Below, one piece after another: positions 1 to 64,000 of a DNA stretch of 64,000 nucleotides. Origin of the DNA: Pegea sp. RAD2-039 (Eukaryota > Chordata > Thaliacea > Salpida > Salpidae); the NCBI GenBank assembly GCA_034620365.1, contig JAQGEQ010000174.1, positions 106,833-170,832 on the forward strand, read 5' to 3'. A program made the translations under genes and the position numbers. The notes under the pieces were generated by a model. It saw only the letters and a program-made list of their open reading frames with translations. It did not search any database and was not told where the DNA came from. Numbering within the stretch: the first letter of the stretch is position 1; the number at the start of each line of letters is the position of its first letter.

Positions 1-59
1 TAAAGGAAAACTACAATTATCTAATTTTCTTGATAGCGTAATTAAAAAAAGATTATTTT

Positions 60-85
60 AATTTTGAGTTGAAACACTTTTCTAC
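60..85 (-). promoter_or_regulatory. Class A dyad element at the window edge
   Basis: On the minus strand: GTAGAAA-AGTG-TTTCAAC then TCAAAATT. Its TATA box and start would lie left of the window. Confidence 0.35.
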
Positions 86-471
86 AGAAGTTTAATTAGT
101 AAATAAATTGAGTGAATTTAGTTTTTATTTTGTAGAAATAAAGAAATAAAGATTATTTACATTAGAAGTTCATTACATTGTTGTAATCATGCTACCGATA
201 AAATGCCAGAATGTTTACAAATAAAATTTTTATTTCAGCAAAATTAGTCAGTTGTTAATAACTAATAAATTGAATAACAAGTTGAAATGATTTATATTCT
301 AAAAGATTTTGGGATTTTAAATTATAGAAAAGTTTTGATAAATCGGTAGAATCTTATATTAAAACAATAAACAATAGCACAAACCATTACACAAAGATAA
401 AAATCTTTGAAGTAAATTATTAGAAGACTTTTAAAGTTTTAGATTTTTTTATTGTAAGTAAAATATTATAT

Positions 472-485
472 CCGCTAGGTGACGT
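472..485 (+). promoter_or_regulatory. CTCF-like site (diverged)
   Basis: CCGCTAGGTGACGT, one core G changed to A. Confidence 0.35.
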
Positions 486-1229
486 ACAAAATAAAAACAT
501 ACAAATATATTTCATTGGAATTTGGACTAGTAATAAAAAGCTAATCTATTGTAAACTGTATAAAGTATTCAAATTCTCAAAATCAATTTGTGTTTAAGTA
601 TCAAAAAATACTTGCTGTATTATTTAAAGTTTATATTACACCATATAAATATCAGATCGTATGTTATAGATACAGTTAAACTTAAATGTTTGAAAGTTTT
701 ATATTTTTGTAGATTAGCAAATCGCTTTTTATATTTACAACTTAAAATCTAAGGATTGTTTGTTTTATAAATTTCAGTAAAAAGTTCAATTTTGGTTTTG
801 AAGTGAAAAAACGAAAATAGTTATTTTACTGATAAACAGATTTAGAACTGGACCAAGAATAACATTAAAAACAGCAATATTTTTAATAATTATATCAATC
901 AATAGATGATGTTGTTAGACTACAGACGTACGTGTTTGTGAACTTTATCCATAATAAAAGTTAATTATTGCATGGTAAAGATTTTACTTAATTATCAAAA
1001 TCTCTCTCTCTATATATATATTAATATATGTGTTAATACTTTTTCCTATTTTTTTATTATCTAATATTTAGAAAAAAATCTTTAAAAATTGTTAGATTTT
1101 ACTAAATTTTACTAATTTACTTTACACCATACTTGATTTTTTAAAAGAAAACGAAAAGAATTTATTATAGATAAAAAATAATTCAGCTATTAAAAACTGA
1201 ATTTTAATTAATTCAGAATTAAACTTAAT
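486..1229. other. Intergenic, AT-rich
   Basis: No gene, module or recognisable repeat seen except the short TC/TA run. Confidence 0.4.
1003..1032 (+). repeat. Short (TC)n(TA)n microsatellite
   Basis: CTCTCTCTCTATATATATAT followed by TAATATATG. Confidence 0.8.
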
Positions 1230-1620
1230 AAGTACATTAAAGCACAGATAGTTAAATCGTTAAAAATAAAATTTAAAATTAACCAATTATTTTAAATAAC
1301 ATTGAAGTTTAAGTAAAGTATAGTTTTTATAATGAACTGAATTTTTAATGTTATCTGCAAATTGATGTATTTAAGTAACATGTAATAACATTGTAACAAT
1401 TTTTCAATTGGCATTGTCTGAGATTTCAAATGAACTTAAACAATTTGCTTTAATAAAAGCAAAAGAAGTTAGCATGTTTTGATATTTCATGCAGTAATTT
1501 TGTACACCAATTACATTGTACTTTCTTAAAAAATGTTAAACTTATTTAGATTTCTAGCACCATAAACAACAGACTTTAAACATTTTTAAAAATTCCGATT
1601 TTAATCTTTTAGTAATATCC
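1230..1620 (+). repeat. Repeat shared with 10.22-10.61 kb
   Basis: TTTTTCAATTGGCATTGTCT, CATGCAGTAAtTTTGTACACC and TTTCTAGCACCA are shared in order and orientation. Confidence 0.85.
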
Positions 1621-1779
1621 TGTTAACAAGTACTTTCACAATTTATATAATGTAGAAACGATTGACCAATTTCAAAACAATTATATTTTTTGTAAAAAAA
1701 TACTCATTACAAATGCGAAAACGTATTTTTAGTTTTTAAACAGCCAAAAATACTCAATTAAGAAAATAAGGAATAATAA

Positions 1780-2180
1780 ACCCAAAAATATCTAAAGGAA
1801 ATTACAAAGAAAACTACTAATAGAAAACAGATTTTAACAATTTTAAGCAATTTATAGAAAACGTTCAATCTTGATATTCTTATGAAAAATAATCTTCGTT
1901 TGTGGTAACGATAGATTTTATGCAGAAAAACTGTTGCTCTTAAAAAATGTTGATTTAAATGAATAGATCAATGAATAAAAAGTAAAAGAAAAATGTAACA
2001 CAAAAAATTTGATAATCAGATGCAAGAGTGCATCTTCCAAATTAGTATCTTTAATCTAGATGAGTAATAAAATGATTTCACTTCTACTTAAGCTTTACGG
2101 TTATATATAATCTTCATTCAATCTTACGTTTGTGGTGTCGGTAAATTTTTCGATTGCTCTAATCAATCAACAATGTTATT
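1780..2180 (+). repeat. Repeat carrying class B module, copy 1
   Basis: Collinear with 4225-4690, including the GTTCAATCTTGATATTCTTA block and the module. Confidence 0.85.
2019..2135 (+). promoter_or_regulatory. Class B module: dyad element, TATA, start word (intact)
   Basis: The dyad GATGCA-AGAG-TGCATC at 2019-2034 is followed directly by TTCCAAATT (2035-2043). TATATATAA begins at 2102, 58 bp later, and GTTTGTGG begins at 2128, 26 bp after the TATA start. It sits in a repeat shared with 4.22-4.69 kb. The spacing predicts initiation within GTTTGTGG. What is transcribed, and by which polymerase, cannot be read from the sequence. Confidence 0.6.
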
Positions 2181-2406
2181 GAAAATTTCATTTTTAACTC
2201 AACTTCTATCTTAACATTTATTTTATTTATTTATTCTTCTCAATAAATTATTTTTTTGTTTTTCTTTATTGTTATATAATATTAAGTTTTAATTAAATCT
2301 GAAAGTTAAACAATTTTATAGTGTAAATAGTATTTCATAAAATAGAAATTAATGGTACATTGGTCAGTGTGATTCTTTAAAAAACTTTATTCTTTTAACT
2401 TCTTAG

Positions 2407-2420
2407 CTGCCAAGTAGCAG
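2407..2420 (-). promoter_or_regulatory. CTCF-like site
   Basis: Minus strand CTGCTACTTGGCAG, compatible with the CTCF core CCNCNAGNNGGCNG apart from the centre. Confidence 0.35.
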
Positions 2421-2439
2421 TTGAATGTTTTAAAAACAA

Positions 2440-2505
2440 ATTAATTATTATTATTATATTATTATAAATTATTATTATAAATTACTATTATAAATTATTA
2501 AAATA
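2440..2505 (+). repeat. Imperfect (ATT)n microsatellite
   Basis: ATTATTATTATATTATTATA with two more ATTATTATAAATT runs. Confidence 0.8.
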
Positions 2506-2569
2506 TATAAATGATTTGTTGAACAATTGTCGCTAATCGAATCAAAATTTTCATTTGTAAAATCTTATT

Positions 2570-2800
2570 TAAAAATAATATACAAACAGTTTACTAATAA
2601 CTAGAGAAAAGTTTTAATAGCGTCAAACTGTTTGAACTAATCCTAAAATAAAATTTAAAAACTAAACTTAGTTAGAAATTTAACTTAAAAAGAGTTTAAC
2701 AAAACTAATTGAGCCTAATTGTTGAGCCTAACCATCAATTTGGTAATCAACTGCTTATTGACATCAGCAATTATTAGCAGTCTACAGATGGTAACCTAAA
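2570..2800 (+). repeat. Repeat R3, copy 1
   Basis: TGCTTATTGACATCAGCAA and TCAAACTGTTTGAACTAAT recur inverted at 39.40-39.64 kb. Confidence 0.7.
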
Positions 2801-2903
2801 AAAACTCTCGAATAAAAATTTAAAAAAGTTGCTAAAAACAATTAAAAATTTTAAAAAAGTTCTTACTGCTAATTTTAGTATTTTTTAAAAATAAACCTCT
2901 TTT

Positions 2904-2917
2904 GCGCCAAGTAGCGT
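2904..2917 (-). promoter_or_regulatory. CTCF-like site
   Basis: Minus strand ACGCTACTTGGCGC in otherwise very AT-rich DNA. Confidence 0.35.
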
Positions 2918-3204
2918 AAAATAAAAATTTTGAATAACTATTTTTTTAAATTCATTTCTGCTAAAATATCCAAAATAGAAAGTTTTAGAAATATCCAGAC
3001 TGAAAAATGTGTTTAAAATGTCTTTTTTAAAATTACTAATTTTGCTAAAACATTTTGTTTCGTAAAAATTTGTAAACATTCGGTCATTTTATCAGTTACA
3101 TGCTTTTACGTCAAAAAGTGAATGTTTAACATAAATTACTTTTATGTTGCTAATTGCTGCGAATTGAAACTCAAGGTAGTCTTAGTATATATTAATTAAT
3201 TTTC

Positions 3205-3311
3205 GTTAAAAGTCATTCAAATTCAAACGAATAATAACAGGTTTCTTTCACTACAATGGATTTTACAACCTTTTGATTTATTATTAATTGGTTACAATTT
3301 AGAGTTTGCGG
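3205..3311 (+). promoter_or_regulatory. Class A module, diverged
   Basis: GTTAAA-AGTC-ATTCAAATTCAAA is a weak dyad. TTTATTATTAAT starts near 3277 and GTTTGCGGGATCAA is at 3304. It faces the class A module on the other strand, so any transcripts would overlap. Confidence 0.45.
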
Positions 3312-3502
3312 GATCAATTTTAAACTAATAAATTTTGGTAAAATTTATATTGTTAAAATTTTATACTAATTTTGTTTGTACCAATAATTAAGTTACAATA
3401 AAGATTGTTTTTCACCTTTAAGTCAAATTTTCTGTTTAAGCATTATTTGTCAACAAATAATTTAATATTAAAATTAAAAAAATATCGTACTATAGATTGA
3501 TC

Positions 3503-3616
3503 CCACAAACTCTAGATAGAAAACAACGTTTATAAATAATAAAAAAGTATATCTTTCAAACCTTTCTTCCTGATAACAAATCGTTTACATAATTTTGTGT
3601 TGAAATACTTTTCAAC
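3503..3616 (-). promoter_or_regulatory. Class A module (intact)
   Basis: On the minus strand: GTTGAAAAGTATTTCAAC dyad with CAAAATT (3591-3616), TTATAAAC (3528-3535) and GTTTGTGGGATCAA (start word 3503-3510). Spacings are 55 and 25 bp. The TTTGTTGACAAAT downstream element follows near 3450. Confidence 0.6.
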
Positions 3617-4224
3617 GAAACTTCATTCAGTGAATCAGTACAAAATTTTAAGTTTGTATTTTCTAAAAAAATTGACAAAACACTTGATTAGTTTAAAGTT
3701 ATTTCCTTTTCATATCGTTTAATCAAAATCATTATATTTCTTTAACAAGCTCCATTTATCAAACACTTTATTATCTTCAGTATTCATTCTTTACAATAAG
3801 ATTTGACTTATAAGATGGTATCGTGAGATAACACATATATTGATATAAAAACATCTTCTGATCAAAAGATTAAGAAAATTAAAAGTCATTCGGGAACTAA
3901 TTTTATGTTTTTGATGTAATTGGAATAACATTTTGATTATTTTTGACCGACAAACAGTAGTTTTAATGTAGTTCACAGATTTTTGATCTATTTATTATTA
4001 TAGAGAGATTTAAGAGTTGTTGAAATTATAACTCGCATTTTCAGTTTTTCATTTTTGATTCAAAGAAAAGATTTATGATGAAACAGTCTTTAAAAACGTC
4101 AAATTAAGATTTTAGTTGTTTCTTACTGATTATGAAGAATTTAAATCATATTGTTTATATAAAAATTGCTTAGATAGCATAAAAAACTCAATGAAGAAAG
4201 TAAGAAATTTAATATATGATGAAT

Positions 4225-4690
4225 CCTAAAATATTTAAAAGAAATTGAAAAGAAAATTACTAACAGCAAACACAATTTAAAAACCTTCGAACAATTTAGA
4301 GAAAACGCTCAATCCTGATGTTCTTACGAAAAACAATATTAGTTTGTTCGATAGATTTTGGGCATAAAAACGGTTGTTTGTTAAAAAATGTTGACTTAAA
4401 TGCATAAAAAAAAGATTAAAAGAAAATTTAAGTTATACTTTTTTACAAGGAATTTGTAAACACCAAACAATCTCAAAAAAACGCAAAATCTTATTTTTAC
4501 CTTGGAAAAAACTTACTTGATGACCAGACACATAAGTGCATCTTCCAAATTATTATCTTAATTTCAATTTACGAGATAAAACGATTTCATATTTCCGTAA
4601 GCTTTACGGTTATATATAATTTTCATTCAATCTTATGTTTGTGGTATCGGTAAATTTTTCGATGGCTTTAATCAATCGATAAAGTTATTG
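4225..4690 (+). repeat. Repeat carrying class B module, copy 2
   Basis: Collinear with 1780-2180 with small indels. The module part is also similar to 5.70-5.89 kb. Confidence 0.85.
4533..4644 (+). promoter_or_regulatory. Class B module with decayed left arm
   Basis: The left arm has drifted to GACACA while the right arm TGCATC and TTCCAAATT (4543-4551) are kept. TATATATAA is at 4611 and GTTTGTGG at 4637, spacings of 59 and 26 bp. Confidence 0.55.
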
Positions 4691-4931
4691 TTGATATTAT
4701 TTTTATAATGATACATTAGTTCAAATTAAATTTAAGTATCATTAAACTGAGCTTCTATCAAAAACAATTATTTTATTTCTAGGTTTAACTCAATAATTAA
4801 GTATTTTATAAATTAAAAATTAATAGTACGTTGGTTACTGTGACTATTTAAAATCTTTATTGTTTTAGATAATATAAACAAATGAGGACTAAAAGATAAA
4901 CATACAAAAAACAAGTCGACTGTTTCCTTTT

Positions 4932-4945
4932 CCGCTACTTGGCGC
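4932..4945 (+). promoter_or_regulatory. CTCF-like site
   Basis: CCGCTACTTGGCGC, same variant as at 2904 on the other strand. Confidence 0.4.
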
Positions 4946-5389
4946 TAGACGGGTTGTTTTCAAAAAACACTTAAAAATAAACGTCATTTATTATAATTAT
5001 AATATTTTTTGGTATTACTTTCAGTTTAATGAAAATATTATATAACATATTTAGACATATTTGTTTTTTTTTGGAATCTGGAAAAGGTTAGTAAGTCATA
5101 TAGTTTCCATCCTTAAAAGTTAATTTTACCTTTTGTAAATTGATATATCAACGGCAAAAAATTACAATTTTTAAAACATTAGAATCAAAATTATATTGTT
5201 TAATATTTTATCTCATGATAGTAAAAAGAACAGCATTGCCAAGCTGATATTTAATGATTTCGATTAAATAATAATAAAAAGCAAAATACTATTTCTTTTG
5301 AATGAAAAGTTTTCAATTAGTAAAAAATCTGTCATATTACCAATAACATGTTTACAGAAATATTTTGTGATGATTAATAACTCAAGTTA

Positions 5390-5690
5390 TTAAACTTATT
5401 TATTACTTAAATTTTCGTTGTAAAGTAAAACTTTGAATTTAACTCCAAATTTACAAACTTTGCAATCCTTTACGAAAGATTGAGTTTTATTTTACTTTTC
5501 ATTTCTTATAAACGTTGTTGCAATCTGAAGTGTATGGGATCAAGTTCAAATGAAAATAATTTTATAATTTTATTGATAAGCATTTTGTTGACAAATATTG
5601 TTCAAATAGAAAATTTGATTTTAAAGTTGATAAGAAAATTTATTTTAAGTTTACTATCATACAAACCAAATTAGTTTAAATTTTCTTATC
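5390..5690 (+). repeat. Tandem duplicate carrying class A module, copy 1
   Basis: Near-identical to 5950-6240, with a class B module between the two. Confidence 0.9.
5417..5537 (+). promoter_or_regulatory. Class A module, tandem copy 1
   Basis: The dyad is expanded and imperfect (GTTGTAAAG...TTTAAC) and is followed by TCCAAATT to 5451. TTATAAAC is at 5506 and the start word is changed to GTGTATGGGATCAA at 5530. TTTTGTTGACAAAT is near 5585. A second copy lies 560 bp downstream. Confidence 0.5.
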
Positions 5691-5716
5691 CAGTTGTATT
5701 TCATTAAGATAATCAA

Positions 5717-5831
5717 ATGCAAAACTGCATCTTCCAAATTAGTATTGTTATCCAGATAAGAAATAAAATGATATAACTTCTTTATAAGCTTTACGGTTAT
5801 ATATTATCTTCATTCAATCTTATGTTTGTGG
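5717..5831 (+). promoter_or_regulatory. Class B module (intact)
   Basis: ATGCA-AAAC-TGCAT, then C and TTCCAAATT (5732-5740). TATATATTA is at 5798 and GTTTGTGG at 5824. Spacings are 57 and 26 bp. It lies between two tandem class A modules. Confidence 0.6.
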
Positions 5832-5949
5832 TATCGGTAAATTTTTCGATGGCTTTATTCAATCGATAAAGTTATTGTTGATATTAATGTTATAAAGATA
5901 CTGTTATATATAACATTAATATCGTGTTTTTAACTAATATTAACTATAA

Positions 5950-6240
5950 TTAACTTGTTTATTATTTAAAGTTTAGTTGTAAAGTACTTTAGCTCCAAAT
6001 TAAAAAACTTTGCAATCCTTTACGAATGATTGAGTTTTATTTTACTTTTTATTTCTTATAAACGTTGTTGCAATCTGAAGTGTATGGGATCAAGTTCAAA
6101 TGAAAATAATTTTATAATTTTATTGATAAGCATTTTGTTGACAAAATTGTTATAATAGAAAATTTGATTTAAAGTTGATAAGAAAATTTATTATAAGTTT
6201 ACTATTATACAAACCAAATTAGTTTAATTTTTCTGATCCA
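5950..6240 (+). repeat. Tandem duplicate carrying class A module, copy 2
   Basis: Near-identical to 5390-5690. Both share GTATGGGATCAAGTTCAAAT. Confidence 0.9.
5976..6088 (+). promoter_or_regulatory. Class A module, tandem copy 2
   Basis: GTTGTAAAGTACTTTAGC then TCCAAATT to 6001. TTATAAAC is at 6057 and GTGTATGGGATCAA at 6081. The TTTTGTTGACAAA element is near 6134. Confidence 0.5.
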
Positions 6241-6244
6241 GTTT

Positions 6245-6980
6245 CTTATCAAGCTGTATTTAATAAAGATTTAAAGTCATTCCTACTTTGATGATTAAAA
6301 TTAAAAACCATCAGTCGTGCTGATGATGAAAAATTAAATCAAAAGTCATGTGACTTTTTTTTTAATTGAGAGTACTATAAGACTCAGAGATTATATTCGT
6401 TTGATCTTCAAAATGAATTAGAAACTTATAAATTTAAAACTCAAAATGAGTTACAAATTTAGAAATCATACAAATCATTAAAGTAATTTATCCATAAAAT
6501 ATCAATGTATTAGATATTTATTATTAGCCAAAATATTCTATTTTCTAGACAACGCAAACAATTAAAGCAAAAAGTTAAAATTAATGGGTTTTTAACTATT
6601 TTGAAAGATTTAATTTAACCTGCGTACGCTATTCATATTATCAAAATTATATTTGGTTTTAACTTTTGAAAATTATATTCTTTAACAGTTAAAATTGATC
6701 TTAGTATTTATTAGCTCGAATTTTATATATACAATTTATATTTTTTAAATTTGTGTTTATAGTTGGTGTATTACGATTTATTTAATTACGATTAATCGTT
6801 TACACTGAACTAAGAACTTTTGTATTCCTCAGAATTAATTTACAACTTTAACAAACTTCATGATATTTAATGGTAAAATTAAATGTAGATTTTTTTGATG
6901 ATGATATTTAACTAAATTTTATTTTAAAGAAAAAAACAATCTCTGTATTTCTTACTTATGAAAAGTACTTAGTTGATAAA
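6245..6980. other. Intergenic, AT-rich
   Basis: No feature supported. A CATCAGTCGTGCTGATG hairpin-like dyad near 6309 stands alone. Confidence 0.4.
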
Positions 6981-6982
6981 CA

Positions 6983-7094
6983 GGTGCAAAAGTGCATCTT
7001 CCAAATATTGCACTCCCAAATGGATTTTGTATTTCATTGAAAAAGGATTGTTTTTAAAGTTATATATAAGCTGCATAATACCTTATGTTTGTGG
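6983..7094 (+). promoter_or_regulatory. Class B module (intact, diverged copy)
   Basis: GGTGCA-AAAG-TGCATC followed by TTCCAAATA ending 7007. TATATATAA is at 7061 and GTTTGTGG at 7087. The arm mismatch (G opposite T) is a wobble if read as an RNA stem. Surrounding bases differ from the other class B copies, so the motif is better kept than its context. Confidence 0.6.
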
Positions 7095-7322
7095 TTTTAT
7101 CGAAAATTATGTATACTTTAATCTTTTAAAATGAAATTCAAAAAAATATTTACAAAATATTTTTTAAAAATGTTAAAAAATTTTTACAAAGAATTAGAAA
7201 TTATTAGTTTGCTTCGTTGCACAAAACATCTAGCAATCTACAAATTGTACAATTCATTAAAGTGGTTCAATAAAATACTAATTTAGTTTCAAATATTTGT
7301 TGTTGTAACCAAAATACGATAA

Positions 7323-7336
7323 CCGCTAGGTGGCGC
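7323..7336 (+). promoter_or_regulatory. CTCF-like site (best match)
   Basis: CCGCTAGGTGGCGC, a full match to the bilaterian CTCF core, inside the R1 repeat. Confidence 0.6.
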
Positions 7337-7635
7337 ACAGAGTAAAATAATAAAATTATAATTTTTTGATTAGAAAATTAATAATAAAGATTTTTAGGTA
7401 ACTATCTAAGCTTATTTATTTTGAAGCAACTTTGATTTTGTTGATATGAATTCAAAAATGTCGCTAAAAACTGAAAACAGTTTTGTACATACAACAAAAC
7501 AAATAATTATATTAAATAACATACCATATCAAATTAAGAAACAAATCATTCATTTCAGAAAACATATCAAAGTTGTTTTCTCGGAGACGTGATATGTATT
7601 AACTTTTAGATCTTTAGAAATTAGTAAAAGGTATC

Positions 7636-7660
7636 ATCGACATTTAGTCGATTCGAAATT
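7636..7660 (+). promoter_or_regulatory. Class C dyad element without start word
   Basis: ATCGAC-ATTTA-GTCGAT then TCGAAATT, a perfect dyad. Downstream AT-rich sequence lacks GTTTGTG. An inverted relative lies at 62.3 kb. Confidence 0.45.
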
Positions 7661-7865
7661 ACCTTCTTTCAAACGTTAAAATTTTATTTTATTACTTTGT
7701 AAAAATTTATTTAATAAAATGTATTATAAAACACTTTTTTTTTAAATACTGGAAATTTAAATTTGTAAAAAGTACGAACGTAACAGTTATAGCAACGTTC
7801 TTTTTAAAAGTACTACCAAACTTTCCTTTAAAATATTTGATGTTATGAATTTATACAAACAATTA

Positions 7866-7873
7866 TGACGTCA
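7866..7873. promoter_or_regulatory. Single TGACGTCA site
   Basis: Isolated perfect CRE palindrome in an AT-rich repeat. Function unsupported. Confidence 0.25.
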
Positions 7874-8119
7874 GTTATCAAGTCTCTTTTTCAATTAAAT
7901 TGGTTAAATGCAAAAAGATTGAGAATCTTTTGTTAGAAACCTTAGTTATATTTTGCAAATAAAGTTAGTCTAACATAATATAAGATTTATATAACAGTTT
8001 ATTTTTAGTTTTCTATCACTTTTAAATCTTTTTTCTTTAAGTCTTCAAACTTACATAATGTAATTTTCATATTCATTATCTCACATCAACAGTCAAATTT
8101 TAATGATAGAAATCTTCTT

Positions 8120-8700
8120 AAGAAAAATCAATTGAAATTGAATTATAATTTTAAATGTTGATTTTATAACAAGTAGTGTCCAGTACCGAAAAGTAATTTT
8201 GAATAGTTGTATATAAATTTTATATTGTACTGTTAAATTTCATTACTATTATCTATACTATCATCTCATTTTAGAGTGACAAATGCTTTTTTACGTTAAA
8301 ATTAGTGAAATAAAAGTAATTAAGTTATAGTAATATAATATAGAAATAATATAATATATTGGAAATATAAAAATAATCATAATAACAATAAAATAATAAT
8401 AAAATGGAAATAATATAGTAATTTAGTAAATAATACTGAGTTCTGGATTACTGAAAACTAATTAATAAAATTAAACTGAAAACTGTTTCTTCTCTTGATT
8501 CATCTGCAATTTAATTGCAGATAAATACAGAGAAAAAGCATATTTAGTTGTATAATTTAACAAAATATAAACTAAAAGTGGCTGAATCAGGCTTTTCAGT
8601 AGTTAAATAAGACGATTTTCAATAAATTTTGTATTACTCTAATTAATTTTTTTTAAATTATAAAAAATAAACATCAAAATACTTTACAAACAATTAAAGT
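8120..8700 (+). repeat. Repeat shared with 16.64-17.15 kb, copy 1
   Basis: CAATTGAAATTGAATTATAA, AGTGTCCAGTACC and GTGGCTGAATCAGGCTTTTC are shared. The AT-rich centre differs in length. Confidence 0.85.
8502..8522. repeat. Perfect 10 bp-arm palindrome
   Basis: ATCTGCAATT-T-AATTGCAGAT. The duplicate at 16940-16960 has one arm mismatch (G for A). Confidence 0.7.
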
Positions 8701-9009
8701 AATTATTCTTTTGCATAAGTTTTTTGTATTTTTGTATATATATTAATTTTCTTTATAATAATAATATTTATTATAATTTTATACAGTTCTTTAAATTTCT
8801 TAGATTCAAATTTTTACAGAAGTTGTATCAAACGAGTTTAAAAAGATGTTTTAAAGTAGAAATAATTATTTTACTGAAAATAGGGTTTTCTATTAGAAAA
8901 TATTCTATCACATTTTCAGTATCATCTTTGTAATAATGAAATAAACATTTAACCTAAATTTTTTTTTCTATAATTTTTTGCAGTGAAAACATTTATTAAA
9001 TGAAGTTTC

Positions 9010-9129
9010 GTTGAAAAGTATTTCAACTCCAAAATTGTGTCGAATACCTATTATTGAATTTACATAAGGTTTAGTCATGTAAATGTAATTTTAATTTCAT
9101 ATAACTTTATTACAACCTAGAGTTTGTGG
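9010..9129 (+). promoter_or_regulatory. Class A module (perfect dyad)
   Basis: GTTGAAA-AGTA-TTTCAAC at 9010-9027 then TCCAAAATT. CATATAAC lies near 9099 and GTTTGTGGGATCAAG at 9122. TTTTGTTGACAAGG follows at about 9193. Confidence 0.6.
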
Positions 9130-9698
9130 GATCAAGTTTAAACAAACTACCCAGCATTGAAAATTATTTTTTTCTTCATATAAAAATAATCTTTTTGTTG
9201 ACAAGGAATGTTCCAATAATAATTTTTAATTTAAAACTGAAACCTAAGTTATTAAAAAATATAGAGGGAACCAATTTGTTATACGAACGAAATCAGTCTA
9301 ATGTTGTAACTAGTTAAGAAATTTATTTTTCTGAAGTTTTATTTAACTCAGATATAAATTTTTTTCTACATTGATGCTTCAACAGAAACTTAGTAGTCTT
9401 AGTAGTACGAGGTAATCAGTTTTCAATAGAAACTTAGTGGTCGTGCTGACAAATAAACATTAAAAGAAAATCATGTCAGAAGCCATGTAAGTTTTTGTTC
9501 TTAAACTGCTTATAACAATTATAGACTAGATAATCTTTGTTTACATACTCATCAAAGATATATTTTTAGATTATCAAATACTATAAAAAAATCACTTTTT
9601 ATAATAATAACTAATTTCAGTTGTTTAATCTATTTTCAAGATAAACAATATAATGTTTCGAAATCATATTAAGATTGAAATATTTTTTATGTTTGATA

Positions 9699-9712
9699 GC
9701 GCACTATAGTGG
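9699..9712 (-). promoter_or_regulatory. CTCF-like site (diverged)
   Basis: Minus strand CCACTATAGTGCGC. It lies where R1 meets the R4-type repeat edge. Confidence 0.3.
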
Positions 9713-10033
9713 AAATGAAAACTTCAAACAGAATTACAGTTTTTAACAAAAGTTTATCAAATTTTTGTGAAAATTTTTTACAGCTGATCTCTAGCAATAA
9801 TTTTATGTATACTGTAAAGTATATTTACAGTTGTAGAAAATTATAATTTTATTTATTTATTTTATTGCATGTACAAAAGCTGTTTTCGCTTTTTGGTGAC
9901 ATGTTTTAATTCAATTATACAAAATCAAAGTTTCTTTTAAATAATTAATTTTTTTATTATGTCTAGATTACATAGTAAACAAAAACTACTTAAGATTAAA
10001 TTTTTTATCAAAAACTTTTTCTTTTTACTCCTT

Positions 10034-10047
10034 GCGCCATCTAGCGG
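10034..10047 (-). promoter_or_regulatory. CTCF-like site (best match)
   Basis: GCGCCATCTAGCGG on the + strand, i.e. CCGCTAGATGGCGC on the minus strand. It is convergent with the site at 7323. Confidence 0.6.
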
Positions 10048-10219
10048 TTAGTGTATTTTGGTTACAACAACAAAATTCTGAAAGTTAATTAGTATTTTAT
10101 TGATCCACTTTAATGATTGTACAAAATGTAGATTGGTGCATGTTTCTTGCTACAAAGCAAATTAATGGTTTTTTCATATTTATTGTTAAAGATTAATTGA
10201 TTAAACTTTTTTTAGTAAA

Positions 10220-10610
10220 TATTTTTTAAGCAGGGTTAAATCGTTAAAAATGAAATTTCAAATTAACTAATTATTAAAAAAACATCAGATTTTATATAAC
10301 ATTTAGTTACCATAATAACCATACTTTATAATCTTAGCTGCAAATTTTCTTAACTTAAGTAAAATGTATATCTTTAGTAACACTTTTCAATTGGCATTGT
10401 CTGAGATTTCAAACTAATTTAAAACAACTTGCTTTATTAAAAGTAAAAGAAGCTAATATGTTTTGGTATTACATGCAGTAAATTTGTACACCGATTACAT
10501 TGTACTTTCTAAAAAAATGTTAAACAAGTCTAGATTTCTAGCACCAAAAACAACAGACTTAAAGTCTAGTTATATATTCCGATTTTATTCTCTTAAAAAA
10601 ATCCTGCTGT
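10220..10610 (+). repeat. Repeat shared with 1.23-1.62 kb
   Basis: Same block order. An ACAACAGACTTTAA tail motif also recurs near 15.89 and 44.05 kb. Confidence 0.85.
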
Positions 10611-11289
10611 CGTATGGTTCATAGTAATTATAATTTTGAAACTGCCAATAACAGTTTACAAATTTTAAACCAAACTTGATGATTAGTTGAACAATTGTTG
10701 TTAATCGAATTGTTATTTCATTTAAAAAATATAATTTAAAAATAATATACAAGGAGCTTATTAATAACCAAACTGTAAAGCTAATTATTTAAACATTTCT
10801 TTTATCTAAACATTTAATTTAGGGCCCTTACTTATCTTAAATGAGTTATATTTTTGATTGAAATTGTATATGAAACTAATAAAAATTACTCGTCATAAAA
10901 ATACAGATATCAAGCTTACTTTGTTTTCAATAAAAAAGAACACATATTTTTAACATTACTTATATAGTTTTTTTTTTAATTTAAAAATCTTAATTTGAGT
11001 ATAGAGGCCTTATAACTGACATCATTATGATTTAAACAATTTATATAACTGTTGAAAAAAATTTTAAGAAAAAAGCGTATATACTTATTTTTCAGTATAT
11101 CTTCATATTTATACTTTTTGCAGTAAGTTGTTTTAAGTAAATCACAAGCAATTAGTTTAGACCAAAGAAAGTAGAAAAAACTAGATAAACTAAATCAAAT
11201 TTTATTTATTTAGGAATTTAATATTATTGAACAATTTTGTAATTACCACTTACAAAAACCTTCATTGGTTAAATTACATAACTCTATTT

Positions 11290-11960
11290 GGTGATTGAGA
11301 GATTGCTTTCACTTTATTACGATCAATAATTACACAAACGAAATATTATGGTATTATTTACGTGTAAGTAGTAATTTTTAATTATAAATCTTAAATTTGC
11401 TTATTATCTATCTGTTTTAACTAAAATTATGATTAAAAATACTAATTTTGCTCAAAGAAAAGTTTTTATTTATAATTATCAAATGCAATTATATTAAAAG
11501 GTGTACATCAATGAAATAAACCTCTAAGTATAAATTTGTTGTATGTCAACTTTTGTACAGAATAAAAACTCAAGATATTCAACTTATTTAATAAATGAAG
11601 TTTGGTTGAAAAGTAGTTTAACTCTAAATTTTTAAGCAGCTAAAAACCAAAAATACTGATTGAAATAGTTTTCAATTTTTGCTTATGTGGCGAGCCAACA
11701 GATAATTAAGATGATTTTATTGAGTTTTTTGTTGAATATTTTCCCTTGACTTAGTATCTGTAATTACGCATAAAATTTTCAGTTTCAATAGAATTGTTAG
11801 AATTTTGATGAATGAATGAAACAACAACTAAAGCTAATTACATCATTAATTTGATTGAGTAACTGAAATACAAACTTTTGTTATTTGTAGAAATAATTTA
11901 ACTTAATTTTTATTTGTATAAAAATTGTATTGAATTGCCGAAAATAAAAAATGAATAAAG
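11290..11960 (+). repeat. Repeat R2, copy 1
   Basis: Matches 34.12-34.79 kb inverted along its length and 62.99-63.33 kb in part (TGTATGTCAACTTTTGT block and the class A dyad). Confidence 0.8.
11605..11630 (+). promoter_or_regulatory. Class A dyad element without TATA/start
   Basis: GTTGAAAAGTAGTTTAAC then TCTAAATT. No TATA or start word follows at the expected distance. It lies in a repeat shared with 34.1-34.8 kb (inverted) and 63.0-63.3 kb. Confidence 0.4.
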
Positions 11961-12023
11961 TTTTAAAGAGAATTTCTCCTGAGAATCTTATTCGCTTGTT
12001 GCTTCACTCTTCATTTATGCAGT

Positions 12024-12057
12024 TATATAATATCGGCATAAAATCTGATGTTTGTGG
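12024..12057 (+). promoter_or_regulatory. Class B TATA and start word with the dyad element deleted
   Basis: TATATAATA at 12024 and GTTTGTGG at 12050 are 26 bp apart. Compared with the sister copy at 13.6-13.85 kb, more than 100 bp including the dyad and TTCCAAA tract is missing upstream. Confidence 0.5.
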
Positions 12058-12430
12058 TATCGTTAAATGTAGATCATTTTATAAATACATTTTTAATTTT
12101 ATTGAAAATATTATTGTGATAATGATATTATTGGTTTGCTTTAAAATCAGATATCAGAAAAATAATTATCTTACTTATCTTAGCTCAGAAAAGATAATTT
12201 AAAATTATTCAAACTCTAAACTATTGTATTAAGCTTGGAAATGGAGATTTTATTAAGCTAAAATAAAAAAAGTGTAAGTAAAAAGATTGTTGCAAATAGA
12301 GAACAAAAAATAAAAAAATTAAAAAACTTTTGTTGTTGCAATAGAAATTTCAAAACTTTGGTAAAACCACAAATTTAAAATAACAATATAGAAAATTAAA
12401 TATTTTTTATCATATGATATAAAATTTCAG

Positions 12431-12465
12431 ATAAAACTACATTTGAAGCAGTTTTTGGTGATGCC
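12431..12465 (+). other. 35 bp exon-like cassette between acceptor and donor, copy 1
   Basis: AAAATTTCAG acceptor, then 35 bp reading (G)AT-K-T-T-F-E-A-V-F-G-D-A, then donor-like GTAAATAAT at 12466. It lies about 380 bp after the start word of a class B module. Same length as the 43478 copy. Confidence 0.35.
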
Positions 12466-13299
12466 GTAAATAATTTTTATAATTAACTGAAAGTATTAAT
12501 AGGAAAGCAAATTTCCATCATAATACAAGTGACGCGTTTAAAAACGAAATAAAATTTATACTTAAAGTTTTTATGTCATTTCTCGTGAAAATTGGAAACA
12601 TTTTATTTAACTGATTTATAATTAAATTTTCGTTGAAAAATTTCAAAATTAAAATTAAAAGTATTTTAATTAAAATTAAACTAAATAACCAGTAATTATT
12701 CGTTAGTTATTGATTATTTATTACTTTAATGCAGTAACATTGAAAATTAATATTTGTAAAAATCACTTTGAATATTTTATATATAGTTAAATGTAATTTT
12801 TAATTGATATTTTTTGAAGTTAAATGTAGATTTATTTATAATAATTAAATATATAAAAACTAGAAAAGATAGAAAAATATAATCTAATTTTAATTACATT
12901 ATGTAAATAAAAGAAATATTTTGACTAATGTTAGAAAAAAATTGCTTGAAAAGCTAAACGGTTAATTATGAAATAGAAAATACTACTCCTAATAATTAGT
13001 TTTTATTTTTACTTTTTAAAAAAATTTTCTGAAACTATTTCCAGAAATATTTTGAAGATCAAACCAACAGAATTTGTAAAACTTATAATACTCACAATTT
13101 TTAGTAAGTAAATTGTACTTAGTTTTCTAAAAAACCTCAACTTGTTACAATCGCGAAAAATAAATTTCTGTTGAAGCATCAAAGTAACTTTAAATTAAAT
13201 AAAACTTCGTAACAAACTTACTTTTAATCTATTTATAATCTTAACCTACTTTTGTTTACTACAAAAATAGATTTATAGTCAAATTTTCTTATCAACTTA

Positions 13300-13440
13300 A
13301 AATCGATCCTTATATTTCAGCATTATCTGTCAACAAGAAATTTATTATTGAAACTAGAAAAATTTAATCGTTTGAACTTGATCCCACGAACACTAGATTT
13401 TAGAAAAGTTTATAAATAATGAAAAGTACATTCAAACTGG
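13300..13440 (-). repeat. Class A unit duplicated at 15.17-15.31 kb
   Basis: Shares the CTGTCAACAAG element, the start word and TATA with 15170-15310. Confidence 0.8.
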
Positions 13441-13495
13441 AAACTATTATTGATTTACAATCGTTTAGAAATTTGGAGTTGAATTATTGTTCAAC
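13384..13495 (-). promoter_or_regulatory. Class A module (intact)
   Basis: Minus strand: GTTGAA-CAATA-ATTCAAC then TCCAAATT (13470-13495), TTATAAAC (13409-13416), GTTCGTGGGATCAAG (start 13384-13391). CTTGTTGACAGAT follows near 13335. The spacer differs from other class A copies, but the arms still pair. Confidence 0.6.
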
Positions 13496-13735
13496 GAAAT
13501 TATAATTAAGTAGAATAACTTGAGTTTCTATTCTTTACAACAAATAACAAAAAAGTATAAAAAGTAGAAATAATATAACTTAATTTTTATTTGTAAACAA
13601 AATTCTATTGAATTGCCGAAAATAAAAAATGAATAAAGTTTAAAAGAGAGAATTTCTCCTACCAAACGGAATTGCAAAATATGAAGATGAAAATTGTGTC
13701 AATTCTTCCGATGATTAAAACTTGTTTGATAAACA

Positions 13736-13844
13736 GACGCAAATATGCATCTTCCAAAATTATGAGAAACTTATTTGTTTGTTACTTCGTTGTTCAATTA
13801 TCTATACAGTTATATAATATCGGCATAAAATCTGATGTTTGTGG
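13736..13844 (+). promoter_or_regulatory. Class B module (intact sister of 12.0 kb copy)
   Basis: GACGCA-AATA-TGCATC at 13736-13751, then TTCCAAAAT to 13760. TATATAATA is at 13811 and GTTTGTGG at 13837. Spacings are 50 and 26 bp. Confidence 0.6.
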
Positions 13845-14210
13845 TATCGTTGAATGTTGCTCATTTTATAAATACATTTTTAATTTTATTGAAAATATTA
13901 TTGTGATAAAGATATTATTGGTTTGCTTTAAAATCAGATATCAGTAAAATAATTATCTTACTTTTCTTAGCTCATAAAAGCTAATATAAAATTATTCAAA
14001 CTCAAAACTACTTGTATTAAGCTTAAAAATTGAGATTTTATTAAGCTACAATAAGAAAATTGTAATTAAAAAGATTGTTACAAATAGAGAAATAATAGTT
14101 AAAAAACTTTTGTTGTTGCAATACTAGTTTCAACACTTTGGTAAAACCACAAATTTAAAATAACAATATATAAAATTAAATATTTTTATTTATATGATAT
14201 AAAATTTCAG

Positions 14211-14240
14211 ATAAGACTACATTTGTTTTTGGTGATGGCT
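14211..14240 (+). other. Exon-like cassette, copy 2 (partly deleted)
   Basis: The same CAG acceptor is kept, but the cassette is shortened inside and its donor has become CTTAAAT. It lies about 374 bp after the start word of the class B module at 13736. Confidence 0.3.
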
Positions 14241-14244
14241 TAAA

Positions 14245-15165
14245 TAGTTTTATAAATAAATTTCTAATGATAAGTCTGTTTGAATCTGTATATGATATTC
14301 ATAATTGCAAATAGTTATAACAAGTTATCACCAAAAAATTAAATTATTTGCTTTTTATAACAAAAAAGACTTTTAAACATCTTATCAAAGAAATCCCTAG
14401 TATAATTTGGTAAATATAAAGTTTATAAATAAAATAATATTTAAGTTTTTACAGATAAAAGATAGATTAATTAAAGAAATATTCAGTTGATATAAATCAA
14501 ATAACAAAATCAAGCAAAAATACTATTTATAAATTGTAGATTTTATGTTATTGAGAAGTTTTGATAATTTGAGAAAAACTTATTCCATCGTAATAAACAT
14601 TTAAATTAAACATAAAAATATAAATATAAATCGTTGTTTTTATAATTACAATGTAATAGTTATTTATATTACTTCTTTTTTAATTCCATTGAAAAATTTC
14701 AATTTTTGTTGAAATGAAAAAACCAGAATTTCCAAATAACTTATAATGTGAAGTAAATTGAACCAATAATAACATTAGAAAAATAGTATTTTCAACAATA
14801 ATAACAATAAAGTAAAGCATAGTTAATATTTGAAGAATTTGCGACTTTAGGTGATTTTATTGCTTTTTTATAACCATAGATAGTAATGATCTGGAAAATA
14901 TTTCACCAATTTATGGACCATAATATGAAAGATGTACTTTTATATCTAATTAATTTCAGGTTTTTTATATTACAAAAAGACAAAAATTTTCAGATTTCCA
15001 CAAAATAGGTGGATCTTTTAGATTTTAAAATATATATTATTAAAATTAATCTTTAAAAATTTATCAACTTCTTAATATTATTATTATTTTTTTATTTTCT
15101 TTGAAATAATTTTGTTTATTATTTTCTTTTCTTGTTTATGTTTATATTTTTTAATGTTTCTTATC
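14245..15165. other. Intergenic, AT-rich
   Basis: Nothing recognised. Confidence 0.4.
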
Positions 15166-15169
15166 AACT

Positions 15170-15310
15170 TAAAAATCGATCTTTATATTTCAGCATTATC
15201 TGTCAACAAGAAGTTTATTTTTGAAACTAGAAAAATTTAATCGTTTGAACTTGATCCCACAAACACTAGATTTCAGAAAAGTTTATAAATAATAAAAAGT
15301 ACACTAAAAC
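15170..15310 (-). repeat. Class A unit duplicated from 13.30-13.44 kb
   Basis: Near-identical to 13300-13440 and truncated upstream of the TATA box. Confidence 0.8.
15257..15290 (-). promoter_or_regulatory. Truncated class A module: TATA and start only
   Basis: Minus strand TTATAAAC and GTTTGTGGGATCAAG (15257-15264), with CTTGTTGACAGAT downstream. The dyad is replaced by an exon-like cassette, so this is a recombinant copy of the 13.38 kb unit. Confidence 0.5.
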
Positions 15311-15355
15311 TAGAAGCTTAAACGTGTGAATATAATTTTGAAATTTTTATTACAG

Positions 15356-15390
15356 ATAAAACTGAATATGAAACAGATATTAGTGATGCC
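15356..15390 (+). other. Exon-like cassette, copy 3 (donor lost)
   Basis: TTACAG acceptor followed by a frame reading D-K-T-E-Y-E-T-D-I-S-D-A. The donor G is changed, leaving ATAAATAAT. Joined directly to a truncated class A module on the minus strand. Confidence 0.3.
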
Positions 15391-15548
15391 ATAAATAATT
15401 ATCTTTGATTAACTGAAGGTTAACTTATTGAAAATTTTGTAACATTATCAGTTATATCTGTACAAAAATGTAAGGAAGTTGTTTTTATGTCATTTTTTCT
15501 GCATAATAGAAACTCAAATTAATTAACCTCTTTACTAAATGAATTTTC

Positions 15549-15659
15549 GTTGAACAATGTTTCAACTCGAAATTAGGTTTTTAACAACCGTTGATTTTTC
15601 GAGAAAAGTTTTTTTGATTTTTCATTCTTTATCACTTTGTCGTAATCTAAAGTTTGTGG
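15549..15659 (+). promoter_or_regulatory. Class A module with weak TATA
   Basis: GTTGAA-CAATG-TTTCAAC then TCGAAATT to 15573. CTTTATCAC sits where the TATA is expected, and GTTTGTGGGGTCAAG is at 15652. TTGTTGTTGATAAAC follows. Confidence 0.55.
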
Positions 15660-16640
15660 GGTCAAGTTTAAACAAATTTATTTTTACAATTTTAATATAA
15701 ATTTGTTGTTGATAAACAATGTATTTTTGTAAAGGTTTAAATAAAACATTTTGTATCAAAAATTTGTTTATTCATTAAATAACTTACAAGTTAAAAACTT
15801 TTTAAACAAACTTCTCTTTCATTTTAATTTAATTATTTATCTTTTAATTAGTTTAAAATTTTCTATCTCGTTTACATTTCTAAGACAACAACCAACAGAC
15901 TTTATCGTTTTTGCTTAATTCTGTTTTTGTTTAAATGAAAACTAATTTACAATTAAAGGACAATCAATCCAAATTTGTAAAATATTACACTTGAAACCTT
16001 TGTTAGTTGAAACTAACTTCTTTATAAAAATTTGTAATTTTCTTTTAGTTGTAAACTTCAGTAAAACAAGTTTTAAGAAATTTAATTCTAGGGTATAAAA
16101 GAAATTGTTGAAAAATTCTTTCTTAATGTTAGTCAGCAATCAAATACTATAAAAGCTTTCTTAAACATTTTATAAATCAATTTTTGTTTACAGACTTCTT
16201 TATTTATATTAGCTTAGTTGCTTTGTGTTTTGATTCTAATGAAAATATTATATTTTCATTTAAAATAAAAAAAATAAAAATTGCTATTTCAGATTTAGAA
16301 TAACATCATAACAACAATTTTTTCAATAACAATATCAGTAAAGTATACATAATGTTTGAACAAATTGCAAAAAAAAACAAGTTTTAAAAGTTTTTTTTAT
16401 GGTGGAGATTTGTGAAAAAAAATTAATGGTTTGTTTAAATTTAAGTTGGTTACAATCTTAATAAAATATCAGATCTTAATTTTGGTAAAACGTTGATCTA
16501 ACAACTTTTGTAAAGAGATAAAATTTAAATTTCAATTGGAATTTACTATACAAACTAATGCAGCTTCATTATTTATCATTTTATATTGATATTGAATCTT
16601 TATTTGAATTAAAAGTTGTAAAGTTTTTATTGACAGAAAC
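15660..16640. other. Intergenic, AT-rich
   Basis: Contains only the class A downstream element near 15.70 kb and an ACAACAGACTTTA motif near 15.89 kb. Confidence 0.4.
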
Positions 16641-17150
16641 TTTTTAAAGCAAAGTCAATTGAAATTGAATTATAATTTTAAATGTTGCTTTTTTAAAAAG
16701 TAGTGTCCAGTACCCAAAAATACTTTTGAATAGTTGTATTTAAATTTTATATTGTAGTGTTAAACTTAATTACTTTTACCTATACTACCATCTCATTTTA
16801 GAGTGACAAATGTTTTTTTACGTTAAAATTAGTGAAATATAAGTAATTAAGTTATAGTAATATAATATAGAAATAATATAGTAAATTAGTAAATAAAATT
16901 TAGTGCTGGATTACTAAAAACTGTTTCTTCTATTGTTTCATCTGCAGTTTAATTGCAGATAAATACAAAGAAAAAGCATATTTAGTAAGATAATTTAACA
17001 AAATATAAATTAAAAGTGGCTGAATCAGGCTTTTCACTATCTAAATAAGACGATTTTCTAAAAATTTTTAATATTCCAATTAATTTTTTTTTAATTATAA
17101 AAACTAAACATCAAATTAATTTACAAACAATAAAATTAAATACTCTTTTT
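16640..17150 (+). repeat. Repeat shared with 8.12-8.70 kb, copy 2
   Basis: Collinear with copy 1 and missing part of the ATAATA-rich stretch. Confidence 0.85.
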
Positions 17151-17899
17151 CATAAGCTATTACTATATTTGTATTTACATTTAATTTTTCATAATAAAAT
17201 TTTTTAAAATTATAAAATGTGCTTCAAATTTCTTAGAATCACTACTTATCACAGTACTACAAGATTTTAACCTGCAAAATTGTAACTTTATAAAATTATT
17301 TGAAATAAAAGGAGAAGTTCAATCATTCCTGAATACATTTGGAGCGAACGAATCAATTGTTTTTGTTTGAACGTTGACATTTAAATCATAAACATTTTAT
17401 TTTCATTTATCACTTTAGTTATATAGCATTTTTCTTTATTAATCTCAATTCTATTTATATTTACATTTGAAACTAAACACAATATAAATTTTATTTTTGT
17501 TTAATTTGAATATTAGATATAACTTTTATTTTAAATAAAAGTCGAATGAATTTACTGAAAAATTGTAGTATCGAGTTTTTGTAAAAATAAAAAATTGTAT
17601 ATTTTGTTAGATGTGTTTTTGCAAATAGAAAAATGATTAATCTAGAATTAAATATAAATTTTTAAACATTTATTAAATTTTAGATATATAGCCAATTCAA
17701 TCTGAAATATTCTATTTAAATATAATATATAAATATCGTATTGCAGATTCTTCAAAACTATTAAAAACAAAATACATGCAATTGAAGAGATTGTAGCAAA
17801 ATTTCTATAAATCACTAGATTAAATTGTGCGTTAATCTAAATTAATTAATCTAAATTAATGTATTTAATAAATCAGTTAAATTGTATAAAAAAAGTTAT

Positions 17900-18480
17900 T
17901 TTTCATAATAAATAGGCTAGGTCAAAGTGCTTCGGATAGATCTATTTTTCTTAGATAATGAAGCCTCTTAAATACTTATTAACTAAAATTTTTTTGCGTC
18001 AAACCAAAATCAAAACTAATTTGTTTTGATTTTTTTTCATTAATAAAAAATGCCGGGCATATTGCCATATGTTTGTAATTTAAATTTATTCTCTACGCCA
18101 CAAACTTTATACTGAAACAACTTTACAAATACTTTTTAAAGCAGTGAACATTTACTTTTTATCAGATATAATATTTCAAGGAATAAACAACATTTTGGAG
18201 TTGAATAAATTTCAACAAATAATAAAATACTAATAATGTTGACGTGGGCAGTTTAAACTTTCAATTTTGTCGTCAGTTTAAATGTCCTATTCCGAAGCTA
18301 CTTGTATTTTTTTATTGATATTAACATTTTTGTGGCTTAAATGTGGAAAGCAGCTTAGAAATTTTATTTTAAATTATAATGTTTTCAAACCCATCAGAAA
18401 TTTCTCTATTTGTTGATATCAAAGATCTAGAAAACTCAGGTTTCTAAACTGACACAACAGATTGATTTTAAATGCTTAAT
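17900..18480 (+). repeat. Repeat shared with 22.77-23.34 kb, copy 1
   Basis: AATAGGCTAGGTCAAAGTGC, GTTGACGTGGGCAGTTT and CTGACACAACAGATTGATTT are shared in order. Carries a class A module. Confidence 0.9.
18098..18216 (-). promoter_or_regulatory. Class A module in a duplicated repeat
   Basis: Minus strand: GTTGAAATTTATTCAAC dyad then TCCAAAAT (18192-18216), TATTTGTAAA in the TATA position, GTTTGTGGCG (start 18098-18105). Its duplicate at 23.07 kb has lost the start word. Confidence 0.5.
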
Positions 18481-18484
18481 TTTC

Positions 18485-20150
18485 ATAAATATCAATTTCA
18501 TTAATTTTTTTTACTAAAGTAAATTCCTATAGTTTACTGCATTTTAACAAACTAAATTAACAATTATAAATTAACTATATCAACTTTTATGCCACACTGC
18601 AAACGTTCTTCTTTAATGAATTCATTTTTCAGAATTGTTAGAAATTTCAGTTTTGCATCTAAAGAAGAATTACTTGAAACAAATAATTTAATTACAGAAA
18701 TGTATACTTGAAGTTATTTATACCGCATGAGTAATAATATTTGAAAAACATGATTTATTCTTAATGTCGCTTTGTAAATATTTTTTGTTTATTCATAAAT
18801 CTTCAAAAAACAATTATTTCTTGTTGAGTTATAAAACTTTACATAAAATAACCAAACATAGATTTATTGGAAAATCAGAAATCTAACGGTTAAATATTTT
18901 TGGATTTTTTTAAGTTACTTAATAGCATAAAAACAAATATAAATTTGATTATTATTAGTTAATTATTTAGTTTTATTTTACAAGAAATTTTTTATTTCTA
19001 ATTGAACTTTGGATTACAAGAGAGAAAAACAATTACAAATTCATTTTTGGTTTGTTTCTGATTTCTCTTAGAATATATTTATTACTTTTAAATAAACTAA
19101 ATAAACACTTTTAATAAACTTATTTGTATTAGCGCAAAAGTAAACTTAATTCTTATTACAACAGCTGCTTATTTATAGCTAAAAATTGTTGATTAGTAAC
19201 ACAGCGTGATAACATGATACAACAAACTGATTTTTAATGGGCAACCTTAGTTGTGTTTAAGTATGTGACAGGAAATTCAATTTCTTTTAAATGTTTAAAT
19301 ATGAAAAACATCAACATTACTTGAAGCTTATAACACAGACTGAAAGCAAATAAATTTACTAAAACAAACAAATAGCATTCAAAAGACAATTTGTTTTATA
19401 AATTACCGCTTACTAAGAGTATCTGTCAGTTAAGATTAAATTGTTCTGTTCTTAGCATTAAAAATGAATAATTTTGTTTTGGAGTCTACAAGATTAGCTT
19501 TGCTGGTGACACAGAACCACGTCAAATATGACATTTAATTTTCTCGTCCCTAATCTCACTACAGGTAAATTTCCTTTAGAAATATATTATAAACACTACC
19601 GCGAAATATTGATTTTATCAATATTCATTTGCTTTTTAAAAAGAACAATTATCAACAAGCTGCTTAATTCAGCAGAAATTAACATTAAACTTCTGTAGTT
19701 ATTATAAATTTCTGTTCCTTGTTTGTCTATAGAAGGCTTTTCTTAAATATTATGGGCAATGTGTCAAACTGTTTTACAAACAGAAATTTATTATTTTTGA
19801 TTCTAAAGTATTTAAAATCAAATATAATGTTTAAAAATATAAAAATAAGTTTATCTTAAGGTATTTTGCTATAATATTTTTGGTATGTTCTAATTATGAT
19901 ATTTTTTAGATAAAATGATTTGAAAGCACAAAAAATTAGTTAGCCATTTAAATGAAAATATTCACAATAGAATAAATTTCCAAATAAAAATGGTTTAAAA
20001 TTAAATTCATTAAAATAAGAACAAACGTGAAATAGCAAGTTTTGATTTAAACGAGTTTAAAACATATAATGTTTTTAATAACTTTTTTCTTGAATACAAC
20101 TATCAACTACTACAAGAGATTGTTAAAATGTTTTAAACTTTGAATTTTTT
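18485..20150. other. Intergenic, AT-rich, module-free
   Basis: No dyad module, repeat copy or reading frame recognised. A slightly less AT-rich spot at 19.49-19.57 kb (ACCACGTCAAATATGACA) precedes the CRE cluster. Confidence 0.4.
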
Positions 20151-20237
20151 CAGTTACAGTTTGGATTATGATGATGACGTAGACAATTTGGATTAGTCTT
20201 AAAAGTAAACCAATACACTATCATGACTAGTTATTAA

Positions 20238-20337
20238 TGACGTCATCAGTGCTATCATCACTTCAAATGTTTTATGAATATGAACTGATGACGTCATTAT
20301 TACTATCATAATGTAGAATTCAATTTTATCATCACAT

Positions 20338-20378
<41 letters not shown>

Positions 20379-20409
20379 GTGATGGTGATGGTGATGGTGA
20401 TGGTGATGG

Positions 20410-20470
<61 letters not shown>

Positions 20471-20489
20471 AATGATGATAATGATGATA

Positions 20490-20530
<41 letters not shown>

Positions 20531-21152
20531 AATGATGATGCTGATGATGATGATGATGATGATGACGTCACTCAATCCTACCCGTTTATCAGTGCATCAG
20601 TTGTTGATTCAAAATTTAATTTTATTTCTTTTCTATCAAAGTTGATGACGTCAACTTTGTTAACAACATAATCTTAAGATCTTTTTAAATCTTTCGCCTT
20701 CTGTAGCTTGTCTAAACTTCTTCTTGATGACGTCACTACAGGTAACCATACCACGAGATCAAATAACTTCATCACCATATATGACTTTCTCAGAAAATAA
20801 TAATCATGTGACGTCATAGTAAAAACCAAATATTAGTGATGTCATCAACTCTAGAACTGGTGACATCATCATAGCCTTCAGACTAGTTTGAATGCTTGAT
20901 GCTGATGACGTCATGATCAGTTTGTGAGTTTGTCGTTGAATATTGATGATGACGTCACCAGTGGATTTATTGACGTCTCAAATCACAAAAAACTTCATAC
21001 TCAACGATTTTGACAAAATTTTAAATGAATTCATCATCAGCAAGTGACGTCATCATCACACGTCAATGTCTTTTCTCAATGTTTGGATCTTTTTATGATC
21101 TTCTACTTTTCTGTTCTCATAACAACATCCAACAAGTAAGTGTGTGACGTCA
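20238..21152. promoter_or_regulatory. Cluster of ten perfect TGACGTCA (CRE) sites
   Basis: TGACGTCA begins at 20238, 20289, 20563, 20646, 20728, 20809, 20906, 20950, 21045 and 21145. Near-matches (TGATGTCA, TGACATCA, TGACGTCT) lie around 20837, 20860 and 20971. TGACGTCA is the full palindromic site of CREB/ATF bZIP dimers. Most sites read GATGACGTCA and are flanked by unrelated sequence. The cluster could be an enhancer or promoter, or sites budded from the adjacent TGA microsatellite. Confidence 0.6.
20336..20566 (+). repeat. (TGA)n trinucleotide microsatellite with TGG and TAA interruptions
   Basis: About 230 bp of TGATGA repeats with a run of alternating GTGATG units near 20377-20412 and AATGATGAT interruptions near 20470-20535. 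All six frames stay open through it, giving Met, Ser or Ile homopolymers that are artefacts. It ends exactly in GATGACGTCA. Confidence 0.97.
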
Positions 21153-21204
21153 ACACATCAAAATGCTTTCATCATTCATTTGAACAAGTTGAGAATTGAT
21201 GAAG

Positions 21205-21470
21205 AGTTTCATTTTTTAAAAACTGTGAGACATTTTTTATTTCTTTTACATCAGTCTTATAGAAGATCATATCTTACTAATAGGTGCCAAATACGTTTTA
21301 GTTTAAATTTTTCAAGTAATTCTTTAAAACTAAACATAATAAAAATACGTTTTATATGAAGCTAGTTGTATAAGTTTGAAAACTTTTACAATATTAAAAA
21401 ACAAAGTCTTTCAGGTTCAAAGTCTGTGAGCTAGACTATATATCTAACAGATCTAAGAATACAAAAGTTA
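21205..21470 (+). repeat. Local tandem duplicate, copy 1
   Basis: AAAACTGTGAG, TTATAGAAGAT and GTGAGCTA..CTAACAGATCTAA recur 700 bp downstream. The GTCTGTGAGC word resembles the class E start word, but no dyad is seen upstream. Confidence 0.75.
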
Positions 21471-21751
21471 TTATTTAGTTAAAAATGAAAATTAAACTTT
21501 TATAGTGACATCTTGTGGCTGATCTTTTTTTGATGTACAGTATATTAAGATAAATTCCAATAAAAGTAAGATCTATCTCTAATAATATGTTGACTAGTAA
21601 TAAGAAAACTTTTATAAAGCACTTAATTAAAATACTAAACTCACAAACGTTAATTTATGAATATTACGATTATAATTATCAAATTTAAAGGTTTTATTAA
21701 CAGCAAGATTTGAAAATAATATATTTGCAGAAATTTAAATTTATAAAGTTC

Positions 21752-21866
21752 ATCGACAGATTGTCGATTTCAAAATGTAAGAGCGAAAGAAAGATTTTCA
21801 AAAGTGGGTAATAAATTGGTAACTATTTCTTTCTTTTATAAATTTCTTTCGATCTAGTATTTGTCC
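21752..21866 (+). promoter_or_regulatory. Class C module, start word variant
   Basis: ATCGACA-GAT-TGTCGAT then TTCAAAATG to 21777. TTTATAAA is at 21835 (57 bp on) and CTAGTATTTGTCCGG follows with its start word at 21859 (24 bp). Confidence 0.5.
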
Positions 21867-21912
21867 GGAAGATAGTATTTTTTCAAACTTTTCTTTTTCT
21901 CTATTAGTTTGA

Positions 21913-22165
21913 TTGTTTTTAAAACTGTGAGCGATTTTTTTTTCTCTGACATCAATCTTATAGAAGATAATATCCTACTTATAGTTGCATAATACTTTTT
22001 AGCTTCAATTTTTCAAGTAGTTTTGTAAATCTAAACATAATAAGAATACTTTTTATATTAAGCCTTTTGTATGAGTTCGAATAAAACTTACATAAATATT
22101 TAAAAAATGTTTTATAAGTTCAAAATTTGTGAGCTACACTATTTATCTAACAGATCTAAGGTTAC
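21913..22165 (+). repeat. Local tandem duplicate, copy 2
   Basis: Collinear with 21205-21470. A class C module lies between the two copies. Confidence 0.75.
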
Positions 22166-22769
22166 AACATTTACAATTTTATATAACAAGGAACTAAATC
22201 TATTATAAGCACTTTTTGTGTCTGGAAAATAAATATTAAAATAAAATTATATTTTAAAAACTTTTTTCGATGTACAGTCTATAAAAATGATTTCCTGCAA
22301 AAGTGAGACAATTTCTATAGGAAATCAGAAGTTTAAAATTTGATTTAAACAAATTCTTACTTATCTAAAAATAGTTTAAACATATATTTCAATTTGATTA
22401 GCCAGTAATTTTAAATTGACATTTTTATTTAATCTTAATACAAAATGCTTTATTCTTTTTTTTAATAAATTCCCTTCAATGAAAAAAAATGAAAATATAG
22501 ATTTTACATCTTCGAAACAGTTTTAATCTTTACTTTTTTTGTTTCAATAAGTGTGAAGGAGGGTGCATAAAGAGAGCACCTTCCATCAACACAACTTCTC
22601 ACAAATATTATCTGTGAAATCAGAAAGAAAATTATACAACTAGTCAGCATACTTAATTTGTTTCCAACTATTTACTTTCTTATGCCAAGATCCTTCACAA
22701 ACTAAACATTAACAAAAAACAACAGAAAGTAATCAAAAATTAACATTTAGGTAAAGCATATACAAAAAT

Positions 22770-23340
22770 GAATTTTATAATAAATAGGCTCGGTCAAAGT
22801 GCTTCGAGTAGATCTATTTTTCTTAAACTAATGAAGCCTTTTAAATATTTCTTAACTAAACAGTTTTATGTGTCAAACCAAAATTAAAAGTAATTTTTTT
22901 TTATTTTTTTTTTCATTAATAAAAAAATTCTGGGCATATTGTCATATGTTTGTAATTTAAAGTTAATCTGTACGTCTTAAACTTTATACTGAAACTACTT
23001 TACAAATACTGATTAAACCAATGAACATTTGCTTTTCGATACAAATAAAATCTGCAAAAATAGATAACATTTTGGAGTTGAATAAATTTCAACAAATAAT
23101 AAAATAATATTAATGTTGACGTGGGCAGTTTTGACATTCAATTTTTTCATCAGTTTAAATGTCCTATTCCTAAGCTTAGCTGTTTTTTTTCTATTGATAT
23201 TAACCTTTTTGTGGCTAGAAATTTCACTTTAAATTAAAATGTTTTCCAAAACATCAAAAATTTCTCTATCTGTTGATGTCAAAGATCTAGAAAACTCAAG
23301 TTTTTAAACTGACACAACAGATTGATTTTAATTGATTTTA
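22770..23340 (+). repeat. Repeat shared with 17.90-18.48 kb, copy 2
   Basis: Collinear with copy 1, with a lost start word and small deletions. Confidence 0.9.
23069..23093 (-). promoter_or_regulatory. Class A dyad element, decayed duplicate of the 18.2 kb module
   Basis: The dyad and TCCAAAAT are identical to 18192-18216, but the start region has become AAGTTTAAGACG. Confidence 0.45.
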
Positions 23341-23459
23341 AACTCAGTTGTAAAACATAAATCCATGGAACATTACATTTACTTTCAAAGCATCAAGTTG
23401 GAGTGAACATGGTTTTAAACATATTTATGGTTTAACATTTTCGTTAAATGCATTATAAA

Positions 23460-23830
23460 ATTGTCTTAGGTGAGCTCAGAAAAATAAGGTAAACATGTTG
23501 TTATATAAAGCATCTATTTTATTACTAACTTATCAATTGATCATTTTGAAGATGTTTTTCTCGGGAAATTTGAAAATTGATACTTTCAGTTGGATTTAAC
23601 TAAAAGATCTCCGTTATTCAATAGTACAAAAGGATATGGTATGCTTGTTCTTTTCTTCTATATGTTGTGTCATTCGGTTGTTTATTAAACTCGAAAGGAC
23701 ACTGTTGTCTTCACAGTAAACAAATATGTAGAATGATTCATTTACATATTTTTCAGTTTTCGTTGTGTTAATGTCATTATAATATTTTAAAGAAGTACGT
23801 AATCTTGTTTTTTTCACTTAACGCTAACAT
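23460..23830 (-). repeat. Class E repeat body, copy 1
   Basis: About 370 bp running from the start word through the dyad to TTTTCGTTGTGTTAATGTCA and GAAGTAC. Confidence 0.75.
23476..23590 (-). promoter_or_regulatory. Class E module, decayed
   Basis: Minus strand: AACTGA-AAGTA-TCAATT then TTCAAATTT (23566-23590), TTTATATAA (23501-23509), start altered to TTTTCTGAGCTC. Confidence 0.5.
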
Positions 23831-23834
23831 GACG

Positions 23835-25430
23835 AAATTTATGATAAAAAATCCATTTATACAAATATTGTTAAAAATAAATTCAATTTTTTTTGAAAAG
23901 TTTAGTTTTAGACGATAAATGACAAAATCAAGAAAACACAAAACAGTCAAATCTATTTTTTTGTCAACCCTGTCTTATTACTATTAGTACTTATAGTACA
24001 AACTTATTTTATTGTTTGAAATTATTGTTTACAATTTACAATATATTAGATGCACAAGATCTTCTGTATAGAATTTCATTAAACAATTTTATTTTTTTCA
24101 CATGATGACCTTTTAGGCATAAAACTATTTGAAAAAAATTATTTATAAAAAAGAGAATATATGAAACTATTTTTTTATATTTTCAATTTTTTAATTATAA
24201 TATAGTTATGGTTGTTATTTGATAGTACTTTCTGTAAATGTTATTATACTTTTTATGTGATTGCAGCTATTTAAAACAATAAAAATGTTGATGGTTATGC
24301 ACTAGTATTCACATTTAAACACTGATATAATATGAATATTTTTATAATATTTAATAACTATATAAGACAACTTCATTTACATAAAACAAGAAAACTAAAG
24401 TTTATTGTATTAACAAATTTGTGCTTTGCTTATATATTTCTAAAAATAATTTGGTGAAGATCTATAAAAAATTTTTTACATTTTTTTGGTTAAATAATTT
24501 TACTGAGAAATAAATCAAAATAAAATTAAAAAATTAACGAAAAGATTTATGTTATAAATACAAATAATCAAAATTTAAACAAGAAACAAAATTTCCTTTT
24601 TACGTCAACCAGTGATTTATTTGTTTTTGAAATTTCTTTTATTTTTATGTTGATTAATAGTTGTAAAATTAATTGAAATTAGATGACAATTTAACAAACA
24701 AATTTAAGTTATAAAAAATTAACAGTTTAAAATGGATTTAAATTTATTAGGAAAATGAAACAATTAAAAACTAGTTACTATTATAAGTATTTAAAACTAC
24801 TTGAATATTTAGTTTATTATAGTCATACAAGAAGTAAAATTTAAGCTTAAGTTTGTATTTATTTATTTCTGTTTTCCATTTTAATAATTGCTTTATTTAA
24901 TATCCTTAAAGAATTATTGTGTTTGTTCTTTTGTATTAACTTTGAATTTAAAAATTAAAATTGAAAACAAAAAATTCAATAAATTTAATTTAGTTAATTT
25001 GAAATCAATCTCTTATTTTTCCAGTCAAATCATTCAATCTACAAACATTTTTCAATTATTTCGTATTTAAAAAATTAAAATTTAATGTTAATTTTGTAAT
25101 AATTTTTAATAAACAAACAATATAATTTCAATGAATTTGTTAGAAATTTTTACGCACGAGCAGGTAATGTTTGATTTGCATCAAGATTTATTGTGAACCC
25201 ATTTTAAAAAAATTAGTATTTTTGTTACACTTTTTAAAATACTTTAAAAAAGTTGAAAAAGGTAATAATATTATAAAGTTAATACAGATGTACGGAAAGA
25301 ACTGTTGAATGAGTGAAGTTGGTATAAAAAAATGTTTTCCTTGAAATTTATGTAAGAAATCCAAATAATCATATTGTTACATTTTGTTGAATCTCAACTT
25401 TATAAAAAATGATTGCGTTCTACTGGGTTA
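23835..25430. other. Intergenic, AT-rich
   Basis: Nothing recognised. Open frames here are A+T-driven. Confidence 0.4.
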
Positions 25431-25434
25431 TATC

Positions 25435-25539
25435 AACTGATTCTGTCAGTTTCAAAAATAAAATGATAGCTAGCAAGCTCGTTAGTTAAAATCAACATTG
25501 TTACTTTTTATAACCAACTACTCATCTTGTGCCTGTGGG
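25435..25539 (+). promoter_or_regulatory. Class E module on the plus strand
   Basis: AACTGA-TTCTG-TCAGTT at 25435-25451 then TCAAAAAT. TTTATAAC at 25507 and CCTGTGGGTTAAA at 25532, 25 bp after the TATA start. The surroundings differ from the minus-strand class E copies, so motif and spacing are conserved without the repeat context. Confidence 0.55.
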
Positions 25540-25544
25540 TTAAA

Positions 25545-26335
25545 AATTTTACGCATTTATTTTCAATTACGTCGAGTTATCTGTCATTCACATAAAATTA
25601 ATTAATTTTACTAGATTTTCAAAAAAAATTACTTCTATAAATTAAAAGAAAATTTCTGGTTATTTTATTGATACGAAAGAGAACCATTATATTGTTATCC
25701 ATAAATAAGTGTAATTTTAAAGTACGACTAATTATAAAGATAATTAAAAAATATTCAAATATCGTTTTTGTATTCTATCAAATAATTTTATTAAACTTAA
25801 CAATTTAAATTAAAATATTCCCAATCAAAAATAATTTTATTAACTTGTTTGTGTTAAAGTTAAAAAGAAAATTTATAAAAATAAATTAAAATCAGAGAAA
25901 AAACATTCTATTGGTTATGGTACCTAAATATTTAGTTAAAGATTTTTCTAAATCTGTAAGCATTTTAAAGTTTTTAATTTGATCACTTTAAATATAATAA
26001 ATTTATTAAGAATTGAAATCAGTTAAGTTTCAAGATTTTAAAAATGCTTTGAAAAATAAAGTTAAGATGTTATATTATGGATATTTAACCAAAGTGAGAA
26101 AATCAATCAGTTAAAAAACACTGATTCAAAACTATTGAACTTTTGAAACGGTAAAAAACTTACATTCAGAAACATAAAACTATTTTTTGAAACAAAAACA
26201 AAATAAATCTGAAAAAAAAAACAAAAGAAACAGTAAAACATAAATTCATGAAAAATTTTATTTACTTTCAAAGCATCATGTTTGAGTGAAAAAGGTCTTA
26301 AACATATTTATAATTTAAGATTTGCGTTAGAACCA
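25545..26335. other. Intergenic, AT-rich
   Basis: Nothing recognised. Confidence 0.4.
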
Positions 26336-26339
26336 TAAA

Positions 26340-26715
26340 AAAAATTATATAAAATGAGCTCACAAACACAAGGCAAACACGTTGTTATATAAAGCATCTA
26401 ATTTATAACGATCTTATAATTCTATAACTAAATTAGTAGGAAATAAATGAGAATTTTGAAAACTGATACTGTCAGTTGCATTTAACAACAAGATTTATTG
26501 TATTCAATGATATAAAAGAATGCGGTGATCTTGATCTTTTCTGTCATATGTTGTGTCATTCTTTTGTTAATAACTCTAACTGACACTGTCTTTAGTAAAC
26601 AATTATGTAGAATAATTCATTTAAAAATTTCCATAATTTTTTCTGTTTTCGTTGTGTTGATGCCATCATACTACTTTAAAGAAGTACTTAATCTTATTTG
26701 ACTTAGCAAAGATTT
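26340..26715 (-). repeat. Class E repeat body, copy 2
   Basis: Same order as 23.46 kb. The segmental duplication boundary cuts through it at 26547. Confidence 0.8.
26361..26477 (-). promoter_or_regulatory. Class E module (intact)
   Basis: Minus strand: AACTGA-CAGTA-TCAGTT then TTCAAAATT (26452-26477), TTTATATAA (26385-26393), GTGTTTGTGAGCTCA (start 26361-26367). Spacings are 58 and 25 bp. It drives leftward, away from the duplication. Confidence 0.6.
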
Positions 26716-26717
26716 TT

Positions 26718-26945
26718 ATGAAAAAAAGTTTTAAAGCTTTAAGCAAAGGGAATTGTTACTGTGAAAATTATAATGGTATAAACAAGTTTCTATCAGGTTT
26801 TGACTGGTTTTCTGTTTTCAACTCTTCGAAGACATCGATACTATTTAGTCAAGGTTTATTATCATTTACAGAGCTAATCAAAAATTTCATATCTTTTTAT
26901 AAGCTCAACAAAAAACTGCATTTGCCCAAATATTTAAAGAATTAA
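26718..26945 (+). other. Conserved 75-codon open frame in duplication copy 1, doubtful gene
   Basis: Opens MKKSFKALSKGNCYCENYNG and ends HLPKYLKN. It also exists in copy 2. Between copies most differences change the amino acid (Y to F, F to L, D to H, T to I, S to F), so there is no sign of protein-level selection. Probably a chance frame kept by recent duplication. Confidence 0.2.
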
Positions 26946-27394
26946 CGACATTTAAAAAGTCTCCTATACAAACAAACTAAAGCAGACCCTTTCACCAAAT
27001 CTCTCTACAAACATATAACGTTGGAATGTTGTCATTTTGTAGGAATCAATAGCCCTTTACCTGTTTTTATATTTGGAGTTTTCTTAGTAAGTAATATGTG
27101 TTTATTTGCAACCGCAGCAACGACCCCTTGCTTGCTAGGCAGTTATCATCACTGCTTGGCGAAACTAATAGACCATTGAAGTATAACTAAATACTTTCAA
27201 TAGAAAACAAAACTACTGTTCTTAAATATAGAAAATAATTACTGCAGCAAATAACTTGATAATTAATTTAAAAACAGCAATAAACTAAGATAAAAATTCA
27301 CTTGTAAAAATCATTTCTATGAGATCAAAAAAACTAACCTTAATTTGTTTTCGTCTATAGAAAACATGGATATTTTCAAATGTTTTAGTAAAAA

Positions 27395-27510
27395 TTAGAC
27401 AAGTGATTAATATAGTACTAATGATATAATTCAAATCCTGATTTTAAAATTTTATTGAATCATTAAACAAAAAAGATTACATGAAAATTTGAAAACTGAT
27501 ATTGTCAGTT
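27395..27510 (-). promoter_or_regulatory. Class E module, start word decayed (duplication copy 1)
   Basis: Minus strand: AACTGA-CAATA-TCAGTT then TTCAAATTT (27485-27510), TATATCATT (27420-27428), and CTTGTCTAA in the start position. Confidence 0.45.
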
Positions 27511-28148
27511 GCGTTTAATCCTAAAACTATCTTTTATTTAATAGAACGTACCAATGTCATAAAATTTTTTCTAGAATTTTTCATTTAAATTTGTTTAATT
27601 TTAAAAGACAATATCAAAAGTAAACAAGCATCTATAATCTTAATCTTCATTGAATCATTTGCAAATTCTAAACTTTTGTGCTTTTGTTATGTTGATGTCA
27701 TTATCTTTATTTAGAAAACTAACTAATTTATATAATATCATAATATATTATGAATATTGTATTAACACTGATGAACTACAAACCGTTTGCAATCTTTAAC
27801 AACAAAAATTTATGTTATCCCAGTTTATTGGCCTCATTAATCAGTTGCTTATCACTTTTAAGCGACGCTGGTATAAATAAATCATAACTAACATACTTCT
27901 TTTTCATAAAGCTAATGGTGTGTTGTGTAATTGTTGTCATTTTACTTTTATTAGCTATCTGAAGTTAGTCTTAATAAGCTAACGCTACTATATATCAATG
28001 ATATAAATTATTCTTCACTTATAGATGTTAGTAGAGATATTATTAAACTCTCTTGATTTAATATTTAATCCAACATTCTTGATTTGGTTCTCAGTAAGGC
28101 TGACACGGTATAAACGATTTCTTGTATAAATCAAAAAGACATGTTAAT

Positions 28149-28352
28149 CTATGAGAGGCTGATGACATCATCTTTATGAATTAGACTTATAGTAATCAAT
28201 AACAAATTTAGCTCAGCATAATATTCAGAAGATTTGAAGTCATTTCCTTTGCGTATTTGTAGTTGGCCTCCATAGATAATCTGACAACAGCAGAATTTAT
28301 TCTGAAGCAAGATCAAGATTAAATGTAGTTTAAATAAAGTAAATACTTTCAA
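28149..28352 (-). other. Exon-like conserved segment with acceptor site (copy 1)
   Basis: On the minus strand a TGCTGTTGTCAG acceptor-like site is followed by ATTATCTATGGAGGCC and an open frame to TAG. A second frame from the internal ATG reads MEANYKYAKEMTSNLLNIML. The duplicate at 50103-50330 keeps both frames open. There is no in-frame ATG for the long frame, so if coding it is an internal or terminal exon. Low confidence. Confidence 0.2.
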
Positions 28353-28494
28353 GAAGTTTGTTTTTACTCATTTCAAAGTTCTAATTTAAATATATAAAGT
28401 AAAAAATTAATTTCAAACAAGAAATAATCTTTTATTAAGATGTCTTTCAGATGTTTATAGCTTAACACTTGTGTGAAAAGCATTATTAAAATGT

Positions 28495-28870
28495 TTTAAA
28501 TGAGCTCACAAACACAAAGAAAGTAAGTTGTCATATAACGCATTCACTTTATACCAGATTAACAAACTGCTTCTTGTATAGCTTTTAATTTTACTTTAAA
28601 TTTGAAAACTAATACTGTCAGTTGCATTTAACGAAAAGATCTCCGATATATAACGATATGAAGAATGCTGTGGACTTGTATATTTCTTTCATATTTTCTG
28701 TCTTTCTTTTGCTTGTTAAACTCTGAATAATTCTGTCGTAAGTAAGCAAATATGTAGATTGAGATTTTAAATACTTACAAATTGTTTCTTTTTTCGTTGT
28801 ATTGATGCCATCATGCTACTAGTAGTATAAAGAAGTAATCCTTTTTGTTTTCACTTAACGTTACCATAAA
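28495..28870 (-). repeat. Class E repeat body, copy 3
   Basis: Full body inside duplication copy 1. Its twin is at 50.45-50.82 kb. Confidence 0.8.
28507..28623 (-). promoter_or_regulatory. Class E module (intact, duplication copy 1)
   Basis: Minus strand: AACTGA-CAGTA-TTAGTT then TTCAAATTT (28598-28623), TTATATG (28532-28538), GTGTTTGTGAGCTCA (28507-28513). The arm change leaves a G-T pair. Confidence 0.6.
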
Positions 28871-29269
28871 AACTTTTATGATATACAAAGCTTTTTCCAA
28901 AAGTCTTGTTAAAAATAAAGTTAATTGTTTTTATTTGAATGTCGACATTTAATCATAAATATTTTAGTCACATTTAAGATTTTAAATAATGTAGCATTCA
29001 TGCATTCGAAACTTTTACTTTTTTTAATATAATTAGTTTACTTAAATGTTTTAATAGATTTAGATTGAATTTACAAAACTTTTTTGATCTATATTAACTG
29101 TTTGTTTTTAAAAAAGTAATGTAAAATTTTAAAAACGTATTACTGCAAATAAAATTAATAAATCTAGTGCTAATAATAAATTCAATTGAAACAATAACTG
29201 AAAAGTATTTCAACTGTTAGAAGGTAGCAGTTGCTTTTCATAACAATTTTTTGCTAATGTAAACAGCAT

Positions 29270-29382
29270 GTTGAAAAATGTTCAACACTCCAAATTGTAA
29301 ATGCCTTTCGGCGGTATTTCCGGTGTGGAAGGTCGAGCAGAATCATCATAATAATCATAAAAATATACTCTAATGTTTGTGG
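29270..29382 (+). promoter_or_regulatory. Class A module next to coiled-coil gene copy 1
   Basis: GTTGAA-AAATG-TTCAAC then ACTCCAAATT to 29296. The TATA is weak (AATAATCATAA/AAATATA), and GTTTGTGGGTTG is at 29375. It points toward the end of the minus-strand coiled-coil gene, so the two would converge. An extra TGAAAAGTATTTCA dyad lies 70 bp upstream. Confidence 0.5.
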
Positions 29383-29612
29383 GTTGTAAACATTTCGCAA
29401 ACAACTTTTTTTGATTTCGTTAAAATCTAAACTTATTTTCGTATTTAATCAAAAGTGTTATCGTAAGAAGAATTTTAACTAAAAAATAAATTTGTTGAAA
29501 CAGAATTTTTCAACAGTTATTTTCTGTGATTAAACTATTTTGTTTTTGTTGATTTAAACTTAAATTAAAATATGAACTAAGCGACAAAAAACGCAGCAGA
29601 AAAATGGATTTG

Positions 29613-30170
29613 TTAATCAAGTCTGTTTTCTTCTTGTTGACGACGTTTTTCTTCTTGTTGAAGGCGTTTTTCTTCTTGTAATCGAAGATTTTCCTGTTCT
29701 TGTTGACGAAGCATCATTTCTCTTTGGTGGTAATCTGCTGACGCTTTTTGCATTCGCTGATATTCAGATAGACGCTTTATTCTCTCCTGTTCTTCTCTTT
29801 CTCGTTGAAGTCTTTCTTGCTGTTCCTGCTTACGAAGTCTATTTTCTTCTTGTTGACGACGTTTTTCTTCTTCTTGTTGACGAAGCATCATTTCTCTTTG
29901 GTGGTAATCTGCTGACGCTTGTTGCATTCGCTGATATTCAGATAGACGCTTTATTCTCTCCTGTTCTTCTCTTTCTCGTTGAAGTCTTTCTTGCTGTTCA
30001 TGCTTACGAAGTCTATTTTCGTCTTGTTGACGACGTTTTTTTTCTTGTTGACGGCGTTTTTCTTCTTGTCGACGCATCTTTTCTTGCTCACGCTGAACAC
30101 GTTTTTCTTCTTGTTGACGATTTTTTTCTTCTTGTTGTCGCTTATAGATTTCACTTGTAGAATTCCACAT
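29613..30170 (-). CDS. Gln/Glu/Arg-rich coiled-coil protein, copy 1 (185 aa)
   Basis: This is an uninterrupted frame from ATG (MWNSTSEIYKRQQ) to TAA. Almost every residue after position 10 is Q, E, R or K with heptad-like spacing, so a long charged alpha-helix or coiled coil is expected. Residues 51-108 and 109-166 are an internal duplication of about 58 residues, each holding EYQRMQ.ASADYHQREMML. Short QQEEKRR heptads flank it. There is no signal peptide or membrane segment. Local G+C is well above the surroundings. The frame is kept in the second genomic copy despite an 84 bp length difference, which supports coding. The low complexity opens other frames too, so these were ignored. Function is unknown; it could also be one exon of a larger cytoskeletal or trichohyalin-like protein. 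A possible acceptor (TTGACAG) lies about 55 bp upstream of the ATG. Confidence 0.6.
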   Translation of the reverse strand: MWNSTSEIYKRQQEEKNRQQEEKRVQREQEKMRRQEEKRRQQEKKRRQQDENRLRKHEQQERLQREREEQERIKRLSEYQRMQQASADYHQREMMLRQQEEEKRRQQEENRLRKQEQQERLQREREEQERIKRLSEYQRMQKASADYHQREMMLRQQEQENLRLQEEKRLQQEEKRRQQEENRLD

Positions 30171-30239
30171 TATGATAAAATCAAAAAGTATTCTAAGCTT
30201 ATTCCCTTAAGTCCTGTCAAAAAATTTACATGAAATTTT

Positions 30240-31800
30240 GTACAGAAAACTTATTATAAAATTTTTTAATTTATTTATTTGATTAAGATAAATATTTACT
30301 CATCAAAAATGATGTTACACTAAAAGTAAAGGAAAAACATTGTCGAAAAATTATACACTATTTATTTTTACTACTACTTTTGCCATAAATATTTTCTTTG
30401 CTTGAACTGTTTTTTAAGTTAATGTAAAGAGTTTGTTTACACAAATCTGCCAACAGATAATTTATTAAGAATTATTTTCTTTTTTTATGTTATTAAGTAT
30501 CTAGGTTTCAAAATTTACTAGTGATTTCAAACGGTCAAAAAATAAATGAGTCTTAAAAAACAAATCATTTTAAAAACGTTTATAAATAATTATAGCAATT
30601 ATAGAAAAGTATTTAACACTTAATAGTTTATTAACGAAAGTTTGCAGTAAAAGATTTTAACAAAATTATAAAAAAATATTTTAATAAAAGTTTACTAATC
30701 CAATAATAATTTACTTTGATTTATATTAACTATGATAACTTAGATATAATTTAAAAAAAATAAGATAATATTTAAACAAATTTATTTTCTAAAAAGTAAT
30801 TTAAAATTTGATCCGACCAAAAACAGAGTAACAAGACAATTAGACATCAAAAACTATTTAGGCCTATACTCTAAAAAACTTCATTTGTGAGATATTCACC
30901 CAGGACTAGTCGCTATCAGATGTAAAATCAAATGGCCCTACACTGCAGGTTATTTTATAAAATATATTGAGGGTTTCCAAACATTTTTTACAAATTTATT
31001 TTTTTAGTTTAATTTAAAAAATCTATACTCTCTTATTAAAAAAATCAATTTAATTCTTTGCTAATTAATTATTAATGAAAAATTAAAAAAAAAATTCTAG
31101 TTTTTTTCTAAGGAGATTTTTTAATACCTAATAAAAATATAAGCTATTTTATTCCAAAGGTAGCTCTATTCGTATGAGAAAGTTATAACTTTGTCTAACT
31201 GCTGCTTATGATTCCTAGTTTTAAACCTATAACTAAAGGTAAAAGCAAAAGTTATTTATCAATTGTCTTTAATTTCCATTTATTTTCTAAAATCATTATT
31301 TAAAGTCATTAGTAATAGACTTCATGACTTTTCTTCTTACTACAACTATAACATTGTTAATACTTTCAACTTTAAAACATATTTATATTTTACAAAATGA
31401 TGATTATACAGAAATAAATAAGTTTTAATAAATTAATAACTATTCTTATGACTGAAAATATTGTTTCTGTACTAGTTCTTTTATGCTCTTAGTTTTTTAT
31501 TAGTTGAAAATATTGTTATTATTTTATATATATTTTTTTATTTTAAGGAATTTTCCATAAAATTTTGCTATCTTTTTTTTCGGTCAAATTGTTTTGAATC
31601 TTTACATATTCTTAGATTTAAACCAATTTTCGAAATAACAAAATTACTTGATTTAAAAAATAAATGTAAAAACGTTTTATAAAAGTATTTTATTTCTTAT
31701 CTTAATATTTTATAAATGTATTTAATTTATTTATTATATTGATTTATTTATCTTATTATTTTTAATTATTATACAATAATTATACAAAATCATTTTAATT
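30240..31800. other. Non-coding interior of duplication copy 1
   Basis: Collinear with 52.28-53.84 kb. No module or gene recognised. The fully conserved AGGCCTATACTCTAAAAAAC and CCCAGGACTAGTCGCTATC block near 30.86-30.95 kb is its most GC-rich part. Confidence 0.4.
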
Positions 31801-31807
31801 ATTTTGA

Positions 31808-31935
31808 TGATTGATAAACAGGACAACAACTTAAGAAATATTGGTAATGATTTTATGCTTCAATTTTCTTCAGCAATCGAAATAACTAAATGTTTTCCTG
31901 TAGCTAAGAGTTTATTAAAATTAGATTATCTATAA
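31808..31935 (+). pseudogene. Truncated counterpart of the 53851 frame
   Basis: Same frame as in duplication copy 2 but with TAA where copy 2 has AAA. If the copy 2 frame is a gene, this copy is broken. Confidence 0.15.
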
Positions 31936-32503
31936 ACTGATAATATAAAATTTGTTTGTTTTAATCTTATCAGCTTATCAATTAGTTTTTCTATTTTGGC
32001 TACATAAATAAAACGTCTTAATAAATCTTTGTCTTTTATAAAGTTATGACAATTTATTGATAGAAATTTAAAAAGCTTTTATACTTTTTTTCGTTTTAAG
32101 AATGCATCCAATTGCGATATGAAGACACTTAGCATAAAAATAATTAATGGGAAGTTTTCGCAGCAGATCACTCTAACCAGCGATCTGTTTTCTGCAAGCA
32201 GTTAAAGGAAAATGAAAAAATATGATATTAAGGAAGAGGAAAATTTTTGGTAACAACAATTTCATGCTTTTCTTGTTTATTTAAAGTTTGTACAACTAGC
32301 TTTATGTTAAAAGCAAACAAAGTTAAAGAAGCCTGAAAATTTCATGTGAAAACTGTTGTTATTTAAGTTTATATGACAGTTTTACTCGTCATTGCTGTTT
32401 ACCGCTAATGTTAATTGAAAAAAGAAAATGAAATCACAATTAGAAGTAATATACATTTTGTTAGAGCAGATGATTTAAATTGAATTTGTTTCACTAAAAG
32501 TAT

Positions 32504-32626
32504 ATATAGAATCATTTTAGATAAGGTTTTCAATCTAAGATGTCATATGGCGGCGATGAATCATCAAATGATTTACTATCAGGAAGCGATGACGTCATAT
32601 ACAGCATAATGTTTAACTTTTATTAA
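32504..32626 (+). other. Conserved TATA + ATG element with CRE site, copy 1 (28-codon frame)
   Basis: TATATATAG precedes an ATG at 32540 by about 36 bp. The short frame reads MSYGGDESSNDLLSGSDDVI and ends at TAA 32624-32626. The 60 bp from the ATG to GATGACGTCATAT is less AT-rich than its flanks and recurs at 54.59 kb and, inverted, at 56.55 kb. It could be a first coding exon of a duplicated gene or a conserved non-coding CRE element. No good GT donor follows. Confidence 0.35.
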
Positions 32627-33229
32627 TTATATATTTATCATGACAGTAACAACAATGTTGTCATCTCAAAAGTCGAAGATATGGTAATTTCAGGCTGTAG
32701 TTGTGTTTAGAAAGTAATGTGTTTAAATAATTATGCAAGTAGTTTGTTTACTGCAAAATTTGCATCAAAACAAACACTGCTTAGTGAGTTTTTGTTTGAA
32801 ACAAACTGGCTAGAATATAGTTATGTGTTTATGTAATCTTTGCAGTTCGTTTTGTTTTCGATAGTTTGTTAAATGCTTCGAACTATTTGCTGACTACTTG
32901 GTGTTTAGTAAACATATTTTCAATCGTTTTAATAATAAATTCTGAAAAACTTATAAATTTCAGTTTTTTGAAGTAATTTATTAGCAGTAAAATTGAATAT
33001 GAAAAAAAACTTAGTTTAAGCTACTTTTGAGTTACAAAATCAGTTTTATGAAATTCTAAAATGATTTACCTATTATTGGATGAATAAATTAATTATAGAA
33101 AGTGGAAGGTTGAAGAAGTTTTTTAAATGTTTTAGAAAAAATGCAAGATATTAATAAAAAAGCATATAGAAGCACTACAGATAAAAAAATCATGTACTTT
33201 CAAATAATACTTTTAGCATTTATTTGACT

Positions 33230-33990
33230 AGTACCTCTCTTACTTGATAAAAACATCCAACTTTAGACGGAACCTGAGAATAAAGCTTAATTGCTAAACA
33301 AACAATCTAATAGTGGTTTTATAACCGATGATGGCAACAATCCCTTTCTTTCCTACTCCAACATTCTTAAAAATGTTTCTGAGATGATAGACCTTGACAT
33401 AGCGTAGGATATGGTTGCTAAGACTATCTCTTCTGTAAAATTATCAGTTTCCAAAACCTCCCAATCATACTACTCTCTAATTTTTAGGAAAGACTACTTT
33501 CATCTTATTACTAGCCTTATGTCTACTCTTTAACATCACTATAAGGCGAGGAAGAGTCCAGCTTTGGTAATATCACAAAATTAAATTACTGTAGCCGAAG
33601 TCAATCATTATATCTGCAGGTTCATCAGGGCTTTTTTCAACAAAAGTTCTTTCTGCAGCTTACTCACAAAATCTCAAGGCTGGTTTCATGAAATTTCTAA
33701 TTTTACATGGGCTCATATTATATCGGGACTGTAATTGACGATTCTATAAAGAGTAAATTGGTTTACAATTATTTTTCACTTTTTGAAGTTGATTATCTGA
33801 AATTTAGTTAGTTAATATCTCACTTGTATCCAACAGGCATTGTTTTAAACTTTGGGTAATTTTCAAACAGCTGATAGTTAGCTGGGCCGTCGCTAACCCC
33901 CATCGTGGTTGAGTCATCAATTCAACTGTCTTATCATCTAACTCACCTAGCATAAATATGTCAGTTAGTTTGATAGTCTGAATATCATGT
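33230..33990 (+). pseudogene. Less AT-rich relic with broken reading frames, possible old mobile-element ORF
   Basis: The base composition departs clearly from both flanks. A frame from about 33327 reads DDGNNPFLSYSNILKNVSEM, IDLDIA, stop, DMVAKTISSVKLSVS and SYYSLIFRKDYFHLI, then further blocks with a few stops. Near 33880 SWAVANPHRG appears. Long open blocks split by single stops suggest a decayed ORF. I cannot assign it to a transposon class. It lies just right of duplication copy 1 and is absent from copy 2. Confidence 0.3.
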
Positions 33991-34116
33991 GAAAAAAAAT
34001 TAAGCTACCCTAAATACCAATGAATTAGGAATAATAAAATCTCGTAGAAATAATGGTTATTATTAAATAAAATAAATAAAAAAATTAATGGTAATTTGAA
34101 AACCTGCAGTTTCTAT

Positions 34117-34790
34117 TATTCATTTTTTATTTTCGGCAATTCAATACAATTTTTATACAAATAAAAATTAAGTTAAATTATTTCTACAAATAACAAAAGT
34201 TTGTATTTCAGTTACTCAATCAAATTAATGATGTAATTAGCTTTAGTTATTGTTTCATTCATTCATCAAACTTCTAACAATTCTATTCAAACTGAAAATT
34301 TTATGCGTAATTACAAATACTAAGTCAAGGGAAAATATTTAAAAAAAACTCAATAAAATCATCATAATTATTTGTTGGCTTGACACATAAGCAAAATGTA
34401 AAAAATATTTCAATCAGTATTTTGGTTTTTAGCTGTTTAAAAATTTAGAGTTAAACTACTTTTCATCAAAACTTCATTTATTTAATAAGTTGAATATCTT
34501 GAGTTTTTATTCTGTACAAAAGTTGACATTCAACAGATTTATACTTAGAGGTTTATTTCATTGATGTACACCTTTTAATATAATTGTATTTAATAATTAC
34601 GAATAAAAACTTTTTTTTGAGCAAGCTAAGTACTTCTACTCAGAATTTTAGTTAAAATAAAAAACTAAGCAGCAAATTTAATATTTATAATTAATAAATT
34701 AATAATTACACGTTTAAAATGCCAGATAAATTGTTTCTGTGATTATTGATTAGAATAAATTTAAAGCAATGTTGTAATTTACAAATAGAA
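34117..34790 (-). repeat. Repeat R2, inverted copy
   Basis: Reverse complement of 11.29-11.96 kb, directly left of an R1 copy. Confidence 0.8.
34442..34468 (-). promoter_or_regulatory. Class A dyad element, inverted copy of 11.6 kb
   Basis: Minus strand: ATGAAAAGTAGTTTAAC then TCTAAATT. No start word at the expected place. Confidence 0.35.
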
Positions 34791-34799
34791 TTATGCTAT

Positions 34800-35470
34800 T
34801 TAACCAAAATTATTTTTGCACTACCACTAGAAGTTCTGTTCATTTTGGAAACTATTTTTTAAATAAGGTTTTATTTGGCATTTGGAAAATTTAGTTAATT
34901 TGAAATTTGATTTAAAACGATTTAACTCTGTTTAAAAAATATATACAAAAAAAGCCTTATCAATTAATTTTTAACAATAAGAAAAACAAAGAAAAATTAA
35001 TTTTGCTTTGTTGTACAAAATATGCACAAATATACAAATTGTACAATTCATTAAAGTGGTTCAATAAAATACTAATTATGTTTCTGAATATTTGTTGTTG
35101 TAACCAAAATACACTAACCGCTGGGTGGCGCACAGAGTAAAAAAATTTATTATTTTTTTATTAAGAATTTAATAATAAAGATTTTTTGTTGACTATCTAA
35201 GCTAATCACAATAAAAAATATATTTATTTAGAAGCAACTTTGATTTTGTGAATATGAATTCAAACATGTCACCTAAATGAGAAAAAAGTTTTGTACCTGC
35301 AATAAAGTAAATAAATAAACTTCTAATTTTCAAAAAAATGTAATTATACTTGTAAGTATACATAAAATTATTGCTAGAGATCAACTGTAAAAATGTTCAA
35401 AAAAATTTGATAAACTTTTGTCAAAAACTGTAATTCTATTTGAAGTTTTCATTTCCACTATAGTACGCTA
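34800..35470 (+). repeat. Dispersed repeat R1, copy
   Basis: Full-length R1 from GTTCATTTTGGAAA to the CACTATAGTACGC edge. On its left it is joined to the inverted R2 repeat. Confidence 0.8.
35118..35131 (+). promoter_or_regulatory. CTCF-like site
   Basis: CCGCTGGGTGGCGC in an R1 repeat copy, same position within the repeat as at 7323. Confidence 0.5.
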
Positions 35471-36089
35471 TCAAACATAAAACATATTTCAATCTTAATA
35501 TAACTTCGAAACATTATAATGTTTATCTTGAAAATAGATGAAACAACTGAAATTAGCTATTATTATAAAAAGTGATTTTTTTATAGTATTTGATAATCTA
35601 AAAATAAATCTTTGACAAGTATGTAAACAAAGATTATCTAGTCTATAATTGTTATAAACAGTTTATAAACAAAGAACTAACATGGCTTCTGACTTGATTT
35701 TCTTTTAATGTTTATTTGTCAGCACGACTACTAAGTTTCTATTGAGGTTTATTTACATTAACTTGGTTTAAATCTAATTTAATGAATCTATTACTGGATA
35801 TTATTTATTATGATTCTTAATTTTAGTCAGAAAACATTTTAAATGTCTTCTGATTACTTGCTGCAAAGCATCATCAGATGACTTCACCTCTAAAAACCAA
35901 AACTTATCAAAACGTTTACTGATGTAATCTTTTTCAAATTTGTTTTAGTATTAGAAAAATAAAACAAAAATTTACAACTTGTAAAGTATTCTAATTAATT
36001 TGAATTTAACTTTGCGTAGTCTTCAATTTTAATAAATTTTTATGAATATTTCAAGTTTGATGCAATTACTGTAAGTTTTAAAGTGTAAA

Positions 36090-37290
36090 GTTGTAAAAGA
36101 ACATTTTTTTAAATTAGAAATTAGAAAATATTTACAATCATTAAAGTCTGATTTTTCGCTTCAGATGTACTTCTCATGAGAAAAAAATTTTGAAAAATTT
36201 CATTAAATTTTTTCAAAAAGTTTGAATTAGTTATTCCGTGGTTCCTTAATTTGTCTTTTTATTATACAATTTGTTCTTACAAATTTAAATTGTCCAAACC
36301 GTTATTCTTTTTGCTCTTAGAAATCAAATAGAAAACAAACATTTCAAACAAACGTCATAGAATTGTCTTTTATAAGAGAATAATTAATTTCACTCTAATG
36401 ACTTTAAAATTATTAAAAAATTGTTGTTCAACATCAATAGTAAGATTCTCTGAAGACACTGAATAAAGTTTTGTTAAAATTATTTCTTTGCAGCTTTTAT
36501 TTCCGCTAGAGTGCGCTATCAAATATAAAAACAAAACGATGTTTATTTCAAAACTTCAAACTGTTTGACTTATCTGTGAATGTTTACCTAACAAGTCTTT
36601 TTCATTAGAGGAAATAAGGTTTTGCGTTTTCTTCAGATTGCTTGATGTTTACAAATTTCTTTTAAAGGTAAATCTTTCCACTTAAATTGATTTTAATTTT
36701 TAATCATCATTTCAAATATTTATTACAAATTTGTTGCATGCAAAATATTTTTTTGTTGAATTTCATTTCATATTCTTTTCATATAAATAGTAAACTTTTA
36801 AAAATTCTTAGATTTTTAATAATTTTTTTAACTTAAAACTATTTGATTCAAATTAAGTTAAACACTATTAACTTCAACAAAATAATTTGAAAAATGCCTT
36901 TATATTGATTAAAATATGTCTTTTATTAGGATAAAAAATTTTAGACAAAGATAAACTTTGCAAAATACAAACAAAGATAGTTTATTACTACCTGTATCTT
37001 TACAGCAATTAACCGTTTAAAAACAACTTTGAAATAAATTTAATCAAAATTGTTTATTGTTGATTTAGATGTATATTGAAATTTATATTTAGATGTGTTT
37101 TTAGATTTTATTTTTTTCTATAAATTTTAGTTTTTATATCTTAAAGTAGATTCAGGAAATTTTTGTTTTAAAATATTATTCAATATCAGTCGTTAGGGAA
37201 TTTGATCACTTTAAAATCTTTTTCTAGTTACTATTTATGTAATGATAAGAGAATCACAATTTAATAACAACTAATAATAAAAAGCACAAA
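36090..37290 (+). repeat. Repeat R4, long copy 1
   Basis: Collinear with 58.64-59.76 kb, from the AGATGTACTTCTCATGAG block through the CCGCTAGAGTGCGC site to GTTAGGGAATTTGATCAC. Confidence 0.85.
36503..36516 (+). promoter_or_regulatory. CTCF-like site, R4 type
   Basis: CCGCTAGAGTGCGC, recurring at the same place in three R4 repeat copies. Confidence 0.35.
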
Positions 37291-37294
37291 TTTC

Positions 37295-38640
37295 AACGAA
37301 TGTAAACATTTTGAGAAACAAATTATAAAAGTTTTAGAAAACAGAAAATAAACTTTTAAATAAATGTTATACTATTTTAGAACAAATATTTTGATCAACT
37401 AACGCTCACAAGCTTTAGAATGTAACATGTTAATACTAGATGTAAACTATTCATGAAAATCTTCTGATAACTATTGTTAACTAATTTTTAAAGATTTAAA
37501 ATTGAAATATTTTCTACAAAAAGCTGAATTAAACTCATAAAATTTGATTCTAAGTTTTCTACAAAATTAGAGAAAAGCAAATTAGATATAAAAATAATTT
37601 TCAAAAAGTAACAAGCATTTAGTTCAAAAATTCATTTCAATGTTTTAAACATATTAATGTGACAGAATATTTTAGAAATAAAATACTTTCCAAATTTCAA
37701 AAAAATGTTTTTCCAAAAAACTTAATTCAATATAAGCTGATTAGGCTATTCATATTCTCAAAGTTACATTATTAGTAAATATCAGAAATACAAGTGGTAC
37801 CATTTAAAAATTATATTTGTAAAGATTACTTTAAATATTAATTGTAAATATAATGTAACTGTTAGCTAAATGTATCTGTTTAAAACTTTTTAATATTTTT
37901 CTTAAAGTGAAGATTGCCTTTTCATGATTATAATAAACTAGTTTATTATTGTCTTTGTTTTAAAAATCTAAGAAAGAATTTTAATTTTGCTTTTGAAAAG
38001 AAAACACAACAGTTATTTTATAGATAATCAGATTTAGAATTAAACGAAGAATAACATAAAAACAATAATATTTTCAATAATATTATCAATTGATTGAAGC
38101 ATGCATAGTATTTAGTAAAACTGCAAACATAGCTGTTTTTACAGCTAATTTATATATCATTATATTTCTTCAACCGAAAATATAAATTATGGATAAAGCT
38201 AACTTATAAAAATGCTAATATACCAAAAAGCGCTCTATTCATATTTCCAAGTAGATATTTTTTAAATCCATTTTATTTTTGATAGATTTGTATAAATATT
38301 TAATTACAGTTAATAAATATTAAATATATCAAGTTTTAGATCAACTTGTAATGTCGTAAAAAAAGAATAGTATCTGCATAAGAAGCCCAAAGTCCCAAAA
38401 CAAGAGATTTTCTTTATAAATATATATAAGCTTCCCAATCGGTTAGTATTCACAATTTAAAAACAAAACATTCAAATGGCTTTTGACTTAATTTCTAAAA
38501 GTCTTCATTTATCAGCGCCACCAAACTTTTTTGAACTATCAAATCTGTTATTAATATACAAAAAGTAAATTCAAACTTGAAAAATGAGATTACTTACAAA
38601 CAAATATTTTTATATAAAAGTACAAAAATTATCTTGTTTA
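37295..38640. other. Intergenic, AT-rich
   Basis: Nothing recognised. Confidence 0.4.
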
Positions 38641-38649
38641 AACTTGACC

Positions 38650-38758
38650 CTACAAACTCTAGATTAAAACAAAATTATAAATACTGACAAATTTGGCACA
38701 ATCCTATCTTTTAATGCTCTCATGGTAGCTATTTTTGGAGTTGAAAAACTTTTTCAAT
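38650..38758 (-). promoter_or_regulatory. Class A module
   Basis: Minus strand: ATTGAAAAAGTTTTTCAAC then TCCAAAAAT (38731-38758), TATTTATAA near 38680, GTTTGTAGGGTCAAG (start 38650-38657). Arms remain complementary although lengthened. Confidence 0.5.
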
Positions 38759-39399
38759 GAAATTTAATTAAAAAGTAAATTTATTTAAGAGTAAGTTTAG
38801 TTTGTATTTTACAAATAACTGAAGTAAAAACAATTGATGTCAGAATTTCGTTTTCTTGTTTTTAAACATAATAATGTGATAAAAATTTTACTAATAGAAA
38901 ACTTTCCTTTCAGCAAAAAGAGTATTTGTAATTAAACTGCAACCGAAAATGAATTTAAGGTAAAATGTTCTTTATTTTTATTTCTTTTTGATATCGCTAA
39001 AATTGAATTAATTAAAAATCATTTCAAAAAACCTACTTTCAATGCTGTAAATACTTTAATGCAGTAGAAAATTATTTGGAAACTTTTCAATTTCTAACCC
39101 ATTTAATTTTTTAGTCTCCCAAGTAATATTTATTAACCGAAACATTAAACATAAACTAAATTATTACAAATTTTACAAATCTTTTAGTAAATTATTTAAG
39201 CACTAATAGTTGGTTTGATATTTGTTATTGTAGTAAATGTATAATTTTCATAATTATAAGTTATAAAGTAGATATTCTTTATTCACATTCTAATTACGAT
39301 TAATAAATATATCAATATCCTTGCAAAAAAAACGGAACTTGTTTTTTGAATTGTATCTAACAACTTCTAAATTTTTTTAGCGAGTTTAATTTATAATAT

Positions 39400-39640
39400 A
39401 ATTTGTAGACAGTTGATGATTGTTGATGTCAATAAGCACTTGATTATCAAATTAATGGCTAAGCTCAACAATATCTTATTTGACTAAACAACTAACTGTT
39501 TTATATTTTTCAATTTTTTCAAATTCATTTTGAATTTAAGTACAAAGTAGTTCAGTTTTAATTTTTTCTATTTTAGTCATTTTATTTCTTTTCGGGATTA
39601 GTTCAAACAGTTTGACGCTTTGAAAGCTTTTCAAAAGTTG
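39400..39640 (-). repeat. Repeat R3, inverted copy
   Basis: Reverse complement of 2.57-2.80 kb. Confidence 0.7.
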
Positions 39641-39667
39641 AACATCGTTTTGTTTTTATATTTGAAA

Positions 39668-39681
39668 GCCTACTCTAGCGG
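39668..39681 (-). promoter_or_regulatory. CTCF-like site, R4 type (diverged)
   Basis: Minus strand CCGCTAGAGTAGGC. Confidence 0.3.
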
Positions 39682-40460
39682 AAATGAAAATTACAAATAT
39701 AAAATGAAATTTTAATAAAATCTAATTGAGTATTTTCATAGATATATAGTTTTCATTAATATACAATAATAGTTAAACATTATATAAGTAAATATCAGTT
39801 TGAATGTTTTATATAATTCAAGTTCTATTAAATTGTTTGATATTATTTTTTAAATAAGTTAGTTGTCTCTGTTTGTTTTAAATATCCAATGAAGAACGTA
39901 AAGGTTTGTTTTAATTAAAAAATAAACAAAATATTCATTTAACTGCTTGTTTTTATTAGAAAAATTGAAATATTATAGATTTTTTGAAAACTTTTAGAAT
40001 ATATATTTTTAAATCCTTAATATAGTAAATTTTCAATTTATTTAACCATTTAAAAATAATTTATTACTCTTTTAAACAATACTTTTTGTTTGTAATAATT
40101 TTTATACAAATTTAGCAATATATGTTGATTTGCAAAATTAAATAGGTGACTGTCTCTCTTAGTGATTAAGTAGAAAAATAATATTGAAAAGTTTTTCAAT
40201 TTCTTAACATTGAAAATAATGCTCAGAGCTTGTAATGTATTCTATTAAAATTATAATTATATTTTGTATTTTGTTTTCCCCAATTTGCTTAGACTTTTAT
40301 TCTTATTTTGAAAAGTTTTAAATTATAACTAACTACGAATAAAAATCAATTTTAAAAAAATTTAAAAAGTCTACAAATATTGTAAAAATACCTTTATTTT
40401 CATTCAAAATATTATTATATGATTGTAACTAGATAATGAGAAAAGTGTTTTAAAATTTGT

Positions 40461-40575
40461 ATTACGTCAGTTTTAAATTTACTTTTAATTTGATGTTAAA
40501 AAGGAAATTTGATTTTTTAGCTTATGATAAAGATGTTGATAAACTAAATATTAGAGCGATGTGAGTTTTTGCTTC
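40461..40575 (+). promoter_or_regulatory. Class E-like decayed module
   Basis: Only the right arm TCAGTT is kept (the left is lost), followed by TTAAATTT, TTGATAAA near 40536 and GATGTGAGTTTTT near 40559. Spacing matches intact class E modules. Confidence 0.3.
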
Positions 40576-41028
40576 AGAAAATATGAAAAATAAAAGACTA
40601 ACAAATAAAATCTAATGCTCAATTGTGTATTCAGAAAACCTCTGTTAGTATTTTGACATACAGAATTTTCAATCTAATAAATATTTCTGTGTTTTGAACT
40701 TTATACACTATGTTCTTATGATTTCACTTAAGTTGTTTACTTTTTTTGACATTAAAACACAACTATATCAGTTTGTTGAAGTTTTCTTTAGTATCTTTTA
40801 TTTTGTAGAGTTAGACTTTATAGTTTACAGTTAAGCGATGTTCTACATTTTTCTAAAAGATTTATAATAACAGTTTTAACTTTTTAATAACTTCGTAGGA
40901 TATTATAAAATAATTCATATCTATTCTGCATAATTAAAAAATTATTGTTAAACTTCAAGAGTAAGATTCTCTAAAGACACTAAATAAAATTTTGTTAAAT
41001 TCTCATTTTATCTTTGCAGCTTTTATTT

Positions 41029-41042
41029 CCGCTAGAGTGCGC
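41029..41042 (+). promoter_or_regulatory. CTCF-like site, R4 type
   Basis: CCGCTAGAGTGCGC in the second R4 copy. Confidence 0.35.
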
Positions 41043-41544
41043 TAACAAATATAAAAAGAAAACGATGTTTATTTCAAAACTTCAAACTGTTTGACTTATT
41101 TGTGAATGTTAACCTAACATATATTTTTCATTAGAGGAAATAAGGTTGTGAGTTTTCTTGAGATTGCTTGATGTTTACAAACTACTTGTAAAAGTAAATC
41201 TTCCCACTTAAATTGATTTTAATTTTTAATCATCATTTCAAATATTTAATACAAATTTGTTGCATGCAAAATAGTTTTTTTGTTGAATTTCATTTGATAT
41301 TCTCGTTAGATAAATAGTATACTTATAAAAATTCTTAGATTTTTAATGACAATCAGATTTAGAATTGAACGAAGAAATAGATAACTTAAATATACAGTTT
41401 TTACAGTTTATTTGAAATCAAATTTAATTATTGCGTGGAAAACATTTCACCAATTTTAGATCCATAATCTGAAAGTTGCTTTGCTATTAATATACAAGTT
41501 GTTGTATTTGCAAAAGATGAAAACCATTAATTTTATTATTTATC

Positions 41545-42125
41545 ATTTTAATTAGATCAATAGTTCAGTGAATTTCTTTTAGTTATAAGATTAAAAAAAT
41601 AAAACTTTTTGATTGTCTCTATAATTATCGGCTTTTTAGTTCTAAAACTGTTATTTGATTTTTAAATACTTCGGAGATTTGTACGAGTTTTTGACAAAAC
41701 TAATATAAGATTTAACACTTTTTAGTTTGGGATAATCATTATAAAAGCAAAACATAGAGAAAGAGTTTTTTATGTTTTTTTAACCTAAACAAAAATAATT
41801 TGAATCCTGATTTAGTGCTTTTCTCTTTACGGTGATAAATCATTGTTTAACCCACAAACACTAGAATAAAAATCCTTTTTATTAAGCAATTTTTAGCGCT
41901 AAATCTAATTGTCTTGCAAACCAATTTTTTTGAAAAATTTAATTTGAAGTCGACTAAATGTCGATGTAACATTTACTAATATTAAAGTATTTAAAAGCAT
42001 GGTAGTATGTAATTCGTAAATTTACTTTTAATAGATTCTGTTTCGTTTTTTAATAATCTTTTACTTTAGTGATTTGAAAGTGTAATTCTATCAAGCAAAA
42101 ACTTCATTATTATACACAGCAAAAT
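41545..42125 (-). repeat. Class C repeat, copy 1
   Basis: Collinear with 44.47-45.06 kb, including GTACGAGTTTTTGACAAAAC and the class C module. Confidence 0.85.
41852..41965 (-). promoter_or_regulatory. Class C module (intact)
   Basis: Minus strand: ATCGAC-ATTTA-GTCGA then CTTCAAATT (41941-41965), CTTAATAAA as TATA (about 41878-41885), GTGTTTGTGGGTTAAAC (start word 41852-41859). Spacings are 55 and 26 bp. Duplicated at 44.78 kb. Confidence 0.6.
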
Positions 42126-42129
42126 TATT

Positions 42130-43280
42130 TGATTTAATCAATTAAATGTATCTGTGAATAAAACATCGTCTTTAATATATCTTACTTATTATTGTGATTA
42201 TCGAAAATATTAACCTTTATTTTTATCTACATTTAATTAGTGAAGCTATATTTTAAAACTCCTAGCATTCTAACTGTATAACAATAAAATTAAGCAAGTT
42301 GTTTAATATTGTAAAATATGTTAAATAAATTTGAGATTTTTAAACTTTTACTGAAAGTTTTGCTACGTGTCTTGGTAAAAGGTTGTTTTATTATAGTTAA
42401 ACCATTTAATCATTTTTTCAAAGATTTTGTAAAAAGTTCAAGTCGTATTTTGTTTTGTTGATGCTGCGTAAGTATATAACCTTTTGGGTATATTTTTCAA
42501 CTTAAATTTGTTTATAATTTTTGTGCTTTTGACATCATCACCTAATCTTTGAATTTAAGAAGAATTTCTTAAATTTAGAGAGAAACGTCGCTACGTCAAA
42601 TGAACTTCATCATAATCAAACTTGCTTCTAAACTAGTTTCCTGTTTTCTAATTGCAAACATAAGAAGCAAATATTAAATCAGAGTAATAATAACATTTTA
42701 TTTAAATAAATATATCAAGTTTTTCTACCTTTGTTCAAAATTGTTATCATATATTTTCCCAATCATCATATTTTAAGTAATACTATTCAAATGTTCTAAA
42801 CATTTGCTTTTTATAATTCAGTATATTTGCTTCTCAGAAACTGGCAAAGTCACTTGTAACTTATCACAAGCGACTTGTTAGTGGCCTACAAGGTAACTGA
42901 AGTCCGCCCGATTACAAAAAGCTGTAATGAATGTAAAGAGCGAACCACAATCAGTCAGTTCAATCCGAAAAAAAGTAAAGAGTTGAAAACAAAATGATTA
43001 GTAAAAAGGGTTTGACTAGTGTACAATGAATATATTTCGAAAAATCATAAAAAGTGAAAGTAATACTAAGTTCTCGAATGCTAAATTTTTTTAGTTCATA
43101 TAATTCAAATAAATTTGTTCCTGATTAGTTGCTATGTAACCAAAAATAAATGTTTATTTAATCTGACTTTAATTTAAATTTTGAAAAACTTTCACAGAAG
43201 TCATAAAATTAAAATTACAATATTTATTCAAGAAATGTAAAATTTTATTATTGCTTTCTAGGAAAAATACTTGTTTGATC
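42130..43280. other. Intergenic, AT-rich
   Basis: A less AT-rich patch at 42.84-42.98 kb (CAAAGTCACTTGTAACTTAT then CACAAGCGACTTGTTAGTGG) has no open frame. An imperfect inverted CAAGTGAC-like pair is visible. Confidence 0.35.
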
Positions 43281-43284
43281 AACA

Positions 43285-43309
43285 GATGCAAATGTGCATC
43301 TTCCAATTT
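43285..43309 (+). promoter_or_regulatory. Class B dyad element without a start word
   Basis: A perfect GATGCA-AATG-TGCATC dyad followed by TTCCAATTT. A TATA-like TATATATTTT lies about 75 bp on, but no GTTTGTG follows, so the downstream part has decayed. Confidence 0.5.
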
Positions 43310-43477
43310 ATTATTAATATAATATTAGTTTAAACAATTTAATACTATTATGTTTTCTTATAACTACTTTAACACACATTTTTATATATTTTCTGTTAAA
43401 AATTATTAATTAAAATGTTCATAATAATTATAATTTTTAAGATTGTATATTTTTATTTATGTGAAATTAAATTTTAG

Positions 43478-43512
43478 ATGAAACTGCATTAAAAGCTGTT
43501 TTTAGTGATGCC
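43478..43512 (+). other. Exon-like cassette, copy 4
   Basis: ATTTTAG acceptor, a 35 bp frame reading D-E-T-A-L-K-A-V-F-S-D-A, then donor-like GTAAATAAT at 43513. It lies downstream of the class B element at 43285. Confidence 0.35.
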
Positions 43513-43692
43513 GTAAATAATTTTATTCAATTAATTGAAAGTTAAAAGTTTTTCAAACAATGTGTCACATTAATCAATAATGTTTTAAAAAAATGAAATA
43601 AACTTTTCACCTAGACTACTTGACTTTTAGTATAAAAAGTAACTCAAGTGACTTAACTAAGTTATTCAATTTTTTTTATAAATAAAAGTTTC

Positions 43693-43824
43693 GTTGAAAA
43701 AGTATTCCAACTCCAAATTTCAAATTTGATTATCTAAAAAGTTTTAAAAAGACATTTAGTAGAGATGGGAAAATTTACTTTACTTTTGAATCTTTATAAT
43801 TTTGTGGTAATCTAGAGTTTGTGG
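43693..43824 (+). promoter_or_regulatory. Class A module with longer spacing
   Basis: GTTGAA-AAAGTA-TTCCAAC then TCCAAATT to 43719. TTTATAAT is at 43793 (about 73 bp on) and GTTTGTGGGATCAAA at 43817. Confidence 0.5.
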
Positions 43825-44469
43825 GATCAAATTAAAATTTTAATAGTAATTTTTGTGTATAAATAATGCTCTTTTTGCCAAGGTTGAAATGAAACTATGT
43901 ATATCAAATATTTGATTACTTATATTTATAAGTTAAAAAATGTTTAATAATTGTTTAAAAATCTTATTTAATTTAATTTTATTTATTAATTTTCTAATTA
44001 GTTTAAAAACTTTTAACTGGTTAGATTTGTAGCACCACAGACAACAGACTTTAACCATTTTTACAAATTTATTTTATAAATAATAACTTTTAAATTTTGT
44101 ATGAATTTTAAACGCTGAAAAAATTTTAAAAATACCATTTTACTTAGAAAAAAAAATGTCATTTGTTTAAAAGTAAAATATATATTAAGGTAGAAAAGAA
44201 TAAATTTAAACAACTTTCGAAAAGTCAAATTTGATCTGCACTCAAGTGGAACATCTCAACAAAGAGTTTTTACAGTCTACCCCGAGTAACAATTGTTATA
44301 AAATTATCGAAATGCAAATTTTATTTTAAGAAACTTTGTTTTTGAACGAATTTTAAGTTTTTATTTCCGAGTATCTTTTTTCTGAAAGTATATTTTTAGT
44401 TGAGCTATTATTAATAATTATTACATTACTACTGTATCTTTGATAAATTTATTCTTAGTACTTTTGCTT

Positions 44470-45060
44470 TTAATTAGATTCAATAATTAAGTAAATTTCA
44501 TTGAGTTATAAGTTTACAAAAACAAACTTTTTGAACATTTTTATATTTACCAGCTTATTAGTTCTAAAACTGTTGTTTGTTTTTTAAACAATGTGGATAT
44601 TTGTACGAGTTTTTGACAAAACTAATATAAAATTTGAAAGTTTGTAGTTTGGGAAAATCATTAGAAATACAATACATAGAGAAATAGTTTTTTATATTTT
44701 TCTTAACCTGATTAAAATAAATTTAAATCCTGGTTCAGTGCTTTTCTCCTTACAGTGATAAATCAGTGTTTCACCCACAAACACTAGAACAAAAATACTT
44801 TTTATTAAGCAATTTCTTCAACAGTATTTCGAACTTTCTTGTATTCATAAGATTCTAAAGAACTTAATTTGAAGTCGACTACGTGTCGATTATAACTTTC
44901 AAATATTTAAGGGTTTAAATACATGGAGTTTATAAATCGTAATTTAACTTTATCTAGATTTTGTTACATTTATTAATAATCTTTAACTTTAGTTATTTGA
45001 AAGTGTAATTCTATCAAGCCAAAACTTCATTATTATTCACAACAACAGTCTTTGATTTCA
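44470..45060 (-). repeat. Class C repeat, copy 2
   Basis: Collinear with 41.55-42.13 kb. Confidence 0.85.
44775..44890 (-). promoter_or_regulatory. Class C module (intact, duplicate)
   Basis: Minus strand: ATCGAC-ACGTA-GTCGA then CTTCAAATT (44866-44890), CTTAATAAA (44801-44809), GTGTTTGTGGGTGAAAC (44775-44782). The spacer has changed relative to the 41.9 kb copy while both arms are identical. Confidence 0.6.
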
Positions 45061-45521
45061 TTAAATAATTGTAACTGTGAATGACAGAAAAAAATCAAAA
45101 TTCAGAATTGTTATAGAAAGAACAGAACTACTCTAAAAGTAAAATAAAATACAATCAATTATAAATCAAATCAAATTTTATAAAACAAACTAGAAAAAGA
45201 AGATGAGCAAAGTGAATTTAGAAGTTTATCTTTCAAATTTATCAAAATTACTTTGCTAAGAATGAATATAAAATGGAAATCTGTATTTTATAAATAATAA
45301 TCTTAAAATTATCTTATTAGTTTTTAACAATGAAAAATTTTTTAAAAAATCATTTTAATTTACAAAATAATTTTAACAAAAACGAATTAAAAATTTTTAA
45401 TTTCTACTTCTTTTGTAATCTATAGTAGAAAAACAAATTTAATTAAGCTATTTTAGGTTAAAATGATTTTGTTTAATGTTATGATATAAACTTTTTCCAA
45501 AATTTATTATCTAGCACAAAA

Positions 45522-45555
45522 TATATAAAATTATATATATATATTATATATTATT
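45522..45555 (+). repeat. (AT)n microsatellite
   Basis: TATATATATATATTATATAT immediately upstream of the kelch exon acceptor. Confidence 0.8.
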
Positions 45556-45599
45556 TACAATAATTTGCATAATTGTGATGAGCTTTTTGATTGTTTCAG

Positions 45600-45757
45600 G
45601 AGGTTTTTCTGGGGATGATTATGTTAAAGTTGTCGAAAGTTACAATGAAGTAACAAATGATTGGAAAGAAGTTGCAAGAACGAATAAATGGATTGATCAA
45701 GTCATAGTCAGCTATCAACCAGGTGAAGCTGACATATGTGTCAACTTCCCATTTTAA
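45600..45757 (+). CDS. Exon with one kelch repeat, C-terminal or isolated
   Basis: A polypyrimidine tract and acceptor (TTGTTTCAG) end at 45599. Reading in phase 1, the exon begins GGFSGDDYVKVVESYNEVTN and continues DWKEVARTN. This has the kelch-repeat signature: Gly-Gly, eight to ten residues, the V..Y motif, then a Trp six residues on. In kelch proteins this is one blade of a beta-propeller, often in BTB-kelch ubiquitin-ligase adaptors. After ARTN the sequence no longer looks like kelch (no GVAVL.G.IY strand) and stops at TAA 45755-45757. A possible donor CAG|GTGAAG at 45723 would end the exon earlier. No other blade, BTB or BACK exon is visible nearby, so this may be a terminal exon or a stranded fragment of a duplicated gene. 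Confidence 0.6.
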
Positions 45758-46204
45758 TAAATTAATTTACTTGTATTTCAATGATTAAATGTGACCAGTA
45801 GACTGCTGTGAAACTTATTTTTAGTATTAAGTTGCTTTTGAGGTCGTGCTTATTTTCAAAAACATTTCGAATAAACTCAAAATATCCTTATATGATTATT
45901 TTCATGTTTTTTAATTGTTTAGTAATTTTTCAAAATGTAAAGAAAGTTTCTTAGCATTTCGAGATTCATTTTAATCATCAAATCAGATCTTTTTTGTTTG
46001 GTATGGGCTTATCAAAATGTAAAATTTGTCTTCTGAGCTGATATAACTTAAGAGGAGTACAAATGGAAAAGAAATTATCAAATTTGAAGGTCAACTAATT
46101 TGTGGATAATTAAAAAAAGGAATTTAGTCGAGTTTATTCCTTCAAATTTCCAAAGTATCTAGTTTAACAGTTCAACAGAGAATAAAGTAAATCAAAACCC
46201 TTTT

Positions 46205-46400
46205 AATGATAGTCACTTGATCCTCATCTACAACTAATCCCCAATTTCATTTGATCCTCATCTTCACCCAATCCTAAAGTATACTTGATTACCATCATTG
46301 CCTAATTCTTATCTTAACCTAATCCTCATTTTCACCTGATACTCATCTTCATCTAACCCTTAATATCAACTGAACCTAAACTTTATCTGATCTTGATTAT
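46205..46400 (+). repeat. Degenerate minisatellite of about 17-18 bp
   Basis: Variants of TGATCCTCATCTTCACC and AACCTAATCCTCATTTTCA follow each other about ten times with drift. C-rich compared with its flanks. Confidence 0.7.
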
Positions 46401-46736
46401 TCATTATTCAGCAAACTTTAAGTAGATTTATATTTGAATATCTTAGTTAAGAACATATGAATTATCGTTTATTAATAATTATTATTAATTATTATTTCGA
46501 GTATAATCTTATTGTGATTTTCAGCTCATTTTTACGCTTTTAGTTTAGATACTAAAGATGCTGAAAATAAATCAATCGTAATCAATTGTGTTTAACATCA
46601 AATATTTGAACTGACATCAAATGGTTTCATAATTAACTCGTAAGTCTTTTTGATTCATCAAATATGGTTTATTGGAAACTTCTGTTTGTAAACTTGACTC
46701 CTTTAGAAACTGATAAATAACTTACAAGCGAATTTA

Positions 46737-46928
46737 TTGATATTTATACAAAGCTCAATTGTAACCATTACTAATTATACAAATTTTTCATTGCCTGATT
46801 TAGTGTGTGTTTTTAGATTGAAAACTTTTGGGGATAAATTTCAAAATATTATTAATGCAGAAAACCTGCAAAAAAACAAAGGTCAAAAATATTTCACAGA
46901 GATTATAAAATCATTTTTGAACTTTTAA
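46737..46928 (+). other. Unrecognised 63-codon open frame between kelch exon and decayed gene
   Basis: Contains SLPDLVCVFRLKTFGDKF and ends at TAA. There is no ATG start and no clear splice context. It may belong to the same decayed locus as the 47.5 kb exons. Confidence 0.15.
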
Positions 46929-47453
46929 AACTTGGCATTTTTTTGTTGTGGTGAATTTTATTCAACTTTATTCTATAATATCACATAGTTGAGTAGATAT
47001 TGGCACGTTGCTTTGTTTGTATTATTTTCAAATATTTTGCATTTGCTTCTCCAAATCAACCATTTTACTACAACAATGTTTAACTTTTTAAATTTTTTCT
47101 TGGAAAACACTTTTTCATTAAATCATTTTAATATTTTATTATTAATTACGAATATATATAAAAAAACTGAAAACGTTTTGTAAAGAACACAAGAAAGGGT
47201 TAATAATTTTGAATGAATAAAGTTTTTTTTTTCTATTTGAGAATTTATGTCATAAAAATGTGTTAGAAAAATTATAAGATGCAACTGTGTTGTTTAACTG
47301 CTTTATCAAATGCTTTGCTTATAGCATTATATTTTGGATTCTTGAAAAATGAACTTTAGTTTTGTTGCAAATTACTTTTCATATTATTGTTATAAAATAT
47401 ATCTACTCATAAAAAATAATCAGATTGATTAATAAATTATGTTTTAATTTTAG

Positions 47454-47900
47454 GCTTCTGCTGAATACAATGAATCAAAAACAAATTTCCAAGTTTGCAT
47501 GAAACTCAAGAAATTAATTAAAGAGCTTGAAAGTATAAAATAAGATCTTTGTGACCCTAACAACAATTAATTAATAGAAAAATAAAATGCTGCTTCATTG
47601 ATATCTGATAAAGGTTTTTTGCTTTTGTTAAAATATCAGTTGTATTATTTCATTTTTAATCTAAACTTTTGTTTAATTTTTAGCTAAGGGAACTGTAGAG
47701 ACTTTATGGTACTCCATATCTGTTAAATTAACTGCCGTCATAACTGAAAAAGAAGTAAAAAAATGAGCGATATCAAATGAATGTGGGGTCATTCCTGTGA
47801 AAAAGCTAGATCTTTATCATTGCGAGATGTGAATCCATTTTAAAGGAAACCAATTACGTTATTATGGAGTTGGTTAAGAAGAATCAATAGAAAAAATTTT
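47454..47900 (+). pseudogene. Two or more short exons of an unrecognised, apparently decayed gene
   Basis: An acceptor (TTAATTTTAG) precedes an open stretch from 47454 that reads ASAEYNESKTNFQVCMKLKK and then LIKELE. A donor-like GTATAA follows at 47534, and an acceptor (TTTTTAG) near 47684 opens a second piece, KGTVETLWYSISVKLTAVIT, ending EKEVKK. Joining the pieces keeps the reading frame. The same frame continues through TGA, TGA and TAA stops with further protein-like sequence (SNECGVIPVKKLDLYHCE, then GNQLRYYGV) to about 47.9 kb. Protein-like composition, in-phase splice signals and several stops fit a pseudogene copy of a real gene. I do not recognise the family. Confidence 0.4.
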
Positions 47901-48406
47901 ACAAAATTAATTTACGGAATACACAAAATGACTCTGTTGCTATCGTTGGCGGATTTTAACATTTAATTGTGATTTAGTCGTAATAAATTTCTTTAAAAAA
48001 TATTTTGTGTCTCTTAAAATTACTGAATCTATAACAAAGTTTTTGTATCTTATTAAAAATTCTTTATATCTAATTTATTTCAATTATATTTTTAACTAAA
48101 TTTAAAAAGATTATGTAAAATCTTAAAACGTTTACAAATAATAATTCATCTTTATATAAATTTTAACTTTTTAACTAGAAAAAAATTTTCAAATCCTAAG
48201 TATCTTTAACTAACTAAAAGAACATACTGAGGATTGAAGAGGCTCTTCAAATAACTTTTCAGATTACTTTTTTTGTTTGAGTTTTTTATTCACTTTGTAA
48301 AAAATATTTAGACTTTCTACAAAGGTGATTTGTAATGAGTAAATACGGCTGTAATCGATTTATGCTACGTTCAAAAAAAATGATTTCTTTATCACCATTC
48401 ACAACT

Positions 48407-48445
48407 ATTTTATTATTATTTTATTATTATTATTATTATTTATTT
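48407..48445 (+). repeat. (TTA)n microsatellite
   Basis: TTATTATTATTATT runs just left of segmental duplication copy 2, close to its left edge. Confidence 0.85.
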
Positions 48446-48678
48446 TATAAAAATTTTTAATTACACCTAATCAGATTTCCTAATGAATTTAAATTAAATG
48501 CTAAATTATGTTGTGTCATTCTTTTGTTACGTAAATTCTAAATGACACTGTCTTCAGTCAACAAATATGTAGAATGATTCATTTAAAAACTTCCACTTTT
48601 TTTCTGTTTTCGTTGTGTTGATGCCATCATACTACTTTAAAGAAGTACTTAATCTTATTTGACTTAGCAAAGATTTTT

Positions 48679-48906
48679 ATGAAAAAAAGTTTTAAAGCTT
48701 TAAGCAAAGGGAATTGCTTTTGTGAAAATTATAATGGTATAAACAAGTTTCTATCAGGTCTTCACTGGTTTTCTGTTTTCAACTCTTCGAAGATATCGAT
48801 ACTATTTAGTCAAGGTTTATTATCATTTACAGAGCTAATCAAAAATTTCATATTTTTTTATAAACTCAACAAAAAACTGCATTTGCCCAAATATTTAAAG
48901 AATTAA
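48679..48906 (+). other. Conserved 75-codon open frame in duplication copy 2, doubtful gene
   Basis: Counterpart of the frame at 26718. It stays open, but the substitutions between the two are mainly nonsynonymous. No family is recognised. Confidence 0.2.
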
Positions 48907-49349
48907 CGACATTTAAAAAGTCTCCTATACAAACAAACTAAAGCAGACCCTTTCACCAAATCTCTCTACAAACATATAACGTAGGAATTTTGTCATTTTG
49001 CAGGAATCAATAGCCTGTTTGTAAATTTTGAGTTTTCTTAGTAAGTAATATGTGTTTATTTGCAACCGCAACAACGCCCCCTTGCTTGCTAGGCAGGTAT
49101 CATCACTGCTTGGCAAAACTAATAGACCATTGAAGTATAACTAAATACTTTCAATAGAAAACAAAACTACTGTTCTTAAATATAGAAAATAATTACAGCA
49201 GCAAACAACTTGATAAGTAATTTAAAAACAGCAATAAACTAAGATAAAAATTCACTTGTAAAAATCATTTCTATGAGATCAAAAAAACTAACCTTTAGTT
49301 GTTTTCGTCTATAGAAAACATGGATATTTTCAACTGTTTTAGTACAAAT

Positions 49350-49464
49350 TAGAGAAGTGATTAATATAGTACTAATGATATAATTCAACTCCTAATTTTA
49401 AAATTTTATTGAATCATTAAACAAAAAAGATAACATGAAAATTTGAAAACTGATATTGTCAGTT
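49350..49464 (-). promoter_or_regulatory. Class E module, start word decayed (duplication copy 2)
   Basis: Duplicate of the 27.4 kb module. Dyad and tail are identical; the start region reads CTTCTCTAA. Confidence 0.45.
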
Positions 49465-50102
49465 GCGTTTAATCATAAAACTATCTTTTACTTAATAGAA
49501 CGTACCAATGTCTTAAAAACTTTTCTAGAATTTTTCATTTAAATTTGTTTAATTCTAAAAGACAATATCAAAAGTAAACAAGTATCTATAATCTTAATCT
49601 TCATTGAATCATTTGCAAATTCTAAACTTTTGTGCTTTTGTTGTGTTGAAGTCATTATCTTTATTTAGAAAAACAACTAATTTATATAATATCATAATAT
49701 ATTATGAATAATTGTATTAACACTGATGAACTACAAACCATTTGCAATGTATAATAACAGGAATTTATGTTATCCGAGTTTATTGGCTTCATTATTCAGT
49801 TGCTTATCACTTTTAAACGACGCTGGTATAAATAAATCATAACTAACATACTTTTTTTCATAAATCTAGTGGTTTGTTGTGTAATTGTCGTCATTTTACT
49901 TTTGATGAATGTCTGAAGTTAGTATTGATAAGTTAATGCTACTATATATCAATGATACAAATTATTCTTCACTTATAGATGTTAGTACAGATATTATTAA
50001 ACTCTCTTGATTTAATATTTAATCCAACATTCTTGATTTGGTTCTAAGTAAAGCTGGCACGGTATAAACGATTTCTTGTATAAATCAAAAAGACATGTTG
50101 AT

Positions 50103-50330
50103 CTATGAGAGGCTGATAACATTATCTTTATGAATTAGACTTATAGTAATCAATAACAAATTTAGATCAGCATAAGATTCAGAAGATTTGAAGTCATTTC
50201 TTTTGCGTATTTGTATTTGGCCTCCATAGATAATCTGCCAAAAGCAGATCTTATTTTGAAGCAAGATCAAGATTAAAAGTAGTTTAAATAAAGTAAATTG
50301 TTTCAAGAAGTTTGTTTTTACTCTTTTCAA
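50103..50330 (-). other. Exon-like conserved segment with acceptor site (copy 2)
   Basis: Duplicate of the 28.2 kb segment. The acceptor-like TTTTGGCAG and both frames persist (the short one reads MEAKYKYAKEMTSNLLNLML). No family is recognised. Confidence 0.2.
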
Positions 50331-50449
50331 AGTTCTAATTTAAGCATATAAACTAAACAATTAATTTTAAACAAGAAATATTCTTTTATTAAGATGTCTT
50401 TCAAATGTTTATAGCTTAACACTTGTGTGAAAAGCATTAAAAACGTGTT

Positions 50450-50820
50450 TGAAATGAGCTCACAAACACAAAGAAAGTAAGTTTTCATATAAGGCATTCA
50501 CTATCATACCAGATTAATAAACTGCTTCTTGTATAGCTTTTAATATTTGTTTAAAATTGAAAACTGATACTGTCAGTTGCATTTAACGAAAAGATCACCG
50601 ATATAAAACGATATGAAGAATGCTGTGGACTTGTATATTTCTTTCATATTTTGTGTCTTTCTTTTGCTTGTTAAACTCTGAATGATTCTGTCGTAAGTAA
50701 GCAAATATGTAGATTGAGATTTTAAATATTTACAAATTGTTTCTTTTTTCGTTGTATTGATGCCATCATGCTACTAGTAGTATAAAGAAGTAATCCTTTT
50801 TGTTTTCACTTAACGCTACC
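50450..50820 (-). repeat. Class E repeat body, copy 4
   Basis: Full body inside duplication copy 2. Confidence 0.8.
50461..50578 (-). promoter_or_regulatory. Class E module (intact, duplication copy 2)
   Basis: Minus strand: AACTGA-CAGTA-TCAGTT then TTCAATTTT (50553-50578), CTTATATG (50486-50494), GTGTTTGTGAGCTCA (50461-50467). Arms pair perfectly here, unlike the copy at 28.6 kb. Confidence 0.6.
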
Positions 50821-51225
50821 ATAATAACTTTTATGATATACAAAGCTTTTTCCAAAAGTCTTGTTAAAAATAAAGTTTATTGTTTTTATTTGAATGTCGA
50901 CATTTTAATCATAAATATTTTAGTCACATTTAAGATTTTAAATAATGTAGCATTTATGCATTCGAGACTCTTACTTTTTTTAATAGAATTAGTTTACTTA
51001 AAAGTTTTAATAGACTTAGATTGAATTTACAAAATGTTTTTGATCTATCTAAACTGTTTGTGTATAAAAAAGAAATGTAAAATTTTAAAAACGTATTACT
51101 GCAAATAAAATTAATAAATCTAGTGCTAATAATAAATGCAATTCAAACAATAACTGAAAAGTATTTCAACTGCTAGAAGGTAGCAGTTGCTTTTCATAAC
51201 AATTTTTTGTTAATGTAAACTGCAT

Positions 51226-51338
51226 GTTGAAAAATGTTCAACACTCCAAAGTGTAAATGCCTTTCGGCGGTATTTCTGGTGTGGAAGGTCGAACAGAATC
51301 ATCATACTAGTCATGAATATTTACTCTAATGTTTGTGG
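51226..51338 (+). promoter_or_regulatory. Class A module next to coiled-coil gene copy 2
   Basis: Duplicate of the 29.27 kb module. Dyad arms and the GTTTGTGGGTTG start (51331) are unchanged, while the tail is altered to ACTCCAAAGT. Confidence 0.5.
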
Positions 51339-51568
51339 GTTGTAAACATTTCGCAAACAACTCGTTTTGATTTCGTAAAAATCTAAACTTTTTTTCGTAT
51401 TTAATAAAAAGTGTTATCGTAAGAAGAATTTTAACTAAAAAATAAATTTGTTGAAACAGAATTTTTGAACAGTTATTTTCTGTGATAAAACTATTTTGTT
51501 TTTGTTGATTTAAACTTACATTAAAATATGAACTAAACGACAAAAAACGCAGCAGAAAAATTGATTTG

Positions 51569-52210
51569 TTAATCAAGTCTATTTTCTTCTTGTTGACGAT
51601 GTTTTTCTTCTTGTTGACGACGTTTTTCTTCTTGTTGACGATGTTTTTCTTCTTGTTGACGACGTTTTTCTTCTTGTTGAAGGCGTTTTTCTTCTTGTTG
51701 AAGGCGTTTTTCTTCTTGTAATCGAAGATTTTCCTGTTCTTGTTGACGAAGCATCATATCTCTTTGGTGGTAATTTGCTGACGCTTGTTGCATTCGCTGA
51801 TATTCAGCTAGACGCTTTATTCTCTCCTGTTCTTCTCTTTCTCGTTGAAGTCTTTCTTGCTGTTTCTGCTTACGAAGTCTATTTTCTTCTTGTTGACGAC
51901 GTTTTTCTTCTTCTTGTTGACGAAGCATCATTTCTCTTTGGTGGTAATCTGCTGACGCTTGTTGCATTCGCTGATATTCAGATAGACGCTTTATTCTCTC
52001 CTGTTCTTCTCTTTCTCGTTGAAGTCTTTCTTGCTGTTCCTGCTTACGAAGTCTATTTTCGTCTTGTTGACGACGTTTTTCTTCTTGTTGACGGCGTTTT
52101 TCTTCTTGTCGACGCATTTTTTCTTGCTCACGCTGAACACGTTTTTCTTCCTGTTGACAATTTTTTTCTCCTTGTTGTCGCTTATAGATTTCACTTGTAG
52201 AATTCCACAT
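51569..52210 (-). CDS. Gln/Glu/Arg-rich coiled-coil protein, copy 2 (213 aa, heptad-expanded)
   Basis: This is the paralogue of the 29.6 kb gene inside the second copy of the 6.1 kb duplication. The N-terminus is almost identical (MWNSTSEIYKRQQ), with the same two 58-residue internal repeats and the same ENRLD end. It is 28 residues longer because four extra seven-residue RRQQEEK/HRQQEEK units (21 bp each) precede the C-terminus. Point differences include R13 region E to G, R to C at 18, E to K at 116, S to A, D to N and E to D. All indels are multiples of 21 bp, so the frame is intact. The 21 bp unit equals one coiled-coil heptad, so slippage lengthens the helix without disturbing register. 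Function is unknown. Confidence 0.6.
   Translation of the reverse strand: MWNSTSEIYKRQQGEKNCQQEEKRVQREQEKMRRQEEKRRQQEEKRRQQDENRLRKQEQQERLQREREEQERIKRLSEYQRMQQASADYHQREMMLRQQEEEKRRQQEENRLRKQKQQERLQREREEQERIKRLAEYQRMQQASANYHQRDMMLRQQEQENLRLQEEKRLQQEEKRLQQEEKRRQQEEKHRQQEEKRRQQEEKHRQQEENRLD
51585..51720 (-). repeat. 21 bp coding minisatellite (heptad units)
   Basis: Tandem 21 bp units encode RRQQEEK-type heptads at the 3' end of the copy 2 coiled-coil gene. Copy 1 has four fewer units. Each unit ends in a TTCTTCTTGTTGACG-like string on the + strand. Confidence 0.7.
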
Positions 52211-53850
52211 TATGATAAAATCAAAAAGTATTCCAAGCTTATTCCCTTAAGTCCTGTCAAACAGCTTACTTGAAATTTTGTACAGAAAAACTTATTATAA
52301 AATTTTTTAATTTATTTATTTGATTAAGATAAATATTTACTCATCAAAAATGATGTTACACTAAAAGTAAAGGAAAAACATTGATGACAAATTATAAACT
52401 ATTTATTTTTACTACTACTTTTGCCATAAATGTTTTCTTTGCTTGAACTGTTTTTTTAAGTTAAAGTAAAGAATTTGTTTACACAAATCTGCCAACAGAT
52501 AATTTATTAAGAATTATTTTCTTTTTTTTATGTTATTAAATATCTAAATTTCAAAATTTACTAGTGATTTCAAACGGTCAAAATATAAATGGGTCTTAAA
52601 AAAACAAATCATTTTAAAAACGTTTATAAATAATTATAGCAATTATAGAAAAGTATTTAACACTTAATAGTTTATTAACGAAAGTTTGCAGTAAAAGATT
52701 TTAACAAAATTATAAAAAAATATTTTAATAAAAGTTTACTAATCCAATAATAATTTACTTTGATTTATATTAACTATGATAACTTAAATATAATTTAAAA
52801 AAAATAAGATAAAATTTAAACAAATTTATTTTCTAAAAAGTAATTTAAAATTTGATCCAACCAAAAAACAGAGTAACAAGACAATTAGACATCAAAAACT
52901 ATTTAGGCCTATACTCTAAAAAACTTCCTTTGTGAGATATTCACCCAGGACTAGTCGCTATCAGATGTAAAATCAAATGGCCCTACACTGCAGATTATTT
53001 TATAAAATATATTGAGGGTTTCCAAACATTTTTTACAAATTTATTTTTTTAGTTTAATTTAAAAAATCTATACACTCTTATTAAAAAAATCAATTAATTC
53101 TTTGCTAATTAATTATAAATTAAAAATTAAAAAAAAAATTCTAGTTTATTTTCTAAGGAGATTTTTTAATACCTAATAAACATATAAGCTAATTTATTCC
53201 AAAGGTAGCTCTATTCGTATGAGAAAGTTATAACTTGCTCTAACTGCTGCTTATGATTCTTAGTTTTAAACCTATAACTAAAGGTAAAAGCAAAAGTTAT
53301 TTATCAATTGTCTTTAATTTCTATTTATTTTCTAAAATCATTATCTAAAGTCATTAGTAATTGACTTCATGACTTTTCTTCTTACTACACTATAACATTG
53401 TTAATATTTTCAACTTTACAACATATTTATATTTTACAAAATGATGATTTTACAGAAATAAACAAGTTTTAATAAATAAATAACTATTCTTATAACTGAA
53501 AATATTGTTTCTGTACTAGTTCTTTTATGCTCTTAGTTATTTATTAGTTGAAAATATCTTTATTATTTTATATATATTTTTTTATTTTAAGGAATTTTCT
53601 ATAAAATTTTTTTATCTTTTTCTTCGGTCAAATTGTTTTGAATCTTTACATATTCTAAGAGTTAAACTAATTTTCCAAATAACAAAATTACTTGATTTAA
53701 AAAATAAATGTAAAAACGTTTTATAAAAGTTTTTTATTTCTTATCTTAATATTTTTTAAATGTATTTAATTTATTTATTATATTGATTTATTTATCTTAT
53801 TATTTTTAATTATTATACAATAATTATACAAAATCATTTTAATTATTTTG

Positions 53851-54051
53851 ATGATTGATAAACAGGACAACAACTTAAAAAATATTGGTAATGATTTTAT
53901 ACTTCAATTTTCTTCAGCAATCGAAATAACTAAATGTTTTCATGTAGCTAAGAGTTTATTAAAATTAGATTATCTAAAAACTGATAATATAAAATTTGTT
54001 TGTTTTAATTTTATCAGCTTATCAATTAGTTTTTCTTTTTTGGCTACATAA
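53851..54051 (+). other. Open frame of 66 codons in copy 2, truncated in copy 1
   Basis: Reads MIDKQDNNLKNIGNDFILQF and continues to SFLAT. In the copy 1 counterpart (from 31808) a lysine codon has become TAA after about 44 codons, and K to R, I to M and H to P changes precede it. It is either a small gene broken in copy 1 or a chance frame. I do not recognise it. Confidence 0.2.
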
Positions 54052-54544
54052 ATGAAACGTCTTAATAAATTTTTGTCTTTTATAAAGTTATGACAATTTA
54101 TTGATAGAAATTTAAAAAGCTTTTATACTTTTTTTCGTTTTAAGAATGCATCCAATTGCGATATGAAGACACTTATCATTAAAAATAATAAATGGGAAGT
54201 TTTCGCAGCAAATCACTCTAACCAGCGTTCTGTTTTCTGCAAGCAGTTAAAGGAAAATGAAAAAATATGATATAAGAAAAAGGAAAACTTTTGGTAACAA
54301 CTATTTCATGCTATTTTTGTTTATTTAAAGTTTGTACAACTAGCTTTATGTTAGAAGCAAACAAAGTTAAGTAAGCCTCAACATTTCATGTGAAAACTGT
54401 TAATATTTAAGTATATATGACAGTTTTACTCGTCATTGCTGTTTACCGCTAATGTTAATTGAAAAATGAAAATGAAATCACAATTAGAAGTGATATACAT
54501 TTTGCGAGAGTAGATGGTTTAAATTGAATGTACTATATCACTAA

Positions 54545-54650
54545 AAGTATATATAGATTTATTTTAGATAAGGTTTTTCAATCTAAAATGTCATATGGCG
54601 GCGATGAATCATCAAATGATTTACTATCAGGAAGCGATGACGTCATATAG
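54545..54650 (+). other. Conserved TATA + ATG element with CRE site, copy 2
   Basis: Same 60 bp element as at 32540. The ATG is at 54588 and the reading frame is identical for 20 residues, then TAG. A TATATATAG box lies upstream. TGACGTCA is at 54638-54645. Confidence 0.35.
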
Positions 54651-54699
54651 AGCATAATGTTTAACTTTTATTTTTACGCATAGTGTATATTTAAATATG

Positions 54700-55590
54700 T
54701 ATATTTAAAAATTATATTTAAATAGAGTAATTATTAAAAAACTATAAATTTTTAATTAGCTTTGAACTAATCTTTCCTAAGTTGATTTCAGTAATTACTA
54801 ATTATAGGTTATTGGTTATAATTATAAAATGCTTATTATACAAATAAATGTTCAGCTGATTTCAATAAAGTAAAAAAAGATTGTTTTCATTAATTTTGTT
54901 TTAAGTTTTAAACAAATAACTTTATGACTAAAATCAGCTTCAACAAAAACAATAATAAAGTTAGATTTGATGAACAGCCATCACTTTTTAGATATGAAAA
55001 ATAAAGAACATTACTAAAATTAAATAAATTAATTGATAAATGAATATTACAATAAACTAATATAACTGAAATAACATAGATGTTTGTATTTGTTTTCCAA
55101 AGTGAAAAGAAAACAATTTTAAATACAATAATTTATTATGTTGTCAATAATTTTAAGGAATGTTTGTATGAATGGTTCAGTGAATTTAACATAAAAATTT
55201 ACAACAAAAAATTTAAGTTGTGAACCTACGTTGTTTTGCGTTCTATAATCTTTCAAATCCTACAAATCGTATGAGGAAAAAAATTGTTTGACAGCTGTTA
55301 AAACAAATAAAATTTTATGTCAACAACTAAAAAAACATTTCCGAGAATACATTCAAACGTCTTGTAAAGAAGTTTTTAATTTTCACTAAAATGTTTGAAT
55401 ATGATTTAGATAAACTGAACAAAGAAATTTGCATTCTACAAAAGTTTTAGGGGCTACTATTAACGTGAAAAAATAAAAAGAGTTACACTAGAATACAAAC
55501 TTTTAGTTATAAGCTATTCGTTATGATCTTCTAATAAATTATATCTTTATAAACTAAAAAGTTGATGTTGGATAAACAATATTTGTAATA
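54700..55590. other. Intergenic, AT-rich
   Basis: Nothing recognised between the ATG/CRE element and the 55.6 kb frame. Confidence 0.4.
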
Positions 55591-55611
55591 TTAGTGATAA
55601 AACAGAAAAAA

Positions 55612-55830
55612 ATGCATCTCATAGCATTGGGAATTTTAGAAACTAAAAATGTTAGTAGATATTGGAAAAGCATATTAAATAAACAAAATAGCCTTTCAAT
55701 TGAAAGCAGTGAAGATTTGAATGATTGGCAAATAAATCATATATTACGGCTAAATAGTAGATTAATTACAGTCAGTGTTGGTTCCTCACTTTCGTTTGTA
55801 GAAAAGTTTTTCTCTATTAAATATCTCTAG
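55612..55830 (+). other. Unrecognised 72-codon open frame
   Basis: Starts MHLIALGILETKNVSRYWKS and includes SLSIESSEDLNDWQINHIL. Composition is balanced and there is an ATG start, but no motif is recognised and no duplicate exists for comparison. It may be a fragment of a mobile-element protein or chance. Confidence 0.2.
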
Positions 55831-56473
55831 CGTTTCTCGCTATTAAATTTAAGCACAGTAATGTTTTGTACAACAGAAAGATATGAGTGCGTTTAAGTCT
55901 TTGGTGTGTGTGATGTGTGCGGGTGCCTGTAACTTTATTATTTATTAGAATGAAACATTTTGCAATCTATTCAAATATTTGAACATTTTACATCAATTTT
56001 TAAATCTAATATATACCTTATGAAAATAGATTCATCTAATTTTTGCATTTAACTAAGTTTAACAAGATTTGATTTCAGGCTTACTAAAAATAATTACTTT
56101 GTCCAAACTAGGATTACTTATTAGAAAACTAAATTAAAATATCTATTTGTAGGTTGTACCTAAAAGATAAATTAGTTTTTACTAAATGGGAAACTAAATA
56201 AACAAATATACAGTTTTTAGACAATTTTTAAAATCATCTCCTTAATGGAATAATTTGGTTTTATTTTAAGCTATTTAATCATTAGAATTTTTAAAACTTA
56301 AATTGGACAAGAAGAAATCAGCATAACAAATGATTAAACCTCAACATAAAATTTGATTTTATGTAATAAATAATTGATTCTAGCTATATTCTTTATTTCT
56401 TATAACTAAGAAGTTATGGATATTGATCAAATTTCTACTTAATAACATTTTTATAATGATTACACTAAATAAA

Positions 56474-56490
56474 TTTACACTAAGTGTAAA
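56474..56490. repeat. Perfect 8 bp-arm palindrome
   Basis: TTTACACT-A-AGTGTAAA on the + strand, next to the inverted ATG/CRE element. The related sequence near 54.68 kb (TTTTACGCATAGTGTATA) is imperfect. Confidence 0.6.
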
Positions 56491-56504
56491 AATAAAAGCG
56501 AAAC

Positions 56505-56575
56505 ATTTTTCTCTATATGACGTCATCGCTCCCTGATAGGAAATCATTTGATGATTCATCGCCGTCATATTACAT
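56505..56575 (-). pseudogene. Conserved ATG/CRE element, copy 3, inverted; frame starts with ATG-TAA
   Basis: Reverse-complement copy of the element. The codon after the ATG is TAA, yet the rest of the frame (YDGDESSNDFLSGSDDVI) is free of indels. TGACGTCA is kept at 56518-56525. It is paired with the 54.59 kb copy as an inverted repeat, with similarity running on for more than 60 bp past the frame. Confidence 0.35.
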
Positions 56576-56630
56576 TTTAGATTGAAAGCTCAAAGTTGAA
56601 AGCTCTTTAGTTTACTATTTAACAAACTGA

Positions 56631-56652
56631 TTAATTAATTAATTAATTAACA
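56631..56652 (+). repeat. (TTAA)n microsatellite
   Basis: TTAATTAATTAATTAATTAA, five perfect units. Confidence 0.85.
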
Positions 56653-56881
56653 ACAAATTAATTAAGCAAGGTTTTCTTTGATGTTTTCCGAAATATATTC
56701 TGAATAAAAAGAACTAAAAGAACGTTTTAAACTAAAAGAAAGTTTATGAAAATCTTTAAAAAAAATTTGTCATTTTCTCAGATATTTGTGGAAATAATTT
56801 TTCGAATAAATAGATTTGAAAACACTAAAATTAATCAAACAAAAGTAATTTCTGATATTTTACTATTTTTATCAATTTAAA

Positions 56882-56993
56882 ATGTCGACATCTGACTTTA
56901 TTGAAAGTTTTTTTAAGTGATTAAAAATGATCGAAGAAAACCGGTTGCATAATATTGCTCATATCGAAGATTTGACTAAAAGCTTGAAGTAAT
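56882..56993 (+). pseudogene. Two short protein-like frames, possible frameshifted remnant
   Basis: MSTSDFIESFFK (56882-56920) is followed in a different frame by MIEENRLHNIAHIEDLTKSL (56928-56993). Both look more protein-like than the surrounding sequence and could be one frameshifted piece, just upstream of the TGF-beta promoter. Function is unknown. Confidence 0.2.
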
Positions 56994-57150
56994 AACTTTT
57001 TGTTAATTACCCTGAAATATGATATGGGAGTGGTGATTTATCAAGTAATTTCCTTTCCAGAAGCAATGCCGCCATCTGTTTAAATTTTGTTTATACACCT
57101 AGTTGAAACGAGAGAATCTGTAAAACTTTTTCTTTCAGTGATTTTTTTGT

Positions 57151-57219
57151 TATAAAAGTAGATATCTTAATGACAAGTTACCTCTTCTATTTGCTGATTT
57201 TTTGAACGGACAAAACAAA
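57151..57219 (+). promoter_or_regulatory. TATA box and short 5' UTR of the TGF-beta ligand exon
   Basis: TATAAAA at 57151-57157 predicts a start near 57180 and a 5' UTR of about 40 bp before the ATG at 57220. The GTTTGTG start word and the dyad element of the small modules are absent, so this is an ordinary mRNA-type core promoter. Inferred from spacing only. Confidence 0.45.
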
Positions 57220-57571
57220 ATGAATCGAAAAAGTATGATTTTATTTACTGGTTGTATCTTATTGTTGGTTATTATGGCACCTCTTGCTTCAACAAGCCTC
57301 ATCGCGACCGATAGATGTGAGGAAAATGATAAAACCTGTATGCTACACCAACGTTTACAAGACAAAAGAATCAAACAATTTCAAAAGGAGTTGTTAGTAA
57401 AGCTGAATATGAAAGAACCACCGAACGTGAGCAAAAGTGATTTGCCTAGTCAAATTACTATTGCTTCTATGAAGAAAATATATGGAATCGATCGTTTGGA
57501 CAGACGCTCTGAAATTAACTCTCGAAAAATGAAAATTGAAACAAAGGAAATTTTCAGTATGTCTAAGCTCG
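57220..57571 (+). CDS. First coding exon of a TGF-beta superfamily ligand (signal peptide and propeptide start)
   Basis: The exon encodes about 117 residues. It opens with ATG in a good context (A at -3), followed by a basic N-terminus and a hydrophobic core around residues 6-25 that reads as a secretory signal peptide. Next come a CxxxxxxC pair (CEENDKTC), a basic helix, and the block ELLVKLNMKEPPNVSKSDLP. That block matches the conserved alpha-1 'latency' helix of TGF-beta/activin/BMP/myostatin prodomains (pattern IL.KL.L.EPPN). The product would be a secreted growth factor precursor whose mature cystine-knot domain lies in later exons. The frame runs into a strong splice donor (CG|GTAAGT) at 57572, leaving a phase 1 junction. 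No later exon is recognisable before the window ends, so the first intron is longer than 6.4 kb or the gene is broken. Superfamily is confident; subfamily is not decided. Confidence 0.82.
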
Positions 57572-57859
57572 GTAAGTGGATATGTTTACTTTACCAAAAT
57601 ATAAAGATAATTTTTGTAAACTCTGTAGTGATCTAAACAAATTATTTTTTTTGCTCTTACTTATTTTATATCACTAAAATTCTAATTGAAACTGCTTATG
57701 AGACTACTAAAATTAACCCAACTTAAAATATACATATAATAAGCTTTCTTACTTTTTTATTAAAAAAATAACTGAATTTTTAAAATAAGTTGTTGAGCTT
57801 TTTTTAAGCATACTTAATTTAAGTTTATAAAGACTATAAAAGACATAATTACCCCTTAA

Positions 57860-58470
57860 TTGATAACAGCGACAAGCTTATCATTAGAAATTCTGTTCAT
57901 TATGGAAATAATTTTTACATAATGTCTTATGTTGCATTTGGAATAATTAGTTAATTTGAAATTTGATTTTTAACGATTTAACTCTGTATAAAATATATTT
58001 ACGAAAAAAAAATTTAATCAATTCTTTTTTAACTATAAAAAAAAGAAGAAAACATTAATTTGCTTTGTAGCAAGAAACATGCACCAATCTGCAAATTGTA
58101 CAATTCATTAAAGTGGTTCAATAAAATATTAATTAAATTATTGTTGTTGTAACCACAATACGCTAACCGCTGAGGCGCAAAGAGTGAAAAGGAAAAGTTT
58201 ATGATAAAATATTTAATATTAAGTAGTTTTTGTTTACTATCTAAGCTAGTCATAATAAAAAGGTTACTTATTTAAAAGAAACTTTGATTTTGTATAATTG
58301 AATTCAAATATGTCACCAAAAAGTGAAAACAGTTTTGTACATGCAATAAAATAAATAAATAACTTCTAATTTTCTAAAACTGTAAATATACTTTTCAGTA
58401 TACATAAAATTATTGCTAGAGATCAGCTGTAAAATTTTTCAAAAAAATTAGATAAACCTTTGTTAAAAAG
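57860..58470 (+). repeat. Dispersed repeat R1, copy
   Basis: R1 with the damaged CTCF-like site, ending near the class A module at 58.5 kb. Confidence 0.8.
58168..58179 (+). promoter_or_regulatory. CTCF-like site with 2 bp deletion
   Basis: CCGCTGAGGCGC in an R1 copy. Loss of two central bases should abolish zinc-finger register. Confidence 0.35.
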
Positions 58471-58512
58471 ATTTTAAAACAACTTTACAAAAGAATTCGT
58501 TTGAACTTGATA

Positions 58513-58624
58513 CCATAAACTCTAGATTGCGACAAAGTAATATATTATAAAAACTAACAATGCATTATTTAGGAATTGCCTGTAGCTTATCAATCCAATT
58601 TTTGATTTGAAATATTTTTCAACG
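58513..58624 (-). promoter_or_regulatory. Class A module, start word altered
   Basis: Minus strand: GTTGAAAAATATTTCAA then ATCAAAAATT (58598-58624), TTATAATATA (58541-58550), GTTTATGGTATCAAG (58513-58520). Confidence 0.5.
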
Positions 58625-58639
58625 AAATTTTGTTTAGTA

Positions 58640-59760
58640 AATTAAAGTCTGATTTTTTTTTTCAGATGTACTTCTCATGAGTTAAATTTTTTCTAAATCT
58701 TCATATAATTATTTCAAAAATTTGAACTACTTATTCCGCGGTTCTTAAATTTGTCTTATTTCTATAAGAATATTTTCTTACAACTTTAAATTGTCTAAAC
58801 AGTTATTCTCTCTGCTCTTAGAAATAAAATAGAAAAAAAACATTTCAAAAAACGTCATAGAAATGTTTTTAACAGAGAATAATTAAGTTCACTCTAATGA
58901 CTTTAAAATATTTAAAAAATTGTTGTTAAACATCAATAGTAAGATTCTCTGAAGACACTAAATGAAATTTTGTTAAAATCTCATTTTATCTTTGTAGCTT
59001 TTATTTCCGCTAGAGTGCGCTATCAAATATAAAAATGAAACGATGTTTATTTCAAAACTACAAACTGTTTGACTTATTTGTGAATGTTTACCTAACAAAT
59101 ATTTTTCATTAGAGGAAATAAGGTCTTGCGTTTTCTTGAGATTGCTTGATGTTTGCAAATTCCTTGTAAAGGTAAATCTTCCCACTTAATTTGATTTTAA
59201 ATTTTAATCATCATTTCAAATATTTATTACAAATTTGTTGCATACAAAATATTTTTTTTGTTGAAATACATTTCACATTCTTCTCACATAAATAGAAAAG
59301 ATGTAAAAATTTTTAAACTTTCAACTATTTTTTTAACTTAAAACTATTTGAATAAAATAAAGTTAAACACTACTAACTTCAACAACATAATTTGACATAT
59401 GTATTCTTATTGATTAAAATGATTCTTGTATTTGGAAAAGAAGAAGAACTTTTGATAAAGATAAACTTTACAAAATAAAAATCGAAGATAGTTTATTACT
59501 ATCTGTATCTCTTCAGTAATTAAGCGTTTACAAGAAACTTTAAAAAAAAAATAATCAAAATTGTTTATTGTTGATATAGATGTAAATTGAAATGAATATT
59601 TTTCTATAAATTTTAGTTTTTATATCTTATATTTGATTCAAGAAATTTTTGTTTTAAAATATTATTCGATATCAGTGGTTAGGGAATTTGATCACTTTAA
59701 ATTTTTTTTTTCTAGTTACTATTTAAATAATGATAACAAAATCACAATCTGATTAATATC
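58640..59760 (+). repeat. Repeat R4, long copy 2
   Basis: Collinear with 36.09-37.29 kb. Confidence 0.85.
59007..59020 (+). promoter_or_regulatory. CTCF-like site, R4 type
   Basis: CCGCTAGAGTGCGC in the third R4 copy. Confidence 0.35.
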
Positions 59761-59764
59761 TTTT

Positions 59765-60440
59765 TTCTTTTGCAACCGAAATCTCCTTAAGAAGTTTTTT
59801 TTACTTTTATGTATCTCCTATATCTACTTCAAAGTGCTGTATGAACTTCGAAAAGAATTCTAGCTTTAAAGTCTAGTTTATATATTGAAAATAATTTGTT
59901 TAAATATATTTCGGTTTTATTGTTAATATTCACCTAAATAAAATAATTATTAAATATTTTTCTTTTCAAGGCAAGAAATTTCTAAAACTTTTAATTGAGA
60001 GCCAATAATGTTTTAATCAAATTATTTAAAAATATTTTTATTAGTTTGTGTTGATAACTAAATATAGATTTGTAATTCATTTTACTTCATATGTTCATTA
60101 GTATACTTCATATTACATTAAATTTAACTTTTTGCAAATTAAATTTTTAACTTTAGAAATTTAGAATTTTTACAATCGAGAAACGAACAAATATTTTTGA
60201 TTTTTTATCTGATGAAAGAATCTTTGTAACTTTCTTGATATTAGTCAGCTGTGTTTAGCTTTCCAGAGGATTACAAACAGAATTGTCGAAATGACATTTA
60301 ATGATTTAATGATATAGAAAATATGGATATTTGTTATTGTTTTTTGTTTTCTTATTCTGAATTCTAAATAGAAATACATAAAATTTAATTTCTAGGAAAC
60401 TTAAAATCTTTAAATATAATCGAGATTTTTCTACTTTTCA
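59765..60440. other. Intergenic or intronic, AT-rich
   Basis: Nothing recognised. Confidence 0.4.
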
Positions 60441-60441
60441 T

Positions 60442-60475
60442 TTCTCATAAGCTTAGTGCAATCTAGTGTTTGTAG
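60442..60475 (+). promoter_or_regulatory. Class A TATA/start without a clear dyad
   Basis: CTCATAAGC then GTTTGTAGGATTAAA at 60468, and ATTTTGTTGACAAAT about 60 bp downstream. No clear dyad at the upstream distance. Confidence 0.4.
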
Positions 60476-60709
60476 GATTAAATTTAAAAGCATTACTTTT
60501 TTTGTTAATTTAAGTATAAATATTTTGTTGACAAATAATTCACTTTTTATCAAGTTTCAAAAAAAGTTTCAATTTGTAAACATTCTGTAACAATATTAAC
60601 AATATGTTTATAACATCGAAATGCATTTTCACCTAAATTATTTTTATCTTATCTATTGCATAAACCGGAAGCTCAAGTTACTGAACTTATTTACTAATTG
60701 ATTATTTTC

Positions 60710-60820
60710 GTTGAAAAGTATTTCAACTCCAAAATGGTATATACAACAACAATTAAATACACTTTAACGAATTTTTCCAATATCCTTATTTACTTCTTTG
60801 TCGTAATCTATAGTTTGCGG
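60710..60820 (+). promoter_or_regulatory. Class A module (perfect dyad, weak TATA)
   Basis: GTTGAAA-AGTA-TTTCAAC at 60710-60727 then TCCAAAATG. TTATTTAC near 60787 and GTTTGCGGCATCGG at 60813. TTGTTGACAAA near 60866. Confidence 0.55.
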
Positions 60821-60909
60821 CATCGGTTTAAAACAAAAAAATTATTTTAGCTTTAACTATAGCTTATTGTTGACAAAAAGAAATTTAAAGCAAAATTTTA
60901 AAAGTCATA

Positions 60910-61470
60910 AGAAGTTGTAAAAATAACTTTAACTTCATTCAAAAAAATATTATATAATTGTAACTAGCTCATACAAAAAGTGTTTGAAATTAGTATTACG
61001 TCAGTTTTCAAATTACTTTTAATTTGATGTTTAAAAAGAAATTGGAGTTTTTAGCTTATGATAAAGATGTTGATAAATTTAATATTGGAGAGATGTGAGT
61101 TTTTGGTTCAAAAACTATGAAAAATAAAAGACTAACAAATAAAACCTAATGCTCAATTGTTTATTCCGAAAACCTCTGTTAGTATTTTGACATACAGAAT
61201 TTTCAATCTACTAAATATTTCTGTGTTTTGAACTTTATACACTATGTTCTTATGATTTCACTTAAGTTGTTTACTTTTTTTTACGTTAAAACACAACTCT
61301 ATCAGTTTGTTAAAGTTTTCTTTATTATCTTTTATTTTGTAAAGTTAGTCTTTATAGTTTACAGTAAAGCGATGTTCTACATTTTTCTAAAAAGTTTACA
61401 ATAAAAGTTTTAACTTTATTTAATTTTGTAGGATATTATAAAATAATTCAAATCTGTTCTGCATTAATTT
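60910..61470 (+). repeat. Repeat shared with 40.38-40.93 kb
   Basis: Shares CCTCTGTTAGTATTTTGACA and TATACACTATGTTCTTATGA. Confidence 0.85.
60990..61099 (+). promoter_or_regulatory. Class E-like decayed module (duplicate of 40.5 kb)
   Basis: TCAGTT then TTCAAATT to 61014, TTGATAAA at 61070 (55 bp on), GATGTGAGTTTTT at 61092. Confidence 0.35.
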
Positions 61471-62298
61471 ATTCTTCAAATTTTAATTTTAATTTTTCTA
61501 ATACAAACACTAATTAAATATAATAATCAGCTAAGCACTAGTAAAGTTTAATGTAAAATTTTACTTATTGATTACCTCAACAAATTGGTTAAAGGAATAT
61601 TTTTTTATAATGATTTCAAATGAAACAAAATTGAAAGTATAAAAGCATTTTAAGAATAAATAAAGCCTTGTAAGAACTTTGTTTCAACATGTTTTTAACC
61701 TCATACCTTATATATAATATGAAATAAATATATTTTTTCCTTCAAATTTTCTCTGTCATACTTTTCCAATAATTAAAACTAAATTTTTTACTTAAGATAT
61801 AAAATTACTAATATGATATCAAATCCTTCTTTTCCTAATTTTCAGATTATATCAATATATAATTTGATTTTTCATTTGAGATAATGAATATGGAAATTTT
61901 AATGTGTAAGTTTGAAGACTTAAAGAAAAAAGTTATAAAATTGATAGAAAACTAAAAATAAACTTTTATATAATTCTTATATTATTTTATACTAATTTTA
62001 TTTGCAAAATATGACTAAGGTTTCTTACAAAAGATTCTGAATCTTTTTGCATTTAAACATTATAATTGAAAAAAAGACTTAATAAATGATGTCATAATTG
62101 TTTGTATAAATTCATAACCTCAAATATTTTAAAGGAAAGTTGGTAGTTTAAAAAAGAATGTTATCATTAGAAATTTTATTTTCATACTTTATACGAATTT
62201 AAATTTTTATTACTTTAAAAAATAGTTGTTTTAATTTATATTTTACTAAACAATTTTACAAAAGTAATAAATTAATATTTCAACTTTTGAAAGAAAAT

Positions 62299-62323
62299 AA
62301 TTTGGAATCGACTAAATGTTGAT
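62299..62323 (-). promoter_or_regulatory. Class C dyad element without start word
   Basis: Minus strand: ATCAAC-ATTTA-GTCGAT then TCCAAATT. Part of an inverted copy of the 7.2-8.1 kb repeat. Confidence 0.4.
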
Positions 62324-62638
62324 GACAATTTTTACTATTTTTTGAATATCTAAATATTAATGCATTTCACATCACCGAGACAACAGCTTTGATGTGTTTT
62401 CTAAAATGAATAATTTGTTTCTTACTTTGATGTGGTATGTTGTTTAATATAATTATTTATTTTATTGCATGTACAAAACCGTTTCACTTTTTGGTGACAT
62501 TTTTGAACTCATATCTACAAAATCGAAGTTGCTTGTAAATAAGTAACTTTATTATTATGAATAGTTTAGATATTCACTAAAACATGTATATTATTTATTT
62601 TCTAATCAAAATATTATAACTTTATAGTTTTACTCATT

Positions 62639-62652
62639 GAGCCACCTAGCGG
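62639..62652 (-). promoter_or_regulatory. CTCF-like site
   Basis: Minus strand CCGCTAGGTGGCTC in an inverted R1 copy, convergent with the sites at 35118 and 58168. Confidence 0.5.
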
Positions 62653-62989
62653 TTAGTGTATTTGGGTTACAACAACAAATATTATAAAACATAATTATTA
62701 TTTTATTGAACCACTTTAATGAATTGTACAATTTGTAGATTGGTGCATGCTTTATGCAGCAAAGCAATTTAATACTTTATTTTACACTATCTTTTTTATT
62801 GTCAAGGAATAGTTGACTAAACTTTTTTCTGTAAATATTTTTCAAAAGGATTAAATCGTTAAAAATCAAAATTTAACTTAACTTCTTATTTCAAATAACT
62901 TAAAATTTTATATAAAACATAGTTTCCATAATGAACAGAATTTTTATTGTTAGGTGCTATAAAAATTTTGGTTAAATAATATACCTCTA

Positions 62990-63330
62990 TTTGTAGATTA
63001 CAACATTGCTTTAAATTTATTCTGATCAATAATTACAGAAACAATTTATATGGTTTTATAAACGTGTAATTAGTAATTTATTAATCATTAATATTAAATT
63101 TGCTGCATAATTCTTTATTTTAACTAGAATTCTGAGTAGAAATACTTATTTTACTAAAAGAAAAGTTTGTTTTCATAATTATCAAACACAATAATATTAG
63201 AAGGCTAACAACAATACAGTTTTTGTATGTCAACTTTTGTGTAGAATGAAAACTTAAGATATTCAATTTACTTAATAAATGAAGTTTTGTTGATAAGCAA
63301 TTTAAATCCAAATTTATAATCAGCTAAAAA
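62990..63330 (+). repeat. Repeat R2, partial copy
   Basis: Same orientation as 11.29 kb. Extends into a class A module. Confidence 0.7.
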
Positions 63331-63399
63331 CCTTAAATACTGATTGAAATATTCTTTACTTTTCATTTCCTATCGGTTTGTTGCAATCTAGAGTTTTCG
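63289..63399 (+). promoter_or_regulatory. Class A module, decayed
   Basis: GTTGATAAGCAATTTAAA then TCCAAATT to 63314, and a start region reading GTTTTCGAATCATG at 63392. TTTTGTTGACAAC follows, so the downstream element outlived the start word. Confidence 0.4.
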
Positions 63400-63404
63400 A
63401 ATCA

Positions 63405-64000
63405 TGTTTAGGAGAATGTTTTCCTATAATTTTATTGTACAAACTTTTGTTGACAACAAAATTATTTTGAAAAATACATTTGAAAAATATGTTTATATAT
63501 TTAACAACTCAACAAGTTTTTTGTACTCCGAAAAAAATTTTAAATATTAAAAAAACTATAAGAAAATCTTTAAAGATCTTTAATAACAGAAGAAGCACTC
63601 TTTAAAATTTTGTCAATTTTTAAAAAATCAAATTACTAACTCTCTAACTATGTTTTTCTGATAATATTTTTACAAATTAAATCTTGCTAGAAGATTTCCA
63701 AAATTTTATTTGGTCTTTTCTTTCTTATTAATTATGCAAGGAAACAATTGTAGAAATATATTTATCTAGTTTCTAATTAGGATTTTTTCTGTCTTCTTTT
63801 TTCACTTCAATTTGTTAAAATATTTTTGCAAATTTTATATTACTGTAAGTTTTAATGGGTAAGATTTAAATAAGATTTCTAAATTAAAAAACAATCCAAT
63901 TCAGTAAAATCCAAAAACTGCTACTGAAGTACTTCTCATAAAAAAAAATCAGAATTTTCTGATAATCATTTTAAAGATAGTAAATTAGTTCTTGAACGCT
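63405..64000. other. Intergenic or intronic, AT-rich, to window end
   Basis: Only the TTTTGTTGACAAC element after the class A module at 63.29 kb. Confidence 0.4.

Follow-up and report, generated by a model that had tools for sequence, protein, structure and literature searches.

The window, by which we mean the whole 64,000-nt stretch of DNA analysed here, carries a repeated pattern that we confirm, and its correct reading lies on the strand opposite to the one initially proposed. Read on this strand, the elements of a module follow in the order CCACAAAC, 17–20 bp, TATA, a variable stretch, an Sm-site-like AATTTKRR word and a short hairpin. The modules share a (Y)CACAAAC[A/T]CTAGA-like PSE consensus that is common to the U2, U5 and U6 genes of the same genome, and the AATTTKRR-like word, followed by the hairpin, lies 78–105 nt downstream of the PSE start. 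The predicted module RNA consists of a 5′ stretch of ~33 nt, here called the payload, the Sm-like site and a 3′ hairpin.

The PSE matrix used to scan the window was trained on loci outside the window only; the lists of TATA and Sm-like words were compiled by hand and contain some that had been seen in modules of the window; the scan is therefore not wholly independent of these modules. It returned 21 modules with scores of at least 28, against a best score of 24.1 in six second-order Markov shuffles. A candidate at 44035 scored 24.6, barely over the shuffle maximum, and was excluded, while the diverged candidate at 58513 was retained despite a score in the shuffle range because it aligns with class A. 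With the likely module at 28506, whose stem has an A–C mismatch and which the scan missed, the window holds ~22 full modules; the initial annotation was right about the pattern, and its family of about forty is about twice the count found. Each of the ten positions that it named, given in parentheses below, coincides to within 1 nt with the outer end of the hairpin in a scanned module. Some modules are segmental duplicates (26547–32624 versus 48507–54672, 94% identical), so not all copies are independent. The modules are listed with their scan scores.

2018–2135, minus strand: class E module, score 42.8, PSE first base at 2135 and hairpin end at 2018 (2019)
3503–3617, plus strand: class A module, score 38.5 (3616)
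4526–4644, minus strand: class E module, score 35.6
5715–5831, minus strand: class E module, score 35.7
6982–7094, minus strand: class E module with one A–C stem mismatch, score 38.2
9010–9129, minus strand: class A module, score 45.5 (9010)
10544–10657, plus strand: weaker module with PSE CCAAAAAC, score 28.4
11980–12057, minus strand: partial module with PSE and TATA, Sm-like site and hairpin not seen; its alignment to the 13844 module ends at the Sm region of the latter
13384–13495, plus strand: class A module with PSE CCACGAAC, score 41.0 (13495)
13735–13844, minus strand: class E module, score 40.7 (13736)
15257–15361, plus strand: module whose promoter is intact and whose 3′ hairpin is weak, score 41.5
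15549–15659, minus strand: class A module, TATA not found by the gap pattern, score 44.3
18098–18216, plus strand: class A-like module with a poor TATA, score 37.0
25435–25538, minus strand: module with PSE CCACAGGC, score 34.4 (25435)
26360–26477, plus strand: class C module with PSE TCACAAAC, score 44.1 (26477)
28506–28623, plus strand: class C module with one A–C stem mismatch, found by alignment
29268–29382, minus strand: class D module without a clear TATA, score 42.8; its payload occurs at other genome sites (payload search)
38650–38758, plus strand: module with PSE CTACAAAC, score 40.2
41852–41965, plus strand: class B module, score 46.4 (41965)
43693–43824, minus strand: class A module, score 49.0
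44775–44891, plus strand: class B module, score 41.5 (44890)
50460–50578, plus strand: class C module, segmental duplicate of 28506, score 29.9 (50578)
51224–51338, minus strand: class D module, segmental duplicate of 29382, without TATA, score 36.4
58513–58622, plus strand: probable diverged class A module with PSE CCATAAAC, score 21.2

The orientation is fixed by the U2, U5 and U6 promoters of the same genome, and the strand chosen by the initial annotation is therefore rejected. The U2 PSE word starts 56–57 nt before +1 in 12 of 12 loci read, one copy being CCGCAAAC, and the TATA starts at −29 in 10 of the 12 (one with an earlier TATA at −31), at a gap of 18–20 bp; two copies have no TATA word. 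In both U5 copies read, CCACAAAT lies 55 nt upstream of +1, with TATATA following after a gap of 20 and another TATA closer in, after a gap of 8. At U6, the PSE-type word lies 62–63 nt before +1 in all eight loci read and the gap is 23–25 bp in seven, the eighth being without a TATA by the pattern used. The PSE–TATA gap of the window modules is 17–20 bp in 19 of 23, matching U2 and U5 and not U6, and the other four, which include both class D copies, have no TATA by this pattern. Because the modules have the U2/U5 gap, their RNA is predicted to start ~57 nt past the PSE. Reversing the direction of transcription reassigns the role of each element: the GTTTGTG-type word GTTTGTGG, previously taken as the start site, is the reverse complement of the PSE, and TTCCAAATT with its dyad, previously an upstream element, is the reverse complement of the Sm-like site and 3′ hairpin within the RNA. 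The objection that the upstream element sits too far from the TATA for a PSE falls away, since the PSE lies at the other end. The proposal of a conserved promoter is supported by the sequence.

The Sm-like site takes the forms AATTTGGA, AATTTGAA and ATTTTGAA and departs from the canonical word; textbook Sm sites are longer in U, and Sm loading at the module site is for that reason a guess. In an alignment of 13 hairpins chosen for equal length, 77 of 78 cells are paired, all six counted pairs change on both sides, and the covariation score exceeds that of all 500 shuffles. Neither the number of pairs with a double change (83 of 500 shuffles as high) nor that of further pair types (494 of 500) is in excess. 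Symmetric scoring of wobbles gave three G–U against one A–C, which is weak support for the proposed strand and too small a number to decide it; the larger G–U counts of the first versions reflected scan scoring that was biased towards G–U. Judged by eye, 28506 is a second A–C case.

For the most part the 5′ payloads drift much as their flanks do, and in one tandem array they change much faster. Their median length is 33 nt over 35 distinct payloads. Folding revealed no excess of structure over shuffles (mean z −0.12, n = 37), and a 5′ hairpin, which some C12, C6 and class D payloads can form, is not in excess over the 37 payloads. In the C12 tandem array, 31 of 38 payload columns are variable compared with 57 of 421 in the flanks (Fisher p 1.9e-18), with 8 of 57 in the promoter and 2 of 31 in the Sm-like site and hairpin; conservation of this 3′ chassis does not significantly exceed that of the flanks (p 0.20). 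Between the two class B modules, the region from PSE+42 to the Sm-like site is 55% identical versus 74–86% in the flanks. Payload hypervariability is clear only in this array and this pair; elsewhere, most comparisons show payloads diverging about as much as their flanks, and one C92 pair has identical payloads. Conservation is usually higher in the promoter and in the Sm-like site with its hairpin than in payload and flanks. The class D payload occurs at 31 genome sites with up to three mismatches and at 21 with up to two, and no antisense target emerged: the eight of the 31 that were assigned are known module payloads (seven, and 51338 in the window), and the remaining 23 include two on C83.

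The pattern extends well beyond the window. On the strand proposed here, the strict module pattern is found 469 times in the genome and 30 times in the control, and a stricter one 167 times and once, respectively. The genome-wide count proposed in the initial annotation, of TATA-N-GTTTGTGG, gives 671 + 456 against 150 + 148 in the reversed control, with U6 genes counted too. Since the strict pattern recovers only 9 of the ~22 window modules, a rough guess is ~1,000 such genes in the genome. Of the [C/T]CACAAAC PSE words, 12 of 24 in the window and 13 of 17 in a 50-kb part of cluster C92 head an Sm-like site and hairpin; for random positions the figures are 219 of 4000 and 878 of 20000. Random positions replaced a reversed-word control (2 of 8 and 4 of 12), which is not independent because CAAACACT occurs within the PSE.

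We propose that each module is probably an snRNA-type gene from which Pol II would transcribe a short RNA of the Sm class, ~50–75 nt long and with an exchangeable 5′ end. Its assignment to this type of gene is likely; that the 5′ stretch serves as a guide is a tentative suggestion, plausible yet short of probable. SNAPc-type factors would bind the PSE and Pol II would initiate ~57 nt downstream, as at U2; the RNA would be capped, its 3′ end would form, like those of other snRNAs, just past the hairpin, and the AAUUUKRR site would receive an Sm ring. The constant 3′ chassis may stabilise and deliver the RNA, leaving the 5′ stretch as the interchangeable functional part, which would most plausibly act as an antisense guide, as in U7 or U1. 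Local tandem duplication and segmental duplication presumably expanded the family into clusters that reach hundreds of kilobases, with selection acting on promoter and chassis and the payload under little constraint and in places apparently diversifying. The sequence supports the view, already taken in the initial annotation, that very small and apparently non-coding RNA genes, each with a promoter of its own, are clustered here. A far-reaching extension, which we consider unlikely, is an animal guide-RNA system on snRNP hardware: clustered genes on the order of a thousand, each joining an Sm-type chassis to its own 5′ guide, would have guides that diversifying selection keeps renewing; these might act against transposons or other selfish sequences and might feed PIWI. 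Such a system would be an independent counterpart of nematode piRNA genes in which the Sm site and hairpin are kept.

The same arrangement could be read as a set of piRNA genes, in which each short capped Pol II transcript passes its 5′ 21–30 nt into PIWI, as for nematode type I, and the hairpin marks termination or processing. One snRNA-type promoter per gene, large clusters and a largely unconstrained payload agree with this, as does a PIWI-clade-looking protein (clade judged by eye) encoded at C3:1729834-1730901. Piwi-domain matches are nevertheless found at only three places in the genome, whereas nematodes have more Piwi genes than that, and no clear 5′ T emerges among the 35 payloads, with T at the first three positions in 4, 9 and 12 of them and at the fourth in 17, counted from a start that is predicted rather than mapped; in nematode type I genes the T falls two nt after the start of the transcript (YRNT). 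Recurrence of the class D payload at 21 sites with up to two mismatches indicates that some payloads are conserved, which also counts against piRNAs. The nematode piRNA motif derives from an snRNA promoter, according to the portion of PMC6436959 consulted; in that portion the Sm-like site and hairpin have no counterpart, and the term 'Sm site' is absent from the whole paper. We regard piRNA genes as distinctly unlikely, and the earlier caution about the nematode analogy was apt. It is quite improbable that the modules are a decayed or non-functional repeat family of snRNA-derived pseudogenes or mobile elements spread by duplication. Several copies do lie within segmental duplicates or tandem arrays, and some are partial or weak (12057, 15257), but the usually better preservation of promoter, Sm-like site and hairpin relative to payload and flanks argues against decay, the hairpin letters change in pairs, and the external promoter travels along with the RNA, unlike in a retro-copy.

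Two known kinds of short RNA with a similar layout were weighed and rejected. Spliced-leader RNA genes have the same promoter type and the same order of Sm site and hairpin, and the modules likewise occur in multiple clustered copies; a leader, or a diversified relative of one, is nonetheless very improbable given that GT[A/G] occurs in 17 of the 35 distinct payloads compared with 17.5 expected from shuffles, no excess of splice donors, that six of the 35 lack any GT, and that the bdelloid rotifer leader is absent at up to three mismatches. U7 is of similar size, with a 5′ antisense stretch, an Sm site, a single 3′ hairpin and a Pol II snRNA promoter. Size and layout of the modules match it, and GCTCCTTTAGC is present in one C22 class. 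That the modules encode U7-like RNAs acting on histone 3′ ends is all the same scarcely credible: a stem-loop is present in 19 of 20 histone-gene stretches read, but no shared downstream element complementary to the C22 class was seen in the 20 by eye, in a comparison confined to this class; the Rfam U7 model finds nothing over its cut-off in the genome and nothing in the window; and the payloads are too different for one target. No Rfam family reaches gathering score in the window, and in the other module-bearing loci only U2, U5 and U6 do so. Three matches inside a TGATGA array of the window are at chance level (E up to 3), and a sub-threshold mir-223 match adjoining a module in L044 (E 0.028) is taken as chance.

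To our knowledge, Sm-class RNAs normally comprise a handful of conserved families. A clustered family numbering in the hundreds, in which promoter and 3′ chassis are constant and the 5′ end is free, would, if our proposal of snRNA-type genes is true, constitute a new scale and style of such gene. The reuse of an snRNA promoter for numerous short payload RNAs in which an Sm-like site is retained would bear on the possible origin of nematode piRNA genes from snRNA genes, and the U2/U5 gap set against the U6 gap gives a clean contrast within one genome for polymerase choice. We found no description of such a family in the literature searched, which included the portions of PMC6436959 and PMC1925144 consulted and had subscription papers outside its scope.

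Among known systems, the U2, U5 and U6 genes of the same genome share the PSE core and TATA with the modules, and U2 and U5 also the gap; U2 and U5 are long conserved RNAs, whereas the module RNAs would be short, and no scanned module matches an Rfam family at gathering score. U7 snRNA resembles the predicted RNAs in being short, with a single 3′ hairpin, an Sm-type site, a free 5′ end and a Pol II snRNA promoter; the modules differ in comprising many classes and hundreds of copies with no common 5′ sequence. SmY, known from nematodes, and spliced-leader RNAs are likewise short Sm-class RNAs with snRNA-type promoters, from which the modules are set apart by payloads without splice-donor excess and by a 5′ hairpin that is not general. 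Nematode type I piRNA genes, with their Ruby motif and SNPC-4, resemble the modules in having one snRNA-derived promoter for each tiny, clustered Pol II gene, as described in the part of PMC6436959 consulted. The modules differ from them in possessing a TATA box, an Sm-like site and a hairpin.

The modules of the window, each a predicted short RNA gene, have the overall order CCACAAAC, TATA, variable stretch, AATTT(K)RR and hairpin. The first of these elements is an snRNA-type promoter word (PSE); the variable stretch is a 5′ payload, and the Sm-like word and 3′ hairpin make up the chassis. The initial annotation had described promoter-like modules running from a dyad through TATA to GTTTGTG, and our module scan of the window recovered all ten of its module coordinates within 1 nt, with the reading strand reversed. 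The strand is settled by the promoter and not by wobble pairs, which give 3 G-U versus 1 A-C and do not decide it. When every GTTTGTGG/A word in the window was inspected, and likewise the 24 words that are its reverse complement, many sorted into classes, each of which keeps its dyad at an almost fixed distance.

The window, at C261:106833–170832, has a GC content of 20–27% and belongs to an assembly of 105.7 Mb in 387 contigs. It holds no tRNA genes by ARAGORN with bacterial settings and no Rfam families at gathering score. A 6-kb segmental duplication of 94% identity (26547–32624 and 48507–54672) includes Q/R/E-rich repetitive open frames at 29613–30170 and 51569–52210. Other features of the window are as follows.

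57202–57636, + strand: 144-aa open frame whose start resembles a signal sequence and which weakly matches the TGF-beta propeptide (17.2 bits, below the Pfam cut-off of 25.8)
45515–45754, + strand: Kelch-repeat fragment (21.8 bits, cut-off 20.1)
20338–20565: (TGATGA)n hexamer array, 38 copies

Judged by its sequence, the module promoter is the promoter of the genome's own snRNA genes. The genome has 19 U2 matches and 15 U6 matches, two of the latter under the cut-off. Of the 12 U2 loci fetched, 11 have CCACAAAC as their PSE word and one has CCGCAAAC. In these loci +1 lies 56–57 nt past the start of the word, and ten have TATA at −29, a PSE-to-TATA gap of 18–20 bp, the TATA word being absent from L026 and L027. 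The eight U6 loci fetched carry CCACAAAC (five) or TAACAAAC (three), with +1 62–63 nt past the word start and a gap of 23–25 bp in seven, L029 having no TATA by the pattern used. In both U5 genes on contig C39, CCACAAAT starts 55 nt before +1 and TATATA follows at gap 20, with a second TATA at gap 8. The snRNA genes of Pol II type and those of Pol III type (loci L017–L036 and L093) have PSE and TATA in common and differ in gap, in the direction opposite to the plant rule for the two polymerases. Because the gap is 17–20 bp in 19 of 23 window modules (the other four lack TATA by the pattern used), compared with 18–20 bp for U2/U5 and 23–25 bp for U6, the modules match the U2/U5 (Pol II) type. 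A TTGTCAACAA or TTATCAACAA word also precedes the PSE of three class A modules, at window 3447 (+), 9204 (−) and 15715 (−) and at distances of 56, 75 and 56 nt respectively; it is possibly a distal element or merely reflects common descent.

The hairpin after the Sm-like word varies in sequence from class to class. In an alignment of 13 modules of equal hairpin length, whose rows were picked with the hairpin in mind, 77 of 78 cells are paired and both sides have changed in all six pairs. Percentage paired, double-change cells and covariation score were matched by none of 500 shuffles, and pairing was lost when the partner was slid; the counts of doubly changed pairs (as high in 83/500 shuffles) and of pair types (494/500) showed no excess. 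Because of how the rows were chosen, the comparison of PSE words with random positions is the better guard: an Sm-like site plus hairpin follows 12 of the window's 24 PSE words and 13 of the 17 on C92, while for random positions the counts are 219 of 4000 and 878 of 20000.

The payload, from predicted start to Sm-like word, spans 22–48 nt (median 33, 35 distinct) and has no excess of structure over shuffles (n = 37). Across 16 pairs and 6 groups, conservation is usually highest in promoter and chassis, and payload divergence is about equal to that of the flanks. In the class B pair (window 41852..41965 and 44775..44891) the payload is far more diverged, at 55% in the payload region (from PSE+42) versus 74–86% in the flanks. 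The same holds for a tandem array of seven copies on C12, whose six complete copies differ in 31 of 38 payload columns and in 57 of 421 flank columns; there the chassis, at 2 of 31, is not by itself significantly better conserved than the flanks (p 0.20). The opposite also occurs: the payloads of one C92 pair are identical, and that of class D (window 29268..29382 and 51224..51338) has 21 sites at up to 2 mismatches.

The module score combines a PSE matrix, for which no window locus was used in training, with terms for TATA, the Sm-like word and the hairpin, the TATA and Sm-like word lists being typed by hand with window words included; 21 window modules score at least 28, compared with a top score of 24.1 in six Markov-2 shuffles. 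Genome-wide, CCACAAAC-N(75-104)-AATTTKRRR occurs 469 times versus 30 for the reversed pattern, and with a W-Y-TAGA extension 167 times versus 1. Since the strict pattern catches 9 places in the window versus about 22 modules, a rough extrapolation from this one window gives some 1,000 module genes. Among the matches listed, module groups lie on C12 and C22 (469-match pattern), C64, C91 and C92 (both patterns), and C98, C104, C109, C134, C136, C261 and C267 (extended pattern), with one or two matches each on C188, C191, C224, C254 and C266; isolated places of the 469-match pattern, numerous among those listed, may be chance. A 50-kb stretch of C92 has 17 PSE words, and 13 of them start a module. 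C22:260556–373871 holds at least 22 similar copies of one class, all on the same strand, and other module classes with different payloads share the same 3-kb stretches.

The anatomy, as far as sequence can tell, says that a module is a Pol II snRNA-type gene for a putative short Sm-class RNA with an exchangeable 5′ end, and we infer that the payload could act as a guide. Known identities (U7, SL, any Rfam family) were rejected by the tests made. The Rfam U7 model gave nothing above cut-off in the genome, and a bdelloid leader was not found in it. Around the histone genes (L072–L091), 19 of 20 stretches have a stem-loop of canonical look, and no common downstream element is obvious by eye. The histones, the Piwi-domain set and the weak TGF-beta propeptide match are in keeping with an animal genome, and a search for the arthropod cuticle domain, run with no positive control, gave no match.

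Piwi-domain matches occur at three places in the genome, one PIWI-clade-looking by residues as judged by eye, and a piRNA role for the modules is possible by analogy. In nematodes, the SNAPc motif gave rise to the piRNA motif, every piRNA gene is driven by a separate promoter, and the genes are clustered in some species (PMC6436959). The modules follow the same logic, and differ from nematode piRNA genes in retaining a TATA, an Sm-like site and a hairpin.
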